From Gonapodya prolifera JEL478 (Eukaryota > Monoblepharomycota > Monoblepharidomycetes > Monoblepharidales > Gonapodyaceae), in the NCBI GenBank assembly GCA_001574975.1, contig KQ965738.1, positions 15,133 through 79,132 of the forward strand: a stretch of 64,000 bases of DNA, given 5' to 3'. Positions 1 through 64,000 of this stretch are shown here, one piece after another; within the stretch, counting starts at the first letter, position 1, and every line of letters begins with the position of its first letter. Below the pieces are notes generated by a model, which was not told where the DNA came from, did not search any database, and worked only from the letters and a program-made list of their open reading frames with translations. Position numbers and translations under genes: made by a program.

Positions 1-370
1 AAGCTTGGTCCAAAAGCAGGCCATTACATCTTGATTGGATATGGCACAGACAGCACAACATTCAAATTGATTGATCCAAAAACAAGGAAAATTATTATTT
101 CCAGAGATGTGAAGTTCAATCAAGAGGGCTATGTTAGAAAATTCTATCTCCCACATTACAATTATTTTGGTGCTGGAGGTGAAGGAAAGAATAAGGTCCC
201 CTTTGATTTACCAACAGAAAATTCTGGTGGAGATGGAAATAATTCTGACCATGGAGAAAATGACACTGACAGTGATGTTTCAGATCTATACCCTGGTGGA
301 GATGACCATGATGGTGATTCAAGTTCCAATTCCAGTACTGATGAAAGTGATGATGGTATTCCCAGTGCCA
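1..370 (+). mobile_element. Ty1/copia-type LTR retrotransposon relic (Pol fragment)
   Basis: The first ~120 residues read like the end of a copia integrase and the linker after it: a G-H-Y-ILIGYG start, then a DP-TRK-I--SRDVKFN block typical of copia polyproteins, then an acidic Asp/Ser/Asn-rich linker. The element enters from outside the window. No reverse transcriptase, RNase H or LTR can be recognised to the right, so only a remnant is present and it is broken. Age cannot be set without its other end. Family assignment rests on the SRDV-F-E-type motif and is fairly sure. Confidence 0.75.
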
Positions 371-1783
371 CTTTACTTGTAAAGTGTCAATCATCTCATA
401 TCCTCAACAGTAATCCTCTCCAACGTCACCACAGGGCACTTTTGATGGCTGCCCCATCACTAATGACTGGTGACACAAGGGTCTGCAACCAACAGATGTT
501 TTGCCATGATGTGTGTGCACACTGCATGTTCTGTTTTCAAACCCATTCAGCAAGAGCCAACAATACATTGGCCAGCACAAGATTTTGCATAGTCCAAACC
601 AAGTCTATAGGTGTGCCACTGCTGATTTTACTTTCTGGCTCTGTGTTTTTATTTTTTGGATGTGCTGTTTTCCAAGGTCACAAGAACTGCAATGCTGGAC
701 CTTTTATCAAGCACTACTTTTCACCTGATGGTCTAGATGCCTCCTCAATTGTCACAGCAAACTTGTGACAGCTCCCCCATCATAATGAGTGGCTGCACAA
801 GGGGTCAAGGACAAATGGTTGTTGTGCATTGTGGGGCCTGCAAGTTCAAACACAGTCCCAACCCCATTCAGCAAGAGCCAAGACATTAGGCAATGCCAAA
901 TTTTGCACACAACAGACCAATGCTCTAGGTATGCAACTGCTTATTGTCATGCCTGCCTCAGGTGAGACTTATTTTGCTTTGTATGGGTTCATGTGTTCAA
1001 TAAATCATTTGCAACATCTGCCTCAGTCTAGCATCTGTGTTGTAGTACTTCTGTGTACTGGCACTGTCACCTAACATAAACCCATTTTTCCACCATGTTT
1101 ATGCTGTGTCACCTGATCACTCACTACCTTAACTGACCAAGTAATAACTCAGCTATGCAACACTAGTTATGTTTGGAATAGCCAATGGGTCCAAGTGAAG
1201 GAAGAAGGGCTACAGCACATTATGGTTACTTGCATTACTCTCTTATTTTCCTTTGTTGTCCTTGTTCTTGGCAAGTTTCTGAAGTGACAGGTGTCTTTGG
1301 TTTCAAGCAGTTTTGGTTGTGGATGAGCACCAATTAACTATTAACTAAAATTTTCACCATCATATTACATTCACAGACCTTTACATTGAGCTCCTGTAGG
1401 CTGACAAGGACCCTCTGACCTCCAGGATGGATGTTGGTCCCCAACTGTTGTCCAACCTCCAGGTGTCTCAATCACCCAACTCTCCAACCTTCCCCTGTCC
1501 AATCACCCCAAACAGACCACCTGGCTGACACAGCATTTACACACTCTACCATTGTTCCCGATAAGACAAATGTGGCAGCTTTCATCTGCCCCTCTTACTT
1601 TCTCCAACCCCCCCTCCTTATGCCCTATTCAGCCCCTGGACCCCCACAGTGGTTGTCCGCAAAGATCTGTTGGCAGCCATGACCAGTGACCACCCGTGCA
1701 ATTCGCAGCACTGTACAACAAACGTCGGGCCATATGCTATGTGACTTTGAATTCACACTGGATATTTCATACAAATGACACAA
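371..1783. other. Gene-poor, repeat-like stretch
   Basis: Short open frames occur on both strands but none shows a known domain, a signal peptide or a believable exon chain. Apart from the direct repeat at 541-955 nothing is supported here. Base composition is more AT-rich and simpler than in the gene block that follows, which fits decayed transposon DNA. The last few tens of bases are the 3' flank of PIN1. Confidence 0.5.
541..955 (+). repeat. Diverged direct repeat, two ~90 bp copies about 320 bp apart
   Basis: The segment starting near 541 and that starting near 862 share the core CCATTCAGCAAGAGCCAA. Downstream they stay alignable with gaps (A-GATTTTGCA / AAATTTTGCAC, then CTATAGGTGTGCCACTGCT / CTCTAGGTATGCAACTGCT). 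They lie just right of the copia relic and code for nothing recognisable. They may be part of the same or another decayed repeat. Confidence 0.5.
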
Positions 1784-2404
1784 TCACCCAGTTCGGAGAA
1801 TAATGTGCAATCCAGAGTCACTTTCAACAATGTCGCTCAACTCTCCAACGTTCAGCGCAAATGCGGCTCTTTCGAACGAAGGCTGCATTTTGCCCTGATC
1901 AAACCAACCCAAATCCCCCCCATTCTTCGCTGAAATTTGTGTCCAGAGTAAGAGACAAACTGATCCATGCAAACCGGGGTGCCTGCTCACCGGAACTGCA
2001 ATCACTTTCCGTCTTTGCGATTGCCTCGAAGCTTTCCCCAGCAACAATCCTTGCACGGTAGCCTCGAATGATATGATCCGCCTCTTCTTTTGAGCGAGTT
2101 ATTTTTTCCTGTCGCCAGCTCGAAGGTCTCCTCGAACCTGTTGCAATGTCATTTTGCCATTCGCTCTATCAGGATGCTAAGAAATTACCTTCGTGCTTGG
2201 AAATCAATACATTCAGACGCCTTGATTTGTGAACAGAATCTGCTTCACTCTCACTTTAACAAGGAGATGACTTGCCCGAACTGATTTGTCCGCGGGGGTT
2301 TCCTCTCCAGTCGTAGGATCCTCCCATCTCGATTCTCCAGTAGCAGGATTGAACCAGTACGGGCGTTGCCTGGACTTGGAATACTGTTGGACCCACTGTG
2401 TCAT
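1784..2404 (-). CDS. PIN1: Peptidyl-prolyl cis-trans isomerase, Pin1/Ess1 parvulin with WW domain
   Basis: Phospho-Ser/Thr-Pro-specific prolyl isomerase; in yeast the orthologue Ess1 acts on the RNA polymerase II C-terminal domain. The N-terminus holds a complete WW domain (MTQW at 2404, then [16 protein letters not shown], both key Trp present). The PPIase part is read from four exons: [11 protein letters not shown], then [19 protein letters not shown], then ESDCSS, then [16 protein letters not shown] and the end [20 protein letters not shown]. These are the phosphate loop (SRRPSSWR), catalytic Cys region and C-terminal strand of Pin1-type parvulins. Introns are short (about 50-90 bp). Size (~165 aa) is normal for the family. 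The ATG lies only 66 bp from the POT1 ATG on the other strand, so the two share a promoter. Confidence 0.93.
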
Positions 2405-2470
2405 GATTGAAGGGTTCTGAAAGTTTTGCGAAGATTGCAACGTCCGGCCGGTTTCCAGAGGGTCACACCA

Positions 2471-4389
2471 ATGCTGTTGATCCGCGATCTGAGGGACAGG
2501 CAAGATGGGAGCTTTATAGGGGTAGTCAAATGGTTGAAAGCGCCCGAGAAATCCTTGGGAAAAGGTTTGTCGACGCTTTGAAATGGTTGCGCTGTGCTTG
2601 TTCGAATGTCTTTACAGATTGGAGCTTGTCACTGAAAGTCGTGGACGACAGTTGCCTTAGCGATAACGATGCGCTTCAAGTTAATCTTTTCCGGGAAGAC
2701 CCAAACATGCTTCCAAGAGTTCGTGATATTGGGGACATTGTCATGTTCACCCAAATGCGGGTATGCCCACTCTCATATTTCCCAGTAAAACGATTTGATT
2801 TGATTTTGTTATCAATTAAACAAGGTCCAGTTTTTCAACGAGAGGAAGCAGTGTGTGTCAACACAGTTGTCAACCTTCAATGTCCTTTGGTCGAAAGACC
2901 ACCAGCCAATTGTTGGCACTTACGCAAACCGAATTCAAGACCTTTCCAAGTGGTGGCGCACTCAACAATCAAGATTCACTCGTGACCTGACACATGGTCC
3001 AAAAAGGCCAACGCTGGAGACAAAAGACCTCAACGAAAGAATTTCGTACTTCGACTATATAGGAAAAGTGCGGGCGCTTTCTCCGAGTAACGGGGAGGCT
3101 ACTGACAAACTTTATTTTGGAAGATCATCGACATCAAAAATCAACTAAATCGGGCAACAATCTTCCTGACAGACTACACCGAGAATCATCGAATAAGGTG
3201 AAGCGCGCTGCTCTTTCTAATACTCTTATTTGGGGGCTTGATGTTCCTCGAAGATCTTCGGTCGGTTCATTTGAGTTCCCACAAACCGCTACCATCTTCT
3301 CTTGCACCCTTTGGTAAGTAAGTGGAACGGTAAATATTTTTGCTTCCTATCTTCAAGATTTGCTTTTGGAGGGATGAGAACTCCAAGGCAGCATCTGCTT
3401 TAAGTGCTGGAAGCTACGTGCTGCTACGGAATGTCCGCTTGAAGGTCCATGAAGGTGGTTTGGAAGGTGCAATGCATGGAGATTCGCGCCAGAGATCAAA
3501 AGTCACACAGCTCGCCGATAACGATTCTCGTCTGGAACCTTTACAGAAGTTCGTATTCATCAGTTTTATGTTGTCTTGCCCACAATGACGTACTTCTCCA
3601 TATCGGGTCGTGTGATGTCTTTCTTTCGCTCTCAAATGAATGTTCAGACGTGAGCGGATTTCTTCTGGTCTCTCAGGGCTCCTTGATGCCACATTCGCTG
3701 GCGGTGCGATGAGTTTATATGTCACTCTACTGAAAGACTGTGGCATGATGTAATGTTGCCAGATCAACTGAAACCACTCGCCGCCGTTCGACAAAGCACC
3801 CGTGTGTGTGTCTTTCCTTAACCTTTTGAGTATAGACGTGTTATTGACACTGGTTTGGGATTTTGATCAGATCCCAAATCGGTTTCGCTGTCGTGCTGAG
3901 ATAATTGATCATCGCCCGTCATTCCTGGAAGACTTTTGCAGGCCGTTCTGTTCGATGTGCAATGAGAGGTATGATCTCCATGTTTCAAAAGTAAATATTA
4001 TGGTATTCTCAATTCAATCAACACCAGCAGTTGTCCTCCCAGGCCAGAACCTCGATGTCCATCGTGCAACCTTGAACTAGATCGAAACGCTCAGTATATT
4101 TACATGTTCTCCGTTCTTCTGGATGACGGACGTGATCAACTGGAGGTCGTATTGCACGGTCCTGATGCCGTTAGTATCCGAGATTTTTCAACCTTCACAG
4201 TTGCTTGATGAATGTTATCCCGAACAGGAGGCTTTTCTTGACATTCCAGCATGCAATCTGTACAAAGACGTTACGCAACGTGAAAGGCTTCGAATGAAGC
4301 TCCTTGGACTTGTTGGTACCAGGATAGAGTGCCAAGTCGAATCTTATCGTGCATTTCACGAAGCGAAGCGCTTCCGGTTAATCGCTTAA
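2471..4389 (+). CDS. POT1: Protection of telomeres protein 1 (POT1), single-stranded telomere DNA-binding protein
   Basis: Caps the single-stranded telomere end as part of shelterin. The first exon gives MLLIRDLRDRQDGSFIGVVK followed by WLKAPEKSLGK. The next exons continue DWSLSLKVVDDSC, VNLFREDPNMLPRVRDIGDI and VQFFNERKQCVSTQLSTFNV, the first telomere OB-fold. A second OB region carries SAGSYVLLRNVRLKVHEGGL, LEGAMHGDS and RFRCRAEIIDHRPSFLEDFC. After it come two Cys pairs (FC-PFCSMCN; PRCPSCNLEL) and a C-terminal fold ending at RFRLIA. About eight exons. The ATG at 2471 is chosen because it is the first in frame with the OB-fold; an earlier start is possible. Tight packing: 66 bp to PIN1, 38 bp to the NUP155 ATG. 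Confidence 0.88.
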
Positions 4390-4427
4390 ATACATTATTT
4401 AACCGACTTCACCTCCACCACGCACTG

Positions 4428-7400
4428 ATGCTCCTTGCGACTGATGTGACGTTGAATGAGATTGCTGCGCAAGTGTCGGCAGGAATCGAATCGGACGAAA
4501 AGATCCCAGATCTCGCTGATGCACTCACACGACGTGAGCACGGTCACCTTCACATTGCTTTCATTGGGTTTTCCGACCTTGAGCCCATGCGCGCAGCTGT
4601 TCCTCGTCCTTTCGAGTATCATGATCCCCCATTTTGGCCTCCATTCAAAAGGCAAAATATGATTCCCCTCCCTGATGCCCTGCTGGAGCAGTACGACTGT
4701 AAGAGATTTGATGTCATCATTCCGCTGAAGTGAACAACTCGAAAATGGTGTAGCTCTTAGAATCCGTAGCTTCATGGGTCTTTTCCCGGAAATTTCGCGT
4801 GCGTGGGTCACCATCGACAATCGCCTCATTCTATGGGACTACGAGAGCCAGTGAGAATCAAGAGCTGCTGCATCGTCCCCAATCCGAAAAATAAGCTTAA
4901 GCATTCTATGGTCACACCAGATCGGATCTGTTCATGTTCGAGGACCAAGAACAAGTCATTCTTAGTGTTGCGATTGCAAAACCGATGATAGGTGAGTGAA
5001 CGATGAGCTCCCTAAATTACTACATGCTCAAGGATTTGTCCTTTAGGTGTTTTTATTGATACTGTACAATATCTTCTGGTTGTCGCGACACCTCTGGAAG
5101 TCTTTCTCCTTGGAATCACATTCAGCCAAACTCCTGATCCCGATCGACCTTGGAAAGGGGGCTTGGTGTTATACAAAACTGAAATGACAACGCCGAGCGA
5201 CGACGCTTCAATTACATCCATTGCCTCAACAAGCATTGGGCGGATCTTTATGGGAGGCTCCAATGGACACCTGTTCGAGCTTACCTATCAGGTAGGACTT
5301 ACCTTTTGTCTTTATCTTTTTGCGGCAATGATTATGTTTCTTTCCAATCAAGGCGGAGGAAGGATGGTTCACGCGAAAATGCCAAAAGGTTGACCACACT
5401 TCAAAATTGAGGTATTACTTGGGTCCATTATGGGGAGGGGAATCAGGTCAGTCAGAGGATCAATTCTAATTCTGCGTCTTCTCTTTGGACAAGAGTTGAT
5501 AATTTACATTGTGTGCGTCAGATCCCATTGTGGGGGTGACGGTGGACGACTGCCGCAATTTACTTTACTCTTGGACACAAGCAGCCAATGTGGAGGTTAG
5601 AACTATGAGCGTTCTACGTTTTCGCTCTCATTTATTCTGTTTCGTCGGCCAAAGCTTCTCTACCTGGGAGAAGACGGTCTCCAATTTCACAGAATCGCCA
5701 CCTTAAAGTACAATGACATCTTCAGCAGTCTAAAAAGTTCACCTCTGAATTTTCAAGCGACAAATTTTCGTATCGTGGCTCTTGATTCTATTTTCGCGGA
5801 AGATTCCAAGCACTTTCAGGCAGTTATGACGACATCGACAGGTTAGTTACGGATCAGCGCGGAGATATCGTAACTTGCAGGCCAACATACACCCTTTTCT
5901 AATCGAAAGGTCACCGTGTGTTCCTTGGATGTTGGGGCAACAATCATCATCCTGGAGGGAAACCAACATGCATCAACACACGTTACGTTCTCCCGCCGCC
6001 GAGTTCCACTTTATCCGATAAGCTTCAAGAAGGTTATGATGGTGCACTGTACTCGAATGGTGTATGGTTAGCGTCCAATTGCATTTCGGACAGCACCGAT
6101 CTCATCATTTGCACAAGTCGGGACCACTCGACACTCCTTTCTGTGGGTCTTTCGATACCTGAAACTAACCCCCCTTTTCTAAGAGATATAATTTAACAAC
6201 AGGGAGCAAACAATTACAGCGAATATTTTGGGGTCGTGGAAAATGCTGGACGCACTTGGTCTATTTCCGAAAAGCGTGCCTTCGGATTCCAAAATATGTC
6301 ACAAGCTCTTTTGAATGGGTCGGAACTCGTACGCCAATTTGTTTCCCCCCAAAGGCGGTTTTACGTTCTGACAAATCTGGGTAATTACACTAACGCCATC
6401 ATTTGAGACGTGCCATAACACTTCTTCCGCATAAAGGTGTTACCGAGCTCGTAAAGCAACGACCTGTGGATGTTTTGCTTGAGTTGATACAAGAAGTAGT
6501 GCAGATTGGCAATCAGACGAAGCTACAATCATTCTTCCAGTCGTACGTGACGAAGCTTTGAACTCACAAATTCACACAATACCATTAAATGCGCCCACAA
6601 TAACAGCACTGGTCCCATCGAAGGATGTGCGATGTGCTTGGCGATCGTTTGCAGAAACGCTCACTTGTCGATGTAAGTTATTCTTGATGGCAATGAGCTG
6701 TTACCTTTTCGAAAATTGTCATCTGCAGGCAACCAGGTGAAACCTTGGAGTTTGTTTATCCACCAAATATCATTTAAGTTGCGAGTTATACAGATGACCG
6801 GACCACGACGGCGGCTCTCCGGTACTACCATGAGTTAGGGACTCCAAATGGCACGTCCCCGGCAGTAGGTGAATACCAGACCATATTTTAAGATCTGTGC
6901 CGTTGTCTGAAATTTGTTTTTTTTATTAAGCTCCCCCTGTGATCGTAGTTCCTCAAGCCAACCGTCCGTTCGGTTACAGTGGCCGAGTTCTTGGAGTTTT
7001 AACTTACCTGCAGCGTGTTGCGAAGACTCTTTGGAAAACGACACTTGCGAAACAGTGATTTCAGAAATTCCAAAAGTTTCATCTACCGCTTTCCTAATTC
7101 CCTCCTGTTCGCAGATTACCTGATGGTCGGTTTTACCCTTCCCCAACTCCAGAAGAGTGTTTGGAAATACAATCACAATTGCAGATCTTGGGCCGTGCAC
7201 TTGAGAGGTGACTGCACGGTATTCCCTCCCCCGTTTTGAGACGTAAACAATCCGAACTGCCTTTCAGTACACTCATGCCATCTTTCGTTGATTCTGAAGT
7301 AGAAACAAGTACTGTGCCCCAGAAGACCGAATTTATCAACGTGGGTTAAACCGTATTGCGACATGAAAAAGCGTCGAAGTTTCATCGATTTTTACAGGCT

Positions 7401-9867
7401 GAGCGGGGGATTCTGACCGCGATCAAAAATTTGGTCGCGTCTCTTGCCCAGTCTCTCGAATTATGGCGAATTCTTCGCGATAGCGGGTTCGGGCTAATCG
7501 CACAACGACTTTCGTCTGTTGATGCTGAAGCGATTCTGTCCCTTACTTTTGCTGAATTTTCTATGAGACCAAATGAGAGGGCAAGTCACTTAGCCACGGC
7601 CCTTGTTCGCGGCTTGCTGGAAGTGAGTGACTGTCGAGCGTGTCGCAAGACACTCCAGATTGACAAAGATCCGCAAGGTTGGATTCTCGAGCGATGAACT
7701 CAAAGATAGATGCCCGTCTATATTCTCTGCCGAAGAATCGATCTTGTATGAGGTATGTGCTAATTTGATGGTGGGGTTTGTCACATGCTTCACTTAATGT
7801 TTCCTCGAGGCACATCAAATGCTATCGATGGCCCAGAGTACTATGGCTTCTGAGAATAAGGCAGAGTTTGTTGCCGATGTCGTTAGGTATGAAGTCAGAT
7901 TCTGCAGTTTCCACCCATCAATCGATGACACATCACTTTGATTAGGTTGATAAAGGAGTCCCCGAGACCTTTGACCAAGGAGGAGCTGAGGAACATTTCC
8001 CAGGAACTAAAAAACCTTGGATTCGGAGCAGTAATCGTCGAAATTTGTCTCTGGTCTGCCCGAAAAGTTGATCCGAATAATGAGAGTTTAGAGTGGTTGA
8101 AGCATGGTGGCGACATGGTAGGTTTTCATTAATAATCCCCTTTGGATCCAGGTACTCATCGATTTGTTTTGCTGTCGTCTGCTGCACGATCTAAAGAGAC
8201 TCAAGATGATATACCATAACCGCCTGGAGGCCTATGATGCAATCGTGGACTTGCTAAGACAGGATATCGCTTCGGCTTCGGACGGAGATTTTATGCGATT
8301 GCCTTCATTCCAAATCGTACTCCGATGCGATGATGTTCTTTTGCACTTTACGGTATATGAGTGGCTCATTAACAGTGGTTACTCTCACTACCTCCTTCTT
8401 GTAATGTCCTGCTGCGCGCTGCTCCCAATTCATCGCTGAACGACCCATTCTTGAACAGATTCAGTCCAAAACTTTGGAGATGTATTTGAGATCCGACTCA
8501 TCCCCTTCAAAAAGGCTTCTTCTTTGCCAATATCTGGTGCGACAAAAGCAATACGGAGATGCAGCAAAAATTCTCTGCGATCTTGCTGAAATTCCAAGGT
8601 CTGCTCGATCCGTTTGATGCCCCTGACTGTTGGACTTAACAGATTGCTCGGTCATTTTGACTTGAAATCAGAGATGACATAAGTTTGAGCCGACGGCTTG
8701 AGCTATTGGCTTCTGCACTCGCAAGTCTAAGAAGCACACAATCGGGTGACGGGGAGGCAGCGTCGATGGCGGATGAAGTCAATGAGAAATTGGAAGTGAG
8801 ATCAGAGGAACGCCTTTCACTTGCGTACTGCCAGGGCCAACCTTGTTATGCAGGTCGCAAATATTCAAAACCAAATACTTCAATCGCTTCACTCCAGGAT
8901 CCGGCAAGGCACCTTAGACGGAGTTACCATGGAGGAAGCTCAACATCTCGAGATTCTTTTGGACTCATCATTATACCCAATTAGCGAGGTCAGCTGTGTT
9001 CCCGGAGTGGTATGCTCTGATTAATCATTCATTTATCACATCACAGCTATACAAACGCTTCGCCGCACCACTTAGGCTACATGATAATATATTGCAAATA
9101 TTCAAAGTGTCGTAAGTCTTGGGTCGCGCCTTGATCCTTCCTTTTTGATGACTTTTGCTCTCATTGCTTGCAGTGGTTATCATGATGTGAACACTGTCCG
9201 GTCTATCTGGGAGGGTGTAGTCCAAGGTAGGAAGCGAAGCTCCCGTTTGGAATATATTGCACTAAAAACAAGCTTAGCGACGAGGTCAGAGGACGCTCTT
9301 ATCACCAGGCTTCAGGAAGCAGCACAATGTACCGGAGGAGAGGAGGCCTTGGCTCCATTATGTGAGTTCTTTCGAATTCTCATGCATCATTGTTTGTCTG
9401 AAGAATTTTTCAAGTGCCCTTATCAGAGCTTTTCTGTGAAACCACTTGGAGGCGCGGCTACTCTTTGTCGTTCCCTTACAACGCCATGACATCACTTGGT
9501 CTGTATCGACCGGTGACAATTATCACAGCAATCGCGAATCTCCTAGATCGGAAGGTGGGCTAGGTTTGCTGAAATTTTTTGTGGCCTCTTATAACGCAAA
9601 TCTGTCGTAAAGTCCGAAACTCAGTGGCGAGATAATATCCTCTCCATTTTGAAGCATTCAGTCCAACTAGGGCGACCTTCACTCGCGAAGGAGTTAGTAT
9701 TGAATTTCTTCTGCAACGTAAAGAACATTCTTTCACTACTCTTGCGTAACATCCCTAGGGACCAACTCATGATCGAGAAGATACTAAACCGACTATCCAA
9801 CGCACTTCGGGATGCGCGACAACTCGATACTGTAAAATTCATTCAAACCTCACTGAAGGCTCACTGA
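4428..9867 (+). CDS. NUP170: Nucleoporin Nup155/Nup170 (nuclear pore inner-ring scaffold)
   Basis: Large scaffold nucleoporin of the inner ring: N-terminal beta-propeller and C-terminal alpha-solenoid. Diagnostic stretches in order are EKIPDLADAL, MGLFPEISRAWVTIDNRLIL (near 4770), IGVFIDTVQYLLVVATPLEV, SIGRIFMGGSNGHLFELTYQ, DPIVGVTVDDCRNLLYSWTQ, then in the solenoid FGYSGRVLGVLTYLQRVAK, ASLAQSLELWRILRDSGFGL and DVVRLIKESPRPLTKEELRN. It ends with LDTVKFIQTSLKAH. At least fifteen exons; the total length fits the ~1,300-residue family norm. The ATG at 4428 begins MLLATDVTLNEIAAQV, just past the POT1 stop; a longer frame from 4329 would overlap POT1 coding and is less likely. Some exon joins (for example 4690-4760) are uncertain. 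Confidence 0.9.
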
Positions 9868-9926
9868 ATACACTCACGAAAAATAATATAACCTTGTAAT
9901 ATAGTTCTGTGGCCTTCAAAAATCGA

Positions 9927-12334
9927 ATGACCCCAATGACCCCACTTCTGATTCTCTACGCATCACAGACTGGAAATGCAGAAGATGTCGCGGAGCGTAT
10001 TTTCCGAGAAGCGAAGCGGTGGCATTTTCGTCCCCGCTTAGCATCGATGGATTGGGTCAAGGCAGTTGGTGTTCTGCATCAGATTTCACCACGTCCAGTC
10101 AATGATCGCATCACACCCAGGAAGATATATTTCGCGCACCGTTTGCGGTTTTCGTTTGCTCAACTACTGGTCAAGGTGATATGCCAGAGACGATGAAGGT
10201 TCGTTTTCTGCCTCGGAGGTCTGAGAACATTTTTCATCTCTCTTACACCCACCCAAAAAGTCTTTATGGACTTTCCTCCTGAGAAAAAAACTCGACAGTA
10301 CAGTACTGTGTGGCTTGAGCTTTGCTGTCTTTGGCCTTGGAGATAGCTCGTATCCAAGGTGGGAGAAAACCATGTCTATCACCGGAATGCCATGTGAATC
10401 TTCCACAAAAAGGTACAACTTTCCTTCCAAGAAACTTTACAAACGGCTGCAACAATTAGGTGCCACTCCCATTATAGAACGTGGAGATGGGGATGACCAG
10501 CATCCCCTTGGGTAACTATGACATTGGGCTGAAAATGAAAGAAATGTGTTCATCAACTGAGAAGTTCCCAAATGCTTGTCACAGATTTGATGGTGCCCTG
10601 TATCCCTGGTTGACGAAGCTTTGGGATCGTCTCTCTGAATTAAACCCCCTTGGACCTCTTGTTCCGGATAGCGTGACAAACGCAGTGCCGTCACCGACAT
10701 TCGTCTTGACATATTTGGAGGGCGATGTGCAATCGGATGATCTCATAGACGATGTGGATCAGTTAGATACATTTCGAGAGCCAGCGAAAGCACTGACTAT
10801 GCGCCCGAAAGTTCCTTCGAAGCTCCTCCGTAATGACCGTCTGACATCCATTGATCATTTCCAAGACGTGAGACATGTTATTCTTGACTTAAATCACTCT
10901 GAAGTAACGTGAGTGCTGGGCAGTTCCAATGTTTCTATCATACATTTTGAAATATGGCGAGGTGCCCCGCATAGATATGGTCCGGGAGACATTGTCAACT
11001 TTCGCCCACAGAATCTAAGTGACGATGTGGAGGAATTTATTGGAAGATTCAACTGGCAGGACATTGCCGACAAACCTTGTCGTCTTACTTGGAACGATCC
11101 TACAAGTAGGCATGTCGGATTGTATGATAGTTCGAGGTTATATCTGATTCCTATCATCCAGTTGGCAAATCTGATCAGCATTCCCGTATATTAACGTTGC
11201 GTTGGCTTCTTCAACATTATTTAGACATTTTCGGGAAACCCCGGCGGTACTTCTTTGAGCTGTTGTCATATTTTGCAAGCGATCCCGATCAGAAAGAGAA
11301 GCTTATGTATTTCTCATCTCCCGAGGGCCAGGTGAGGACAATATATCAAGGTTTTCAAAATACGGTTTCCGTAAATAAATCGCCGTGGCCATCCAATAGA
11401 ACGACTTATATCAGTACTGCTATCGGGTTCACCGCAACGCTGCAGAAGTGCTTCGAGATTTCAATTCGGTCGTCTTTCCGCCCGAGTATCTACTGGATTT
11501 GTTTTCAGCCATGCGTCCAAGACAATTCTCGATCGCGTCGTCCCAGCTGGTACTTTCTATTACCGTCCACTCATTCCACTATCTCATTTCGCGTGACTAT
11601 TAAGGTACATCCGCATGAGCTACATGTACTTGCAGCGATCGTTCGCTATCGCACAAAACTCAGCACCCCTCGACACGGCGTTTTTACAAAATTTCTAAGC
11701 ACTTTGAAACCGGGTGATACCATTGATCTGTGGACGTCCAAGGGAACATTTACCCAACCGCCTGATGAACTCGCTCCTGTGATTCTCATTGGACCTGGCA
11801 CGGGAATCGCACCAATGAGGTCGATACTCGAGGATCGTGTAGCTCGCGGAATATCAAGTAGGACTATAACTTTTAATCTATGCGCTATCCCATTTAACGT
11901 GTGCACCTTCTGATGAAGACAATATTGTGGTTCAGGGCATCAGGAGCGTGGACAAGGACTTCTTTTTTGTGGAGCAGTTTCAAGAATACGCTTCCAAGCA
12001 TTTTCTCAAGCATTTTTTGGCTGCCTCCCGGGATCAATCGGCCAAGGTCTACGTCCAAGATCTCATTTCGGATGAAGCTGAAACCATTTGGAGAGCTTTA
12101 TTAAGAGGCGGGACTATCTACCTTTCGGGGTATGTTGGGCTACAGGGTCCATTGCTGCACGGTTGACATTCATGTTTTTATTCCAGCAAATCGGGCTTAA
12201 TGCCACAGGGAGTGCGAGATGCCCTAGAGAAGTGTTTTATGACAGTCGGCGGTCTCTCTAGTGATGCGGCGAAGGACTTTCTTTCCACATTAGAACGAAC
12301 AAAGCGGTTTCAGGAGGAAACCTGGTCGTCGTAG
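9927..12334 (+). CDS. TAH18: NADPH-dependent diflavin oxidoreductase (Tah18/NDOR1)
   Basis: FMN- and FAD-containing reductase that passes NADPH electrons to Dre2/CIAPIN1 for cytosolic iron-sulfur cluster assembly. The N-terminus is a flavodoxin domain: MTPMTPLLILYASQTGNAED (phosphate loop SQTGNAED), then TTGQGDMPETMK and FAVFGLGDSSYPR, then IIERGDGDDQHPLG. The linker and FAD domain follow (HVILDLNHSEVTYEPGD type, spliced near 10910), and the NADPH domain has VILIGPGTGIAPMRS and YVQDLISDEAETIWRALLRG with SGKSGLMPQGVRDAL. The end EETWSS is typical of the family. The in-frame GTG 18 bp upstream is not used as start. Its last 25 bp overlap the TRM1 coding end on the other strand. Confidence 0.92.
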
Positions 12335-14621
12335 TCTGTTTCATGACTTCTGATTTTCGTGTAATACAACACAAGATGCCGCACCTCTTTCTGCCTTTTC
12401 GTGCCCTCCCGTGTCGCTGACCCCTTTCGCTTCGCAGCTCGCGCCTAGAGATGTAAATAATGTTTGCAAGAGGAATCGAGGAACCACAGGTGCGAGGGCT
12501 CACTTTCGGCCCCCAATTTGCAGTTGGATTTTCTTGATATCGAACCAAGTTTATTTTCCGGGATTGCGGTTCACTCTGTGGGTGGGTCGTAAAGTTCACC
12601 TCGAAACTTGAAAATCGAGATGATATCATCTCACATTATTTCTCCATCCAGCCATAGGCAAAGAAACACATACCTCGGTTCACGCTGCAGTATTTGGAAA
12701 GCAGCCGATCCGTTTTCTGGTTGTTTTATTGGATTCTTCTTGACCCACGCACGAAGCACATCCCAAAATGCGGATACCGGAGCGTCTGTCTTTATGGTAC
12801 CAGGCCCTGTGTGCGATAGGGATACTCGGTAGTTGGCGTTCAGCAAGGCTGAGCTACATGTATTAGGAACGGGGTGTACCCAAAATTAGCACCTCAATAT
12901 GAAGCGAGAGGTTGGCCTGTACTCACCAAATTTGTGACATTGGTGGCACTGTACATCGCAAGACAGAGCACGCGACCGATAAATTGTAATGCAGCGGAAC
13001 ATCTTGCAACTCTTCGGATATCACAGTGAGCATCCCCGTCATCCTTGACACCGTCCCGTAGTCCACCTCAGGGCTCTGAACATGCTTCAACATTGCAGCA
13101 ACAAACTCCGGGTCTTGTATTGGTCCTCCGTAGAACGGTCCTCCCACCTGTCACACACTCGCTCCGTGAACCACACCTAAAAAATGTGTGATGTTGAGAC
13201 TCACGTGATGTGGGCTCCCGCAATGTTCGCAGTCTTTCGCAACAGGGGGACCGGTTGAAACTCCATAGTGGAAGTTACCCTGTGTCCTTTCCGTCATCTT
13301 GCCCAAGGGGTGAAGCGAATATGATTTGCATCGGGAGCACGCAAAGACGAGGGATGATTTACTGTGATTAACAGCCAAAGAGTGAGAGATGAAGCAATAA
13401 CGAGCTTTGATTTTTCGGGTCTCGTACCTTGCGGCTCTCCTCGTTTCGTTGGGGGACGTGCGAACTTGAACAAAAACTCGGATATAGAAATCGATGCTGC
13501 AAGAAAGTAAAGGTTTGATTGCACGCTTGTAACGACTGGCAGATGATTGGATTGCATGGAGGACGATACGAAGAGCCTGAGTTTTTGAAGTTTCTTTAAC
13601 GTGGGGTAATGTATGTGGGAAGCAACTCACCATTTCATGGTTGAAAGGTGCATTGGGTATTGGGACTCCGCCATACTTGGCCCAACACGATTCTGTTTGG
13701 CCACTACCGGCAAGATTGGCAAGATCGGTGCAAGTGACGCAAAGGAGGCCTGGTGGTGCATTCGGCGAGAGATACAGTGTAACGTTGCCCACATGGACAG
13801 AAGACACCAACCTCCATCGGCGACCGCCTGGACTGCAGCGTCAAGGAAAGCAGAGGCAGATCCGTAGGGGTCCTAATTCACGACGGCGACACTCAGCATC
13901 ATCACTTAATTAGCACACGTTGCGCGGCTCACCAAGTCGACAACATTAAAGAATTTACGGCGTGACTTGTGCTCGTGCATCACTACGCTATATTGGTCAA
14001 CAATCAGCAAAGAGCAAGACAGTGCTCTAAGAACAAATAGTGCTCACTTCGCGTCACCACAGTTGGGGACTATGGAGTCTTCGGGCACGCCATTGTAGCG
14101 AACGTTTCGTTTTATTGCTTCTACCGCCTCGGGATCAAGATCGTTCGCGATGATTTTGGTCGGTGCTTTGATTTCCTTGGCATATCGGATGGAGCGCAAT
14201 CCCGTTGCAGATAGTGCTTCGAGTATTGAGATTGGCGGCTTGTGGGCGCTGGCAACTGCACGATTTTGACGCCGATGCGTAGAATCAATCTCAAGATCTG
14301 TCTGACGGATTCGACAATTAAAATCCCACCCTTTTCTCCTTCTTGCGGTTCAAGGTGTTTCTGCTCCTTCTCTTTGCTGGCCATTGCTGCCCATGTAGAG
14401 ATAGCTGCAATTGACTATCGAACGCAGATTTTCTTTCACTTTCTTCGCGTTCGCGCTCGCGTTTGCAAACGATAATTAAGACGAACCATGTCTCTGTTGA
14501 ACTGCTGGACTGGGTTGTAGAACACGGAGTCGTCGTCTGGGAACAGAATCACGGCAGATCCCTCCCTGACAGAGACGTAGGTGCCGCCATCAATCTCCAC
14601 TTTGGATTCCTCCGACGCCAT
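12310..14621 (-). CDS. TRM1: tRNA (guanine-26-N2)-dimethyltransferase Trm1
   Basis: S-adenosylmethionine-dependent enzyme that makes m2,2G at position 26 of tRNAs in nucleus and mitochondria. N-terminal part: GSAVILFPDDDSVFYNPVQQ FNRDMVR. Middle: GGVPIPNAPFN next to GLLCVTCTDLANLAG and ESCWAKYGG, then CEHCGSPH and GGPFYGGPIQDPEFVAAML. C-terminal part: VSLSHTGPGTIKTDAPVSAF and RYQENPTANWGPK. An intron of ~75 bp then joins this to ARAAKRKG, restoring the family's NWGPKARA motif and giving a Lys/Arg-rich tail that stops at 12310. The ATG at 14621 gives MASEESKVEIDGGTYVSVRE. An upstream in-frame extension (to 14753) would add ~44 residues and could be a second, mitochondrial start as in yeast; this is not shown by the sequence. 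Confidence 0.92.
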
Positions 14622-14840
14622 TGGGAGAGGAATGAGAGAAACAGAGTGGTCCGCGACCTCAGTCAACTCCGTCCGATCGATCATTTCAGTTTCATGCAAT
14701 TCAATTGGAGTCATAAAAAAAAGAGCTTTAGAATATGATTCTCTTACGCACAAACACGGACATCAGTCCAAAGTGTCAGTAGTTTGTCTAAAACCGAGGA
14801 AAAGTTGCAAGCCTCGAGGAAAATTCACGTTAATGTTGCG

Positions 14841-16156
14841 CTATTGGTCTTTTTTTATTCTAAGATGCTTCCGGGCAATAAATCCACGCCAAATTCTGCA
14901 ACCATTGGTCGGAACGTGTCTCGCAAGTGTTCCAACCTCACACCAACGCACCTCTGGATCTGGATGGCCGCCCGATTGATCGTGCCGTTCGCTTGATGAT
15001 TTGTTTCGTCTTCTGTTTTCTTATCGTCCTCGACTAACTGCAGAAGCTCTTCGTACAATGTCACCTAAGGAGGAAGAAATCAATGCAACAATTGCCGAAG
15101 TGTTAACAGGTCCGGTACGACTCCGTGACACTAACCAACTCTTCAAACTTGTCTAAATCTGCACTCCTCTGTTGTTTGAGTGCGTCGATCTGCTGCGACT
15201 TGCTCTCCATATCTTGCTCATACTTGCTCATCCATGCTTGTATGTCGTCGTCCAAGAGGCGCCTAATGCGATCAGTTCATGAACGTGTATGGGTCTGATC
15301 TGCTCAACACTCACACCCCACCTGCGGTACGACAGATAGTCGACAATCCGTTGGTGGGCAGTTTGCTCTTGTTCAATGGACAAGAGCAGTTCCGCCTTGG
15401 ATTCCTGTAGTGAATTTTCTTTTGCCGCACACCGTACTCGCGTGCCGGCTTCATGCGCCTTGGTTTCTTTTCGCACGTACTTCTGCTCCGACGCAGTCAG
15501 CACGTTGATTTCCTGAATCGTGTCCTTAAGTTGCTGTATCACTTGATTCCTATCCAGAACTTCCTCCTCGGTTATCTTTCGTTCGTTCACAAGATCATTG
15601 CGAAGCTCCTTCAAAAGATTAACCGATTCATTCTCCCTGCATCAAACGAGATTAGAGCTCCACTCAACACCCATAGCATGGCATCAATATCCACCGGTTC
15701 AAGGTACTCTCAAGCCAGCTGCGCTTGTGGTGAGCTTCTTCTACCGTTGCGAGCACAAAATCGAAGTGCCGGTCCTCGAGCTCTTCCGCGGCCTTGGTGA
15801 TCAAGGTCGCGAGCCATTTTCGTTCGCTTTCTACCTTTGCGTTACTCTGCAACGTGCTTTGCATCGCAAGAGACAACACGTCGGTGTCATTCTTGGCAGC
15901 TTTTCGTCGAGGCTAGTATGAGAGGGTACTGAGTTCTCATCCACACCCCATTGATTCCCGTGTGACGCATGGCTCACAGATTGCGCTTGATCCTTGTTGG
16001 ATGTCCGTTGAATGTCCCGCAAAATCTGTGAGAGCCACAGGTGATTATTCCACCCCGAGGACGCGCAAGCCATTGTGATCCCACCACAAGTTGTTCGGTA
16101 GTCTCGTGGAAGATACTGATGTAAGCTTGCGCTTTGCTTGCTGGTAGAAGAAGCAT
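14841..16156 (-). CDS. DRC9: Dynein regulatory complex subunit 9 (DRC9/IQCG), axonemal
   Basis: Part of the nexin-dynein regulatory complex that joins outer doublets in motile cilia. Long coiled coils are seen (VESERKWLATLITKAAEELE; LRNDLVNERKITEEEVLDRN with QVIQQLKDTIQEIN; LQESKAELLLSIEQEQTAHQ). The signature block RRLLDDDIQAWMSKYEQDME is followed by SADLDKFEELVTLYEELLQL, matching the conserved part of human IQCG. The IQ motif is only made by splicing: AAIQIQR is followed by a ~55 bp intron (gtgcgt..tgcag) and then IWRGFIARKHLRIKKDQ and a stop at 14841. Reading through the intron would destroy the motif. Start MLLLPASKAQAYISIFHETT at 16156; N-terminal exon joins around 15900-16050 are uncertain. 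Head-to-head with the ULP1 gene. Confidence 0.85.
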
Positions 16157-16251
16157 GTTTAATCTGACAGTGGCGGCCGCAGTATCAGTCCTGCATTTGC
16201 ATCCATACCATTGGGCCAGTTCCTGTTATATGAAGAGCAGGAGCAATCGGA

Positions 16252-18141
16252 ATGGCAGGGACTGGAAAGGAAAAGGTCTGCCTGCAAGATGATTTTGAGA
16301 TGCCGCCGGATTCCGTCTGACCGCGTGGGCTGCCAGGTCAAATCAGAACGGAGACTGCAACTACAGAACTGTTTTCCCGACTTTGATGGCGTTCGGGAAC
16401 AAGGTGATCCATTGTTCGTATCTGTCTCCACGTGCAACGTTGGTGATTCCTTGCATCAGACAGGATCGATGGTGAATCGCAAGGTGCGTACTTTTTGGAA
16501 TCCTTTACGTTATGATTACCCCAACCTATGTCTCTTTATGTCAGATATAGGGCTTATAGGACTGGAAGCATACAGGGAGGCCGTTCACATTGCTGAAACA
16601 TCTCTCTCGGAAGGTGCGTTAAACTGTTCGAGGGCGCAGCTCCACTAAGTGGTGTAATATGAAGCTTGGACAGGCAAGAACCTCGATAGATCATGGAAGC
16701 CCCCAGTCCCAAAGGCAAGTTCTGGAACTCATCGCGTTTTCTACCATTACCTCACCAAAATGGTCCTCCCAGAGCGTGTTGGTAACAGTTGCGGGTTCCC
16801 TGGTGGTGCTGCGTCTGACGACTGCCCTGACGACTACCCTGATGACTACCCTGCTAGTGATTTATCCAACAAGATTGAGGAGCTTATTGTTCAGCTGAAT
16901 GATGTTCTGAAGTGAGTGATAATGTGAGGGGCTCGTTCGATGCTCGTACAAATGAAGGTCGTCCAGGAACAATGACGTTGAGCCTTCACCTGAAACAAGT
17001 TGGTATGACACTGTTCGCGGGAAGCTATCTGATATCGACGAAAGGACGAAGCAGCTCAGATCTGTCCAAAGGCTGGTGAGTCAACTGCGATGATGGAATG
17101 AATGTTGCTTCAATTTCTTCTCCCCCAAATTAGCCAGAGAACTTCCCCACCATGACACGCGAAATGGTTGACAAAGTGAATTGGAATCACCCATCGCAGC
17201 TGTCGCTGGACTTAGCTCTTTGTTTCACGCCAGGTTACACAAGCATTATCGTTTGGACAGGGAGTCCTCATTGAGGCATTCAACATCCCCATTAAGAGGT
17301 CTGATATTGCAACACTGTGTGATGGTCAGTGGCTGAATGATGAAGTGAGTTGCTTTTGGTGTTTTTGGTCTTCTGGTCTTGTATGTTATAACCAACTTGG
17401 ATCAGGTAATCAACTTTTACTTCAACCTTCTAATGCAACGGCAGACGGACTTTCCTGAAACACATGCGAAAGTACACTGTTTCAATACCTTTTTTTACTC
17501 GAAGCTGCGAAAGGATGGATATGGTTCTATCAAGAGATGGACTCGGAAGGTGGAGTTCCACCTGTGATGTACAGCCTTTGCTCCGTGGCACCCATCACGT
17601 TTTCAACCACAGGTAGATATCTTTGCAGTGGACTATATTCTTATTCCAGTGCATCTGTCACTGCATTGGTGCTGTGCAGCTATCAACCTCAAAGGAAAGA
17701 GGATTGAGTATTATGATTCGCTGCATGGTGATAATAAACAATGTCTCCAGGTAATATCATGATCGTATTACCACAGATAATATGTTAACCGTGTTGTTCT
17801 AAGCTTCTCCGCGACTACTTAAAGAGCGAATATAAAGACAAAAAAGGGGGTCAACTGGACCTCAGTGAATGGCGGGATCATTCACCAAAGGTACGTTTTG
17901 CTTGTTGCTGAACATCTCTAACGCAACTTGGACCGGACCTTTTGTCGGACAGAACATCCCGGGACAGGAGAATGGGTTTGACTGTGGTGTATTCACATCT
18001 ACATTTGCCAACTATATTTCATTGGAACGGACTTTTGATTTTGGTCAACGGGACATGAAATACCTCCGAAAGAGGATGATATATGAGATCTTGACCAAAA
18101 AGCTCCTCACGATGAACTCCACGAAGTCATCGTCATTGTAA
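16252..18141 (+). CDS. ULP1: SUMO-specific protease, Ulp1/SENP family (C48 cysteine peptidase)
   Basis: Removes or matures SUMO. The C-terminal peptidase domain is complete: IPIKRSDIATLCDGQWLNDE and VINFYFNLLMQR, then FNTFFYSKLRKDGYGSIKRW, then VDIFAVDYILIPVHLSLHWC with catalytic His, IEYYDSLHGDN with catalytic Asp, and GQENGFDCGVFTSTFANYIS with oxyanion Gln and nucleophile Cys. The upstream exons carry LDRSWKPPVPKASSGTHRV and a short repeat of DDYP units coded by a CTGACGACT.CC tandem (16815-16855). The stop at 18141 follows a Ser-rich end. The start is weak: an ATG at 16252 (MAGTGKEKVCLQDDFEMPPD) is offered, but it needs short introns; the first exons may begin elsewhere. Confidence 0.87.
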
Positions 18142-18493
18142 TGGTTCTGTGACACCGAGGAGTGTCACCTTCCGCGTATGAGGGCAGAAAAATAAAGGGA
18201 AAGGAACAGACATGTATATAGAAAAATTTTGCTGACTTTTCTGTGACCAGGGGGGGGAGGGGGGGGGGGTGTCCAAGGGCTTTTGGCGTGGACAAAGCTT
18301 GGACATATCAGCTATCTCTCATCAACATTTTGAGAAGCATGGCTTTATTAGCTTCATTGTGGTTTATGATAAAATATTTTACGTTTATTCTCGATTAGCA
18401 CAAAACAATTCTCTGCTGTACGATTGCCAAATGCAAATGTAGTTTGCGAATAAGTAGTACTTCCAAAAGAGGGAGAGGAGAGGGAAGAAAGAA
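18142..18493. other. Convergent 3' flanks of ULP1 and chitin deacetylase, with G tract
   Basis: No gene seen. The stretch holds the 3' regions of two convergent genes. At about 18249-18271 there is a G-rich run broken by one A and one T (two runs of 8 or more G). AT-rich stretches on either side could hold polyadenylation signals (AATAAAG near 18190; TTTATTAGCT and ATTTTACG on the other side). Confidence 0.5.
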
Positions 18494-20858
18494 CTAAAAG
18501 TAGCCCCCAGAAGGATCTCCATCGCATTCGGCAACTGTTACGAAGCGGTAACCCTTCGACTGGATGAAGGAAATGCCGGCCCAGATCCACGAGTTCGAGG
18601 TCGCGCCCGCAGTTGTGGGCCACACGTCGTGCTCGAGGGCAATGAATGAAGAGCTGCGGGGGTCGCATGTGTTCAACACATTGATATGACAATGCAACGC
18701 CAGCGCTACACTTACTAAGATGAGCTCACGGCATTCAAGGCGCTCTGAATGGTGTTGAGTGTGATTTGCGGGTTGGCTTTGTTCTAGAAATTCAGGGTGA
18801 TTGTGATGACCGTACTGGACAAAAGCATTGCATACTCAGAAAACCTACAGCTTCTTGCCAGTCACCCGTGTCCAGATTCCATTGGACGATCTACACAAAG
18901 ACATTGGACGACGTCAATAAGGAAGAATATCCTTTTGAGAACAACTCCATCAATCTCACCCTCAGGCCCTTGCCCGCAACATAGCTCTGCGCGGCAGAGT
19001 TGTAGCTCCCGTACGGGAACCTGAAATAACTTGGCGTCTTTCCGATAATTCCCTGTATCGCACCCATAAGCTGGTCGACTTCGGTGCCGTAGACGCAAGA
19101 CGCTTGCGTGAAGTCACAGTGAGACCTAGACATCGAGTTGGGCCACGTTGAAAAATGGAGAAAAGTGCACGCCAGAGAGAGAACATGAAATCTTACCATC
19201 CGTGCATAGCGATCTGGTGACCCTGAGCAACGGAATCGCGGATGAGGTCGCCGTAGTTGTAAATGCTTCCCCAGTTGTTGCCGTTGAGCTGTTCGTTGGC
19301 AAGTCCACTTAAATTATGCACGCTTGGTGGTCTCAGCAGAGGAAATGTACTCACGAAGAAGGTCGCCTTGATACCGTAGCTAGCCAGGATCGATTTAAGC
19401 CCGGCAGTGTAGCTGTGCGAAATCCCAAGTTCAACTCTGATATCCGCCTTCGATTCATTTCATTCTGTCCACCCACATGTGAGGTCCGTCGTCAAACGTC
19501 AAGGCGTACGTTCCCGGGGTCTTGCACGACGTGATAACGGTACCAGCAGGGCTACCGCCGCGGCCACCGCCAGAAGGTGGGGGAGGGGGAGGTGGGGGTG
19601 GGGTGGAGCCGCCGGACAGGGACGTGGAAACAAGCTGAAAACGATTAGAGTTGGGACACAGCTTAGCATCGATTTTGAGGAGAGCATATCATAAAACACA
19701 GTGCCGTACCGTGTTGAACGTTTGTCCGCCCCAGCTGGCTCCTGGCGCCGTAAGCCAGACGAAGAACTGGAATGTGCCGCTGGTCTGGGCGGGGAAAGTG
19801 AGGGTCACGGACACGGACGACCAGCTCGACGAAGTCGCGGCGGGGAGGGACGCGAAGGCGTAGTTGGACACGATGGCGCCGTTCTGGGACCGGACCGCGG
19901 TGGGGGGGGGGGGGGGGATGAAGCGTTAGGATCCGCTAAGAAACAAGGAGGATTCAAGTGGATCTCACCTTGCGGAACTCGACGAACAGGTCCTTGGGAG
20001 TGTTGGCCCAAGCGCGCACGGTGATCCGTAAGCCGGCGCCTTGACCAGCTGTGGCGGACACAGACGTGGGAAGGCTCGCGGTGTCGATACAACCGCCGGA
20101 GGGGTTGGTACAAGGGCTGCCACCGCTGGGTGGGGGAGGAGGTGGGGGTGGGGTGGTTCCGCCGCCGCCGCCGCTGCCGATTCCGCTTGGGTACCCTGGA
20201 GATGGAGGAGGGTCAGCGGACGTTGAGGGCCTATCGAAGTGGCGTGCCAATGCTCACATGTGCTGCATTTCCACGAGGCCCAGTCGGCGTAGTCTTGCGA
20301 GGTCATGGCAGTGCCTGGTAACGGTTGAAGGTTTTAGGATTGTTTCGTTGGGATTCGGAAATCATCATGCGCAAGGGGCAACTGACCAGAGGTGTAGGCC
20401 CTGTAGATGGAGTCGCAAGTTCGCGTTGAGGCACTTCCGATACCACCGGGGAACCTGCAAGGAGTTCTCGGTTGATGGACAGAAGCCAAAAATTGTTTGG
20501 TTGCATCAGCTAACGCACCATGTGCTGCACTTCCATGTGGACCAGTCAGCGAAGTCCTGGGACGTCATAGTAGTACCTTTGAGAAGAAATTTTTCAGGCG
20601 AGGGTCAATGTTGCACTTGGTTGAATGGCAAGGACAAGGTAACGCACCAGCGAGGTAGGCTTGGTGGATGGTGTCGCATGACCGCTGGCGCTTCCTCAAT
20701 GCGAAGGACCGTTTGGAGTTGCGATCAGTGGCGATGGGTGCAACGACCCCATCAGCGAGAGGCGAGCGATCCACGCAGCCCACGGATGCGTCGCACACGG
20801 CTGCAGCCCTCGCAGCGAGGGACAGGATCGGCAGCAGTGCCAGCAGAAGCGCCTTCAT
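18494..20858 (-). CDS. Secreted chitin/polysaccharide deacetylase (CE4, NodB fold) with N-terminal Cys modules
   Basis: Begins with a signal peptide (MKALLLALLPILSLAARAAA) and CDASVGCVDRS. Two copies of a ~40-residue module follow: SCDTIHQAYLAG + MTSQDFADWSTWKCSTW, and TCDSIYRAYTSG + MTSQDYADWASWKCST. Next come a Gly/Pro-rich linker, a beta-sandwich-like stretch (VSVTLTFPAQTSGTFQFFVW), a second Pro linker and the CE4 domain. NodB motif 1 is TYALTFDDGP (metal-binding Asp). Motif 2 is HGWSH, made by splicing MHGW to SHCDF at ~19200. Motif 3 is YFRFPYGSYN. The end is SKGYRFVTVAECDGDPSGGY F. Active-site motifs look whole, so the enzyme is probably active on chitin in the cell wall or on prey/host walls. 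About ten exons; introns contain long C runs on the coding strand (for example 19900-19917). Confidence 0.85.
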
Positions 20859-21533
20859 GGTGGTGGTCGTGGAAGAAGTTAATTCCAGATTGGGTTGATA
20901 TGAAGGCACTGGCCAGGGCACCTTTTTCTCCGGCCGTGAAAAAAGTGCCTCTCGGCACAGCCTTTTCACATTACCGAATGAACTTTAGCACCATGAATGA
21001 ACTTTATACGCATATAAAACCTTATTACAGCCCGCTATAATTTCCTCCTCCACCCGTCTCTTTTCCTCTTTATTCACATCTCTTTCTTTTCGACGACACC
21101 GAGTCCCCCGCCACAGCAAAGTGATGTTTCGTGCGCATTCCGCTCCGCGAGCGTGCCGAGAGATGCGCAAAGGCAGAAAAGCGTTTTTGCTTCCGTCGTC
21201 GAAATGCGCTGCAGCGTCACCCGCATGGGAGGCAGCGCCACACTGTGGTCAACGCGACCCCAGGCATCAAACTCCATGAATTCTCCGTCTCCGCCTTATC
21301 TCCCATAAACTCTGTGCGAAATCATGTCATTTTATTGTAGTGTCCTCCAACTGGTGGCTGGAGAAACTCGCTCGATTGTCCTGTTCATGCACAAAAATTT
21401 ACAGTTTAAGTTCACACTGTCTCACCTGTCACACTTCCGGGGTCCAGCTCAAGCGCACTGCCTCCCATCATCATCTCTATGTATAAGTAGATTCACTTGT
21501 TCGGCCGCCTACAAAAAGATTCACGACTGACTA
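20859..21533. promoter_or_regulatory. Intergenic region: chitin deacetylase upstream region and 3' flank of the DUF4139 gene
   Basis: No convincing gene on either strand. On the minus strand an AT-rich patch with a TATA-like core (TTTTATATGCGTATAAAG, about 21005-21022) lies ~150 bp upstream of the deacetylase ATG and is a plausible core promoter. The rest is ordinary sequence; the right end is the 3' region of the DUF4139 gene. Promoter assignment is inference only. Confidence 0.35.
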
Positions 21534-24272
21534 TTACACCCCATTCAACTCTTCTCCTTGCGGTGTCGTAATAGAAAACTGCAGCTTCAACTGTACCGAC
21601 TGCCCGGCGCCCAAACGCATAACCCACTGCCCAAGAAAATACACGCACGTTAGCCCTCTGCACACCGACACCGACAATCACCCCCAGCTTCTACTCACCT
21701 CAACGCAGTTCGTGTCAGTATTCAACCGGGACTGTATCTCGCCCAAGCGCAGCTCCAACTCCTCGTCGCGTGTCACCAAGAGATTGCCGTCAGACGCCTT
21801 GCGAGCGAGCCATTGGCGTTCGCCGGGCGTGCTCCCAGAAGTGACTTGGCTGGGGGTCACAGGCTCAACTTTTGGCGGGCGGGGTGAGACCAAGAAACGT
21901 GATCAGAAGGCGGTCGACAACGCAAGTACACAAACACACGTGCACAAACTACTACCACTCACTGAGAGCAATCTTGATCTTCTCGTCCCCACTCCATGGC
22001 ACGGACTCCACCACCACGATCTTGGCGTCCATCTTCTTGGTGTTGCGCACATCAATCGCTTGCGTGTACTTCCACGTCGTAAACCTCGAAAGCAGGCCCG
22101 ACGTCTCCTTCGTCTTCACGACTGGGCGTCTATTGAGTGAGGTGGAGCGGACGGCGAGGGGGGGTTGGGGGGATGAGGTGCGGGGACGAAGCGAAGTGGG
22201 GTAGAAGGAGGGTGTGGGTTTAGTGAAAAGGCGATAGGGATGAAGGACACAAGATGCAAAAACGCACCTGCTTACACGAATCGACGGGTCCACTCCGAGG
22301 GACGCCTCAAAAGTCTCCTGAGACGAAACGTTCTTGATCGTCGACTTGGCCACAAAGTTCTGTCGGTGGAGTTTGGATATGTGAGTCACCTTACACCTAC
22401 TCGGCCACCTGGCCCCGTTCAGTGCAAAATTCTTACATCATCCAAAAACACGCTCGCCGGTCCATACAGCAGCGCGTATTCCGAGTTGTTGACGACCTTG
22501 GCCTTGAGGAACGCGTACGAGGCCGATTTTGGGTACGCGAAGTGGAGGAACGTGGTGCCCACGTCGATGAGGGCAACCGTGACCTTGTGGAGGACCTGCC
22601 GGGAAGCATCGCGTGTGAATAAAAGCAGACTAAACCCCCCAACTAGGGTTCCCGCGCCCCCTCCACTCGAAACCTACATTGTCACACGGCACCGTCGTCC
22701 GCGCCGCCACTGAATACGTCGCCGACGTTACCCCGCCCTCCACTCTAGCCACCGCGTGGGACATTTGCTGCATCATCGGGGCGCCTTGGCCTTGGTACGC
22801 CTCGGTAGTATACGCCGCCTGTGGGGCGACAGGTGCCGCAGATCCGAAAGCGAAGCCACCAGTGCTGCGAAAGCTTGCAGCTGGGGGGCCCCCGAAAGTT
22901 GGAGGGGGGATGTTTGATCGAAGGGATACGGTCCATTTGGTGGGTTCGGGGGCGCTGGTGAAGAGGGAAGCGTTAGAGGCAATTTGGACTGTGGTGATCG
23001 GCAAGACGGGCGGAGGGAGGACTCACTCTCCGCCAAGGACGGGTGTTGCAGTGCTCAGTGATAGCTGGACTGTATTGTAGCGTGCGAATGGTGAAACCGT
23101 CAGTGAAGTTGTCGTTGACGTGAGGATGTCCGATGTACTGAGTAGTCACCATTGTCCCAGTCTTCACCCGTAGCCTGCCTAATCTCTGCGCGATAATGGA
23201 TCTTGAGCTTCTTCTCGGTAATGCTCGAGACTCGAAGGTCGTATTTTGGCTTCCAGGCTGTCGCGGTGGACGTCAGGTCGGTGTTCAAGAAGAAAAGTGA
23301 AATGTTGAGGTACTCACAGGCATTGAACACCACGTACGAAACCTTCAATTCCGCTTCCATTTCACCCTCCGACTCAAGGACTACCGTGATCGTGTTGATC
23401 CTCTTCTGCGCAATCAAAACCGGTCCCCCAAAAAGTGACGTTGAAGCCGACTGCGCCTTTGACAAGTTTTGCGTGGCGGCGCTGATCTCCTTCTCCACGT
23501 CAGTAACTTTGAGCTGAAGCTCATTGAGCAGAACGTCGAATTCCGACGCCGCCTTTCCGTAAAAGCGGAGGAAAGTGTCGAACTCGTTGAGGGAGTCCTG
23601 CGAGAAGGGGCGGGCGGGCGCTGCAGGGGACTGCTCCAGTGTGTTGAATGGAAGTGGACCTTTCGACTTGATGTTTTCGGTGCCGTATGATTCTGAGTAG
23701 GAGAGAAGGAAAGGGGGGGGGGGGAGTGAACGAAGGTTAGCACCGTCTCCACCACCCTTCAACCAGACAAACAACCCACCGAGCATTTGCATTTGTTTTG
23801 TCACGCGCACGCCCTCCGCCTGTAACACGGACTTCTTGTTCTCCAGGTCCGCAATTTTCTTACGCCAGCCATCGGCCACCGTTTCGTCCTCTGAACTCTC
23901 CGGCGCCTGCACCTCCGTGGCATACGTCACGTCGAGGATCATGCATCCTTTCGCGTGTCCCTCGACCCTGTGATGTACATGGTGTGAGTGGAAAAAACGG
24001 AGCTTAATGATCGAACGAGGGGCGAGTACTCACCTTAGCGAATCTGCTACCAAGTCCGCCACGCCGCTGATGACAACATCGACTGTGCCAGAGCACGGGA
24101 TCTTGACGTTGCGGAAGATTCGGGTGACCTCTGCTCTGTCAGTGAATACTGCGGGAATCAATGATCGTGTTAGGCATGGACACTCGTTCATGCCGCATCG
24201 CCACTCACCGACTACGTTGTCCACAAAACTGTCCTTCTTTGCGTCGAGCGCGACTTTGGTAGCGTTTGCCAT
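21534..24272 (-). CDS. DUF4140/DUF4139 (MuiA-like) domain protein
   Basis: Family of proteins found from bacteria to animals (worm F37C4.5 type); biochemical role unknown. The N-terminal DUF4140 part reads MANATKVALDAKKDSFVDNV, then VFTDRAEVTRIFRNVKIPCS and GVADLVADSLRVEG. A coiled coil follows (GWRKKIADLENKKSVLQAEG; FDVLLNELQLKVTDVEKEIS). The DUF4139 part has LKVSYVVFNA, ATAWKPKYDLRVSSITEKKL, IHYRAEIRQATGEDWDN, FVAKSTIKNVSSQETFEASL and KIVVVESVPWS. The best C-terminus is in the frame giving VMRLGAGQSVQLKLQFSITT and stopping at 21534, a typical family ending. An overlapping open frame there (21493-21681) is a shadow. About ten exons; one intron carries a 13-base G/C homopolymer near 23710. 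Confidence 0.85.
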
Positions 24273-24399
24273 TTGTATTGCGTCGACGATTGGTGGATGT
24301 ATCTGGGGGCTGGGTTTATACACGGTTGATTTCCTCTGCTGTGGACGATTCAGCCGGGCGGTTTCAGCGAATTCAGCAACTCAGTGTACTCTCAGACAA

Positions 24400-24553
24400 A
24401 CATTATAGACACTGCGTTACATATTCCGTCTACTCCCTTGGACATCGTTCACCTTAGTTATAGCTCATGTTACATATTCCGTCTGCTGCCTTGCCCAACA
24501 TTATGGACACGGCGTTACATATTCCCTCTGCTCCCTTGCCCATCGTTCACCTT
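24400..24553. repeat. Minisatellite made from the 3' end of the SDR gene
   Basis: A unit with core ACATTAT.GACAC.GCGTTA followed by CATATTCC.TCT.CTCCCTTG occurs at about 24400-24455 and 24498-24553, 98 bp apart, with a shorter third copy at 24469-24497. The rightmost copy is the true end of the SDR coding region on the minus strand (codons KVNDGQGSRGNM plus stop). The others would encode KVNDVQGSRRNM plus stop and a shorter form. So the terminal codons and stop of the gene have been tandemly copied into its own 3' region. Confidence 0.7.
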
Positions 24554-25631
24554 GATGATGGCTCCCGTCACGAAATCCGAGCTCGGGCTGACCAAATACA
24601 ACAACGTAGAGTCCAGCTGCTCGGGCTGTCCTATCCGCTTGCGCGCAAAACCAGCCGCCATCAACTCCTCCTTGCCCTGCGCGACGCGCTTGATCATTCC
24701 CTCCATCATTTCAGAAATGAAGGCCCCCGGGCAAATGCAATTGACGTTGATATTGTAGTGGGCCCACTCGGCAGCCAGGGCCTCGGTCATCCGTGCGATG
24801 GCCGTTTTGGTGACGGCGTACTGGGGTGGAACACGTGAGTCACACCCCTTCGCTCCACACTGCACGGATTTCGCAAGCTCACCAAAGCAGCACCGCCTCC
24901 GTCATACCGAAAGTGAGCGGTTGACGAAATGTTGACGATGTTGCCGGGCTTCTTTGCGGCGATGAGGCGTCGGGCAACTTCGCAGGCCAGAATCCTGGAA
25001 CGGGGAGCATGAATGTCACGCGGGCTGGAGCTCCTGGGACATGCGAGACCCCTCCACTCACCAAGGGCCGCGAAGATTGACTCCAATGACTTGGTCGATG
25101 AGTTCGGTTGACATCTTCCGAGAGGGGTGTTAGACGATGCTATGGGGCGATACATGCAATGTCGCGCTTCCAGATTTACCTTGTGCGCTCTCTGAGCATC
25201 CGGGATGCCTGGAGGAGGGATTGCCTAATCACACAGATCGGAATGGCCACCAATCGAACATACCCGCATTGTTTACCAAAATATCGACCGTTCCAAACTC
25301 CTTTTCCAACTTTTCCACAGCGGCAATCATTGCCTTGGCATCGGTCGCGTCCATTTGGATGGGAATCGCGATTCCGCCCGCCGCCTTGATTTCCTTTGCG
25401 AGGGCTTCCAGTCGGTCGATTCGTCTCGCGGCTAGTCCAACCTAGTAAGATCGTAGCAATTGAGAGGTCTGGGCTGGTCCTTGTGGTCGGTTGCCGAAAT
25501 AATCTTACCTTGGCTCCGCAAGCCGCCAACACCTTGGCAAATCGTACACCAAGACCCGCCGATGCCCCTGTGACGAGGGCCACACGTCCCTTCAAGTCCG
25601 TCGAGAAGTTGGGCAGCGGGTATTGTGGCAT
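24515..25631 (-). CDS. Short-chain dehydrogenase/reductase (classical SDR)
   Basis: NAD(P)-dependent oxidoreductase. Begins MPQYPLPNFSTDLKGRVALV with the cofactor motif TGASAGLG. NNAG is read across the exon join near 25270, NISSTA gives the catalytic Ser, and YAVTKTAIARMTEALAAEWA gives the Tyr-x3-Lys. The usual NVNCICPGAFISEMM follows. The end is VTGAIIKVNDGQGSRGNM with stop at 24515. Five to six exons. Closest in style to 3-oxoacyl-ACP reductase/gluconate-5-dehydrogenase type SDRs, but substrate cannot be read from sequence. The last codons belong to the minisatellite described separately. Confidence 0.85.
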
Positions 25632-25838
25632 CTGGAATGGAAACGAGAGTCGGAGGCGTTGTGCCGATGTCGACGCTTAATTAATCTGTCATTTTGCCGA
25701 TGTTGACCCCGATACTTCCGAAGCTGGTCCCAAGATTGAAGGCAAGACAGAGCACTAGTGTACCCATCGCGAAGTGCGACGATGAGTCAGTTCAGTATTG
25801 GAAGTCTCTGAAAAATGAATCTGGACGAGGATGATCCT

Positions 25839-26850
25839 TTATGTATTGCGAACCACAACACTTTTCCCACGGCGTCGGAAACTTAAACTGCGAAGCGCCC
25901 GTTTACGCTCACCATCGTCCCCGGTTGCTCTGGCATGCTGATGCTGAGCCTCGGCTGTGGGGCCAGACTCATTTGTCCGAACTCCCCCGCTCTCCCACCT
26001 TCCACGTTGACTGCGGATTTTCGGCGCGAGAGCAGCGCCTTTTCGGGGACGTCCTACGCAGTGGAGCCTCGCGGGTGAAGCGACGCGGTGCGTACAACAG
26101 ACGGCCCAGGGTTTGATTGTGACATCTTTGTTGTTGAAAACGGGTATGCTTGCGGAGGGGACATTCTTGTTCATGTGCGCGAAAACCATCGCTCTCAAGA
26201 CGCGCGCAATGGCGCTGTGCGATTCGGTGAGCTTATGGTGCAGTGATACGATGAGTTGGGGTCTGTTTCGATTTTTATTGCCTCGGCGGGGGTACAGCAG
26301 AAGTATCATGCACGTACCGACGAAAAAGAACCACCAAAAAACCCAAGATTTTTCCAAAGTAAAATGGACAATCTGTTTGTAGAGGCATATTATAGTCTGG
26401 TTGAAGGGTTCCACCTTTCTCAGTCATTCGATGCGTAACCCGAAATCATTTGCAGTTTCCAAAATGACCAGCCGTTGGATACTGGAGGAAATGTGGTAGA
26501 AGAGAATGCAAAAAATTGAGCGCGCTGAGAATGACGAGGAACAGTGCGAGAGGTGCACTCATGTCGGGCCACGAGCAGATACCAAACTCCGGCATGTATT
26601 GGTAGCTTGAAGGATTTTGTCGGCGGAAGACGGTAGTTTGGGAACACTCCAGTGATCACAGTTGAAAGCAGCACGGGAACAGCGAGTATCAACACTTCAC
26701 ACGTTGATGGTTTTGGTCTCGAAGTGGGTAAAGCATTACACAAATCAGCGGTTCAAGGACACCAAAATCCTCGAGATATGGACCCAACAGTATTTTGTGC
26801 ACACCATTGCGCCCCTGGTGACGCTCCGTCTCCCTCACGGCGACCCTGGG
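25839..26850 (-). CDS. Candidate multi-pass membrane protein, exon structure unresolved
   Basis: Not recognised. Several hydrophobic segments lie in order on the minus strand: VLILAVPVLLSTVITGVFPN, then in another frame APLALFLVILSALNFLHSLL, then SWVFWWFFFVGTCMILLLYP. A basic tail follows (RRGNKNRNRPQLIVSLHHKL; PVFNNKDVTIKPWAVCC) with stop at 25839. The first two hydrophobic stretches are close enough to belong to one spliced gene. The pattern of spans separated by short loops with a basic cytoplasmic-looking tail would fit a receptor- or transporter-like protein, but no family motif is seen. The start is unknown; an ATG near 26813 (MVCTKYCWVHISRIL) is one option. Confidence 0.3.
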
Positions 26851-26950
26851 GCGCTTCCACGGGCGGCTGCGGCCCGATATGCGACTGCAGTCCACGCATC
26901 TCTCCCTCCCCGTGACCCCGCCCGCGCTTCCAGGAATTCGACTAGTCACC

Positions 26951-28224
26951 GCGTGAAAGGGCCAAGACTCCGGCGGGGAGCTAACTCACAGAACTAACCC
27001 ACGGGTGGGTAACTGAGTAGGACCCTGGCCGCTCATGCCTGCTCCAGGCAGCCCACCTCGCCCCAGAAGCGACTCTTCTCTGAGAACAAGCGCATGGAAG
27101 CTTGCAATGCAGGACGCCTCAGGGAGCTCAGCAGGCCTGTTTGTTGCCGTCTTGCTTGCCTTCACTCGTGCTCCCAGGCCAAGAAGTTCGTGTCGGACCA
27201 CTTTTGCTCTCTCGAGCCCGTGCTGAAACTATCTGCCGGCGCCATAAGTGTCGCTCTTGGCCAACCTGTGGTCTGCATCGGATCTCGACAACAGCGGGAT
27301 GACCAGGTGTACGCAGAGGGACCCTGATCTGGAGACGCTCCCGCTCCCGGACTTGGTGGTATTCCGCTGGACGAGACCCTGGAGCACCGTCCCCCTGAAC
27401 CAACGCCGGGGCCTCCTTTTGAGGACCCCGACTAACTTTTTCCATCCTTCACATGGCGCATCGTCACCCACACAGGTATGGTCGTCCATCCTCCTCAAAT
27501 ACGTTTGTGAACCGTCAACGCCGGAGGTCACCCACCTCCTTTCCCTTTCTTTTACATCGCTCTAAATATGCTGGCGGCAACGGAGGTGACGGCCCACCTC
27601 GCCCAATCAACGGGACCGCTCACCCCTCTCAGAGGAGCTGCCGGGGCGTCAGAATGGATTCCCTGTTGTACAAAGGCCCAAATCGAAACCTGGGCCAAGG
27701 CTGTTGTGGACATCGGACACCAGGAGCACTGTGTCGGGCTTACCTGCGACCTAATTCCTAAAGCGCGCCCCAGGGCTCGGGAAGAGCGAACTGCAAAACG
27801 TTCAAGGCTCACCTCGCAGAGGTGCGCAGGCTGGCTGCGTTGGTCACCACATAGGTACCTGAGCTCTAGAGTTTAGATGGTAGTTTCAAATGTATTTCCA
27901 AGTCTGAGATACAGGTATTAATCAAATTAATCCTTTTGACAAATTCTAATTCAAGCCCCCGACAGGAGGCGCGAATTGCATGTATCGCTCGCTCCGGGCG
28001 AGCTCAAGGCAAGGGCTTTACTATCTTATTTGATCAGCACCGATCGCAATTAGACCCTCCGCTCAGGACGGAGAAAAAACGACAAACAAACGTCATATTC
28101 CACCAACATATTGCAGGAATGTCTTTTGTGTCTAGACCCGGTGAGATACAAGTACAAAAAGACGTTGCGAAGATGTGCGTACGACGGACCCCGCCGTCGA
28201 CTGAAGCTGCAAAGACTAACACTT
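26951..28224. other. GC-rich stretch without a convincing gene, then 3' flank of gene A
   Basis: From about 26950 to 27870 GC content rises and overlapping open frames of 60-105 codons occur on both strands. They look like composition effects: no domain, no signal peptide, no conserved splicing pattern. Composition differs sharply from the AT-rich sequence that starts at ~27880. The segment could be a decayed transposon or an acquired fragment; nothing proves it. 27880-28224 is AT-rich 3' flank of gene A. Confidence 0.4.
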
Positions 28225-30616
28225 TCACATGCCCGGTCCCCGTACATCGATTGAAGAAGCAGTAGATGGAGGCATCTGCGGGGTGTCAAAGTGATGAATG
28301 CACACGTCGGCACAGCAACTTCACTGATCATTACTCACGGCGTAGACAGCCATTCCAGGACCCGTCAGTCTTGCGGTGTCCGTGTTCCCATAGTACATGC
28401 TATCACCGCCATCGCCTCCGCCCCGGGAGAAGATCCTCGACGTGCCCGCCTGGATCCTTGCCCGCTCAGCCAAAACGGCGCTGTGCGTCTCCATGGATTG
28501 TGACACGAATCGAGACATACTCATAGAGGGGTTGTAGCCGACCCCCGGAGGAGCGAGGTACGAATTGTCTGCGGGCGCCCCTTGGTAGTCGGAAAGGCGC
28601 AAGCACGAGCTACACGAGGCGTTTTAGTGGTGACCAGTATTCGACATATCAGGACAGCCACTCACAGTGGAATCATTCCAAACTGTCCTGTTTCCCGGTT
28701 CCATCCCATCGCCCATCCATCACGGAAGACATCTTTCAGTTCCACATATTGACCCGGCTTCGCAAGCATCTCGTCATCTGCTGAAGGGTCGAACTGACAA
28801 CGTCCACGCATCGTCAGACATATTGCTCTACAATCGGCCGCCGCCAACACTTACCCTGGTGGTACACTCCATGGGTGGACCATCGTAGGGCACGCTGAGT
28901 TCGTTCATGGCTCCCATCGGGCCAGCGATACTCTTGAACAACCAGTGAATTTGTGCCTTTTAATGCACGTTCAGCACGTTCAGAATTTGTCAATGATCCG
29001 CCATCGCGGTTCCAACAATTTTAACCAGAATACACACCTGCTGGGATGGAGGGGGCATCCCTCCAACCATTCCCACCACTCCTGTCTTCACAAAGCTATT
29101 GTTGTCGTCGGCGTACATAACACCGCTTTGCCCCATGCCCATGCTCCCATTGAGTGATGGAAGGTGAGACAAGGGAACTGGGCTCTGCGGGCCGTCGAAG
29201 GGTTGGTTTGGAGGGCGAGATTTCTTGCTGGGTGAGTTTCGGGGTCGGGACGCGGCATAAGACTCTGTACCACCGAATCGCTCTGAGTGAGAAGCAGTCG
29301 CAAGAGGCAAGCCCACAAAACTGACGTACCCATCACCCGCTCCCGCGCGGCGTTCTTGGCATTGTTCCTTATGACAAAGTAGCCCGCCGCTCCAATAACA
29401 GCCAAGCCAGCAAGAACCCCTCCCGCGATGGCGCCGACACTCGGGCCGCCACCCCCTCCTCCAGTATCTCCACCCGCTGCGGGATCATCGACTACATCTG
29501 TCGCAATACCAATGATGGTCGTGATCGTTCCCGTAGTGACTAGATGAAAAGGATGAGATGTCTGCCCAATACTGGACTTGAAGCGGCTTGCAACTCACTT
29601 TGTCTTGTAATGGTGGTAGACCGGCGAGATGTGGCACCTTATTTCGCCCCGATTAGATTCCGTGTCAGTTTATAGCGGCCTCCACGACTTACTTGTGCCT
29701 GCCCTTGTTGTTGCGGCGGGGGCGGATGTCCTGGCTGCAGCAGATTGGGTTGTTGGGGCAGCCGCTGCGCTGGCTGAGAGAAAGTGATGTCACACAGAAA
29801 GCCATTCGAAACCAAAGACATAACACTTACTAGTGCTTGGAGCATCAGATGGTGCAGCGGCGGATGTGGAGGAAGCGGCAGCAGGGGGTGCTGGCGAATC
29901 GGGAGTAAGTCGCATTCGAAGTTACGGGGAAAAATTTGTCAAATGGGTGAACGTACCCGAAGTTGGGGGGGGAGCAGCAGATGACGTTTGCGGACCTGGA
30001 CTGCTCGAGGCCGCAGATGTTGCTCCACCTCCACTCGTCGTTGGGGCTGAAAACGAAGCGATTCGGTCACACGTCGGTTATCGATCAACACGGCTGTGAT
30101 AAAAACTCACTGGGGTCGGGACAGCAGGATGTGTCGCCAAGACAAGCTACGTAGCCTTGACTACACTGACAAGTGGCACCAATGACTCCTATGAGTGAAG
30201 AATTGTGGTCCCACAATCATTTGCGTGTTCAGCATCCTTTCAATTGTTCGGAGAGCCAGTCACCTCGGCACACAAAAGGGGTCATACATCCTCCTGATAG
30301 CGTGGAGCAGGATTGCCCAAAAGTGGGAAGGCCACCACCCGGAGGAGGAGCAGATGATGTTTGGGCTGGCGGAGGTCCACCACTCGTCGTTCCACCCCCG
30401 TTAGTGGCGGTTTGGGCCACGACGCTCGAGACAAGCAAGAGCGCGATCGCTGAGTGAGGGAAAGGTGGGATGGTGTGGTGCGATTGGAGGAGGATGGCAG
30501 ATGACAGCCACCCCCAGTACCAAGGGTGGTAGAAGGAGTAATCCAGTCCATCAGGAGACGATGAGCGGGCAATGGAACGTATGGCCAACAAACCTGACGC
30601 CGCCAACGCCTTCATC
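28225..30616 (-). CDS. Gene A: single-span mucin-like membrane protein with cytoplasmic SH3 domain (A/D subtype)
   Basis: Signal peptide MKALAASAIALLLVSSVVAQ is created by an intron inside it (30455-30595). Then a Gly/Pro/Ser-rich part, Cys-rich stretches (GQSCSTLSGGCMTPFVC; GVIGATCQCSQGYVACLGDT + SCCPDP) and a long Ser/Thr/Pro/Ala-rich stalk. The membrane span is VGAIAGGVLAGLAVIGAAGY at ~29400 with a basic stop-transfer RNNAKNAARER. A disordered linker ends in HWLFKSIAG and SVPYDGPPMEC. The SH3 domain is FDPSADDEMLAKPGQYVELK + DVFRDGWAMGWNRETGQFGM. The tail is SRFVSQSMETHSAVLAERAR, and a last exon ends VRGPGM (stop 28225). The type I orientation suggests a wall/surface sensor binding proline-rich partners inside. 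Divergent from gene B. Exact function unknown; the architecture is well supported, the stalk exon joins less so. Confidence 0.75.
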
Positions 30617-30997
30617 CCGCGCGCTTGTCTTCGAGCCATGGGGTGGGCTTGTGTCCAAAAGAGGGCAAGCGATTTTACGCCAAACCGCACCAAGGCACCA
30701 ACTTCGGTCTCCAAAAAAAAGGTCAATTTTCTCCCAATAGGTCGTTCAAATGTGGAAGTGACATTACTTTTTGCTGTTCTCAAAAATACGGAGATACAAT
30801 GGTATGTTTTGTTGCGATGTGTTTCCCATTTTTTCCCCACTTTGCAACAAGAGCAAGAGCTCAAATTTTCACAGATGTCATTCCCAAAAATATATTGGTA
30901 TCATACGAAGAATGTCAGGTGGGGAGGTGTGAGTGAGGAGCACTGTAGAGGCCAAGCAGTGAGAGTGAGGGCTTCTGTCTCCTGCGAACCGGTAACG
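30617..30997. promoter_or_regulatory. Shared divergent upstream region of genes A and B
   Basis: 381 bp separate the ATGs of two paralogues transcribed away from each other, so both promoters must lie here or overlap. No coding signal is convincing, although an open frame runs in from gene B's start. An A-rich tract (~30714-30722) and an AT-rich patch (CCCAAAAATATATTGGTATC, 30883-30902) are the only visible landmarks. Confidence 0.5.
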
Positions 30998-33337
30998 ATG
31001 ATGTTGTCTTCATCGGGGATATGGCCCATCCTGGCCGGAATAATCGCAGCTACGCTCGTCGATGGGGCGGAGCTTCCTGCGTGGTCAATGAGTGGTTTGT
31101 AGAACACACGCCATTCTCGTTTTTGTGGAGACAACTCAACCTTGAATCGACCCGACACCATGCGATCTCTTGCCACATCCAACGGAAACATCGGAAAATT
31201 GCCTTGATAATCAGTCGCCTACTCGGCCGCGGGGGAGTTCCCACAGTTTGCTTCTTTCTCCGGGAGTCATTTGGAACGACGACTGTACCTTGGTGTTGAA
31301 CAAGTACAATTGTGCCCCAGTGGAGGAGTTATTCCAATTCAGGGTGTCTGCTGCGATGGAGGTGGTTGGTGTCCCGGGGGAACAACATGTAATGGGACAG
31401 CATGTTCTGGTACATGTCCAAGTATTTGCAGTAACGTGTGCACGAAGTGAGTTCTTGGTGGTATTGTAGTAATCCGCGACGTGCTCTTCTCATCTTTTGG
31501 AAACGAACAGCGTCGCATATGCTCCCGGGGACTGCGGGCAGTGTGGCAATGCTTGGTATGTCTTATCCACCATCCACCCCGCCTTGGATTCCTTTGCAAT
31601 TCCAAAACTCATCTGTTGTCCTCACAGTCCATCGACCACTAACGGAGGCGGTGCACGCATCTGCACCAATGGCGCCTGTTCTATAAGTTGCTTCAATGGA
31701 TACACCCTCACAGGATCCACCAACTGTGTCGCCGCGAGTGCAAATAGCTCCACATCTTCCAGCTCCAGTTCTTCGAGAACATCGTCATCGACCGGATCCC
31801 CAACCACGTCGAGCTCATCGTCCTCCTCATCCTCGTCGACCACATCATCTACTACCTCTAGGAGTTCAACTACCTCGACGTCGTCAAGAACTTCCACACA
31901 GGCTGCCTTGTCTGGCCCGTCTGCTACGGGTACCGCCTCCACAGGAGCGAACATGGGGAATGCTGAGTGAGTGCGATCCGCCTTGAGCGTTTGAATTACA
32001 CACCTCCACGAATGACATAATTTTCGTTCAAAAGTGATAAAAACGGCGGCGGCGGCTTAGCTCTTGGAGCCATGTGCGTTCCTTGTTGATAGAAACTCGT
32101 CAGAGGCGGCGTCCCTCACATCATCCAAACCCCGCCTCCCTTTTCTTTTCAGCATCGGCATTGCGGCCGCCGGCGTGGTTGCCCTCGCTGTCATCATCGG
32201 GGGTGCCATCTATCTCACCCGCAAGAAACCTGCCCCTCCTGCACCCCCATCATCCGTTACAGTTCCGCTTGCCCCGAACTCTGGCTCGTGGTCCGTTTCT
32301 GCACCGTCGACGGTCAGCGGGCAGCAGCAATTCCCTCAGCAGGGGGTTTATTATGCTTCAGGGCTCCAGCCCCCGCAGAATCTCCAGCCGCAGATGTCTG
32401 GGTGGGTGAATGATTGATAGGACGAATGAGTCCGTGAAGTAAATGTTGGGTATCCCAGGCCGAGTACGGCAAGTGATTGGAATTGGGCCAAAACGTCGCA
32501 AGGGTAAGCTCCCTGTGTCACTTCAGCCTCTCTTTCCTTCCTGCAAACCCCCGTCTATTTCCCAGTGGTGCTCCCCCGTCCCAGACGTCGGCCGGTTCGA
32601 CCCTCATCGGAGCTGCGGCAGTTGGTGCCGCAGGGGCATATGGAGCGCAGGACCAACAAGCCCACGTGAGTGCTGTTGCACGACTTGCCGCCACCCAGAC
32701 TACCTCCAACATCACTCTTCCCAACTTCCGCAACAGTGGTTCTTCTCGAGTTTAGCTGCACAGCAGGGCAAAATGGGTGACGATAGTATTCAATACATCG
32801 GACCTCCGCTTCCAGTCGTGGCTGCACACGACCCAACAGCGGAAGATGAGATTGCGCTGTCACCTGTAAGGCGAAGATGTTTTTTTTTTTTTTCATCGAA
32901 GTTGGAAGAATCATTCTTTTCTGGTTTGAAGGGAAATTTTGTCAACCTTGCAAGTGTATTCAAGGTGAGATCACTTCAATTCGGTCCAACCTTTGACCTT
33001 TTGGCTCACGCGTCCACGCCAAACAGGATGGATGGGCGATTGGAACCAACGTAAGACGTATGCCTCATTACACGAGAAGAGGCAAACCTGACGATGTTGT
33101 CGGGGCTTTCAGATTAACTCTCAAACTTATGGCGTTTTCCCTGTTGACTGTCTCCGACTTCCCTCCGCAAGCCAATCCGTGGGATCGGCCTCCCAGCGCA
33201 TAGCTTCCCGCAACGTCGCAGTGACGTCGCAAATACTGTCACAGCGTCAGTACGCAGGAGGCGCCCCACAAGGACCTGCGTTCCCTTACCCAAATCAAAG
33301 CCAGTACGGATTTGTTCGTGGTCCTCCACCATCCTAG
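30998..33337 (+). CDS. Gene B: Cys-rich single-span membrane protein with cytoplasmic SH3 domain (B/C/E subtype)
   Basis: Signal peptide MMLSSSGIWPILAGIIAATL. First Cys module: RRLYLGVEQVQLC, GVCCDGGGWCPGGTTCNGTA and CSGTCPSIC. Second Cys module: GDCGQCGN and, after an intron, ICTNGACSISCFNGYTLTGS + TNC. A long Ser/Thr run follows (coded by TC-rich repeats, 31740-31930). The membrane span is IGIAAAGVVALAVIIGGAIY at ~32160-32220, then LTRKK. The linker carries QWFFSSLAAQQGKMG and SIQYIGPPLPVVA. The SH3 domain spans four exons: DPTAEDEIALSP, NFVNLASVFK, DGWAIGTN and INSQTYGVFPVDCL. The tail has SRNVAVTSQILSQRQ and ends FVRGPPPS at 33337. Function not known; likely a surface sensor with an SH3 output, as for the other four paralogues. 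Confidence 0.75.
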
Positions 33338-33660
33338 TTCCCCACCAGTGGTGGATGCCAGAGGAAGGGAGGAATTATTATTGAATGGTCAAAAGGGAAT
33401 CATTTACAGGAGGTAGTACTATCAAACCCCTTGTTTTAAAGTCGTATTAGAAGTTGGATGAAGATATACTTGACAATCAGGACCCTCAGCCTGTCCGATC
33501 ATCACCCCCTTGACTCAAAGGATGCCAAACCCACACAAAATGCGCACAAGCGGAGGAGTCAGGTGGACATACAACACATGTCTCCAAAGACGATAAAGCA
33601 GAAAGGCCGTAAGCGGTGGTCCTTTTTGGGTTGGACGTCAACACAGTTCTCGATTCAATC

Positions 33661-34122
33661 ATGTCGATTGAACCCGTAGTTGCACCACGATCCCTCCCGA
33701 CACTCCAAACAACACACAGGATCAGTACCAAGTGAAAATCGCTGTTCCGAGTCCGGAAAACGACGCCAGGTGAGACGGATTCATCTTCAGCCTTTGTACC
33801 CAGAGATCCAACTGAATCGGCGGAAGTCGCCTCATCTCGCACTGCAGATTGTCTGGTCGAAGTGCCCAATCAGGGCACAGCAACTGTTGACACGGTGGCA
33901 CCACCTGCTGACAAGGTGACAAGGCCTGCTGACAATGGGAAACAGCCCGCTGACAAAGTCCAACCGCCCGGGAAGGCGGTTCGTGAGGAAACCGAGCCAC
34001 GAAAGCTTGACATTGGAGAAAGATCAAAGAATGATCGCTATGGTTGGAAGCGACTCGACGAACTACGCAAGAGTGACTATGACCCAAAGATGGTTGGGCC
34101 AATTGACAGGCTACCGTCGTAA
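33661..34122 (+). CDS. Small hypothetical protein with P-A-D-K/N repeats
   Basis: Not recognised. A spliced model gives MSIEPDQYQVKIAVPSPEND, then RDPTESAEVASS, then three repeat units (PPADKV, RPADNG, QPADKV) ending in PPGKAV, and a charged C-terminus (RSKNDRYGWKRLDELRKSDY with DPKMVGPIDRLPS). The model needs two very short introns (about 44 and 34 bp), so the N-terminal half is uncertain; the C-terminal frame 33780-34122 is open and continuous. The repeat is visible in DNA as repeated CCTGCTGACAA. No signal peptide or membrane span. Confidence 0.4.
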
Positions 34123-34761
34123 TTCCATACGAACGTGAGACGTTTTGTGGAGAAGGACTCGATGAGAACTGGAGCTGGAACATCAAAGTTTTGACTTTTT
34201 CCCTCCAGAGGAGTTTTCCTTCTTTCCTAAAACTTTGCATAGTACATCAGAGGTAGAAATTTGATTTGCGAGAATGAACAACGATTTGATTTTCTGAGTT
34301 CTGACTAGTAGGGAAGCGTGAGTGCGACAGGCCCGAAGTGTTTTGTCATGAATACCACACAGCAACACACACTTTGGCCCCCACCGCGATGTGTTGATTG
34401 TTCTCCAGTACTTCTCTCATGAAGCAGATTCTCTGGTACCCGGAATGGTGGATGAAGACATACAAGGGAAAAAAAGAAGAGGTGCCAAACTGCCTGGGCA
34501 TGGGGCGTTCCTTGATCTCACTGGCGGCGGTTGCCTCCTCGTCCAGCATGCGGCACGATTGGACCAAAGAACTTGCCACACCGAAAACTTTCTTGCACTG
34601 ACCACTGGACCTCCCAGATGCACTGGATGCCTATCGGGCACTCAGAATCGGTGCTCGGATGGGGGAGGGAATACTGGGAACCATGGATGTCACATATGGT
34701 CTCTTGGCAACCACTGAATCGACATCAGAGCACCAGACGTGCAAGATTTACGGCGTGGAGT
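34123..34761. other. Intergenic region, no gene supported
   Basis: Open frames on both strands here are short and mutually overlapping, with no domain or splice chain. The right end is the upstream region of the AA9-like/expansin-like gene; the frame is open upstream of its ATG but carries no recognisable protein. Confidence 0.45.
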
Positions 34762-36879
34762 ATGGCGCTGGCGATTGTTGGACTTGTTTTGGTGGTCCAA
34801 GGAGCAGTGGCGGGACCTGTTCTGTTTGCGGCGAACACGCCCACAAAGCAGGGGGCGATGTGTGGTGAGTTTCAGACGCTTCATCGGTTGGTGTTTTACA
34901 GAAAAGTTAAAACTCTTGGGCACATAGTGCGGCAGACGTTTCCAACTGCTGGGAACACCGTCAATTCGGCCATACGGGATCTCACTTCACAGGATCTTGT
35001 CTGTGGTTGGGGCGCAACTACTGCTGCTAAAGAGGTGTGCTCGGTCAACGCAGGAGACACCATTGGGTTGGTAAGTATCCGAACGGAATTGTTAAACGCG
35101 TTGTGTGCTTCACTCTGGAGTGAGGTGGTTAATGCAACTCATTCACCCCAAAGGTGTTTGGTAACCAAATGCCGGGCGACAACATCATTGCAACGGCAGA
35201 TGTAGGACCTTGTGAAATATACATGCAACAAACGCAAAGTGCCCAGGTTGCGCCCTCGAGCGCTGGCTGGTTCAAGGTGTTCGAAAACACATTTACCACG
35301 GCGAACGGGGTGAGTGAGCAGCGATGCATGTAGACTGCGGGAATATGTCTCCCATACTTTCTTTCTGACCGTTGGATAACTGGGCAGTGGTGCACGGTGT
35401 CGCTTATCGGTACCGGTGGTGTCCTCTCTGTCACTCTTCCGCCCAACTTACCCATTGGCAGCTACAAGCTGCGAGCAGAAATATCAAGCGTACGCACAGC
35501 GGATGTCCTTTTTACCCAAAATGCCCAGCGCGGGATCCAGTTTTTCGTTTTCTGTTTGGATGTGATGGTTACAAATGGGCCAGCCAGTGGAACATTCCAA
35601 CCTATGGTGAACATTCCAGGATACCTCACCGGAACGTCACCGGGTGTTATTTACGACCCTCGCATGGGACATGGCGCCAACAACGTAAACGTGGGCATGG
35701 ATTTTCCGAATCCATTCGGACCTGCGGTGGCGACCATCGCGGCAACGGGTGGTACGTGACGAGTTCTCTGAAATGGCTTGGCAATGCCCCACATTTGTTG
35801 CCATTTAGCGCCGGTCGCTGCGGCACCTGCTCCTGCTGTTCCAGTGCCCCCCCCCTTGCCCGCCCCATCGCCCTCGCCCAAAGTTACACCAGGCGCCATG
35901 GACATGCCGACAATGTCAACAAGCGCACTCACCATGCCGACTGGTGGAATGACCCCGATTGGGGGCAACGTGCCACCCGCCATCGCTCCACCACCTGTTC
36001 GCATACCGACACAGCCAGACGGACCAACCACGGCTCCATTGAATCCACTTGACCAGGCTCCAAACGTACTTCCCCTACCAGTAGGAATAGGATTACCACC
36101 TCCCGCGGTGGCGCCTGCACCATCTCTGGCCGTTCCTGCACCTCAGCCTGCCCCCAGTCCGGCTCCGTCTTCGATGCTCATGCCCTCACCGACGCCAGCA
36201 CCAACTTCAGCAGCGACTTTTCCGACACCCTCTCCCGCAGCTGTCGTGCCAGCACCAGCAATGGGAGCACCGCCAGTTATGGCCTCCACTCCGACTTCTC
36301 CAGTAGCTCCCCCTACTGTGCAGTCTCCAACACCGTGGAACCTATGGAATGACACAGTGTGGTCTGGACTCGGAGTGTGTAGTCATCAGGTTCGTGTCTC
36401 TTCTTCGTGCAATACATGGATCAATTTGCTGATTGTGGATTAACGAACAGAACATCACTTTGGAAAACAATTGCATTACTGGTACCTGCAATATTCCGTT
36501 TTTCCGTGATGAACTAGTTGCCGCGCTGGTATGTCACCTTGTTGTCAGTACACTATACAAATCCTCCCTGACATTTAAAATATTCTACTGGGCCAGAGTA
36601 CACAAGACATGCCAAATAACGATTTCTGCGGTCATCGAGTTGTGATGATGAATTACAACTCTGGCAAAGTTGTGTCAGCGAAGGTTGTCGATAGGTAAGA
36701 ATAGTGCCCAGGCACTTCAACCTCATTGTCGTCGAAAGTAACACCATGAAAATTAAAGCTGCACCGAATGTCGACAAGGCTCGCTCAAACTCAGCGCACC
36801 AGTATGTGACCTTCTTGGTGCGCTGTCGGACACGCGCATCGCTTGGAAAATTGGGAACCAATGGAATGTGATTCCGTAA
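34762..36879 (+). CDS. Secreted AA9-like (LPMO fold, copper ligands lost) plus expansin-like double-psi barrel fusion
   Basis: Signal peptide MALAIVGLVLVVQGAVA, cleavage likely before GPVLFAAN. The first domain follows the AA9 layout: VNSAIRDLTSQDLVCGW, VCSVNAGDTIGL, GWFKVFENTF, VTLPPNLPIGSYKLRAEISS, GIQFFVFCLDVMV, GYLTGTSPGVIY. However, the N-terminus is not His, the usual H-K-G-P position reads D-V-G-P, ALHAA reads SVRTA, and the axial Tyr (QFY/QLY) is Phe. A ~200-residue Pro/Ala/Met-rich linker follows (35800-36330). The last domain reads GLGVCSHQ, FFRDELVAALSTQD, DFCGHRVVMMNYNSGKVVSA, KVVDRCTECRQGSLKLSAP and ends IAWKIGNQWNVIP. This is the RlpA/expansin double-psi barrel with its Asp residues kept. 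Likely a wall-loosening or carbohydrate-binding secreted protein. Intron joins are well supported by homology. Confidence 0.78.
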
Positions 36880-37081
36880 CGTCGCAGGTGAGTTCCGTGG
36901 AAATGCGATGGATAGGAATTGATTCACAATCAATCACTTACTTCCCACAGCAACGCATTGCACATCTTGAGTAAATACCACACTTTTAATTATGGAATAT
37001 ACCATGCTGCGTAATAGGGCCTTGTGGTTTGATGGGCTGGTCCCCCACATGTCATGTATGACTCGAATACAAATAAAAATT

Positions 37082-40000
37082 CTAGTTCCTATTTCTCGCC
37101 ACTACTGTTGCTACATGCACCCCTTCCAAGTCCGGCAACTCCCTTGCATCCAAGTCACCAGAAATTATGTAGTCCGCTATCGATGCGTTTTTCTTCCTCT
37201 GTGCAATTTCGCGCTTACTGGCAGACCCCTCCGATTGTGAGGCTTCGCTCGTGTGTGCGAGGCGTGGTGTGGGCTTTGGTAAGAAGCCTGATTTCACCAA
37301 GTAAGCGATATAACGCCCGAAAAGATCCTCCATCCTGCCACAAACGACGTCCGTTCCACGTAGAGCTTCCTTTGTGTTTGAGTCATCCAAGATCGCGCTC
37401 TTGCTGGATGTCGGTAAGTCATCCAGCACAAAGTGAAGGAGGGGGAACAACGCGTTACTGTTTTCGTCAGATGCCATAAGAGTGAAGTCCATGAGCGCCT
37501 GACGCCATTGAATGTATTCGCAGGGCTCCACGGGGTATCCATAAACTCGCAAGAGTCGGAACAGATCAATGAAGCGGAACCTGGAATATATGGCGAGTTC
37601 AGACTTGTGCAAGAAATCACACCACTTTCAAATCTCACGGGTTATCGTTCCACATATGGAATACTCCCATGCTCGCATTATCTCTGCCGATCCGGGAATC
37701 CGAAGCGATAGCAACAATGGAACCTGCCACGTAGTCCACAGGACACATATTGACGACGTTTGCGATCTCTGGCACTTTGCCTAACTCGATGCAACCCTTC
37801 ATAAGTCGAATAATAAAGTCGTCGGTGTTTGTGGCTGAAATCGAGGAGTAAAATATCGTCATCAGATGAAGCAATGGCCACATACTCACCCCCAGATCTG
37901 GAATCCCCTAACACATATCCTGGCCTCACTATCTTCACAATGCACCCTCGCTCGCGTGCTTTCATTAAGAGCTTCTCAGATACCCACTTGCTCTGCCCGT
38001 ATCCAGCCTTGAGCCCTGTCCGAGCTCCTTCGAGATCATCTTCCTCCATTACTTTTGCACCTTGATCGGCTCCAGAGGTGTAATATTCATTGTCGAGGGT
38101 GGCTGTCGAAGAAACGAACACTATGGGCTTCACCTTGCCGCTGGCCACCGAGAGCCGCAGGGCATCCACTGTTGAAACTACGTTCACGGTTCTGAGTCGG
38201 TGATATGGGTACACCCAGTGTACAAGTGCACCATTGTGAATGATTACGTCCACCTCCTTGGCAAGCCTTTCCCAGTCTTCGGACGACAGTCCGAGATTCT
38301 CTTTTCCTAAGTCCCCAAGAACTACCTGCAACCTGCCAGATTTCTCCCAATCAGAAATCCACAATCCGTAAGCCTCCGCGGCAGCTTTGACTCGCTTCAT
38401 AGCCTCCTCAGCATTCTTAGCTCGGACGTGGGTAATGACTATAGCCTCTGGGTGACGTTTGAATAGTGTAGAGAGGACGTAGGCCCCAACAAAGCCCGTT
38501 GCACCAGTTAGCAGAACAACTTTGGGATCAATCGGGTACTTGAACTCCTTCAGAACTTCCTCGGAGACCGCAATACTGGGGTCATCTAGTACCTCCAAGT
38601 CCGCCGCGTAGTCGACGGTTTGCTCTTCAGCGTCTTCGTCCCTTGCGTCAAAAACTGCCTTGGACTCGCCGGGAGGTACAATGTTGAAATCGGTCGACCG
38701 GAGTCTTTCGATCTCCCTCGCCATTCCCTCAATTGTTGGCTCCCTGAAAACAACTCCAAGTCCAAGTTCAACCCCCATAGCCTTGCGCAGTTCGAATACC
38801 AAACGTGTTGCCAGGATTGAGTGACCACCAACGTCGAAAAAGTTGTCCGTGATAGCGATGGGGCCAGAAATACCAATGAGTTGCGCCCACAAGTCGTGAA
38901 TTTGCTGCTGAACAGGAGAGAGAGAGGAGGGGGTGGTTGGTACAGCACTTGACGGAGGCCCTGAAAAGCGAGCGGTGTCGGGGAAAGGAAGGGCATTCTT
39001 GTCTACCTTGCCATTTGGCGTAAGTGGCATCCGGCGAAGAATTGCAAACACTGGGATTTTAGAAAGAGGGACAGAGTATTAGTGTGACCAGAGGCTCTCT
39101 ATGGTCCCCTCCTTTGGCTCACCGCTGGGTATGGCGTAGCCCGGGAGCTTTCCTTTCAGATGTTCTCTAATGGACTTGATGAATTCCTCCTGGCTGCCAT
39201 CGTACTGCTCCAATAGAGGAACAATGTACGACACGAGTGTCTGTTCTTCATACTTGTCACGGCGGACCAGAGTGACATTTTCACGAACCTGGAGAGACGA
39301 GTGCACAGTCAAACTTGGTCAATGGTCCCCAGGACACAACCTCAACGTCATCAAACCCCCCAAAACACTCACGCCTGCACACTGACTCAGGTGAGTATCA
39401 ATCTCACCCAACTCTATTCTGAACCCTCTGATCTTGACTTGATCGTCGGCTCGTCCTGTGCACTCCACTTCTCCGTTCGGCAGGTACCTTCCCAAATCAC
39501 CCGACCGGTACATTCTGTCCCGTGGTCCTTTATAGAACGGAATTTCCACTGTGGAGGTGGGTGCGCTACGCAACGGGTTGGCAACAAACTTGGCCGCAGT
39601 GGCGTCCGGAAGTCCCAAGTACCCCTCTGCAAGGCCACCTGATCGGACATAGATCTCGCCGATCTCCCCAATGCCGGCAGGAAGACCCCCCGGTGTAATT
39701 ACCAGGATCTGGACATCCTTCATACCCTTTCCCGCCGGAATGATGTCCTTCTTGTCAGCCAACCACGTCGGGTAAGTACCTCTCGGGGGAACGCGGAGGT
39801 AAGATACAGCTCTCTGCGTCTCCGTTGTGCCATACATGTTGACGACTGCATTATTTGGTGCGAGGAGCTGGAGCCTGGCTACATCCCGCTTGGTGAGCAC
39901 ATCGCCCACGAAAAAGGAGTTGCGCAGGGTGGGAATGGGCGTGGTAGCATTCGCAGAGAGGAGCTGTCCCATTGCCGGTGTCAAGTGTGTCACCGTGATT

Positions 40001-42333
40001 TTGTGGTGCGCCATCCACGCAGCAAGGCGGCCTGGCTGACCAATATCCTCAGCGGTCGGGATATGGAGCGTCGCACCAAGGAATAGTGGGGTGAATACTG
40101 AGTTGATGGGATTCGAGAGAAAAATATTGTACTTCGGCTTTTAATGAAGCGCAGGTTCACATATTGAACTCACTGTCCCTTTGAATAGGGTCGTGCGCAA
40201 TGCCAGATAGCATAGTAAACCTCTCTTTCTCGGTCAGTCCAAACTCCATGCTCATCCACGGGTAGAAGTGAGTCAAGCTGAAGTGCCTGCCACGAACACC
40301 TGAAAACACCACGATGACGACACAAGCCATTAGACTCCTTTCCTTGTCCAGTGAGAGCTATTCACCGAGATCGTACCTTTTGGTATCCCCGTACTTCCAC
40401 TGGTAAAACTCAACGTGCCTACACTGTCTGGTCCTAACAGAACACCAGGAAACTCTTCTCCAACTTCCCCCCACTCCCTCGTGGCCTCCTCTGCCCCTTC
40501 ACCCTCCCATCCTCCTGAGACGGACCCATTGTCCTTAAGTTCCATGGCGGGGATCTCGCAAGCGAGGAACAAGGTGTCCCGAACGTGGGTACGGACGGCG
40601 TCCGGTAGAGGACCTGCCCGGCGAAGAATGAGGAGAGCGCGAGGTTGAGCGACCGTGAGGTAGATAGTTTGACGTTGGGGAGGGTACGCGGGGTCTGGAA
40701 GTGTGGGACCACAGCGAGGAGGCAATGGCGTTACAATAATCTGTTTTGTTCAAAATCAACACGACTTTGGGAAAGTGGGAACGCACCAATGACACTGAAC
40801 GTTCCTCCGGCTTTGAGGACACCCATGATCGCAATCACGAGATCCACCCCCCTGTAGCTGTAGAGCGTCACAACGTCCTCCCTCTTGAGCCCCTTCTTGA
40901 GCAAGTAGTTTGCCACTCGATTCGACGCGCGGTCAATCTGCGCATAGCTAAACGTGCGCTGCGGGCAGTCCTCGGGCTTGTCGCCCACACCCGCCCCTGT
41001 GTCGATCGACTCGACGACGCACACGCGGTCCGGGTGGGCCTCTGCGTTCTTGTGGAACACGTCCGTGATGGCGCCATGCCAGCCGTCCCAGTCCAAGTCC
41101 ATTGTCGGGTCCGGAGTGCACAGCTGGGCGCGCTCAGTCGCAATGCTCAGCTGTCCTATGGGCGCCGACGGGTTCTTGGCGGCGGCCACGAGAAGCATGT
41201 CGGCCGCGTCGAGCATGTCGCGGATTCGCGCGTCAGTGAACAGGGCGGCGTTGTACCGAACGCGGAGACGAAGGGGGAGAATGCGGCGGAGGGTCGGAAG
41301 TGGGTGCAGGTAGACCGTCAGGTCGGACAAAAGGTGCGGTGCGAACGTGCCCGCGGTGGAGCCGCGGCGGGCCAGGTGTGCAGCGTGAGGTTCGGGCGCT
41401 GCGAGAGTGTCAGATTGGTCCGACTCTTGGTCCGATTGGGGCGCGGACTCGACAAAGCGAACACGCATGAGGGCCGGAGGGGGTGGGCCGTCTTGCGGGG
41501 TGCCCGGTGGTGGTTGAGGATAAAGGTGGCGCATCAAGAGAGAGAAGGGGACCGGATCAGAAAGGGAGGTGTTCTGGGCCTGTGAAGGGGAGGGCAGAGG
41601 AGAGTGTCAGCCAACAAGTAAGAGTGAAACATAGTCGAGAATGCAAGTCGAAAACGATGCTTTTCCAAGTCATTGCTAGGACACTTGTAGTGTCGTCTAA
41701 AATAGAAAGGTTCAGAAGGCAGAGGGATGGTGCACGCTCTGCGCGCGATTATTCGACTCCGGCGGCATCCTCCGTCACCGCTTCGCGCTCAGACCTCGGG
41801 CTCGCCAACGCTCGCTGCCTCTCCTACTCTTAACACACCTGAGAGACAGCCTTGACGACGTCTGCAAAGGTCATTGACTTGTCGATGGCGCATCTGAGCA
41901 CGGACGTTTCGACCTGTGCCCCGTTTGGATCGGCCTCGAGCGAGGGAAACGACCATCCTGCCGCGACATCCTCCTCGCCCGAGTACTTGTGCAGAAGAAC
42001 AAAGAATGCTGCCAGGACCACGGCGAGCGGGGTCGCAGACTGGTCGATCGATTGGCCGTTGACGTTGTGACTGTTTTGTTTGTGTTCCCCTGCCCCTCCA
42101 GACGAGTGCATCGCCACGCAGACACTGGCTACGGCCGCTGCTGCATCCTCGCCAATGTTTCTGGCGTGCTCCGATTCCACCACGCGTGGGGGAACGGGGC
42201 GGGGATAATCTGTGGGAAGGGAAAGCTCCGTTACATTGCTGAGGCGAACGCGCCACCGCTCCAGAGAAGCGTCCAGCGAGTCTCCGCCAGTTGTTGTGGC
42301 ATCATCGGCCACCGTTGGTGCCACCGGTCCCAT
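37082..42333 (-). CDS. LYS2: L-2-aminoadipate reductase, large subunit (Lys2)
   Basis: Fungal lysine pathway enzyme: activates alpha-aminoadipate with ATP, loads it on a carrier domain and reduces it to the semialdehyde with NADPH. Start [18 protein letters not shown], followed by [20 protein letters not shown], which is the known Lys2 N-terminus. Adenylation motifs are [34 protein letters not shown] and [20 protein letters not shown] with [16 protein letters not shown]. The carrier is [20 protein letters not shown] (Ser for phosphopantetheine). The reductase has [54 protein letters not shown] (Tyr-x3-Lys) and [15 protein letters not shown]. The end contains [20 protein letters not shown] and [14 protein letters not shown]. 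About 1,450 residues, eight to ten exons; full length. Needs a Ppt-type transferase (Lys5) coded elsewhere. Confidence 0.95.
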
Positions 42334-42717
42334 GAGGTCCAAGGATCAATGTCTTCTGGTGAAAAGGTTCCTTCCCGCACCCGTTCAACAATAGCACCGG
42401 ATGTTGCCTTGAGCGTATTATCAATCGATTCCTCGCAAGTGATGATGGGCAGACACGCGAATCGTCCGATGACCCGGGTGGAAGGGAGGATTTTGAGAAC
42501 CTGCAGTGGGAAGCAAAGAATGCCGTGGCCCCGACAACAGAAAAATCTTTGGAACCGTGCCCTCTGCAGTCAGGCCTTCCTGCCACAAAACCACACAATT
42601 TCATTTCGGTGAGGGTGAGAGAAGAAGCAGTAAAGTGTAATGATCTTTTCTAGTCCGAAGAAGCGTCTCGATGTCAGGCTAAGCTCACGTCTGGTTCACG
42701 TAGCAAAAGATAGGAAA

Positions 42718-43187
42718 TCAGCGTGTGGCCATCCGCGTGGTTCGTTTCCTCTGCAGATTTGCTTCCGTGATGATTTTATTGTGTCCGCAGCAGCCCCAGC
42801 ACTGGCACACGTCAACTCGCCCACGTCCAGTGAAGGTGCACCCGCCGTTTGCATTGGATGGTACCGATTCTGATGGCGCATGGACTTCTGCGCCTGGTGC
42901 GATCTGGACTGGATCATCTGTGTCATCTGACGCTTAAAGCCGGGTGTGGGAAAGCCACCTCGGCCCAAGTCACCTGCACGCGGATTCACGCCACCTTTCT
43001 CGAACTCTTCAGCACATGTTGGCAAGAGTGCAAAAATATTATTCGTCTCGATGACTACGCGATGGTTCCTCAGCATTACGTCCTTACTTATGTCCGTGTT
43101 GTGAGATAGTACCTGGAGCGATTTCGACAATTGGACTCGCAATTCTCCCAGTATGCTTCGATTGAAACTTGTCTTCATCATTAACAT
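42718..43187 (-). CDS. Small hypothetical protein with C-terminal Cys cluster
   Basis: Not recognised. Model of three exons: MLMMKTSFNRSILGELRVQL + SKSLQ, intron, VIETNNIFALLPTCAEEFEK, intron (gtggcg..tttaag), then an acidic linker (SDDTDDPVQIAPGAEV) and GGCTFTGRGRVDVCQCWGCC + GHNKIITEANLQRKR, stop at 42718. The Cys/His cluster (C, then C-x-C-x2-CC-x-H) may bind a metal. Another frame stays open to 42696 without splicing, but it is compositionally poorer. About 115 residues. It sits 385 bp upstream of LYS2 on the same strand. Confidence 0.45.
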
Positions 43188-43307
43188 TTAATTGATGCAT
43201 TCAGTTAACTATGGCAGGTAAAAATTTAAACAAGGACGTCGACAATGACATCCAATACAACTTGGTGGTCGTCAGCCCACAACGAATCCACTCGTATTAT
43301 CCGACGA

Positions 43308-45711
43308 TCAACGCGGGAAGAAATTGCTCGGTGGTCCCCGAACATTCACGTCGGGGCTCTGGAAAACCAAAGTTTCGCGGCGTCAGTTGCCGATCGAGGC
43401 GCGTGCTCCGAGGAATAAACTCACCGGAATCGCTAGCTTCGATCCAAAACCTGAAGGGGGTCCATAACGGAAAGATTGCCCCGGCGCATTCGATTGAACA
43501 CCTTTAGGCGCCATCATTCTTCGCTCTGATAGCACCTGTGACGTAACCTCAAAGGAACGGGAGTCTAGACGGGCAGACTCGAGTTGACTGCTCGGAGCGG
43601 AGTCGTCAAGGCGGAGTGACGTGCTGTTTTTCAGAAAAGTATGAGCGAGAAATACGGAACTAGTTCGGGGGAAAGCAAGCATACGTACAGCGGAAGCACG
43701 CCGTAGTTCCCAGTCGTAAGCTACGTGAAGACATCGATTAACTATGTGCGCTCGCACTAGAATGTGAAATGTGGGCCTACATTGGTTCCAGTCGCCCAAC
43801 CATCTTTGAAGACCAATCGAACGTCCACCATATGTCCCTACGAAGAAGAAGAAAAGCTTTAATTTCCTTTTCCTCCATAATACAGTGCACAGCGGATGAT
43901 GACTCACAGGTGCCAACGCGATTTCATCCTCTGCCGAAGGATCATGCTATTCGCAAGAGTTGAAATCGGACCTTTACATCAGCGAGATGTACTTTTACTC
44001 ACCCGCGTCGATACAACGAACGGAGGTCCATTATATTGGACGCTGAGATGATTCATTTTATTTTGGGCGCCAGCGACTTTTGTAAAGAACCACTGAGGTG
44101 AAGAAAATCGAAACGCTCAAGTTGACTTGCGACGTTGAAGCTTTGGAGTCGTGGTGCCAATGTTGCACTTACGTGGGGTTGGAATCCGGGAGGTAGGTTT
44201 GGTTCCCCGAGTCGTCCACTTGGGGTAGTTGCGCTTTTTGGGCGTCCCATCTTCTTGCCATTCAAAGCGAGTGACGCATTTCTGTTTCTGTTGGTGAGTA
44301 CGTCAATACGTCATATCCTCCACACACCCAGAGACGAGACAACACCAGGCAACACCAAACTCACGGGAAGTTCATCTCGGATCCCCAATCACTCGCACCG
44401 TCGCTCTCCATACTCAATCGCCGAGCCGCCGCACCGACGGGTGTGAACATCGCCATGGCCGTCGGTAAAGCGGACGAGAGTGGTGCAGCGGACAGCATGG
44501 CAGAGTCGGGAGCGGGCCAGGGCCGCTTCTTCTCGGCGGACATTTTCTCAAAGTTGCTCTCTCGGACTTCTCGAAGCTCCGCATCGCGTTTTCGTTTTTG
44601 ATTCCGTTTCACGGCCGACCAGACTGGGATGAATAGGAGAAGTCCAAGGCCAAGTGCGCTACCAGCTGCAATGCCGATGATCGCAGGGAAAGGTAACCCA
44701 TTGTTGGCGCTGAGGAGTAAGGCGTGAGTCACAGAACAAGGGGCGACTCGGCGACTTGGCATCTTCACTCACAGCCCGCCCGTCACGCCGTTGGTTCCTG
44801 CACCAGCCACCGCCGTCTGAGTGCTGCTGCCCAGAGCAAGCGCTGTCGTGGTAGACATCATTGACATGGACATCATACCCATACTTGTGGCCATCCGCAT
44901 GGAGGCGGTGTCCGTCATAGCGGAAGCGGGGGCTGAGAGCGGTCCGTTCCCGACCACACAAGTCGTACCATTCAATGTGTAGCCAGTGAAGCAGGCCATT
45001 CCACACTGTCCATTCGAGCAAAAACGTACTCCATTGGTGGGCCGCGGGCTGTTCAGAGAGAAGTCATTGCATTAATGCCTCTGTCGCCAGCTTAGCTGTA
45101 TAACACCCACCAGTTTAGCCCACACTGCGACAGCGCATCAAGGATCAAAAGGAGACATTATTTTTTTTCATTCGCTGCTCTCCGCAGACATGTGCACTTA
45201 CAGCGCCGCAATTTTGGTAGTCGTACCTCACACTGAACGTGGGCGAAAACTTGTCACACGCACGCAGCGACATATCATAGCGGTATCGCTTACTCGGTGC
45301 ACATTGTGCCGCATTTGTTTGGGCAGGTACCGACGCAGTTGGTACCTGAACAGTTGGTACCAGTTGGGCACCATCCCGCAGTGCAGCAGACAGCATCAAC
45401 AGGCATGTAGCCACTCCCGCACGCGGTCAGTTGCGTCACACCGTTGTAAAGGCGCTTTCCGAGTCCCAAAGAGCTTGATGAACCAGCATCAAGCACTCCG
45501 TCAAGTACAAGGTCTTTGATGCATCCAACAAAGCAAACATCCCGCGATGAGAGATCTTGATTGGTGTCATGGCAATTGCAGGTTCAATGGGAGGCTCACC
45601 GTTCTGACTGAAAACAGCATCAATGTCCATTCCAACATTCCGTGCACCTCCGACCATGACGCTGGTCGAACCCAAGACGAGGACTGCCAACAAAGTCCAA
45701 GATAATCGCAT
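43308..45711 (-). CDS. Gene C: Cys-rich single-span membrane protein with cytoplasmic SH3 domain (B/C/E subtype)
   Basis: Signal peptide MRLSWTLLAVLVLGSTSVMV at 45711. First Cys module: GKRLYNGVTQLTACGSGYMP, VDAVCCTAGWCPTGTNCSGT, NCVGTCPNKCGTMC. A second module ends CFTGYTLNGTTC. A short Met/Ser/Thr stalk follows (MSMMSTTTALALGSSTQTAV). Membrane span: IIGIAAGSALGLGLLLFIPV at ~44640-44700, then KRNQKRKRDAE. The linker ends PQWFFTKVAGAQNKM and SVQYNGPPFVVSTR. The SH3 domain is AEDEIALAP + GHMVDVRLVFKDGWATGTN + TTGNYGVLPL, with introns at the same places as gene B. The tail is SRSFEVTSQVLSERRMM, and a last exon gives DVNVRGPPSNFFPR (stop 43308). Overlapping frames at 43690-43750 in other phases are shadows. 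Confidence 0.75.
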
Positions 45712-45713
45712 GT

Positions 45714-45998
45714 TCAGACTTGATTGCTCAGATTTTGGATGAGTGATGAGAGGATGGTGTTCTTGTTCTGGTCAAGTGTGATGGTTTTGAGCGGAAGGGC
45801 TTCAGCGACCGACGAGCGTCCGCCCCACGAAGACAGCTGAAAGGGATCGATCCAAAAGTCTTTCCCACTGGAAACAACAAGGCTCAGGAAGGGCAGGTGG
45901 AAGGTGGAAACGGTCAGGGTTGTGGGGTCTCTCAGGCCGCGATGGGGCGCACCAATCTGCCTCTGTTGGCGCCGCAACTGATCTTGCCGAGCATCCAT
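45714..45998 (-). CDS. Small unassigned open frame upstream of gene C
   Basis: A 94-codon frame (MDARQDQLRRQQRQIGAPHR ... LSSLIQNLSNQV) ends 2 bp before the gene C ATG on the same strand. It has no recognised domain. It could be an upstream frame in the gene C leader, a small gene, or chance. It is the only candidate in the 464 bp between genes C and E; the rest of that gap (45999-46175) is AT-rich 3' flank of gene E. Confidence 0.2.
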   Translation of the reverse strand: MDARQDQLRRQQRQIGAPHRGLRDPTTLTVSTFHLPFLSLVVSSGKDFWIDPFQLSSWGGRSSVAEALPLKTITLDQNKNTILSSLIQNLSNQV

Positions 45999-46175
45999 CT
46001 CATCTTAGCCCACGATGAGAAAATTTGTGCAATGATATTTACCATCAAATTACGGTTCGCAGAGAATCATTAAAAAATAATAATCATAAATCCTTTCCAC
46101 TGGGAGAACTCATTTGCCGAATCTAACATTAGGGTAACATTTATCAGGGCATAAGCAAGAGGCGCGTAGGTGAGG

Positions 46176-48119
46176 TTACGGAGCAAGAGAAAGAGAGGAG
46201 GTTACAGATGGAGGGAAGTGACCACCGTAAGGATACCCCAAGCTATGCTGACGGGGACGGGTGAAGGAAGGAAGTGGAGCTTGTGGCAAGATTGCGAGCG
46301 AATGAGAGGCGTCGCTCAAAGGGGGTGAGGGACCGACGCTGAGGCAGTCCACTGGGCAAAAACCATGAGATCCCGTTGTAAGCTGAGCAAAAGAAGAATT
46401 GTCAGTAAAGAAAAGATGCAGAGCCAGTGCACAACCGTTGGCCGACATCACTCACATTTTCTGCAAGAGTCCATCCATCCCTGAACACAATTCGCACCTG
46501 GACAAGATGTCCCGGTAGAAGATACATCTCATCTGCAACAGCAGGGTTGTGCTTTTCAAAAGGCTATTAGTGTACGCACACACCAAAAGAGACATCACCA
46601 AACCCTCACGATCGATGAAGCGACCACCGGATGGCCCTACATCAAGGAATCAGCTCGAAGCTCAAAGTCATTCAGATCACACCTGTTACAAACCTCGTAC
46701 AAAACCATGTCCTCGTCGTGCTTTCCCGACGCGGACGCCAGATAAACGAAATACCACTGAGAAAGTGGTCAACAAAACCGGAAGTACGGGGGCCTTCAAA
46801 AACGCGAACTCACGTGTGGTGAGATCCGCGCATCGGGTTTGTGAGTGCTGCGAGCAAAACCGGAATTCATCAAAGCATTCCTTTCTGATTGATCAGCACA
46901 ACTACGCACTTGCTTGATGGAGGTTGCGACGCAGGGGGTGGACTCTGCGTCGGTGCAAATGTTCTCGATTGCGACGAAGCACTTCCTAAGGATGGAGGGT
47001 CTCTTTTGAGAACAACAGGACCTTTCGGTGTCAGTATTGTCGGATCTTTCTCCTGCGTTAGAAGGGACCGGGACCGTCGTCTCCAAAGAGAGAACGCAAG
47101 GATCGTGAAAAGAATGCCTGCAACTGCAGCAGCAAGGCCAATACCAATAATTGCGCCTATGGAGAGGGCATTCTCATTTCTAATCGTCGCCAAGAGGGTT
47201 GCGGTGAGAAACTTTCAGACGATTTGTGGATCACAAAGGCCTCACAAATTTAGCACTGGGGAGACGGAATTTTGACTCGAAGCCGTCTCTGTCACCAGTG
47301 AGTATGACGTTGAAGCGGATTGAAGAAGGGAGGAGGGAGAAGTCGAAGAGCTTGGAGAGGAAGTGTACATCCGAGATGGAGCTGACGTTACCGTCGTTAT
47401 TGTATTTGTTGCGGGTACGCAGGAAGAGGAAGAGAGCACAGATCCACTTGGGCAGGCTGTGAAGCCAGGGATGTCAAACTTCTTCGAAAGTGAGGAAGAA
47501 CGACTAAATACCTCGTTTGCAAATACCGTTCTCGCAGTACATCAACCCCCCTGTTGCTGGCTCACTACGCACGGGGAAAGGTCAGTGCCTGGGTGGTTGA
47601 CAACTTTGCAGAAGGCTGCCTTACCACACATTGCCACATGAACCACAGTTGTTGAACTTTGAGATGGTCGGACAGAGTGAGTTCGTGACGTAACCCATTT
47701 GATGCAGTATGACCTACATCATATTGCGTGCTGCGAAGGTGTACGACAAGACAATACATAGTTGGCAAGGGACAAGAGTACAAAACCCCCTCTCTCATGC
47801 TTACTCAGTGCACACAGCGCCGCACGTGGAAGGGCAACTTCCGTAGCAAGTGTCCGACGTACAGGTACTGCCAGCTGGACACCACAGTCCCGAGGCTCCA
47901 CAACATACTCCGCCTACTGCCATGAATCTCCCACCGCAAGGCGATAGTTGTTGTATACCCAGATATAACCGAGCTTCCAGGCGTTGAGGTCCATGTCCAG
48001 ACGATGGCATCTGGCCGAAGAGATTAGGTGGAACTGGATGCGAGCGAGAGATGGTAAACGCCTGACACCAAACGGCCCGAAGACGCAATCGGTTCGGCAA
48101 CAGCTAGCACGCTTAACAT
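46176..48119 (-). CDS. Gene E: Cys-rich single-span membrane protein with cytoplasmic SH3 domain (B/C/E subtype)
   Basis: First Cys module: ARLYLGIQQLSPCGGRFMAV, GVCCGASGLWCPAGSTCTSD, TCYGSCPSTCGAVC. Second: GGLMYCENGIC, then ACPSGSVLSSSSCVPAT. A Ser/Thr stalk follows (PSSSTSPSSLLQSASTSYSL). Membrane span: IGAIIGIGLAAAVAGILFTI at ~47110-47170, then WRRRSRS. The linker ends SQWYFVYLASASGKHDEDM and VLYEGHPVVASS. The SH3 domain is HNPAVADEMYLLPGHLVQVR + IVFRDGWTLAEN + LTTGSHGFCPVDCL. The tail diverges from the other paralogues (PLPSFTRPRQHSLGYPYGGH) and stops at 46176. The N-terminus is uncertain: an ATG at 48119 (MLSVLAVAEPIASS) lies within a minisatellite and makes only a weak signal peptide; the true first exon may lie further upstream. 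Confidence 0.68.
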
Positions 48120-48230
48120 TGTTTAAGCGGGTTCGGCCCATCCTCGAACCGCAGACACAATCGGTTCGGCAGCAGCTCGCAGGCTTACCATTTTCCAAGC
48201 GAGTTCGGCCCATCCTTGAATCGCTGTGAA
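48078..48230. repeat. Two-copy ~70 bp minisatellite at the 5' end of gene E
   Basis: Two adjacent copies of a unit containing CAATCGGTTCGGCA.CAGCT and GCG.GTTCGGCCCATCCT (about 48078-48152 and 48153-48230). On the gene E strand both copies contain an ATG followed by a similar Ala/Val-rich reading (MLSVLAVAEPIAS and MVSLRAAAEPIVS). The repeat may therefore have duplicated the start of gene E's signal peptide. Confidence 0.65.
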
Positions 48231-49046
48231 GTCGAACGAATATATCCAAGTGATGGTTGACAATCAGAACAGGGATCCTGGGCAAATCCGGAAAGGAATA
48301 CTGAACGATTATGTCGATCCACCCTCGATGCCCCGGGGGAAACAAGAAAAAGAGGTGGAAAGAGGGGGAAAGCAGGTTCTCAGGGCAGGGCAGGAAGCAC
48401 ATAAAACTTGCAAGTAGCCCCTCAGCAAAACACTTTTCGCGTTCGTACGAAGGTATTTTTAATTAAATTTATGTCCCTTATCGTTTTCAAACCAAATCTT
48501 GATGCTCCGTCGAACGTCCGAGCATTACTGGTTGGGCAATATCAAGAACAAAGATCTCGAATAGGTCCAGGGAGCAAGAGACTTTGAACACAAAAGTTTG
48601 AAGATGAGAGAAGAGTTCGGAATAAGCGCCCAGGTCATACGTTGGTGGGTGCCTCTCCGAAAAAAAAAGCCAATTTACAATCGGGGATCCCGCCCGCGAC
48701 CACACATTCAAACTTCAGTCCCACAGACAGGCCTCGCTCCCCCGGAGACTGGAGATGAAACAACGGCGGATGGCACAGGGACCGGGGTCTGGTGAGCAGT
48801 GCGGCAAGGGGACCACCCCATCTGTTACCGCTTTTGGAATGAAGTGTTGTCGATGCCCGTCGGGCTCTTGTTCCTTCGATTTCTCACTCTCTTCGTTATG
48901 TCGGCACCTCGCATCACCTGTATACGTCGGTCTTGTTTCCCTTCTGTGATTTTGGCTTTACGGTCGTTGCTTCCTTCCGCTCCTTGGATAATCCCTCCGC
49001 CGAAACACAACACCATTCCCTGAATACGCTGGAACGTTGACCAGGA
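48231..49046. promoter_or_regulatory. Divergent upstream region between genes E and D
   Basis: No convincing gene. Short frames (for example 48598-48795) show no domain. Two paralogues are transcribed outward from here, so promoters of both should lie in this ~0.8 kb. An AT-rich patch (TTTTTAATTAAATTTATG, ~48455-48472) is the clearest landmark. Confidence 0.4.
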
Positions 49047-51078
49047 ATGGTACGGGGTATCGCTGTGTTGCTGATGGTGGCATTGCTACTGGCAGTGCCG
49101 CCACCAACTGTGCGAGCCCAGCTTTTGCCACCAATCCTTGGTGACGCATCCTCTGCGGCGTCGTCCACTGCTGCTTCGACTATAGCAGCAGCGTCATCGT
49201 CATCCGCGCGGGCATCATCTTCTTGTGAGTGCTGCGATCGTTGCTCTCAACCAATTCCTTCCATAACGAACCATCTTTGCTTGCCTCAGCATCTGCTCGT
49301 TCCAGCAGTTCTTCACCCTCACCAACCCCTTCATCTTGTGGGTTTTGGTCCCGTTTGCGTTCGTCGTCACCATGACTTTGCTCACGGACTCACCATTAGC
49401 TGCCCCTCCTGAGCCTTCGACAACTTCTGGTGGGATTGAGTTCATCTCCCGCGCTAATCCAGCCGCCTAATTAGGGTGTTCCGTTGGATGTTTTTCACCT
49501 TTCAGACGCTCCATCGACCCTTCCTGCATCATCCACTACAACTGATTCTTCATCTTCCCCCACTCCTTCGTCGTCATCTTCAAGCAGCAGTACCGGATGT
49601 GAGTCACTGGGCTCCTAAAAGCGAAAAGAAAATGCGAAGGGGATAGTTTCAAGATTCAGTCAGCTCATCGCCATTTTTCGCAATAGCCTCTGCTTCCCCA
49701 ACCCCATCAGCGACCGCCCCCCCCAACAACCCACCCCAGCCAAACCTTATATTCGGTCTACCAGTGTGGGCAGTAGGCGCCATCGGTGGTGGTATTGGAG
49801 GGGTGCTCCTGTTGATTCTCTGCGTGCTTTGCATGCGCAAAACGGGAAGGAAGACGAGGCCCAAGCCAGCCGACTATTACACTTCTTGGGATGAGCCGAA
49901 GAGGAGCAGAGGTGAGTGACGCCGTCCCTATATCAAGAAGAAATTTCGTCAAAAACACATCTCGTAGAATCTCCGCGCTCTTCCCCTTCGAGCTATGCCC
50001 AACCCTACGAGTCTTACGACATGCCCCCGTCACATCACGTCTCCCGCCAACAGACAACTCGCCCTGATGCAGTCGCGCGGGGATACACTAAAGGGCCGCA
50101 AAATCGTCGGCAGCAGAATCTTCAGCAGCCTCAAGGAGCATACGGTGGGCCACCAAAGAGCATGGCACCGTACCTGCTGAACGCACCACAAACCGTCGCC
50201 ATGGGTGACTACAATGACGGATACAACGATGGATACCATGATCAACCTCCACCAATGCCTATGTCCATGTCTCCCCCACCGCAGCAGCAGGCCCCTGCCA
50301 CCATGGTCAACGTGAAGGGACCCCCACCTTCCATGGCGCCAGGCTCTCTTGGAGGAGGACCTCAAGCGCACTGGCTATTTGAGAAACTGGCAACACAGCA
50401 GGGCAAGCTTGCAGAGCAGAGCGTGCCGTATACAGGCCCTCCACTTGAGGTTCACACAGCAGTAAGTAGGAGAATCATTTCCTTTATTTGAGCAACATTG
50501 AGAAATTACCTTCACCCCTGTACCTGTCAGTACGAGGCGACGGCTTCGGACGAAATGTCGTTATTCCCCGGACAGTCTGTGGAGCTTCGAGACGTCTTTC
50601 GCGATGGCTGGGCGGTAGGGTGGAACCGCGACACGGGAGGATTCGGAGCCTTGCCTCTGTACGTAAAGTTTTCCGGCATCGTTCTTCTTTGAGTTTGACA
50701 CACTTCTCTATCCCAGGGATGTACTGTATCTTAACATCGCCGCAGCGAGCCTTGGTGTTCCACAGTCGCACGCACGGACCTCCAACCGGATGAACCGCTT
50801 CGTCTCACAAACCCTCGCGACACAGAGTTCCGTCCTCACCGAACGACAGAAACTTCGTTCCGGCCAGAGTATGTTCCTTCGGAAAGGGACGTCCGGATCG
50901 ACTTTGAAAGTCAACGAAGATTCCGAGGAAATGCTTGGTTCGGAGAAGTACAGCACATACTCGGTACGTTGAGGCGTCTCGACACAATTATTCCTATATC
51001 TCACACACCACCACAGGCCATGGCGCCTCTGCCTGGTGGAACACAGGTCCTTCGCCCTGCCCAGAGCAGGCGGATGTA
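49047..51078 (+). CDS. Gene D: Ser-rich single-span membrane protein with cytoplasmic SH3 domain (A/D subtype)
   Basis: Signal peptide MVRGIAVLLMVALLLAVPPP. The extracellular part is Ser/Ala/Thr-rich with almost no Cys, unlike its paralogues. Membrane span: VGAIGGGIGGVLLLILCVLC at ~49775-49835, then MRKTGRKTRPK. The linker is long and Pro/Gln/Met-rich (YNDGYNDGYHDQPPPMPMSM) and ends HWLFEKLATQQGKLAEQ and SVPYTGPPLEV. The SH3 domain is YEATASDEMSLFPGQSVELR + DVFRDGWAVGWNRDTGGFGA (50530-50660). The tail is MNRFVSQTLATQSSVLTERQ, and the last exon AMAPLPGGTQVLRPAQSRRM stops at 51078. SH3 and tail match gene A best. Predicted type I surface protein; partners and ligand unknown. Confidence 0.75.
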
Positions 51079-51318
51079 ACTACTGGATGGTTCGAAGACT
51101 TGTGACGACTGGGTGTGAAAATATGTAACAGAGGACAAGGGAGGAACAAGGATGGATCGCAATGTGGAATTCCATCCTTCTCGGGATTCTTTCGCGAACC
51201 AGTTCCTTCTTAATGCACGTTGTTGGGAAGCTTCTGCGATCCCGTTGTCCTTCATTTTGCAACGTTCGACACAATTCGCACGCTGCATGGCCCCCTGGTG
51301 GAGGCTCTTATAGATTCA

Positions 51319-52003
51319 TTATGTTGGTGTTTCATTATGTATCAATATATGCGATATCAAGTTGAATTGGTTGGTCGCGAAGTCTGGAAGTAATATAATA
51401 TAGGAAGGAGGCGGTGAACCAGTGAGGGATCTTTGAGTGCCCACGTAGTCCTCAGGAATGACCTGTTCCCGCTCCAATTGCACGTAGTCCTCATCTGGAG
51501 GACGCTTATTCAATTGGCATCGCCCAACAAGTCTCGGTCCTGCCGAGGACCTGATGCCAACGAAACATGTGATTAGGGCAATGCCAAAAATGGAGAAATC
51601 CTGGCTCTAGAGATCCTTCAAGATGAAACCAGGGAAGGAAACCATGGCGAGAAGGGGGTTGGGTGTGCACTGGGTTGCAACTCCATATTGTATTGTGAAA
51701 CCAGCCGGCGGCAGAATTTCTTCGATTCAAAAGAAATCTTCGATAAACACCATTTCGTGCGCTTTCGTGCGGAGAACATCGTCCAGCGACCAGGTTGTGT
51801 AAGTTCTTTCCCGCCATCGTTGATTTCAGCTGGACTGTCATCAAGAGAAGGCCCAAGTCGGATGCAGACACTGGAATATTCTCGATGCTCTCTGTCATAA
51901 CCTTGGACAGTCAAGGTCGATCTATCACTACACTGGGAAAAATCAATTGCTTCTGTAACTTTTGCCTTTCTTGTCTCTCCAGCTGGCGTTGAAATCGTTC
52001 CAT
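51319..52003 (-). CDS. Candidate small single-span membrane protein, exon structure unresolved
   Basis: Not recognised. The C-terminal exon reads DFSIFGIALITCFVGIRSSA (hydrophobic), then RPPDEDYVQLEREQVIPEDY and TGSPPPSYIILLPDF, with a PPSY motif that could bind WW domains. A possible first exon starts at 52003 (MERFQRQLERQERQKLQKQL), only 39 bp from the SUP35 ATG on the other strand. The middle (51600-51900) has three competing frames, one giving TYTTWSLDDVLRTKAHEMVF and IEEILPPAGFTIQYG. A real gene is likely given the spacing, but the protein cannot be fixed by eye. Confidence 0.35.
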
Positions 52004-52042
52004 AAGTACGAATTTCCTTAAATCACAGAAGCCATCTCTCCA

Positions 52043-54857
52043 ATGTCCGGCTGGCCCAATTACAACCCAAACGCGCATGAATTTGTTCCAACATGGGATG
52101 CTGACCCACAGGAGATACAGGTGAATGGCCAGGGGCAAAGGCCACCAGCTCAGCAACAGTACTACCAGTATCCAGGACAGTATGGCTACTACCCCCAACA
52201 GCAGTACGGCTACCAGGGACAGCAGGGCGCCTATGCAGCGGGTGCATATGGAAGCGCGGGAGGATACTCTCAGCAAGGAGGATATCCCGCGTCGTACCAG
52301 CAGACATACCAGCAGTACCAACCCGCACCACGGGAATCGAAGGATGCAGGACCTGCACCGTCTTCTTCTACGACCAGTCCCGCGCCGGCTGCACAGAAAG
52401 CGGCACTCGGGTCTGGCGGGGCGAGAGTTGTGAGCTTGGGGGGTGGCGGCACTTCCGCAAAAATCCCACCTGCGAACGAAGCCAAGGCTTCAGCTGCGGG
52501 TGAGCCAAAAGCTTCTGAGCCAAAAGGTAAGTTACATGGTTCATTAACTGCGGGCTACAGTGTTGGGGGTCCGTTGTACGGATTCGGTGGATGTTCTTTG
52601 ATGTTCTGTGCCTGTCTAATCCCACATTCTCTGCTTCTGACTATTAAGCGGACCCTCCAAAACCCTCTGCTCCACCGTCAACATCTACCCCCGCAAAACC
52701 TGCAACCTCCACGCCTTCGTCTTCTGCACCGAAGCCTGTACAGTCTGGTACGACCGCAACACCCGCTGCTTCTGCACCCGCTCCTCAGCCTTCGACCGCT
52801 GCAAAGAAGAAGGAGGAAGACTTTGCTGTGCCGGACGACCGGAAGGAACACCTCAACATTGTGTTTATTGGACATGTAGATGCCGGGAAGAGCACAATGG
52901 GTGGGCAGCTTCTGTGAGTTAGAGAGGTCGCGCTGGTGCCAACGACTGGGCTACCGGATTGCGCTCGTGGTGATAGCAACCAGTGGGCATGCGAAACCAC
53001 CCAATCGTGAAGGCCATTATATTCAATCCGTTACAAACATTTTTTTACGGACATGCGATTGTTTTTCCTTTGGTGCTAATTTTCTGACTGTTGTGTTCTC
53101 TGTTGTTGGCAACTCAGAATTCTTACCAACATGGTGGACAAGCGAACGATCGAAAAACTTGAGAAGGAGGCCAAGGATGCTGGACGTGAAGGATGGTGGA
53201 TTTCGTGGGCCATGGACTTGAACCCAGAAGAACGTCAACAGGGCAAGACCATTGAGTATGGCCGAGGATACTTTGAAACAGACAATAGGAGATTCACTAT
53301 TCTGGACGCGCCTGGTGATTACTGAATTGAGCCAGTTCTTTCACAACTGTACAAACAAATTGTTTGCTTCATTGGTTTGAAGGGCACAAGACCTATGTTC
53401 CTTCCATGATTGCTGGAGCTGGGCAGGCTGACTTTGCTGTTCTTGTTATTTCGGCGCGAAAGGGAGAATTCGAAACAGGTTTCGAAAGGGGTGGCCAAAC
53501 TCGAGAGCACGCGATGCTCGTGAAGACTGCGGGAGTCAAGAAACTTGTTGTTGCCATCAACAAGATGGACGATATCACTGTTGGGTGGGACAAGGCAAGG
53601 TAAATTCGATTCGCAGTGATCATCGAGTTCGTCCATATCCTTACATGCTGCTGTTGCTTGTAGGTACGATGAGATTGTAGGAAAGCTCGTGCCATTTCTG
53701 AAGCAAGTCGGCTTCAACCCCAAAACCGGTCAGTTCTACAATGTTCAAGGCGTCAAGCAGAATGCATTGCGTGAACTAACCTGTCTTGTACGATCGTCAG
53801 ACATCGACATACTTCCCCTTTCTGGGTTTACCGGAGAAAACATGAAAGAACGACTTGATCCACAAAAAGTTTCATGGTACAGGTAAGCCTTGCGACGATC
53901 TGCGTAGCTGATATGTTTTAAAACCCTTGTTCGATTTGACTCTTCAGCGGGCCATCCCTAATCGAACTCCTTGATACCCTTAAACTTCCCTCGGACCGGA
54001 AAATTGATGGACCTTTCCTAATGCCAGTGGCTGATAAATTCAAAGATATGGGAACCGTGGTTACTGGGAAAATTGAATGTGGGAAGATTCGAAAGGGCTC
54101 CTCCGTAATGATAATGCCGAATAGGGTACGTGTTTGTGGACAGTGGATTGCGTGGCCGCGTGGCTAGACTGACATTATCATTCAGAAACTCACCGAAGTG
54201 ATGGCTATCATGGAAGAGGAAGACGAGAAACAGTTCGCGGTGGCGGGAGACAACGTCAGAGTTCGACTGAAGAACGTGGAAGAAGAGGTGATTCGGTGAT
54301 GGTGATCATTACTTCGAATGGTTTTCATAAACCAATCCACCAAAGGATGCACTTTCGGGGTTCGTCATCTGTTCGCCCAGTAACCCCGTTCACACAGCCA
54401 GCACTTTTGAGTGTCAGCTCGTTATTATGGACACCAAAACAATCATTTGTGCAGGCTACACCGCTGTTTTGCACATGCACACAGTAGTCGAAGAGGTTTC
54501 CCTGAAGGTATGGATCATCATCCATCTTGAGCTGATTCGCGTTTCTGACCGACAACTTTTCTGCAGGATTTGCTTCATATCCTCGACAAGAAGTCGGGCA
54601 AAAAGTCCAAGCATCCTCCAAAATTCCTGAAGCAGGGTGATGCAGCGGTGGTGACCATAGAAACAACCAGTGGACAACCTATTTGCGTCGAAACATATGC
54701 GGATCATGCACAGCTTGGAAGATTTACTCTGAGGGATGAAGGTGCTGCGCGTCGTTTTTGGGTTTACGCAATCGTCCCTCATGTTGAGTTTTCACTCGCA
54801 GGTCGCACGGTCGCAATTGGCAAGGTAATGAAGCTCCTCCAAACTACATCGGAATAA
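52043..54857 (+). CDS. SUP35: Translation release factor eRF3 (Sup35) with prion-like N-terminal domain
   Basis: GTPase partner of eRF1 in translation termination. The N-terminus [20 protein letters not shown] holds a PAM2-type motif (NPNAHEFVP) for binding poly(A)-binding protein. It is followed by ~70 residues rich in Gln, Gly and Tyr ([40 protein letters not shown]) and a charged/Pro-Ala middle region. The GTPase domain has [16 protein letters not shown] (G1), [11 protein letters not shown] (G2), LDAPGH across an exon join (G3), INKMDD (G4) and SGFTG (G5). Domains 2 and 3 follow ([40 protein letters not shown]), ending [13 protein letters not shown]. About eleven exons. All GTP-binding motifs look intact. 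Confidence 0.95.
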
Positions 54858-54946
54858 GCGCAAAACAGTAGCGCTGGATGTTGCTTTGTAGATCGTCGTA
54901 AAAGAATTTATCATGCTGCAAAGATGATCCCAATTATGTACAAGTA

Positions 54947-57900
54947 TCAGAGCTTTCGCCAACGCGTGCGATCGTCCCATCGTCTCCCTTCACCGGGCCG
55001 AGACGATTGGTAAATTCTCTCCTCGTCACCTCGATCACGATTCCGGTCGTCTGGCCACCTGTCGTCCCATCTCCCCCTTCTTTGGGAGCGTCGATCCCAA
55101 GGAGCTTCCCTGTGAGGAGCAGTTTGGTTTCCGGGCACCCTACGCCCGTACTCAGGCTCATTATATGTCCTAGTTAATGATCGACGCTCATAAGTGTCCT
55201 CGGCACCACCGGTACTGTTCCTGGTGTCCGCGTCCTGGGAGTTCTGTTCCTTGTCTGATCGTACCGACACAAAAGGAAGCTTCGGGGAACTATCACGTTT
55301 TCGCTTTCCTTGGATGGTTTCCAAATCGGTCGCGAAATCTTCAGTATCGGTGTACGGTGACTCTTGCGTGAAAGGCTCCAAAAACTTGTCCACTGTTGCG
55401 TTTACTTCTGCCAGAAGGTCTGACTCGTAATTATCCCCACGACGAGCGATCGTGAGATAAGCTTCCATGCGATGAGTACACATTTCATCCGTAAGGGTTT
55501 TGCAGAGGTGCTTAAATGCCTCCTGCAATTCAAATTGGAATGGAATGGTTTCTATCAATCAAAGAACCAGACCAATGTACCTTAGAAGCAACACGCCCTG
55601 ACAGTTGGTAAGATCCCAATCGACGCTTGAACATGTCAACCACCGTGTGTTTGAACTCTCGCACTGTTCGCTGGTGCAATGGGAATTAGATGGGCGAAGC
55701 GAGGCCATCATGTGTCAAAGCCGAACCTTCATTGAGGAGGAGCGGCCATGATTCACGTCCCGACTTTCACCCTCAACGGGGGCTTTTGAAGAAATACTCT
55801 CGCTCGTTGGTGAGGGTGGCGAAACCATCCTCAATTCTCCGCGAAGACTTTCATGGTCACCATTTGTTCGCTGCCGTGAGAGGTCATTATCCTAGAATGC
55901 AAAACAAGTAGTCAATGGAACCGTCCAGAAACGCGACTGATCTGATGGCTCACATCGAAAGGCAACATCAAAAGCGATTGTGTTTCCATCTCAATACCAT
56001 AGATCCTCGTAGCAATCCATGATGGCCCAATACCATCAAGCCAGCTTTGTAAGGCCGATTTTTGCACCAATAATTTCATCGGTACCTCTGTTTGAAGGCT
56101 TGAATGGAGTGAAGGCCGCAATCTTTCGAAGCAGTCTTTTAGTGCCTTCAGGATCGATGGTTTGTCAGAAAGGTTGCGGGAAGCAAAAACCATTGTTGGT
56201 GGAGGAACAATTTCAAAATTTTCAATAGCGCTGCGATCCCCTCTGAATTTCTCTTCGAGGCCAGAGGTAAATCCGGTCGGGAGTGTTCCAGAGCTCCAAT
56301 TTTTAAACAGCTCGAGGTATCGGCCCATGTGGAAACGTGCTTCAACGGATGAAGACACTGAGTTGAGGTTGAAATGCCCACGTTTCAACATGGCTTCAGT
56401 GTTGACACGGCCAATGACTTGTCTTTCGCAACCCCAACAAAACGCCTATTATGACCCTGAATTTATCATGATCTCGGGAGTCGTAGGTATCTGAAAATTT
56501 ACCTCAAATGCGGCGTCGAGCACCTTATCACCATCCAAGTTTCGCTCGAGGTCCTCCAGGAAAACTCGTACATTGGTGGCAGAAATGAAAACCCTGCGTT
56601 CGCGCATTTTGACAAATATTTGACGGGTCGCCTTCCAATCCCTTTTAGTCATGAGCTTTCGAATCATACAACATGCAAATTTCTCAGAAGGAACACAATC
56701 TTGGGCGCTTGAAAGATATCGTTCCCATAGGTCAAGCAATGCCGACGAGTTCGTATCCCCTGATGCAAGTTGTTCTGCGAGAAGTGCAACATCTTGCCAA
56801 GAATATCTTTGGGAAGACCAGGCTCGAATAAATGTACACGCGTCTGGGTGGGCAGCTTGTACCAAGGTATGAAGCAAAGTGTCTGCCCCAATCTGTGACA
56901 TCATCACGTCAGAAGGAGGTTGGACTTTCGGCAAAGAGACACAACCCACCTTTACAATCATCTCCTCGTCAACTTTGTTAATGTCGATCAAACTTGCGGC
57001 AGTTTGGAATTCCTGGGTTTTTACCAAACTCTTAAAGAGAAAAGCTCTCTCTCCAACAGAAAGGGGAATGCGGAGACGTTGAACATCTAACACTAAGGCA
57101 ACTGGATCTGAAATCTCCAATCCTTTTTCTGTCCAAGCCAGGATAGCACGAATAGCTTTTCGAATATCAAAGTTTCGAGTTTTCATAAAAGCGACGGTCC
57201 AGAACGCTTGTGGGTACAGATGAGCTTTGACACACAACTCAACAACCTCGGAGCACAGATCCACTTCCACTTGAACATTGGTGCTAAATTTGTGCAACGT
57301 TTCTTGCCAAACAGTAATAAAGCGATTTACTGTTCCTGGAGCGATGCACACCGCCTTTACAAGGGCCAATTGCTTGTTGGTTGGTGTGATATGATAATGA
57401 TTCATTTCTGTGATTGTTTGTAACGCTTTCTGAGAGGTCTCCTCTGTTGCTGCGAGATCCAACATTGTTTCAAACACTTCCGGTCCAACAGCTGCAGGGT
57501 TCTGTTTCTTGAGGCAGCGGAACACGCGGTCAGCTAGGTCCAGTCTCTTCGCCCTGCTTAATGATCGCAATACGGACAGAATTGGAACTTCTTCGATCAT
57601 CCCGCCAACAGCCAAAAGTTGTTCGATTAGATCTACCGTGACTTCCAAGGGACCGCTATCTTTGACCATATTGAAAAGTTGGAGCAAGCGCTTCTGCAGA
57701 AAAGCCGATACCTGAGATTGTGGCATCATCGACGAGGTGTATTGCACCAGCTCGAGGTGTTCGCGAATGAGGGCTCTCTTAAAGAAAGCGTCACTGAACT
57801 TGTGTGCGATTTCGTCCGACATCGAGAATGATTTCGTCCGTATAAACCTCAATAGCAATCGCCAAAAGGTACCTTCTCGTTCTGCCATAATCTTGTTGTT

Positions 57901-60900
57901 GGTGATTACAGCGATGATCTCTAAAGATGGAACCCAGGTACTCTTCTGCTCTAGAAAATCGACGACTCTCCCTGTCTCACTGAGATCCACGTTCGGTCTC
58001 AAGAAGGCCTCGCTGAGCAATCCGGAGAACCATGGAAAAGTTAAACTGCTTGAAGTACTTTCAAGGACATCAAGCGCTCGCTCCAAATGATATTCCCGGT
58101 TCTCCAATACTCGAAGGACTTCTTCGAAAGTAGGGTTGCCTTGTTGAGACGCATCTCCAGGCAGTTCATCCATGCGAGTACGCTTCGCACCAGCGCTTTC
58201 CAAATTCTCTTGCGCTACCCTTTTGAGAGTCGGACGATTGTTACGAGAAACAACGTCGTCACCTTGATCTCCATGTGGTAATGCTGGACCTGGGTCTGCC
58301 GCTAGATGGAAGATAAACCGAACCCAAGATAAATAAATGTAAAAAGCATGATAGTAACCACTTCATTTCTTCCGCTATGATAGTTACCATTGAAAGGTTT
58401 GTCCACGATTTCGGTATCTGAGCCATTTGATACGAAGGGTGGTAGAGGGTCCACACTTCCTCCCCCAATATATGTTGTCCCATCGAACAACAAAATTGCT
58501 TCAAAGTGCTTTCGCGGGGAAGCGCTGTTCGAATCTTGAACAACATCTGGTGAAGTTGTGATCCCCATGTCAACCTCAATTGCTGCCCCATTGGGATTTG
58601 CGTGAATGGACATGGATGCAACAGGCTCTGTTCGTTCCGCAATAACTCGAGAGCTTCGTTCTTCCAATTGAGCAAGAAAATCGCACATCATTTGCTGATC
58701 AAGGTGATTGGACAGATGCGGATAGAGATCACGAAGAACTGACTCAAGTCTTTCCACCTTTTCGGGCATTGCCAGTACAATCCCTATTTCATTAAGAAAA
58801 GTCTTGCTTGTCAATAATCCAGCAGTCTCTACGAATCCATCGGACATTACCTTCTGACGAAGAAACTCGAGTTTCAACTTCACGCGTAGCATTCTTTTCA
58901 ACTATCTCAAGTTGTTTTATGTTTGGATCCACGCTTGTAGCACGAGGAATCGGCGTTGCGGCCTTCGTGACTCGCCGTGAAGGACTTGAAATCATTGTCT
59001 CTTGATGAGGAGGAGTTAAGTGATCGGATGGGGAGAGAATTGGTAAATGATGTTGTAAACCGTTCCGTGAAGGTGGCGGAACAGAATCGAGGGGCATGGA
59101 TGTGACGGCAGAATACATGACATCGGGGCCAAGTTGCCCGTCGTCATCATCAATTCCGTAGTCAACGTCTTCCTCCACGTTTGCTAGGCTTTCGGTCGAG
59201 AGCACAGGGCGCGGCAACGGGTTTGGCACCTCCGTCAGGTAAGCAGAGCGGTGAGTACTCTTAATGGTCGGTGGGACCACGCTCCTGTGGTCTTGTTCAT
59301 CGGCAGGATCTTGTTTCTGATCCACTCTCGATTCGACTTGACGGTGGGGTGAACGAACGTCCACATCTGTAGTTGAGAAACAAATGGGACATCAAGGGAA
59401 ACCAGAGAATGTGTCGTGTTCTGCAATGCACACCTCGGACTCGGACGTGTTGTCCAAACTTCTCCGGTGCTCCCTTCGGAAGGGCAGTCGTGACCTTGGA
59501 TACTGTGTTTGGATTCCCTCTTGAAGGAGAAATGGCGGGAGATATACTTTCCCACTGCTCGGCTGCTGTGCTTCGCTGAGAGGTTAAAGGACGACGGTCC
59601 TCCTGTGGATCGTCTGAGTATTCGTCAAGGTCCCATTTCTTTCTTCCACGGTAACCAGGGAGATGTGAAGTCACGTGCATTTGATCCTTGCCCTTATAAC
59701 GTTCGGACGCTAGCAACAGCCCCACTGGAGAAGCAATTATGTCACCTTCATGCCAACGCCTACCATCGTTACCGCGTATTCGCTGTACCGGATCACGGAT
59801 TCGTTCTCCTGGTCGGTCATGATCCTTGTTCGACGTACCAGACCATCGCCTTGGAGGTGGCCCAAACTGTTCTACATCATCGGATGGGCTTCCTCGATGA
59901 ACTGTACCAAGTCCCGAATCATGACCGTATCTATTAGGGCCAGCAGCCGGGGTTGGCAAAGTGTACGGATGTTGTGATCGGAAGCGGTTCCTGTCCCAAC
60001 TCTTAATTTGCGGTTTCGAGTTTTCATCCAAGTCAGCAGGCCGACTTGTGGGGCTGTTGCGTCCTCGCACTGACGCAAATTTCTCGACAATATCTTTAGG
60101 GGGAGAAGTAAATATTCTCGGATCCTTCACATTGTCATCATTTTTGGGTGTCCCGTTGAATGGCGCCATATCGCGATCACGAGAGTCTCTGCGACTCCTG
60201 GAAAGTACTTCTTCTCTTCGTTCCCTTTCTCGATCCTCTGCTGTGTAATGGCGCGTAAAGAACTGACCACTCCGATGAGAACCTACGGAGCGTGCAAGAG
60301 GACCACGAATTTCTGAGGTTTCACGTTCCCGAGAAGATCGACCCAGTTTTGGTGTGTCCGTACTCTGATGGATTTCGGATTTTTGTCTTTGGCGCGTTGG
60401 TGAAGTTGAAGGTTCTCGGCCGACTTCGATATGCGACGAATGAGAATCGCTATCTCTCAGTTTTTCGGGCAATGTTCTAGAATGCGATTTATCATCAATC
60501 TCGGGCTCTCTGTCGCTGAAACGGGTATTGGGCTCCTCATTGGGCTCCTCATTTTGCGGTTGGTCCGAGACATCCAAGTTCTCCAAACGATATGATTCCG
60601 GCACCAGCTCGGTAACTAAGGGCGTGTTGTCAACATTCTCGCTTCTGTGAGGATCATTCCCAAAACCGGCTGCTGAGTGGGAAACGCCACCAGCAGTTGC
60701 CATCGTCGATTCCTGGCAATCAGTGACATCACTTGATGGTGTGTGACCGGGATTCTGACGTTGATCATTCTCCACATTGCGCGGGGACCGCGAAGGGGCA
60801 CTGGATCGCAACATCACTTCCGAGGAGCGACGACCTTCGGCATCCTGAAAAAGATCCATACCGTCGCCTGCCGTTGGACTTTGTGGAGGATGTCGAGCAT

Positions 60901-61973
60901 CCTGAAGGCGGTTCAAATCACTGTGACAATGAAATGAGCAACTGCAACGGTGCCGCAAGCAGGAAAAGAAATTACCTTTGGAAGTCGTGCCGAGATGGTA
61001 CTACTTCTTCTTGCGAAGGGGATGGACTTGATTCCGTCTGTTGAACCTGGTTTGCAGTGACTGCTCCAAGACGGTCTTCACCAACAGAGTTAACACTACC
61101 CCGACCTCTTCCTCTTCCTCTTCCAGAAGACTTTAACGCCCCGCGAAGTGAGACTACTCTCTGTGATCTTGGTCTCTGTGTTTCGATTGATCCAGGAGTA
61201 ATCTTGTTCCTGTCTCTAGTGGTAATAGAATCAGGTTTGGAATGCATGTGATTCATTGGATCCACCGTTGTCGAGTTATCTTGCGAAGTTGTCCGGTCAG
61301 CGCCCGAATCAGCTATTCCACTTGGAGCAACAACACCCGATGCTTTATCAACATCGCTAAGAGTGCGAGAGTGGTTGGCGGTGGTAATTGTACTCCCTGT
61401 TCCTTGACTGTCCACCTGCGGGATAACGTCAAATCGCGAGAAGTACTGAGAAACGATCGCTACTGTTGAACAACCTACCAAGAGATTGTTCGGGGTCCGA
61501 CTTGACGAAAAAGACGCATCCGTCGGCGATCCCATATCGTGTACAGGATCGCTCGAAGTCAGTTGTGTGGATGCTGACTTCCTTCCGGTGCCAACAATAG
61601 ATATTCCTTGACGGGAAGGTGGTGGTGGAACCGCGTCGACGTCCATGAGCGACGGAATCGGCACCGGATGAGGTGGACCACCGGTATTCAAAGAATTCTT
61701 CACCGACTCTTTCGCGGTCCCAGCTATTCTTAATGCACGAGGGGGTATCGTAGGTAGTTCGGTCAAATGTGATCCCCACACCGAGCTGTGAGAGTCCCCC
61801 TCCGTCGATGGAGAGCTTTCACTCCAAGATCCTTGAATCGAGTCCTCCGGTTGTGTACGCTTTGCAGCAAATGATGCATTCGCCGCCCGTCCTCGCCCTA
61901 CGATGCCGAAGCCCCTGCTGTGACTGCCCCTGCCTCTATTCACGCCTCCCCGAAAACCCATGTCGTTTTTCAT
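54947..61973 (-). CDS. Very large hypothetical protein: RG-rich head, disordered charged middle, helical repeats, RD-rich tail
   Basis: Not recognised. The N-terminus (MKNDMGFRGGVNRGRGSHSR) and a later SSGRGRGRGRGSVN are RGG-like. A long polar region follows with SR/RD runs (DRERERREEVLSRSRRDSRD). Then a helical part (FLRQKVMSDGFVETAGLLTS; VERLESVLRDLYPHLSNHLD). From ~58200 to 56460 a 580-codon open frame is built of helical hairpins resembling PPR/TPR repeats (LDLADRVFRCLKKQNPAAVG; KATRQIFVKMRERRVFISAT). The tail is Arg/Asp-rich (GRWDDRWPDDRNRDRGDEER; RWRKL). The frame between 58290 and 58203 is continuous with the upstream exon, which supports one gene of ~2,000 residues; two adjacent genes cannot be excluded. 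An RNA-related role is a guess from composition. Confidence 0.55.
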
Positions 61974-62040
61974 GTGAAACGGTGGGGGGCTGCGAAAGAG
62001 GACCGGAAAGGAAGTCCTCTGTGATCGATCGAATTTTGTT

Positions 62041-62099
62041 NNNNNNNNNNNNNNNNNNNNNNNNNNNNNNNNNNNNNNNNNNNCCCCCCCCCCCCCCCT
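62041..62099. other. Assembly gap (43 N) followed by a C homopolymer
   Basis: Positions 62041-62083 are N; 62084-62098 are a run of C. The gap lies just upstream of the large RG-rich gene. Its true length is unknown; the flanking homopolymer is the likely reason the assembly failed here. Confidence 0.98.
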
Positions 62100-62206
62100 C
62101 TGTTTTTAGTTTGGTGGCCAGCAGAGGCGTAGCGTCGTCGGATTATGTACAGTCTACACGTCTAATTACTTTTGCAACATATGATTAAATTGATGTGATC
62201 GATCCA

Positions 62207-64000
62207 TTACTCTTTCGCATCGCTCTGCTCCTCAACCACGACGTCCACAGACGCACTCGCCGCCGGCTCCTTTTCCCTCCACTCGACCTTTAGTGTTCTC
62301 GCCTCGTAGCCCCACTTGACGACCGCCAGACACAACGTGGACGACAAAGCCGAGAGAATCACTATCGCGGTGAAGTACCTGCCCAAGTCCCAGTTTGAAA
62401 GCAGGGAAATGGACCAAAGGGGTGCAGACGCCGCAACTCCAGTTTTGATCTAGGCATAGGCAGCGACATACGTGAGAACGGTCCTGAATGCATACAGCAC
62501 TCCAGGCGTGCGCAACTCACCACCTGTATGAGCGCACTAATGGCAGACGCACGGGTCGTAAAGACTTAAACGCGCAGGTGTTAGCGCATCGTCCCAAACG
62601 ACCTCAAAATTGCAACCAGACTCACTGTCGACCAAGTACACCGTGGTGACATTATTCACAGTCATGAAACCGACGCCCGCGAGCGCGAGGCATATGAGCG
62701 GCACGGCGACGTGCACCTTGGACTGCACCGACCAGCTGAGTCCCACGACCCCAACGCAGAAGGGGACCATCGCGTAGGGAATCACTCGGAGTCGGTCTTC
62801 AGGACGACGCGCGCCGTTGTTTCGTTCGGAGGAGCGCCGGATTTCCCGGTCGGAAAGGTAGCCTCCAAGCTGTGCGCCTGCAAGTGGGGTGAAGGCGGGG
62901 GAGGAACAAAAGTCGAAGAAATGGTGATGTGTTGACGATGTTTACTATTTCGTACCAGAGAACTGCCCCACTGCGAAGGGGAGGTAGGCAAGCCCAACGA
63001 TTGTCTCGTTGAAGCCGTAGTTTGCACTCCAGGCGGTTGGTGCATATGTCAACCTGAAAGAACTTTGAGCAATTGATTGTTTCAAAGGGGGGCCGCGATG
63101 TGCTTACCATGACCTAGTGTAAGTTTGGAGCAAAAGCAAATGAGTGTGTTTGCCAGTGGAACCAAGACCGAGATCTCACCAGAAGTAGAGTGTAACACAC
63201 GTGGCTGTAGTGATGGTAAACGAAACAAACCAGTATCTCAGGAAACGCAAGCTGGAAAATGGATTGTATCGACTCGTGAGAACCGCGATGACCTTCTCTC
63301 GTAAGGACGAGGTCGCGTTCAGCGTTTTCGGCGGCGCAGGGACGAATTTCGTGCGGAGGGTTTCAGGCACGAAAAAGAGTATAATGATCATCCCAGCGCA
63401 GCCAAGGGCGAGAAGGAAAATAAAGGTCGCGCGCCACCCCAGCGTTGCACCGATGATGCCACCTGTTGCAATCAAGGCGGTGTGTGACACCACGGATTTT
63501 GCACACGCACGTCATTCTTTCAACGTACCGAGCGGGGGTCCCAAGATAGGCCCGATGATGCCTCCGCTCTGGAAAAACCCGAGCGCCTTTCCACGCTCGT
63601 GGATCTCAAACAAGTCGGATATCGTGCCGGACCCAACGATCCACACCGCGCAGGCGGAAGCGCCTTGCAGCGCGCGGCCAAAGATGAGCATGCTGATGCT
63701 GGAACTTTGCCAGCAGATGACGCACGAGGCGAGGAATATCAGCCAGCTGGGTGAAGGCGAATGGGAGTGGGAGTTCCAGGTGGATTCGTATTCGCGCGTT
63801 GGCTGTGCGAAAGTGCACATTACATACCTGCAGAAAAATACACGCTTTCGACCGGCTGTGTCACCGACCACGCTCCACAGGGTTGGAGCGAAACCGAACA
63901 TCCAGGCCCAAAGAGAGATCGTTAGATTGCTGATCCACGTGAAACCCCGGCGGTGAGATGTAGACACATTAAAATCAATTTGACGCAGCACTCACACAAG
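62207..64000 (-). CDS. Major facilitator superfamily transporter (DHA1-like), N-terminus outside window
   Basis: Multi-pass transporter read on the minus strand from the right edge. Early spans: LTISLWAWMFGFAPTLWSVV, then GDTAGRKRV, the MFS loop 2-3 motif (GD-x3-GRKRV). Next LIFGRALQGASACAVWIVGS with ISDLFEIHERGKALGFFQSG, GPILGPPLG, and LGWRATFIFLLALGCAGMII with FFVPETLR. The second half has YGFNETIVGLAYLPFAVGQF, AGAQLGGYLSDREIR, PYAMVPFCVGVVGLSWSVQS and PLICLALAGVGFMTVNNVTT. The end is cytoplasmic (VKWGYEARTLKVEWREKEPA) with stop at 62207. Drug/H+ antiporter-like pattern; substrate unknown. At least seven exons in view. Confidence 0.88.

What the first reader, a model, noticed from the sequence alone, without database searches (positions are those of the whole stretch)
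28225..51078. Local family of five sensor-like proteins: secreted head, one membrane span, cytoplasmic SH3
Seen: genes A, B, C, E and D each have (i) a signal peptide (weak in E), (ii) a Cys-rich and/or Ser/Thr-rich exterior, (iii) one span followed by basic residues, (iv) a disordered linker, (v) an SH3 domain with the D-W-A-x-G-x-N signature. Known: in yeasts, mucin-like heads (Msb2/Hkr1) and the SH3 output (Sho1, four spans) are separate proteins of the osmo/wall-sensing pathway. Inference: here head and SH3 are on one chain, and a cluster of five with diverged heads but conserved cytoplasmic parts looks like a receptor family with variable input and shared output.
Basis: partly seen in the sequence, partly recalled or inferred. 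Interest (0 to 1): 0.9.

Follow-up and report, generated by a model that had tools for sequence, protein, structure and literature searches.

The report
Five fungal membrane proteins with SH3
A fungal chromosome carries five related genes for likely cell-surface proteins that join an outside head, one membrane span and an inside SH3 docking domain on one chain, a layout best known from the yeast cell-fusion protein Fus1, here multiplied into a small family with three kinds of head.

Summary
The observation largely holds. Five intron-rich genes (A 28225-30639 -, B 30998-33337 +, C 43308-45711 -, E 46176-48010 -, D 49047-51079 +) can each be read as one open chain with GT-AG introns: exterior, one span, basic residues, 73-159-residue linker, an 80-residue SH3 block (38-57% identical), tail. 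The SH3 is real: PDB profile E=2.7e-8; Pfam SH3_9 in 5 of 5, though below Pfam's cut-off; leave-one-out E 1.8e-9 to 9.6e-19; SH3-like partial model.
Corrections: D's exterior has no cysteine; no convincing signal peptide was found for E; the heads are not all diverged. B, C and E share a head with 16 invariant cysteines; A has a different, 8-Cys head.
As in Fus1, SH3 groove positions 37 and 54 are not aromatic, so non-PxxP ligands are predicted. The layout suggests an inverted duplication of a divergent gene pair. I rate it a new variant of a known kind: a membrane-tethered SH3 scaffold/receptor family.

The parts
28225..30639 (-). Gene A, 13 exons, 528 aa (a start at Met9 gives 520 aa): signal peptide, Ser/Thr-rich exterior with 8 Cys (30121-30309), one span, linker, SH3, tail ending DVRGPGM
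   Evidence: model; span, Cys; SH3_9 E=0.019. The first intron (30450-30593) was placed by hand; the other exon borders were already in the unguided run
30998..33337 (+). Gene B, 11 exons, 505 aa: signal peptide, 16-Cys head, Ser/Thr stalk, span, linker, SH3, tail ending VRGPPPS
   Evidence: (SH3_9 E=2.7e-6)
43308..45711 (-). Gene C, 13 exons, 538 aa: signal peptide, 16-Cys head plus 2 further Cys, stalk, span, linker, SH3, tail with VNVRGPP
   Evidence: (SH3_9 E=0.0073)
46176..48010 (-). Gene E, 11 exons as modelled, at least 403 aa: 16-Cys head, stalk, span, linker, diverged SH3, short tail; true 5' end and signal peptide not found
   Evidence: SH3_9 E=0.0013; 5' search
49047..51079 (+). Gene D, 9 exons, 510 aa: signal peptide, Ser/Thr-rich exterior without Cys, span, long linker, SH3, tail
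   Evidence: (SH3_9 E=7.9e-4)
28591..28947 (-). A: conserved HWLF...GPP + SH3 block (aa 349-428)
32663..33163 (+). B: HWFF...GPP + SH3 block (aa 369-448)
43605..44175 (-). C: HWFF...GPP + SH3 block (aa 383-462)
46332..46816 (-). E: HWYF...GHP + SH3 block (aa 273-352)
50369..50735 (+). D: HWLF...GPP + SH3 block (aa 335-414); 50531-50662 was used for the partial AlphaFold model
31277..31739 (+). B: 16-Cys head (aa 54-162)
44946..45457 (-). C: 16-Cys head (aa 71-174)
47407..47974 (-). E: 16-Cys head (aa 13-118)
29373..29429 (-). A: membrane span (aa 231-249)
   Evidence: hydropathy; coordinates
32154..32210 (+). B: membrane span (aa 239-257)
44628..44684 (-). C: membrane span (aa 241-259)
47098..47154 (-). 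E: membrane span (aa 181-199)
49779..49835 (+). D: membrane span (aa 157-175)
48077..48224 (-). 72-nt tandem duplication (2.1 copies, 84% matches) just upstream of the modelled part of E, where a signal-peptide exon would be expected

Best explanation
The five genes encode a paralogous family of type I membrane proteins of a fungus: a signal peptide (4 of 5) leads an exterior out, one span holds the protein, and a flexible linker carries a variant SH3 domain and a tail inside. Shown by sequence: open one-chain gene models, span, SH3 homology, common ancestry of the cytoplasmic block, a shared 16-Cys head in B, C and E, loss of the aromatic groove residues at SH3 positions 8 and 54 and a small residue at 37. 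Inferred: Ser/Thr stalks are O-mannosylated and sit in the wall at the plasma membrane; the SH3 works as a membrane-tethered docking site, as in Fus1, that gathers polarity, secretion or MAPK components where the head is engaged or concentrated; because the groove is altered, its ligand is probably not a classical PxxP peptide. The three head types would let one output be placed or triggered by different wall or surface cues.
For: Open GT-AG models for all five. SH3: PDB profile E=2.7e-8 to vinexin SH3 and many other SH3s; Pfam SH3_9 in 5 of 5; leave-one-out E 1.8e-9 to 9.6e-19; the 44-residue core exon of D has a best model at pLDDT 79.9 and the first 18 Foldseek rows are SH3 entries. One gene rather than two: in B, C and E the head borders CT| and GN.|C (phase 2), the pre-span border (phase 2) and the H|W border before the SH3 (phase 0) recur at matching places; the H|W introns of all three, CT|N of B and N|C of C came out of the run with a single SH3 anchor. 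Coding: third positions differ most in 13 of 13 pair comparisons (43-73 differences against 19-45 at positions 1 and 2). Groove (order D, A, B, C, E): position 8 T/T/A/T/S, 37 A/A/A/A/T, 54 V/C/C/S/C, with W36 and P51 kept 5 of 5; Fus1 has Cys at 37 and 54 where aromatics are usual (passage, PMC5823434) and a specificity profile without prolines (passage, PMC2756588).
Against: No transcript, so no splice site is proven, and several sites in B, C, D and E were chosen by analogy with the paralogues, so agreement at those sites is partly built in. Pfam scores stay below the family cut-off for every member. The fold test is weak: 44 residues, the other four models at pLDDT 66-69, Foldseek E 0.027 or worse and rmsd near 5 A in most rows. 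The groove inference is not unique to Fus1: Bud14 and Nbp2 deviate too, and an aliphatic residue at 37 occurs in class I PxxP binders (passages), so position 37 alone says little. No ligand, localisation or phenotype is known; topology rests on hydropathy and basic residues. E lacks a demonstrable signal peptide and the tail motif and is on a long branch (2.54 against a median of 0.79), so it may be decaying.
Confidence: 0.6

Rival explanations
1. Wall-sensing receptors proper: the head is pulled or ligand-bound and the change is passed through the single span to the SH3, which then switches a MAPK branch, a one-chain version of Msb2/Hkr1 plus Sho1.
For: Ser/Thr-rich exteriors (20-45% S+T), a strictly conserved 16-Cys head in three members, SH3 block in all. 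Sho1 with its SH3 forms complexes with the O-glycosylated single-pass Hkr1, Msb2 and Opy2 in yeast (passage, PMC8533825).
Against: No second signalling domain was found in the five proteins (Pfam); Sho1 has four spans; nothing here distinguishes sensing from static scaffolding.
Confidence: 0.25
2. Adhesion or cell-fusion proteins: the heads bind partner cells, host or substrate, and the SH3 focuses secretion there, as Fus1 does in mating.
For: Fus1 is described as a scaffold for signalling and polarity proteins that helps polarised secretion in cell fusion (passage, PMC10315666) and binds formins through its SH3 (passage, PMC3817587); three head types in one cluster suit recognition.
Against: No Pfam adhesion, lectin or fusion domain in the heads; Fus1's short exterior is not Cys-rich (recalled).
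Confidence: 0.25
3. The gene models fuse neighbours: secreted proteins and cytoplasmic SH3 proteins are separate genes.
For: No transcript evidence; exon choice partly by homology.
Against: The same order exterior-span-linker-SH3 recurs in all five on both strands, with matching intron phases in B, C and E from head to SH3.
Confidence: 0.05

Closest known systems
Fus1 (S. cerevisiae) and its Talaromyces marneffei counterpart
   Same: Membrane protein with O-mannosylated exterior and C-terminal SH3; SH3 groove with non-aromatic residues at positions 37 and 54 (passages). The family profile aligns with the Fus1 SH3 as I recall it over 52 columns, 29% identity, hhalign probability 91 (letters from memory, not verified).
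   Different: Here five paralogues in one cluster, 16-Cys or 8-Cys heads in four, a conserved HW.F...GPP stretch before the SH3 and a tail after it; none of these was mentioned in the Fus1 passages seen. Orthology not testable here.
Sho1 with Msb2/Hkr1/Opy2 (HOG pathway)
   Same: Membrane-tethered SH3 and glycosylated exteriors at the same membrane (passage).
   Different: Sho1 has four spans and the mucin heads are on other chains.
Wsc/Mid2 wall sensors
   Same: Signal peptide, head, Ser/Thr stalk, one span, cytoplasmic tail (recalled).
   Different: No WSC hit and an SH3 in the tail, which Wsc/Mid2 do not have (recalled).

Membership tests
SH3 domain | Sequence homology to SH3 domains | tested here: met
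   PDB profile E=2.7e-8; Pfam SH3_9 in 5 of 5, best E 2.7e-6, but all below the curated 30-bit cut-off
SH3 domain | SH3 fold | tested here: inconclusive
   Only the 44-residue core exon of D modelled: best pLDDT 79.9, pTM 0.51; first 18 Foldseek rows are SH3 entries, probability 1.00, but E 0.027 or worse
SH3 domain | Canonical aromatic PxxP groove (Y8, Y10, W36, P51, Y54; numbering partly recalled) | tested here: not met
   W36 and P51 kept 5 of 5; position 10 is Y/F/H/H/H; Y8 and Y54 replaced in 5 of 5. An altered groove does not exclude SH3 membership (Fus1, Bud14, Nbp2)
Fus1-type single-span SH3 protein | Exterior, one span, C-terminal SH3 on one chain | tested here: met
   5 of 5 models; topology by hydropathy; signal peptide in 4 of 5
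Fus1-type single-span SH3 protein | Non-aromatic residues at SH3 positions 37 and 54 | tested here: met
   5 of 5 against the passage in PMC5823434
Fus1-type single-span SH3 protein | Orthology to Fus1 | not testable with these tools
   No Fus1 sequence or fungal proteome held; only a remembered SH3 sequence was compared
Fus1-type single-span SH3 protein | Role in cell fusion, Pmt4-dependent O-mannosylation | not testable with these tools
   needs experiment
Sho1 | Four membrane spans before the SH3 | tested here: not met
   one inner span in each of 5 models, besides the N-terminal signal of four
Wsc sensors | WSC domain | tested here: not met
   no WSC hit at E up to 1 in five proteins

The most novel reading that the evidence does not exclude
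The cluster is a receptor repertoire built as co-expressed pairs: each divergent pair (A/B and E/D) joins one member of the A/D type with one of the 16-Cys-head type, the two pairs being an ancient inverted duplication, and the partners form mixed surface complexes whose Fus1-like, non-PxxP SH3 domains give a shared output, while the 1-1 phase exterior exons of A and D let heads be changed without breaking the frame.
Probability: 0.15. Interest if true: 0.75.

Novelty: new variant of a known kind. Interest (0 to 1): 0.5.

Why it matters
How the wall and osmotic sensing systems of yeasts were assembled is open, and little is known of surface receptors in other fungi (my assessment). A clustered family with one conserved cytoplasmic SH3 module and three head types is a natural set for asking what the head contributes and what the SH3 recruits, and suggests that the Fus1 plan can be a general receptor or scaffold plan and not a mating speciality. 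If many fungi outside the yeasts carry such families, it would be a fungal surface-protein class to map.

Tried and rejected
Relatives elsewhere: the SH3 block A1 in viral contigs gave none; in genome contigs one hit, L001 (33%, E=1e-4 relative to the candidates), which lies in a bacterial ORF that I read as a phosphomannomutase; taken as chance. The 16-Cys head in viral contigs gave L002 (44% over query residues 38-85, E=1e-7 relative to the candidates): a 2447-codon frame of many repeated NCGxCGxxC...CC units without any SH3 match. It shares the CGxCG motif with the second half of the head, not the whole head (whole-head profile E 0.035 at best in L002, on the other strand). The SH3 block of C had no match in plasmids and the C head none in phages; neither collection is expected to hold fungal genes. 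Heads: no PDB or Pfam relation worth naming (best PDB E=0.02, cerato-platanin-like, not matched on most cysteines; Stig1 E=0.21 in 1 of 3). The model of head module 1 is too poor to search (pLDDT 58.3). Print: the listings of ten searches showed no paper on such a family in chytrids or other early-diverging fungi; the library holds open-licence papers only. Of papers I read passages found by term (PMC4102429, PMC10315666, PMC5823434, PMC8533825, PMC4466140, PMC4489896, PMC3817587, PMC2756588), no whole paper; PMC4102429 and PMC4466140 had nothing on this layout (the latter notes that S. pombe lacks Sho1 and Fus1 homologues). An E model with an upstream ORF 48402-47935 was dropped because it broke the head. 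A C model was spoiled by my own anchor and replaced.

Results against the reading: SH3_9 scores are all under Pfam's cut-off; E lacks signal and tail motif; D lacks cysteines; the reversed-sequence control's best hit per search was E=0.0079-0.073 in the SH3 searches and 0.03-0.063 in the head searches, and unrelated forward ORFs reached 0.021 and 0.044 in the head searches, so fragments weaker than that (some single exons of B, C and E) do not count by themselves.
Full report
What was checked. The window is taken as fungal from the adenylation, carrier and reductase domains at 37.7-41.6 kb on the minus strand, which I read as an alpha-aminoadipate reductase, LYS2. No whole genome is held, so everything rests on the 64 kb. 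I wrote a small splice-aware reader trained on the LYS2 frames and ran it first with a single anchor per gene at the SH3 tryptophan, then with further anchors (one search failed half way), and fixed exon ends by hand.

Gene models. A, B, C, D and E read as 528, 505, 538, 510 and at least 403 residues, with 13, 11, 13, 9 and 11 exons; every intron is GT-AG and no frame holds a stop. Several sites were chosen by analogy with the paralogues, so agreement at those sites is partly built in. Sites that came out of the single-anchor run include the H|W intron just before the SH3 block in B, C and E (32665/32737, 44173/44092, 46814/46756) and head introns in B (31446/31511) and C (45111/45048). Third codon positions differ most in 13 of 13 pair comparisons (10 for the SH3 block, 3 for the head), as expected for real coding sequence.

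Anatomy. Hydropathy gives one inner span in each of five models and a hydrophobic N-terminus in A, B, C and D. Basic residues follow each span, fewest in A and B. Exteriors are 20-45% Ser+Thr. Exterior cysteines: A 8, B 16, C 18, D 0, E 16. B, C and E share a head of 104-109 residues at 46-53% identity with all 16 cysteines invariant, found again by leave-one-out at E 2.2e-15 to 9.1e-15. The linker is 73-159 residues and the part after the block 51-100. The tails of A, B, C and D share [HQT]-S-x-[VI]-L-x-[EQ]-R, and A, B and C have [DFN]VRGP near the end (read by eye from the proteins); E lacks both.

The SH3. The 80-residue block (21 of 80 columns invariant) is 38-57% identical between members. 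A profile of the five finds SH3 domains in the PDB, best vinexin at 2.7e-8. Pfam SH3_9 hits 5 of 5, E 2.7e-6 (B), 7.9e-4 (D), 0.0013 (E), 0.0073 (C), 0.019 (A) for whole proteins, all below the curated cut-off. Leave-one-out searches of the six-frame window recover each member at 1.2e-18 (D), 9.6e-19 (A), 3.2e-14 (B), 1.8e-9 (C) and 1.3e-10 (E); outside the five loci the best is 0.85, and the reversed-sequence control reaches 0.0079. The 44-residue core exon of D, predicted with the A and E exons, gives pLDDT 79.9 in the best of five models (66-69 in the others); the first 18 Foldseek rows are SH3 entries with probability 1.00, though with E 0.027 or worse and rmsd near 5 A in most rows.

The groove. 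Taking the register from the vinexin alignment, position 8 is T/T/A/T/S (order D, A, B, C, E), position 10 Y/F/H/H/H, position 37 A/A/A/A/T, position 54 V/C/C/S/C, while W36 and P51 are kept in all. W36, 37 and 54 are named in a passage of PMC5823434; the rest of the numbering is recalled. In yeast, Fus1 is named there for its cysteines at 37 and 54, and its specificity profile lacks prolines (passage in PMC2756588). Against a strict parallel: Bud14 and Nbp2 also deviate, and an aliphatic residue at 37 is found in class I PxxP binders, so the case rests on positions 8 and 54. The family is thus predicted to bind non-PxxP ligands; this is an inference.

Family history. The tree of the cytoplasmic parts groups A with D (ultrafast bootstrap 97, SH-aLRT 98), leaves the other fork open and puts E on a long branch. 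Introns of A (8 of 8) and D (5 of 5) up to and including the border after the span are all phase 1; one of A's eight and one of D's five were set by hand. Exterior introns of B, C and E are phase 2 in 9 of 14 (3 of 4, 3 of 5, 3 of 5). Gene order is A(-) B(+) ... C(-) E(-) D(+). A/B and E/D are therefore divergent pairs, each with one A/D-type and one 16-Cys-type gene, in mirror order, as an inverted duplication of a pair plus one more tandem copy would give. No repeat of 30 or more bases joins the pairs (seed 14), so the event, if real, is old.

Weak spots. E: no good signal peptide in the spliced 5' ends that I could enumerate, a 72-nt tandem duplication in that place, no tail motif, altered DGWTLAEN motif. 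It may be diverging or decaying. No transcript supports any model.

Comparison with what is known. The family is built like Fus1 and may work like it; whether it is orthologous could not be tested. What is new in this window is the multiplication into five linked genes with three head types, a strictly conserved 16-Cys head without a Pfam match at the curated cut-off, and the conserved stretches on both sides of the SH3. The second half of that head carries the CGxCG motif also seen in a long Cys-rich repeat frame of a viral contig, so that part may be a common Cys-rich module. The listings of ten searches of open-licence papers showed no paper on such a family, which is no proof of absence; I would not be surprised if proteomes of early-diverging fungi already list such proteins as 'SH3 domain-containing' without comment (recalled impression, not checked).

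Verdict. Real, mostly as described, with the corrections above; a new variant of a known kind. Architecture about 0.85 likely right; function as membrane-tethered SH3 scaffold/receptor about 0.6.

Noticed in passing
window 34751-36500 + (approximate): Between B and LYS2, frames with a weak AA9 (lytic polysaccharide monooxygenase) match (Pfam E=9.9e-4, below cut-off) and a Pro-rich region; looks by eye like a secreted wall-active enzyme.
   Followed up: partly
window 52022-52876 +: Next to D, a frame with a Q/G/Y/N-rich, prion-like stretch that looks by eye like the N-domain of translation factor eRF3/SUP35; no Pfam hit in this piece.
   Followed up: no
window 1-765 +: Piece of a retroelement polymerase (Pfam SH3_retrovirus, E=1.6e-10); unrelated to the signalling SH3.
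   Followed up: no
window 56452-62105 -: Three long open frames (637, 567, 377 aa) without a Pfam hit at the limits used.
   Followed up: no
window 28225-30639 and 49047-51079: The introns of A (8) and D (5) up to the border after the span are all phase 1, so the exons between them are symmetrical and could be gained or lost without a frameshift.
   Followed up: partly
L002 155-7495 +: A 2447-codon frame in a viral contig made of many NCGxCGxxC...CC units, open at the locus end; matches the CGxCG part of the head only.
   Followed up: partly
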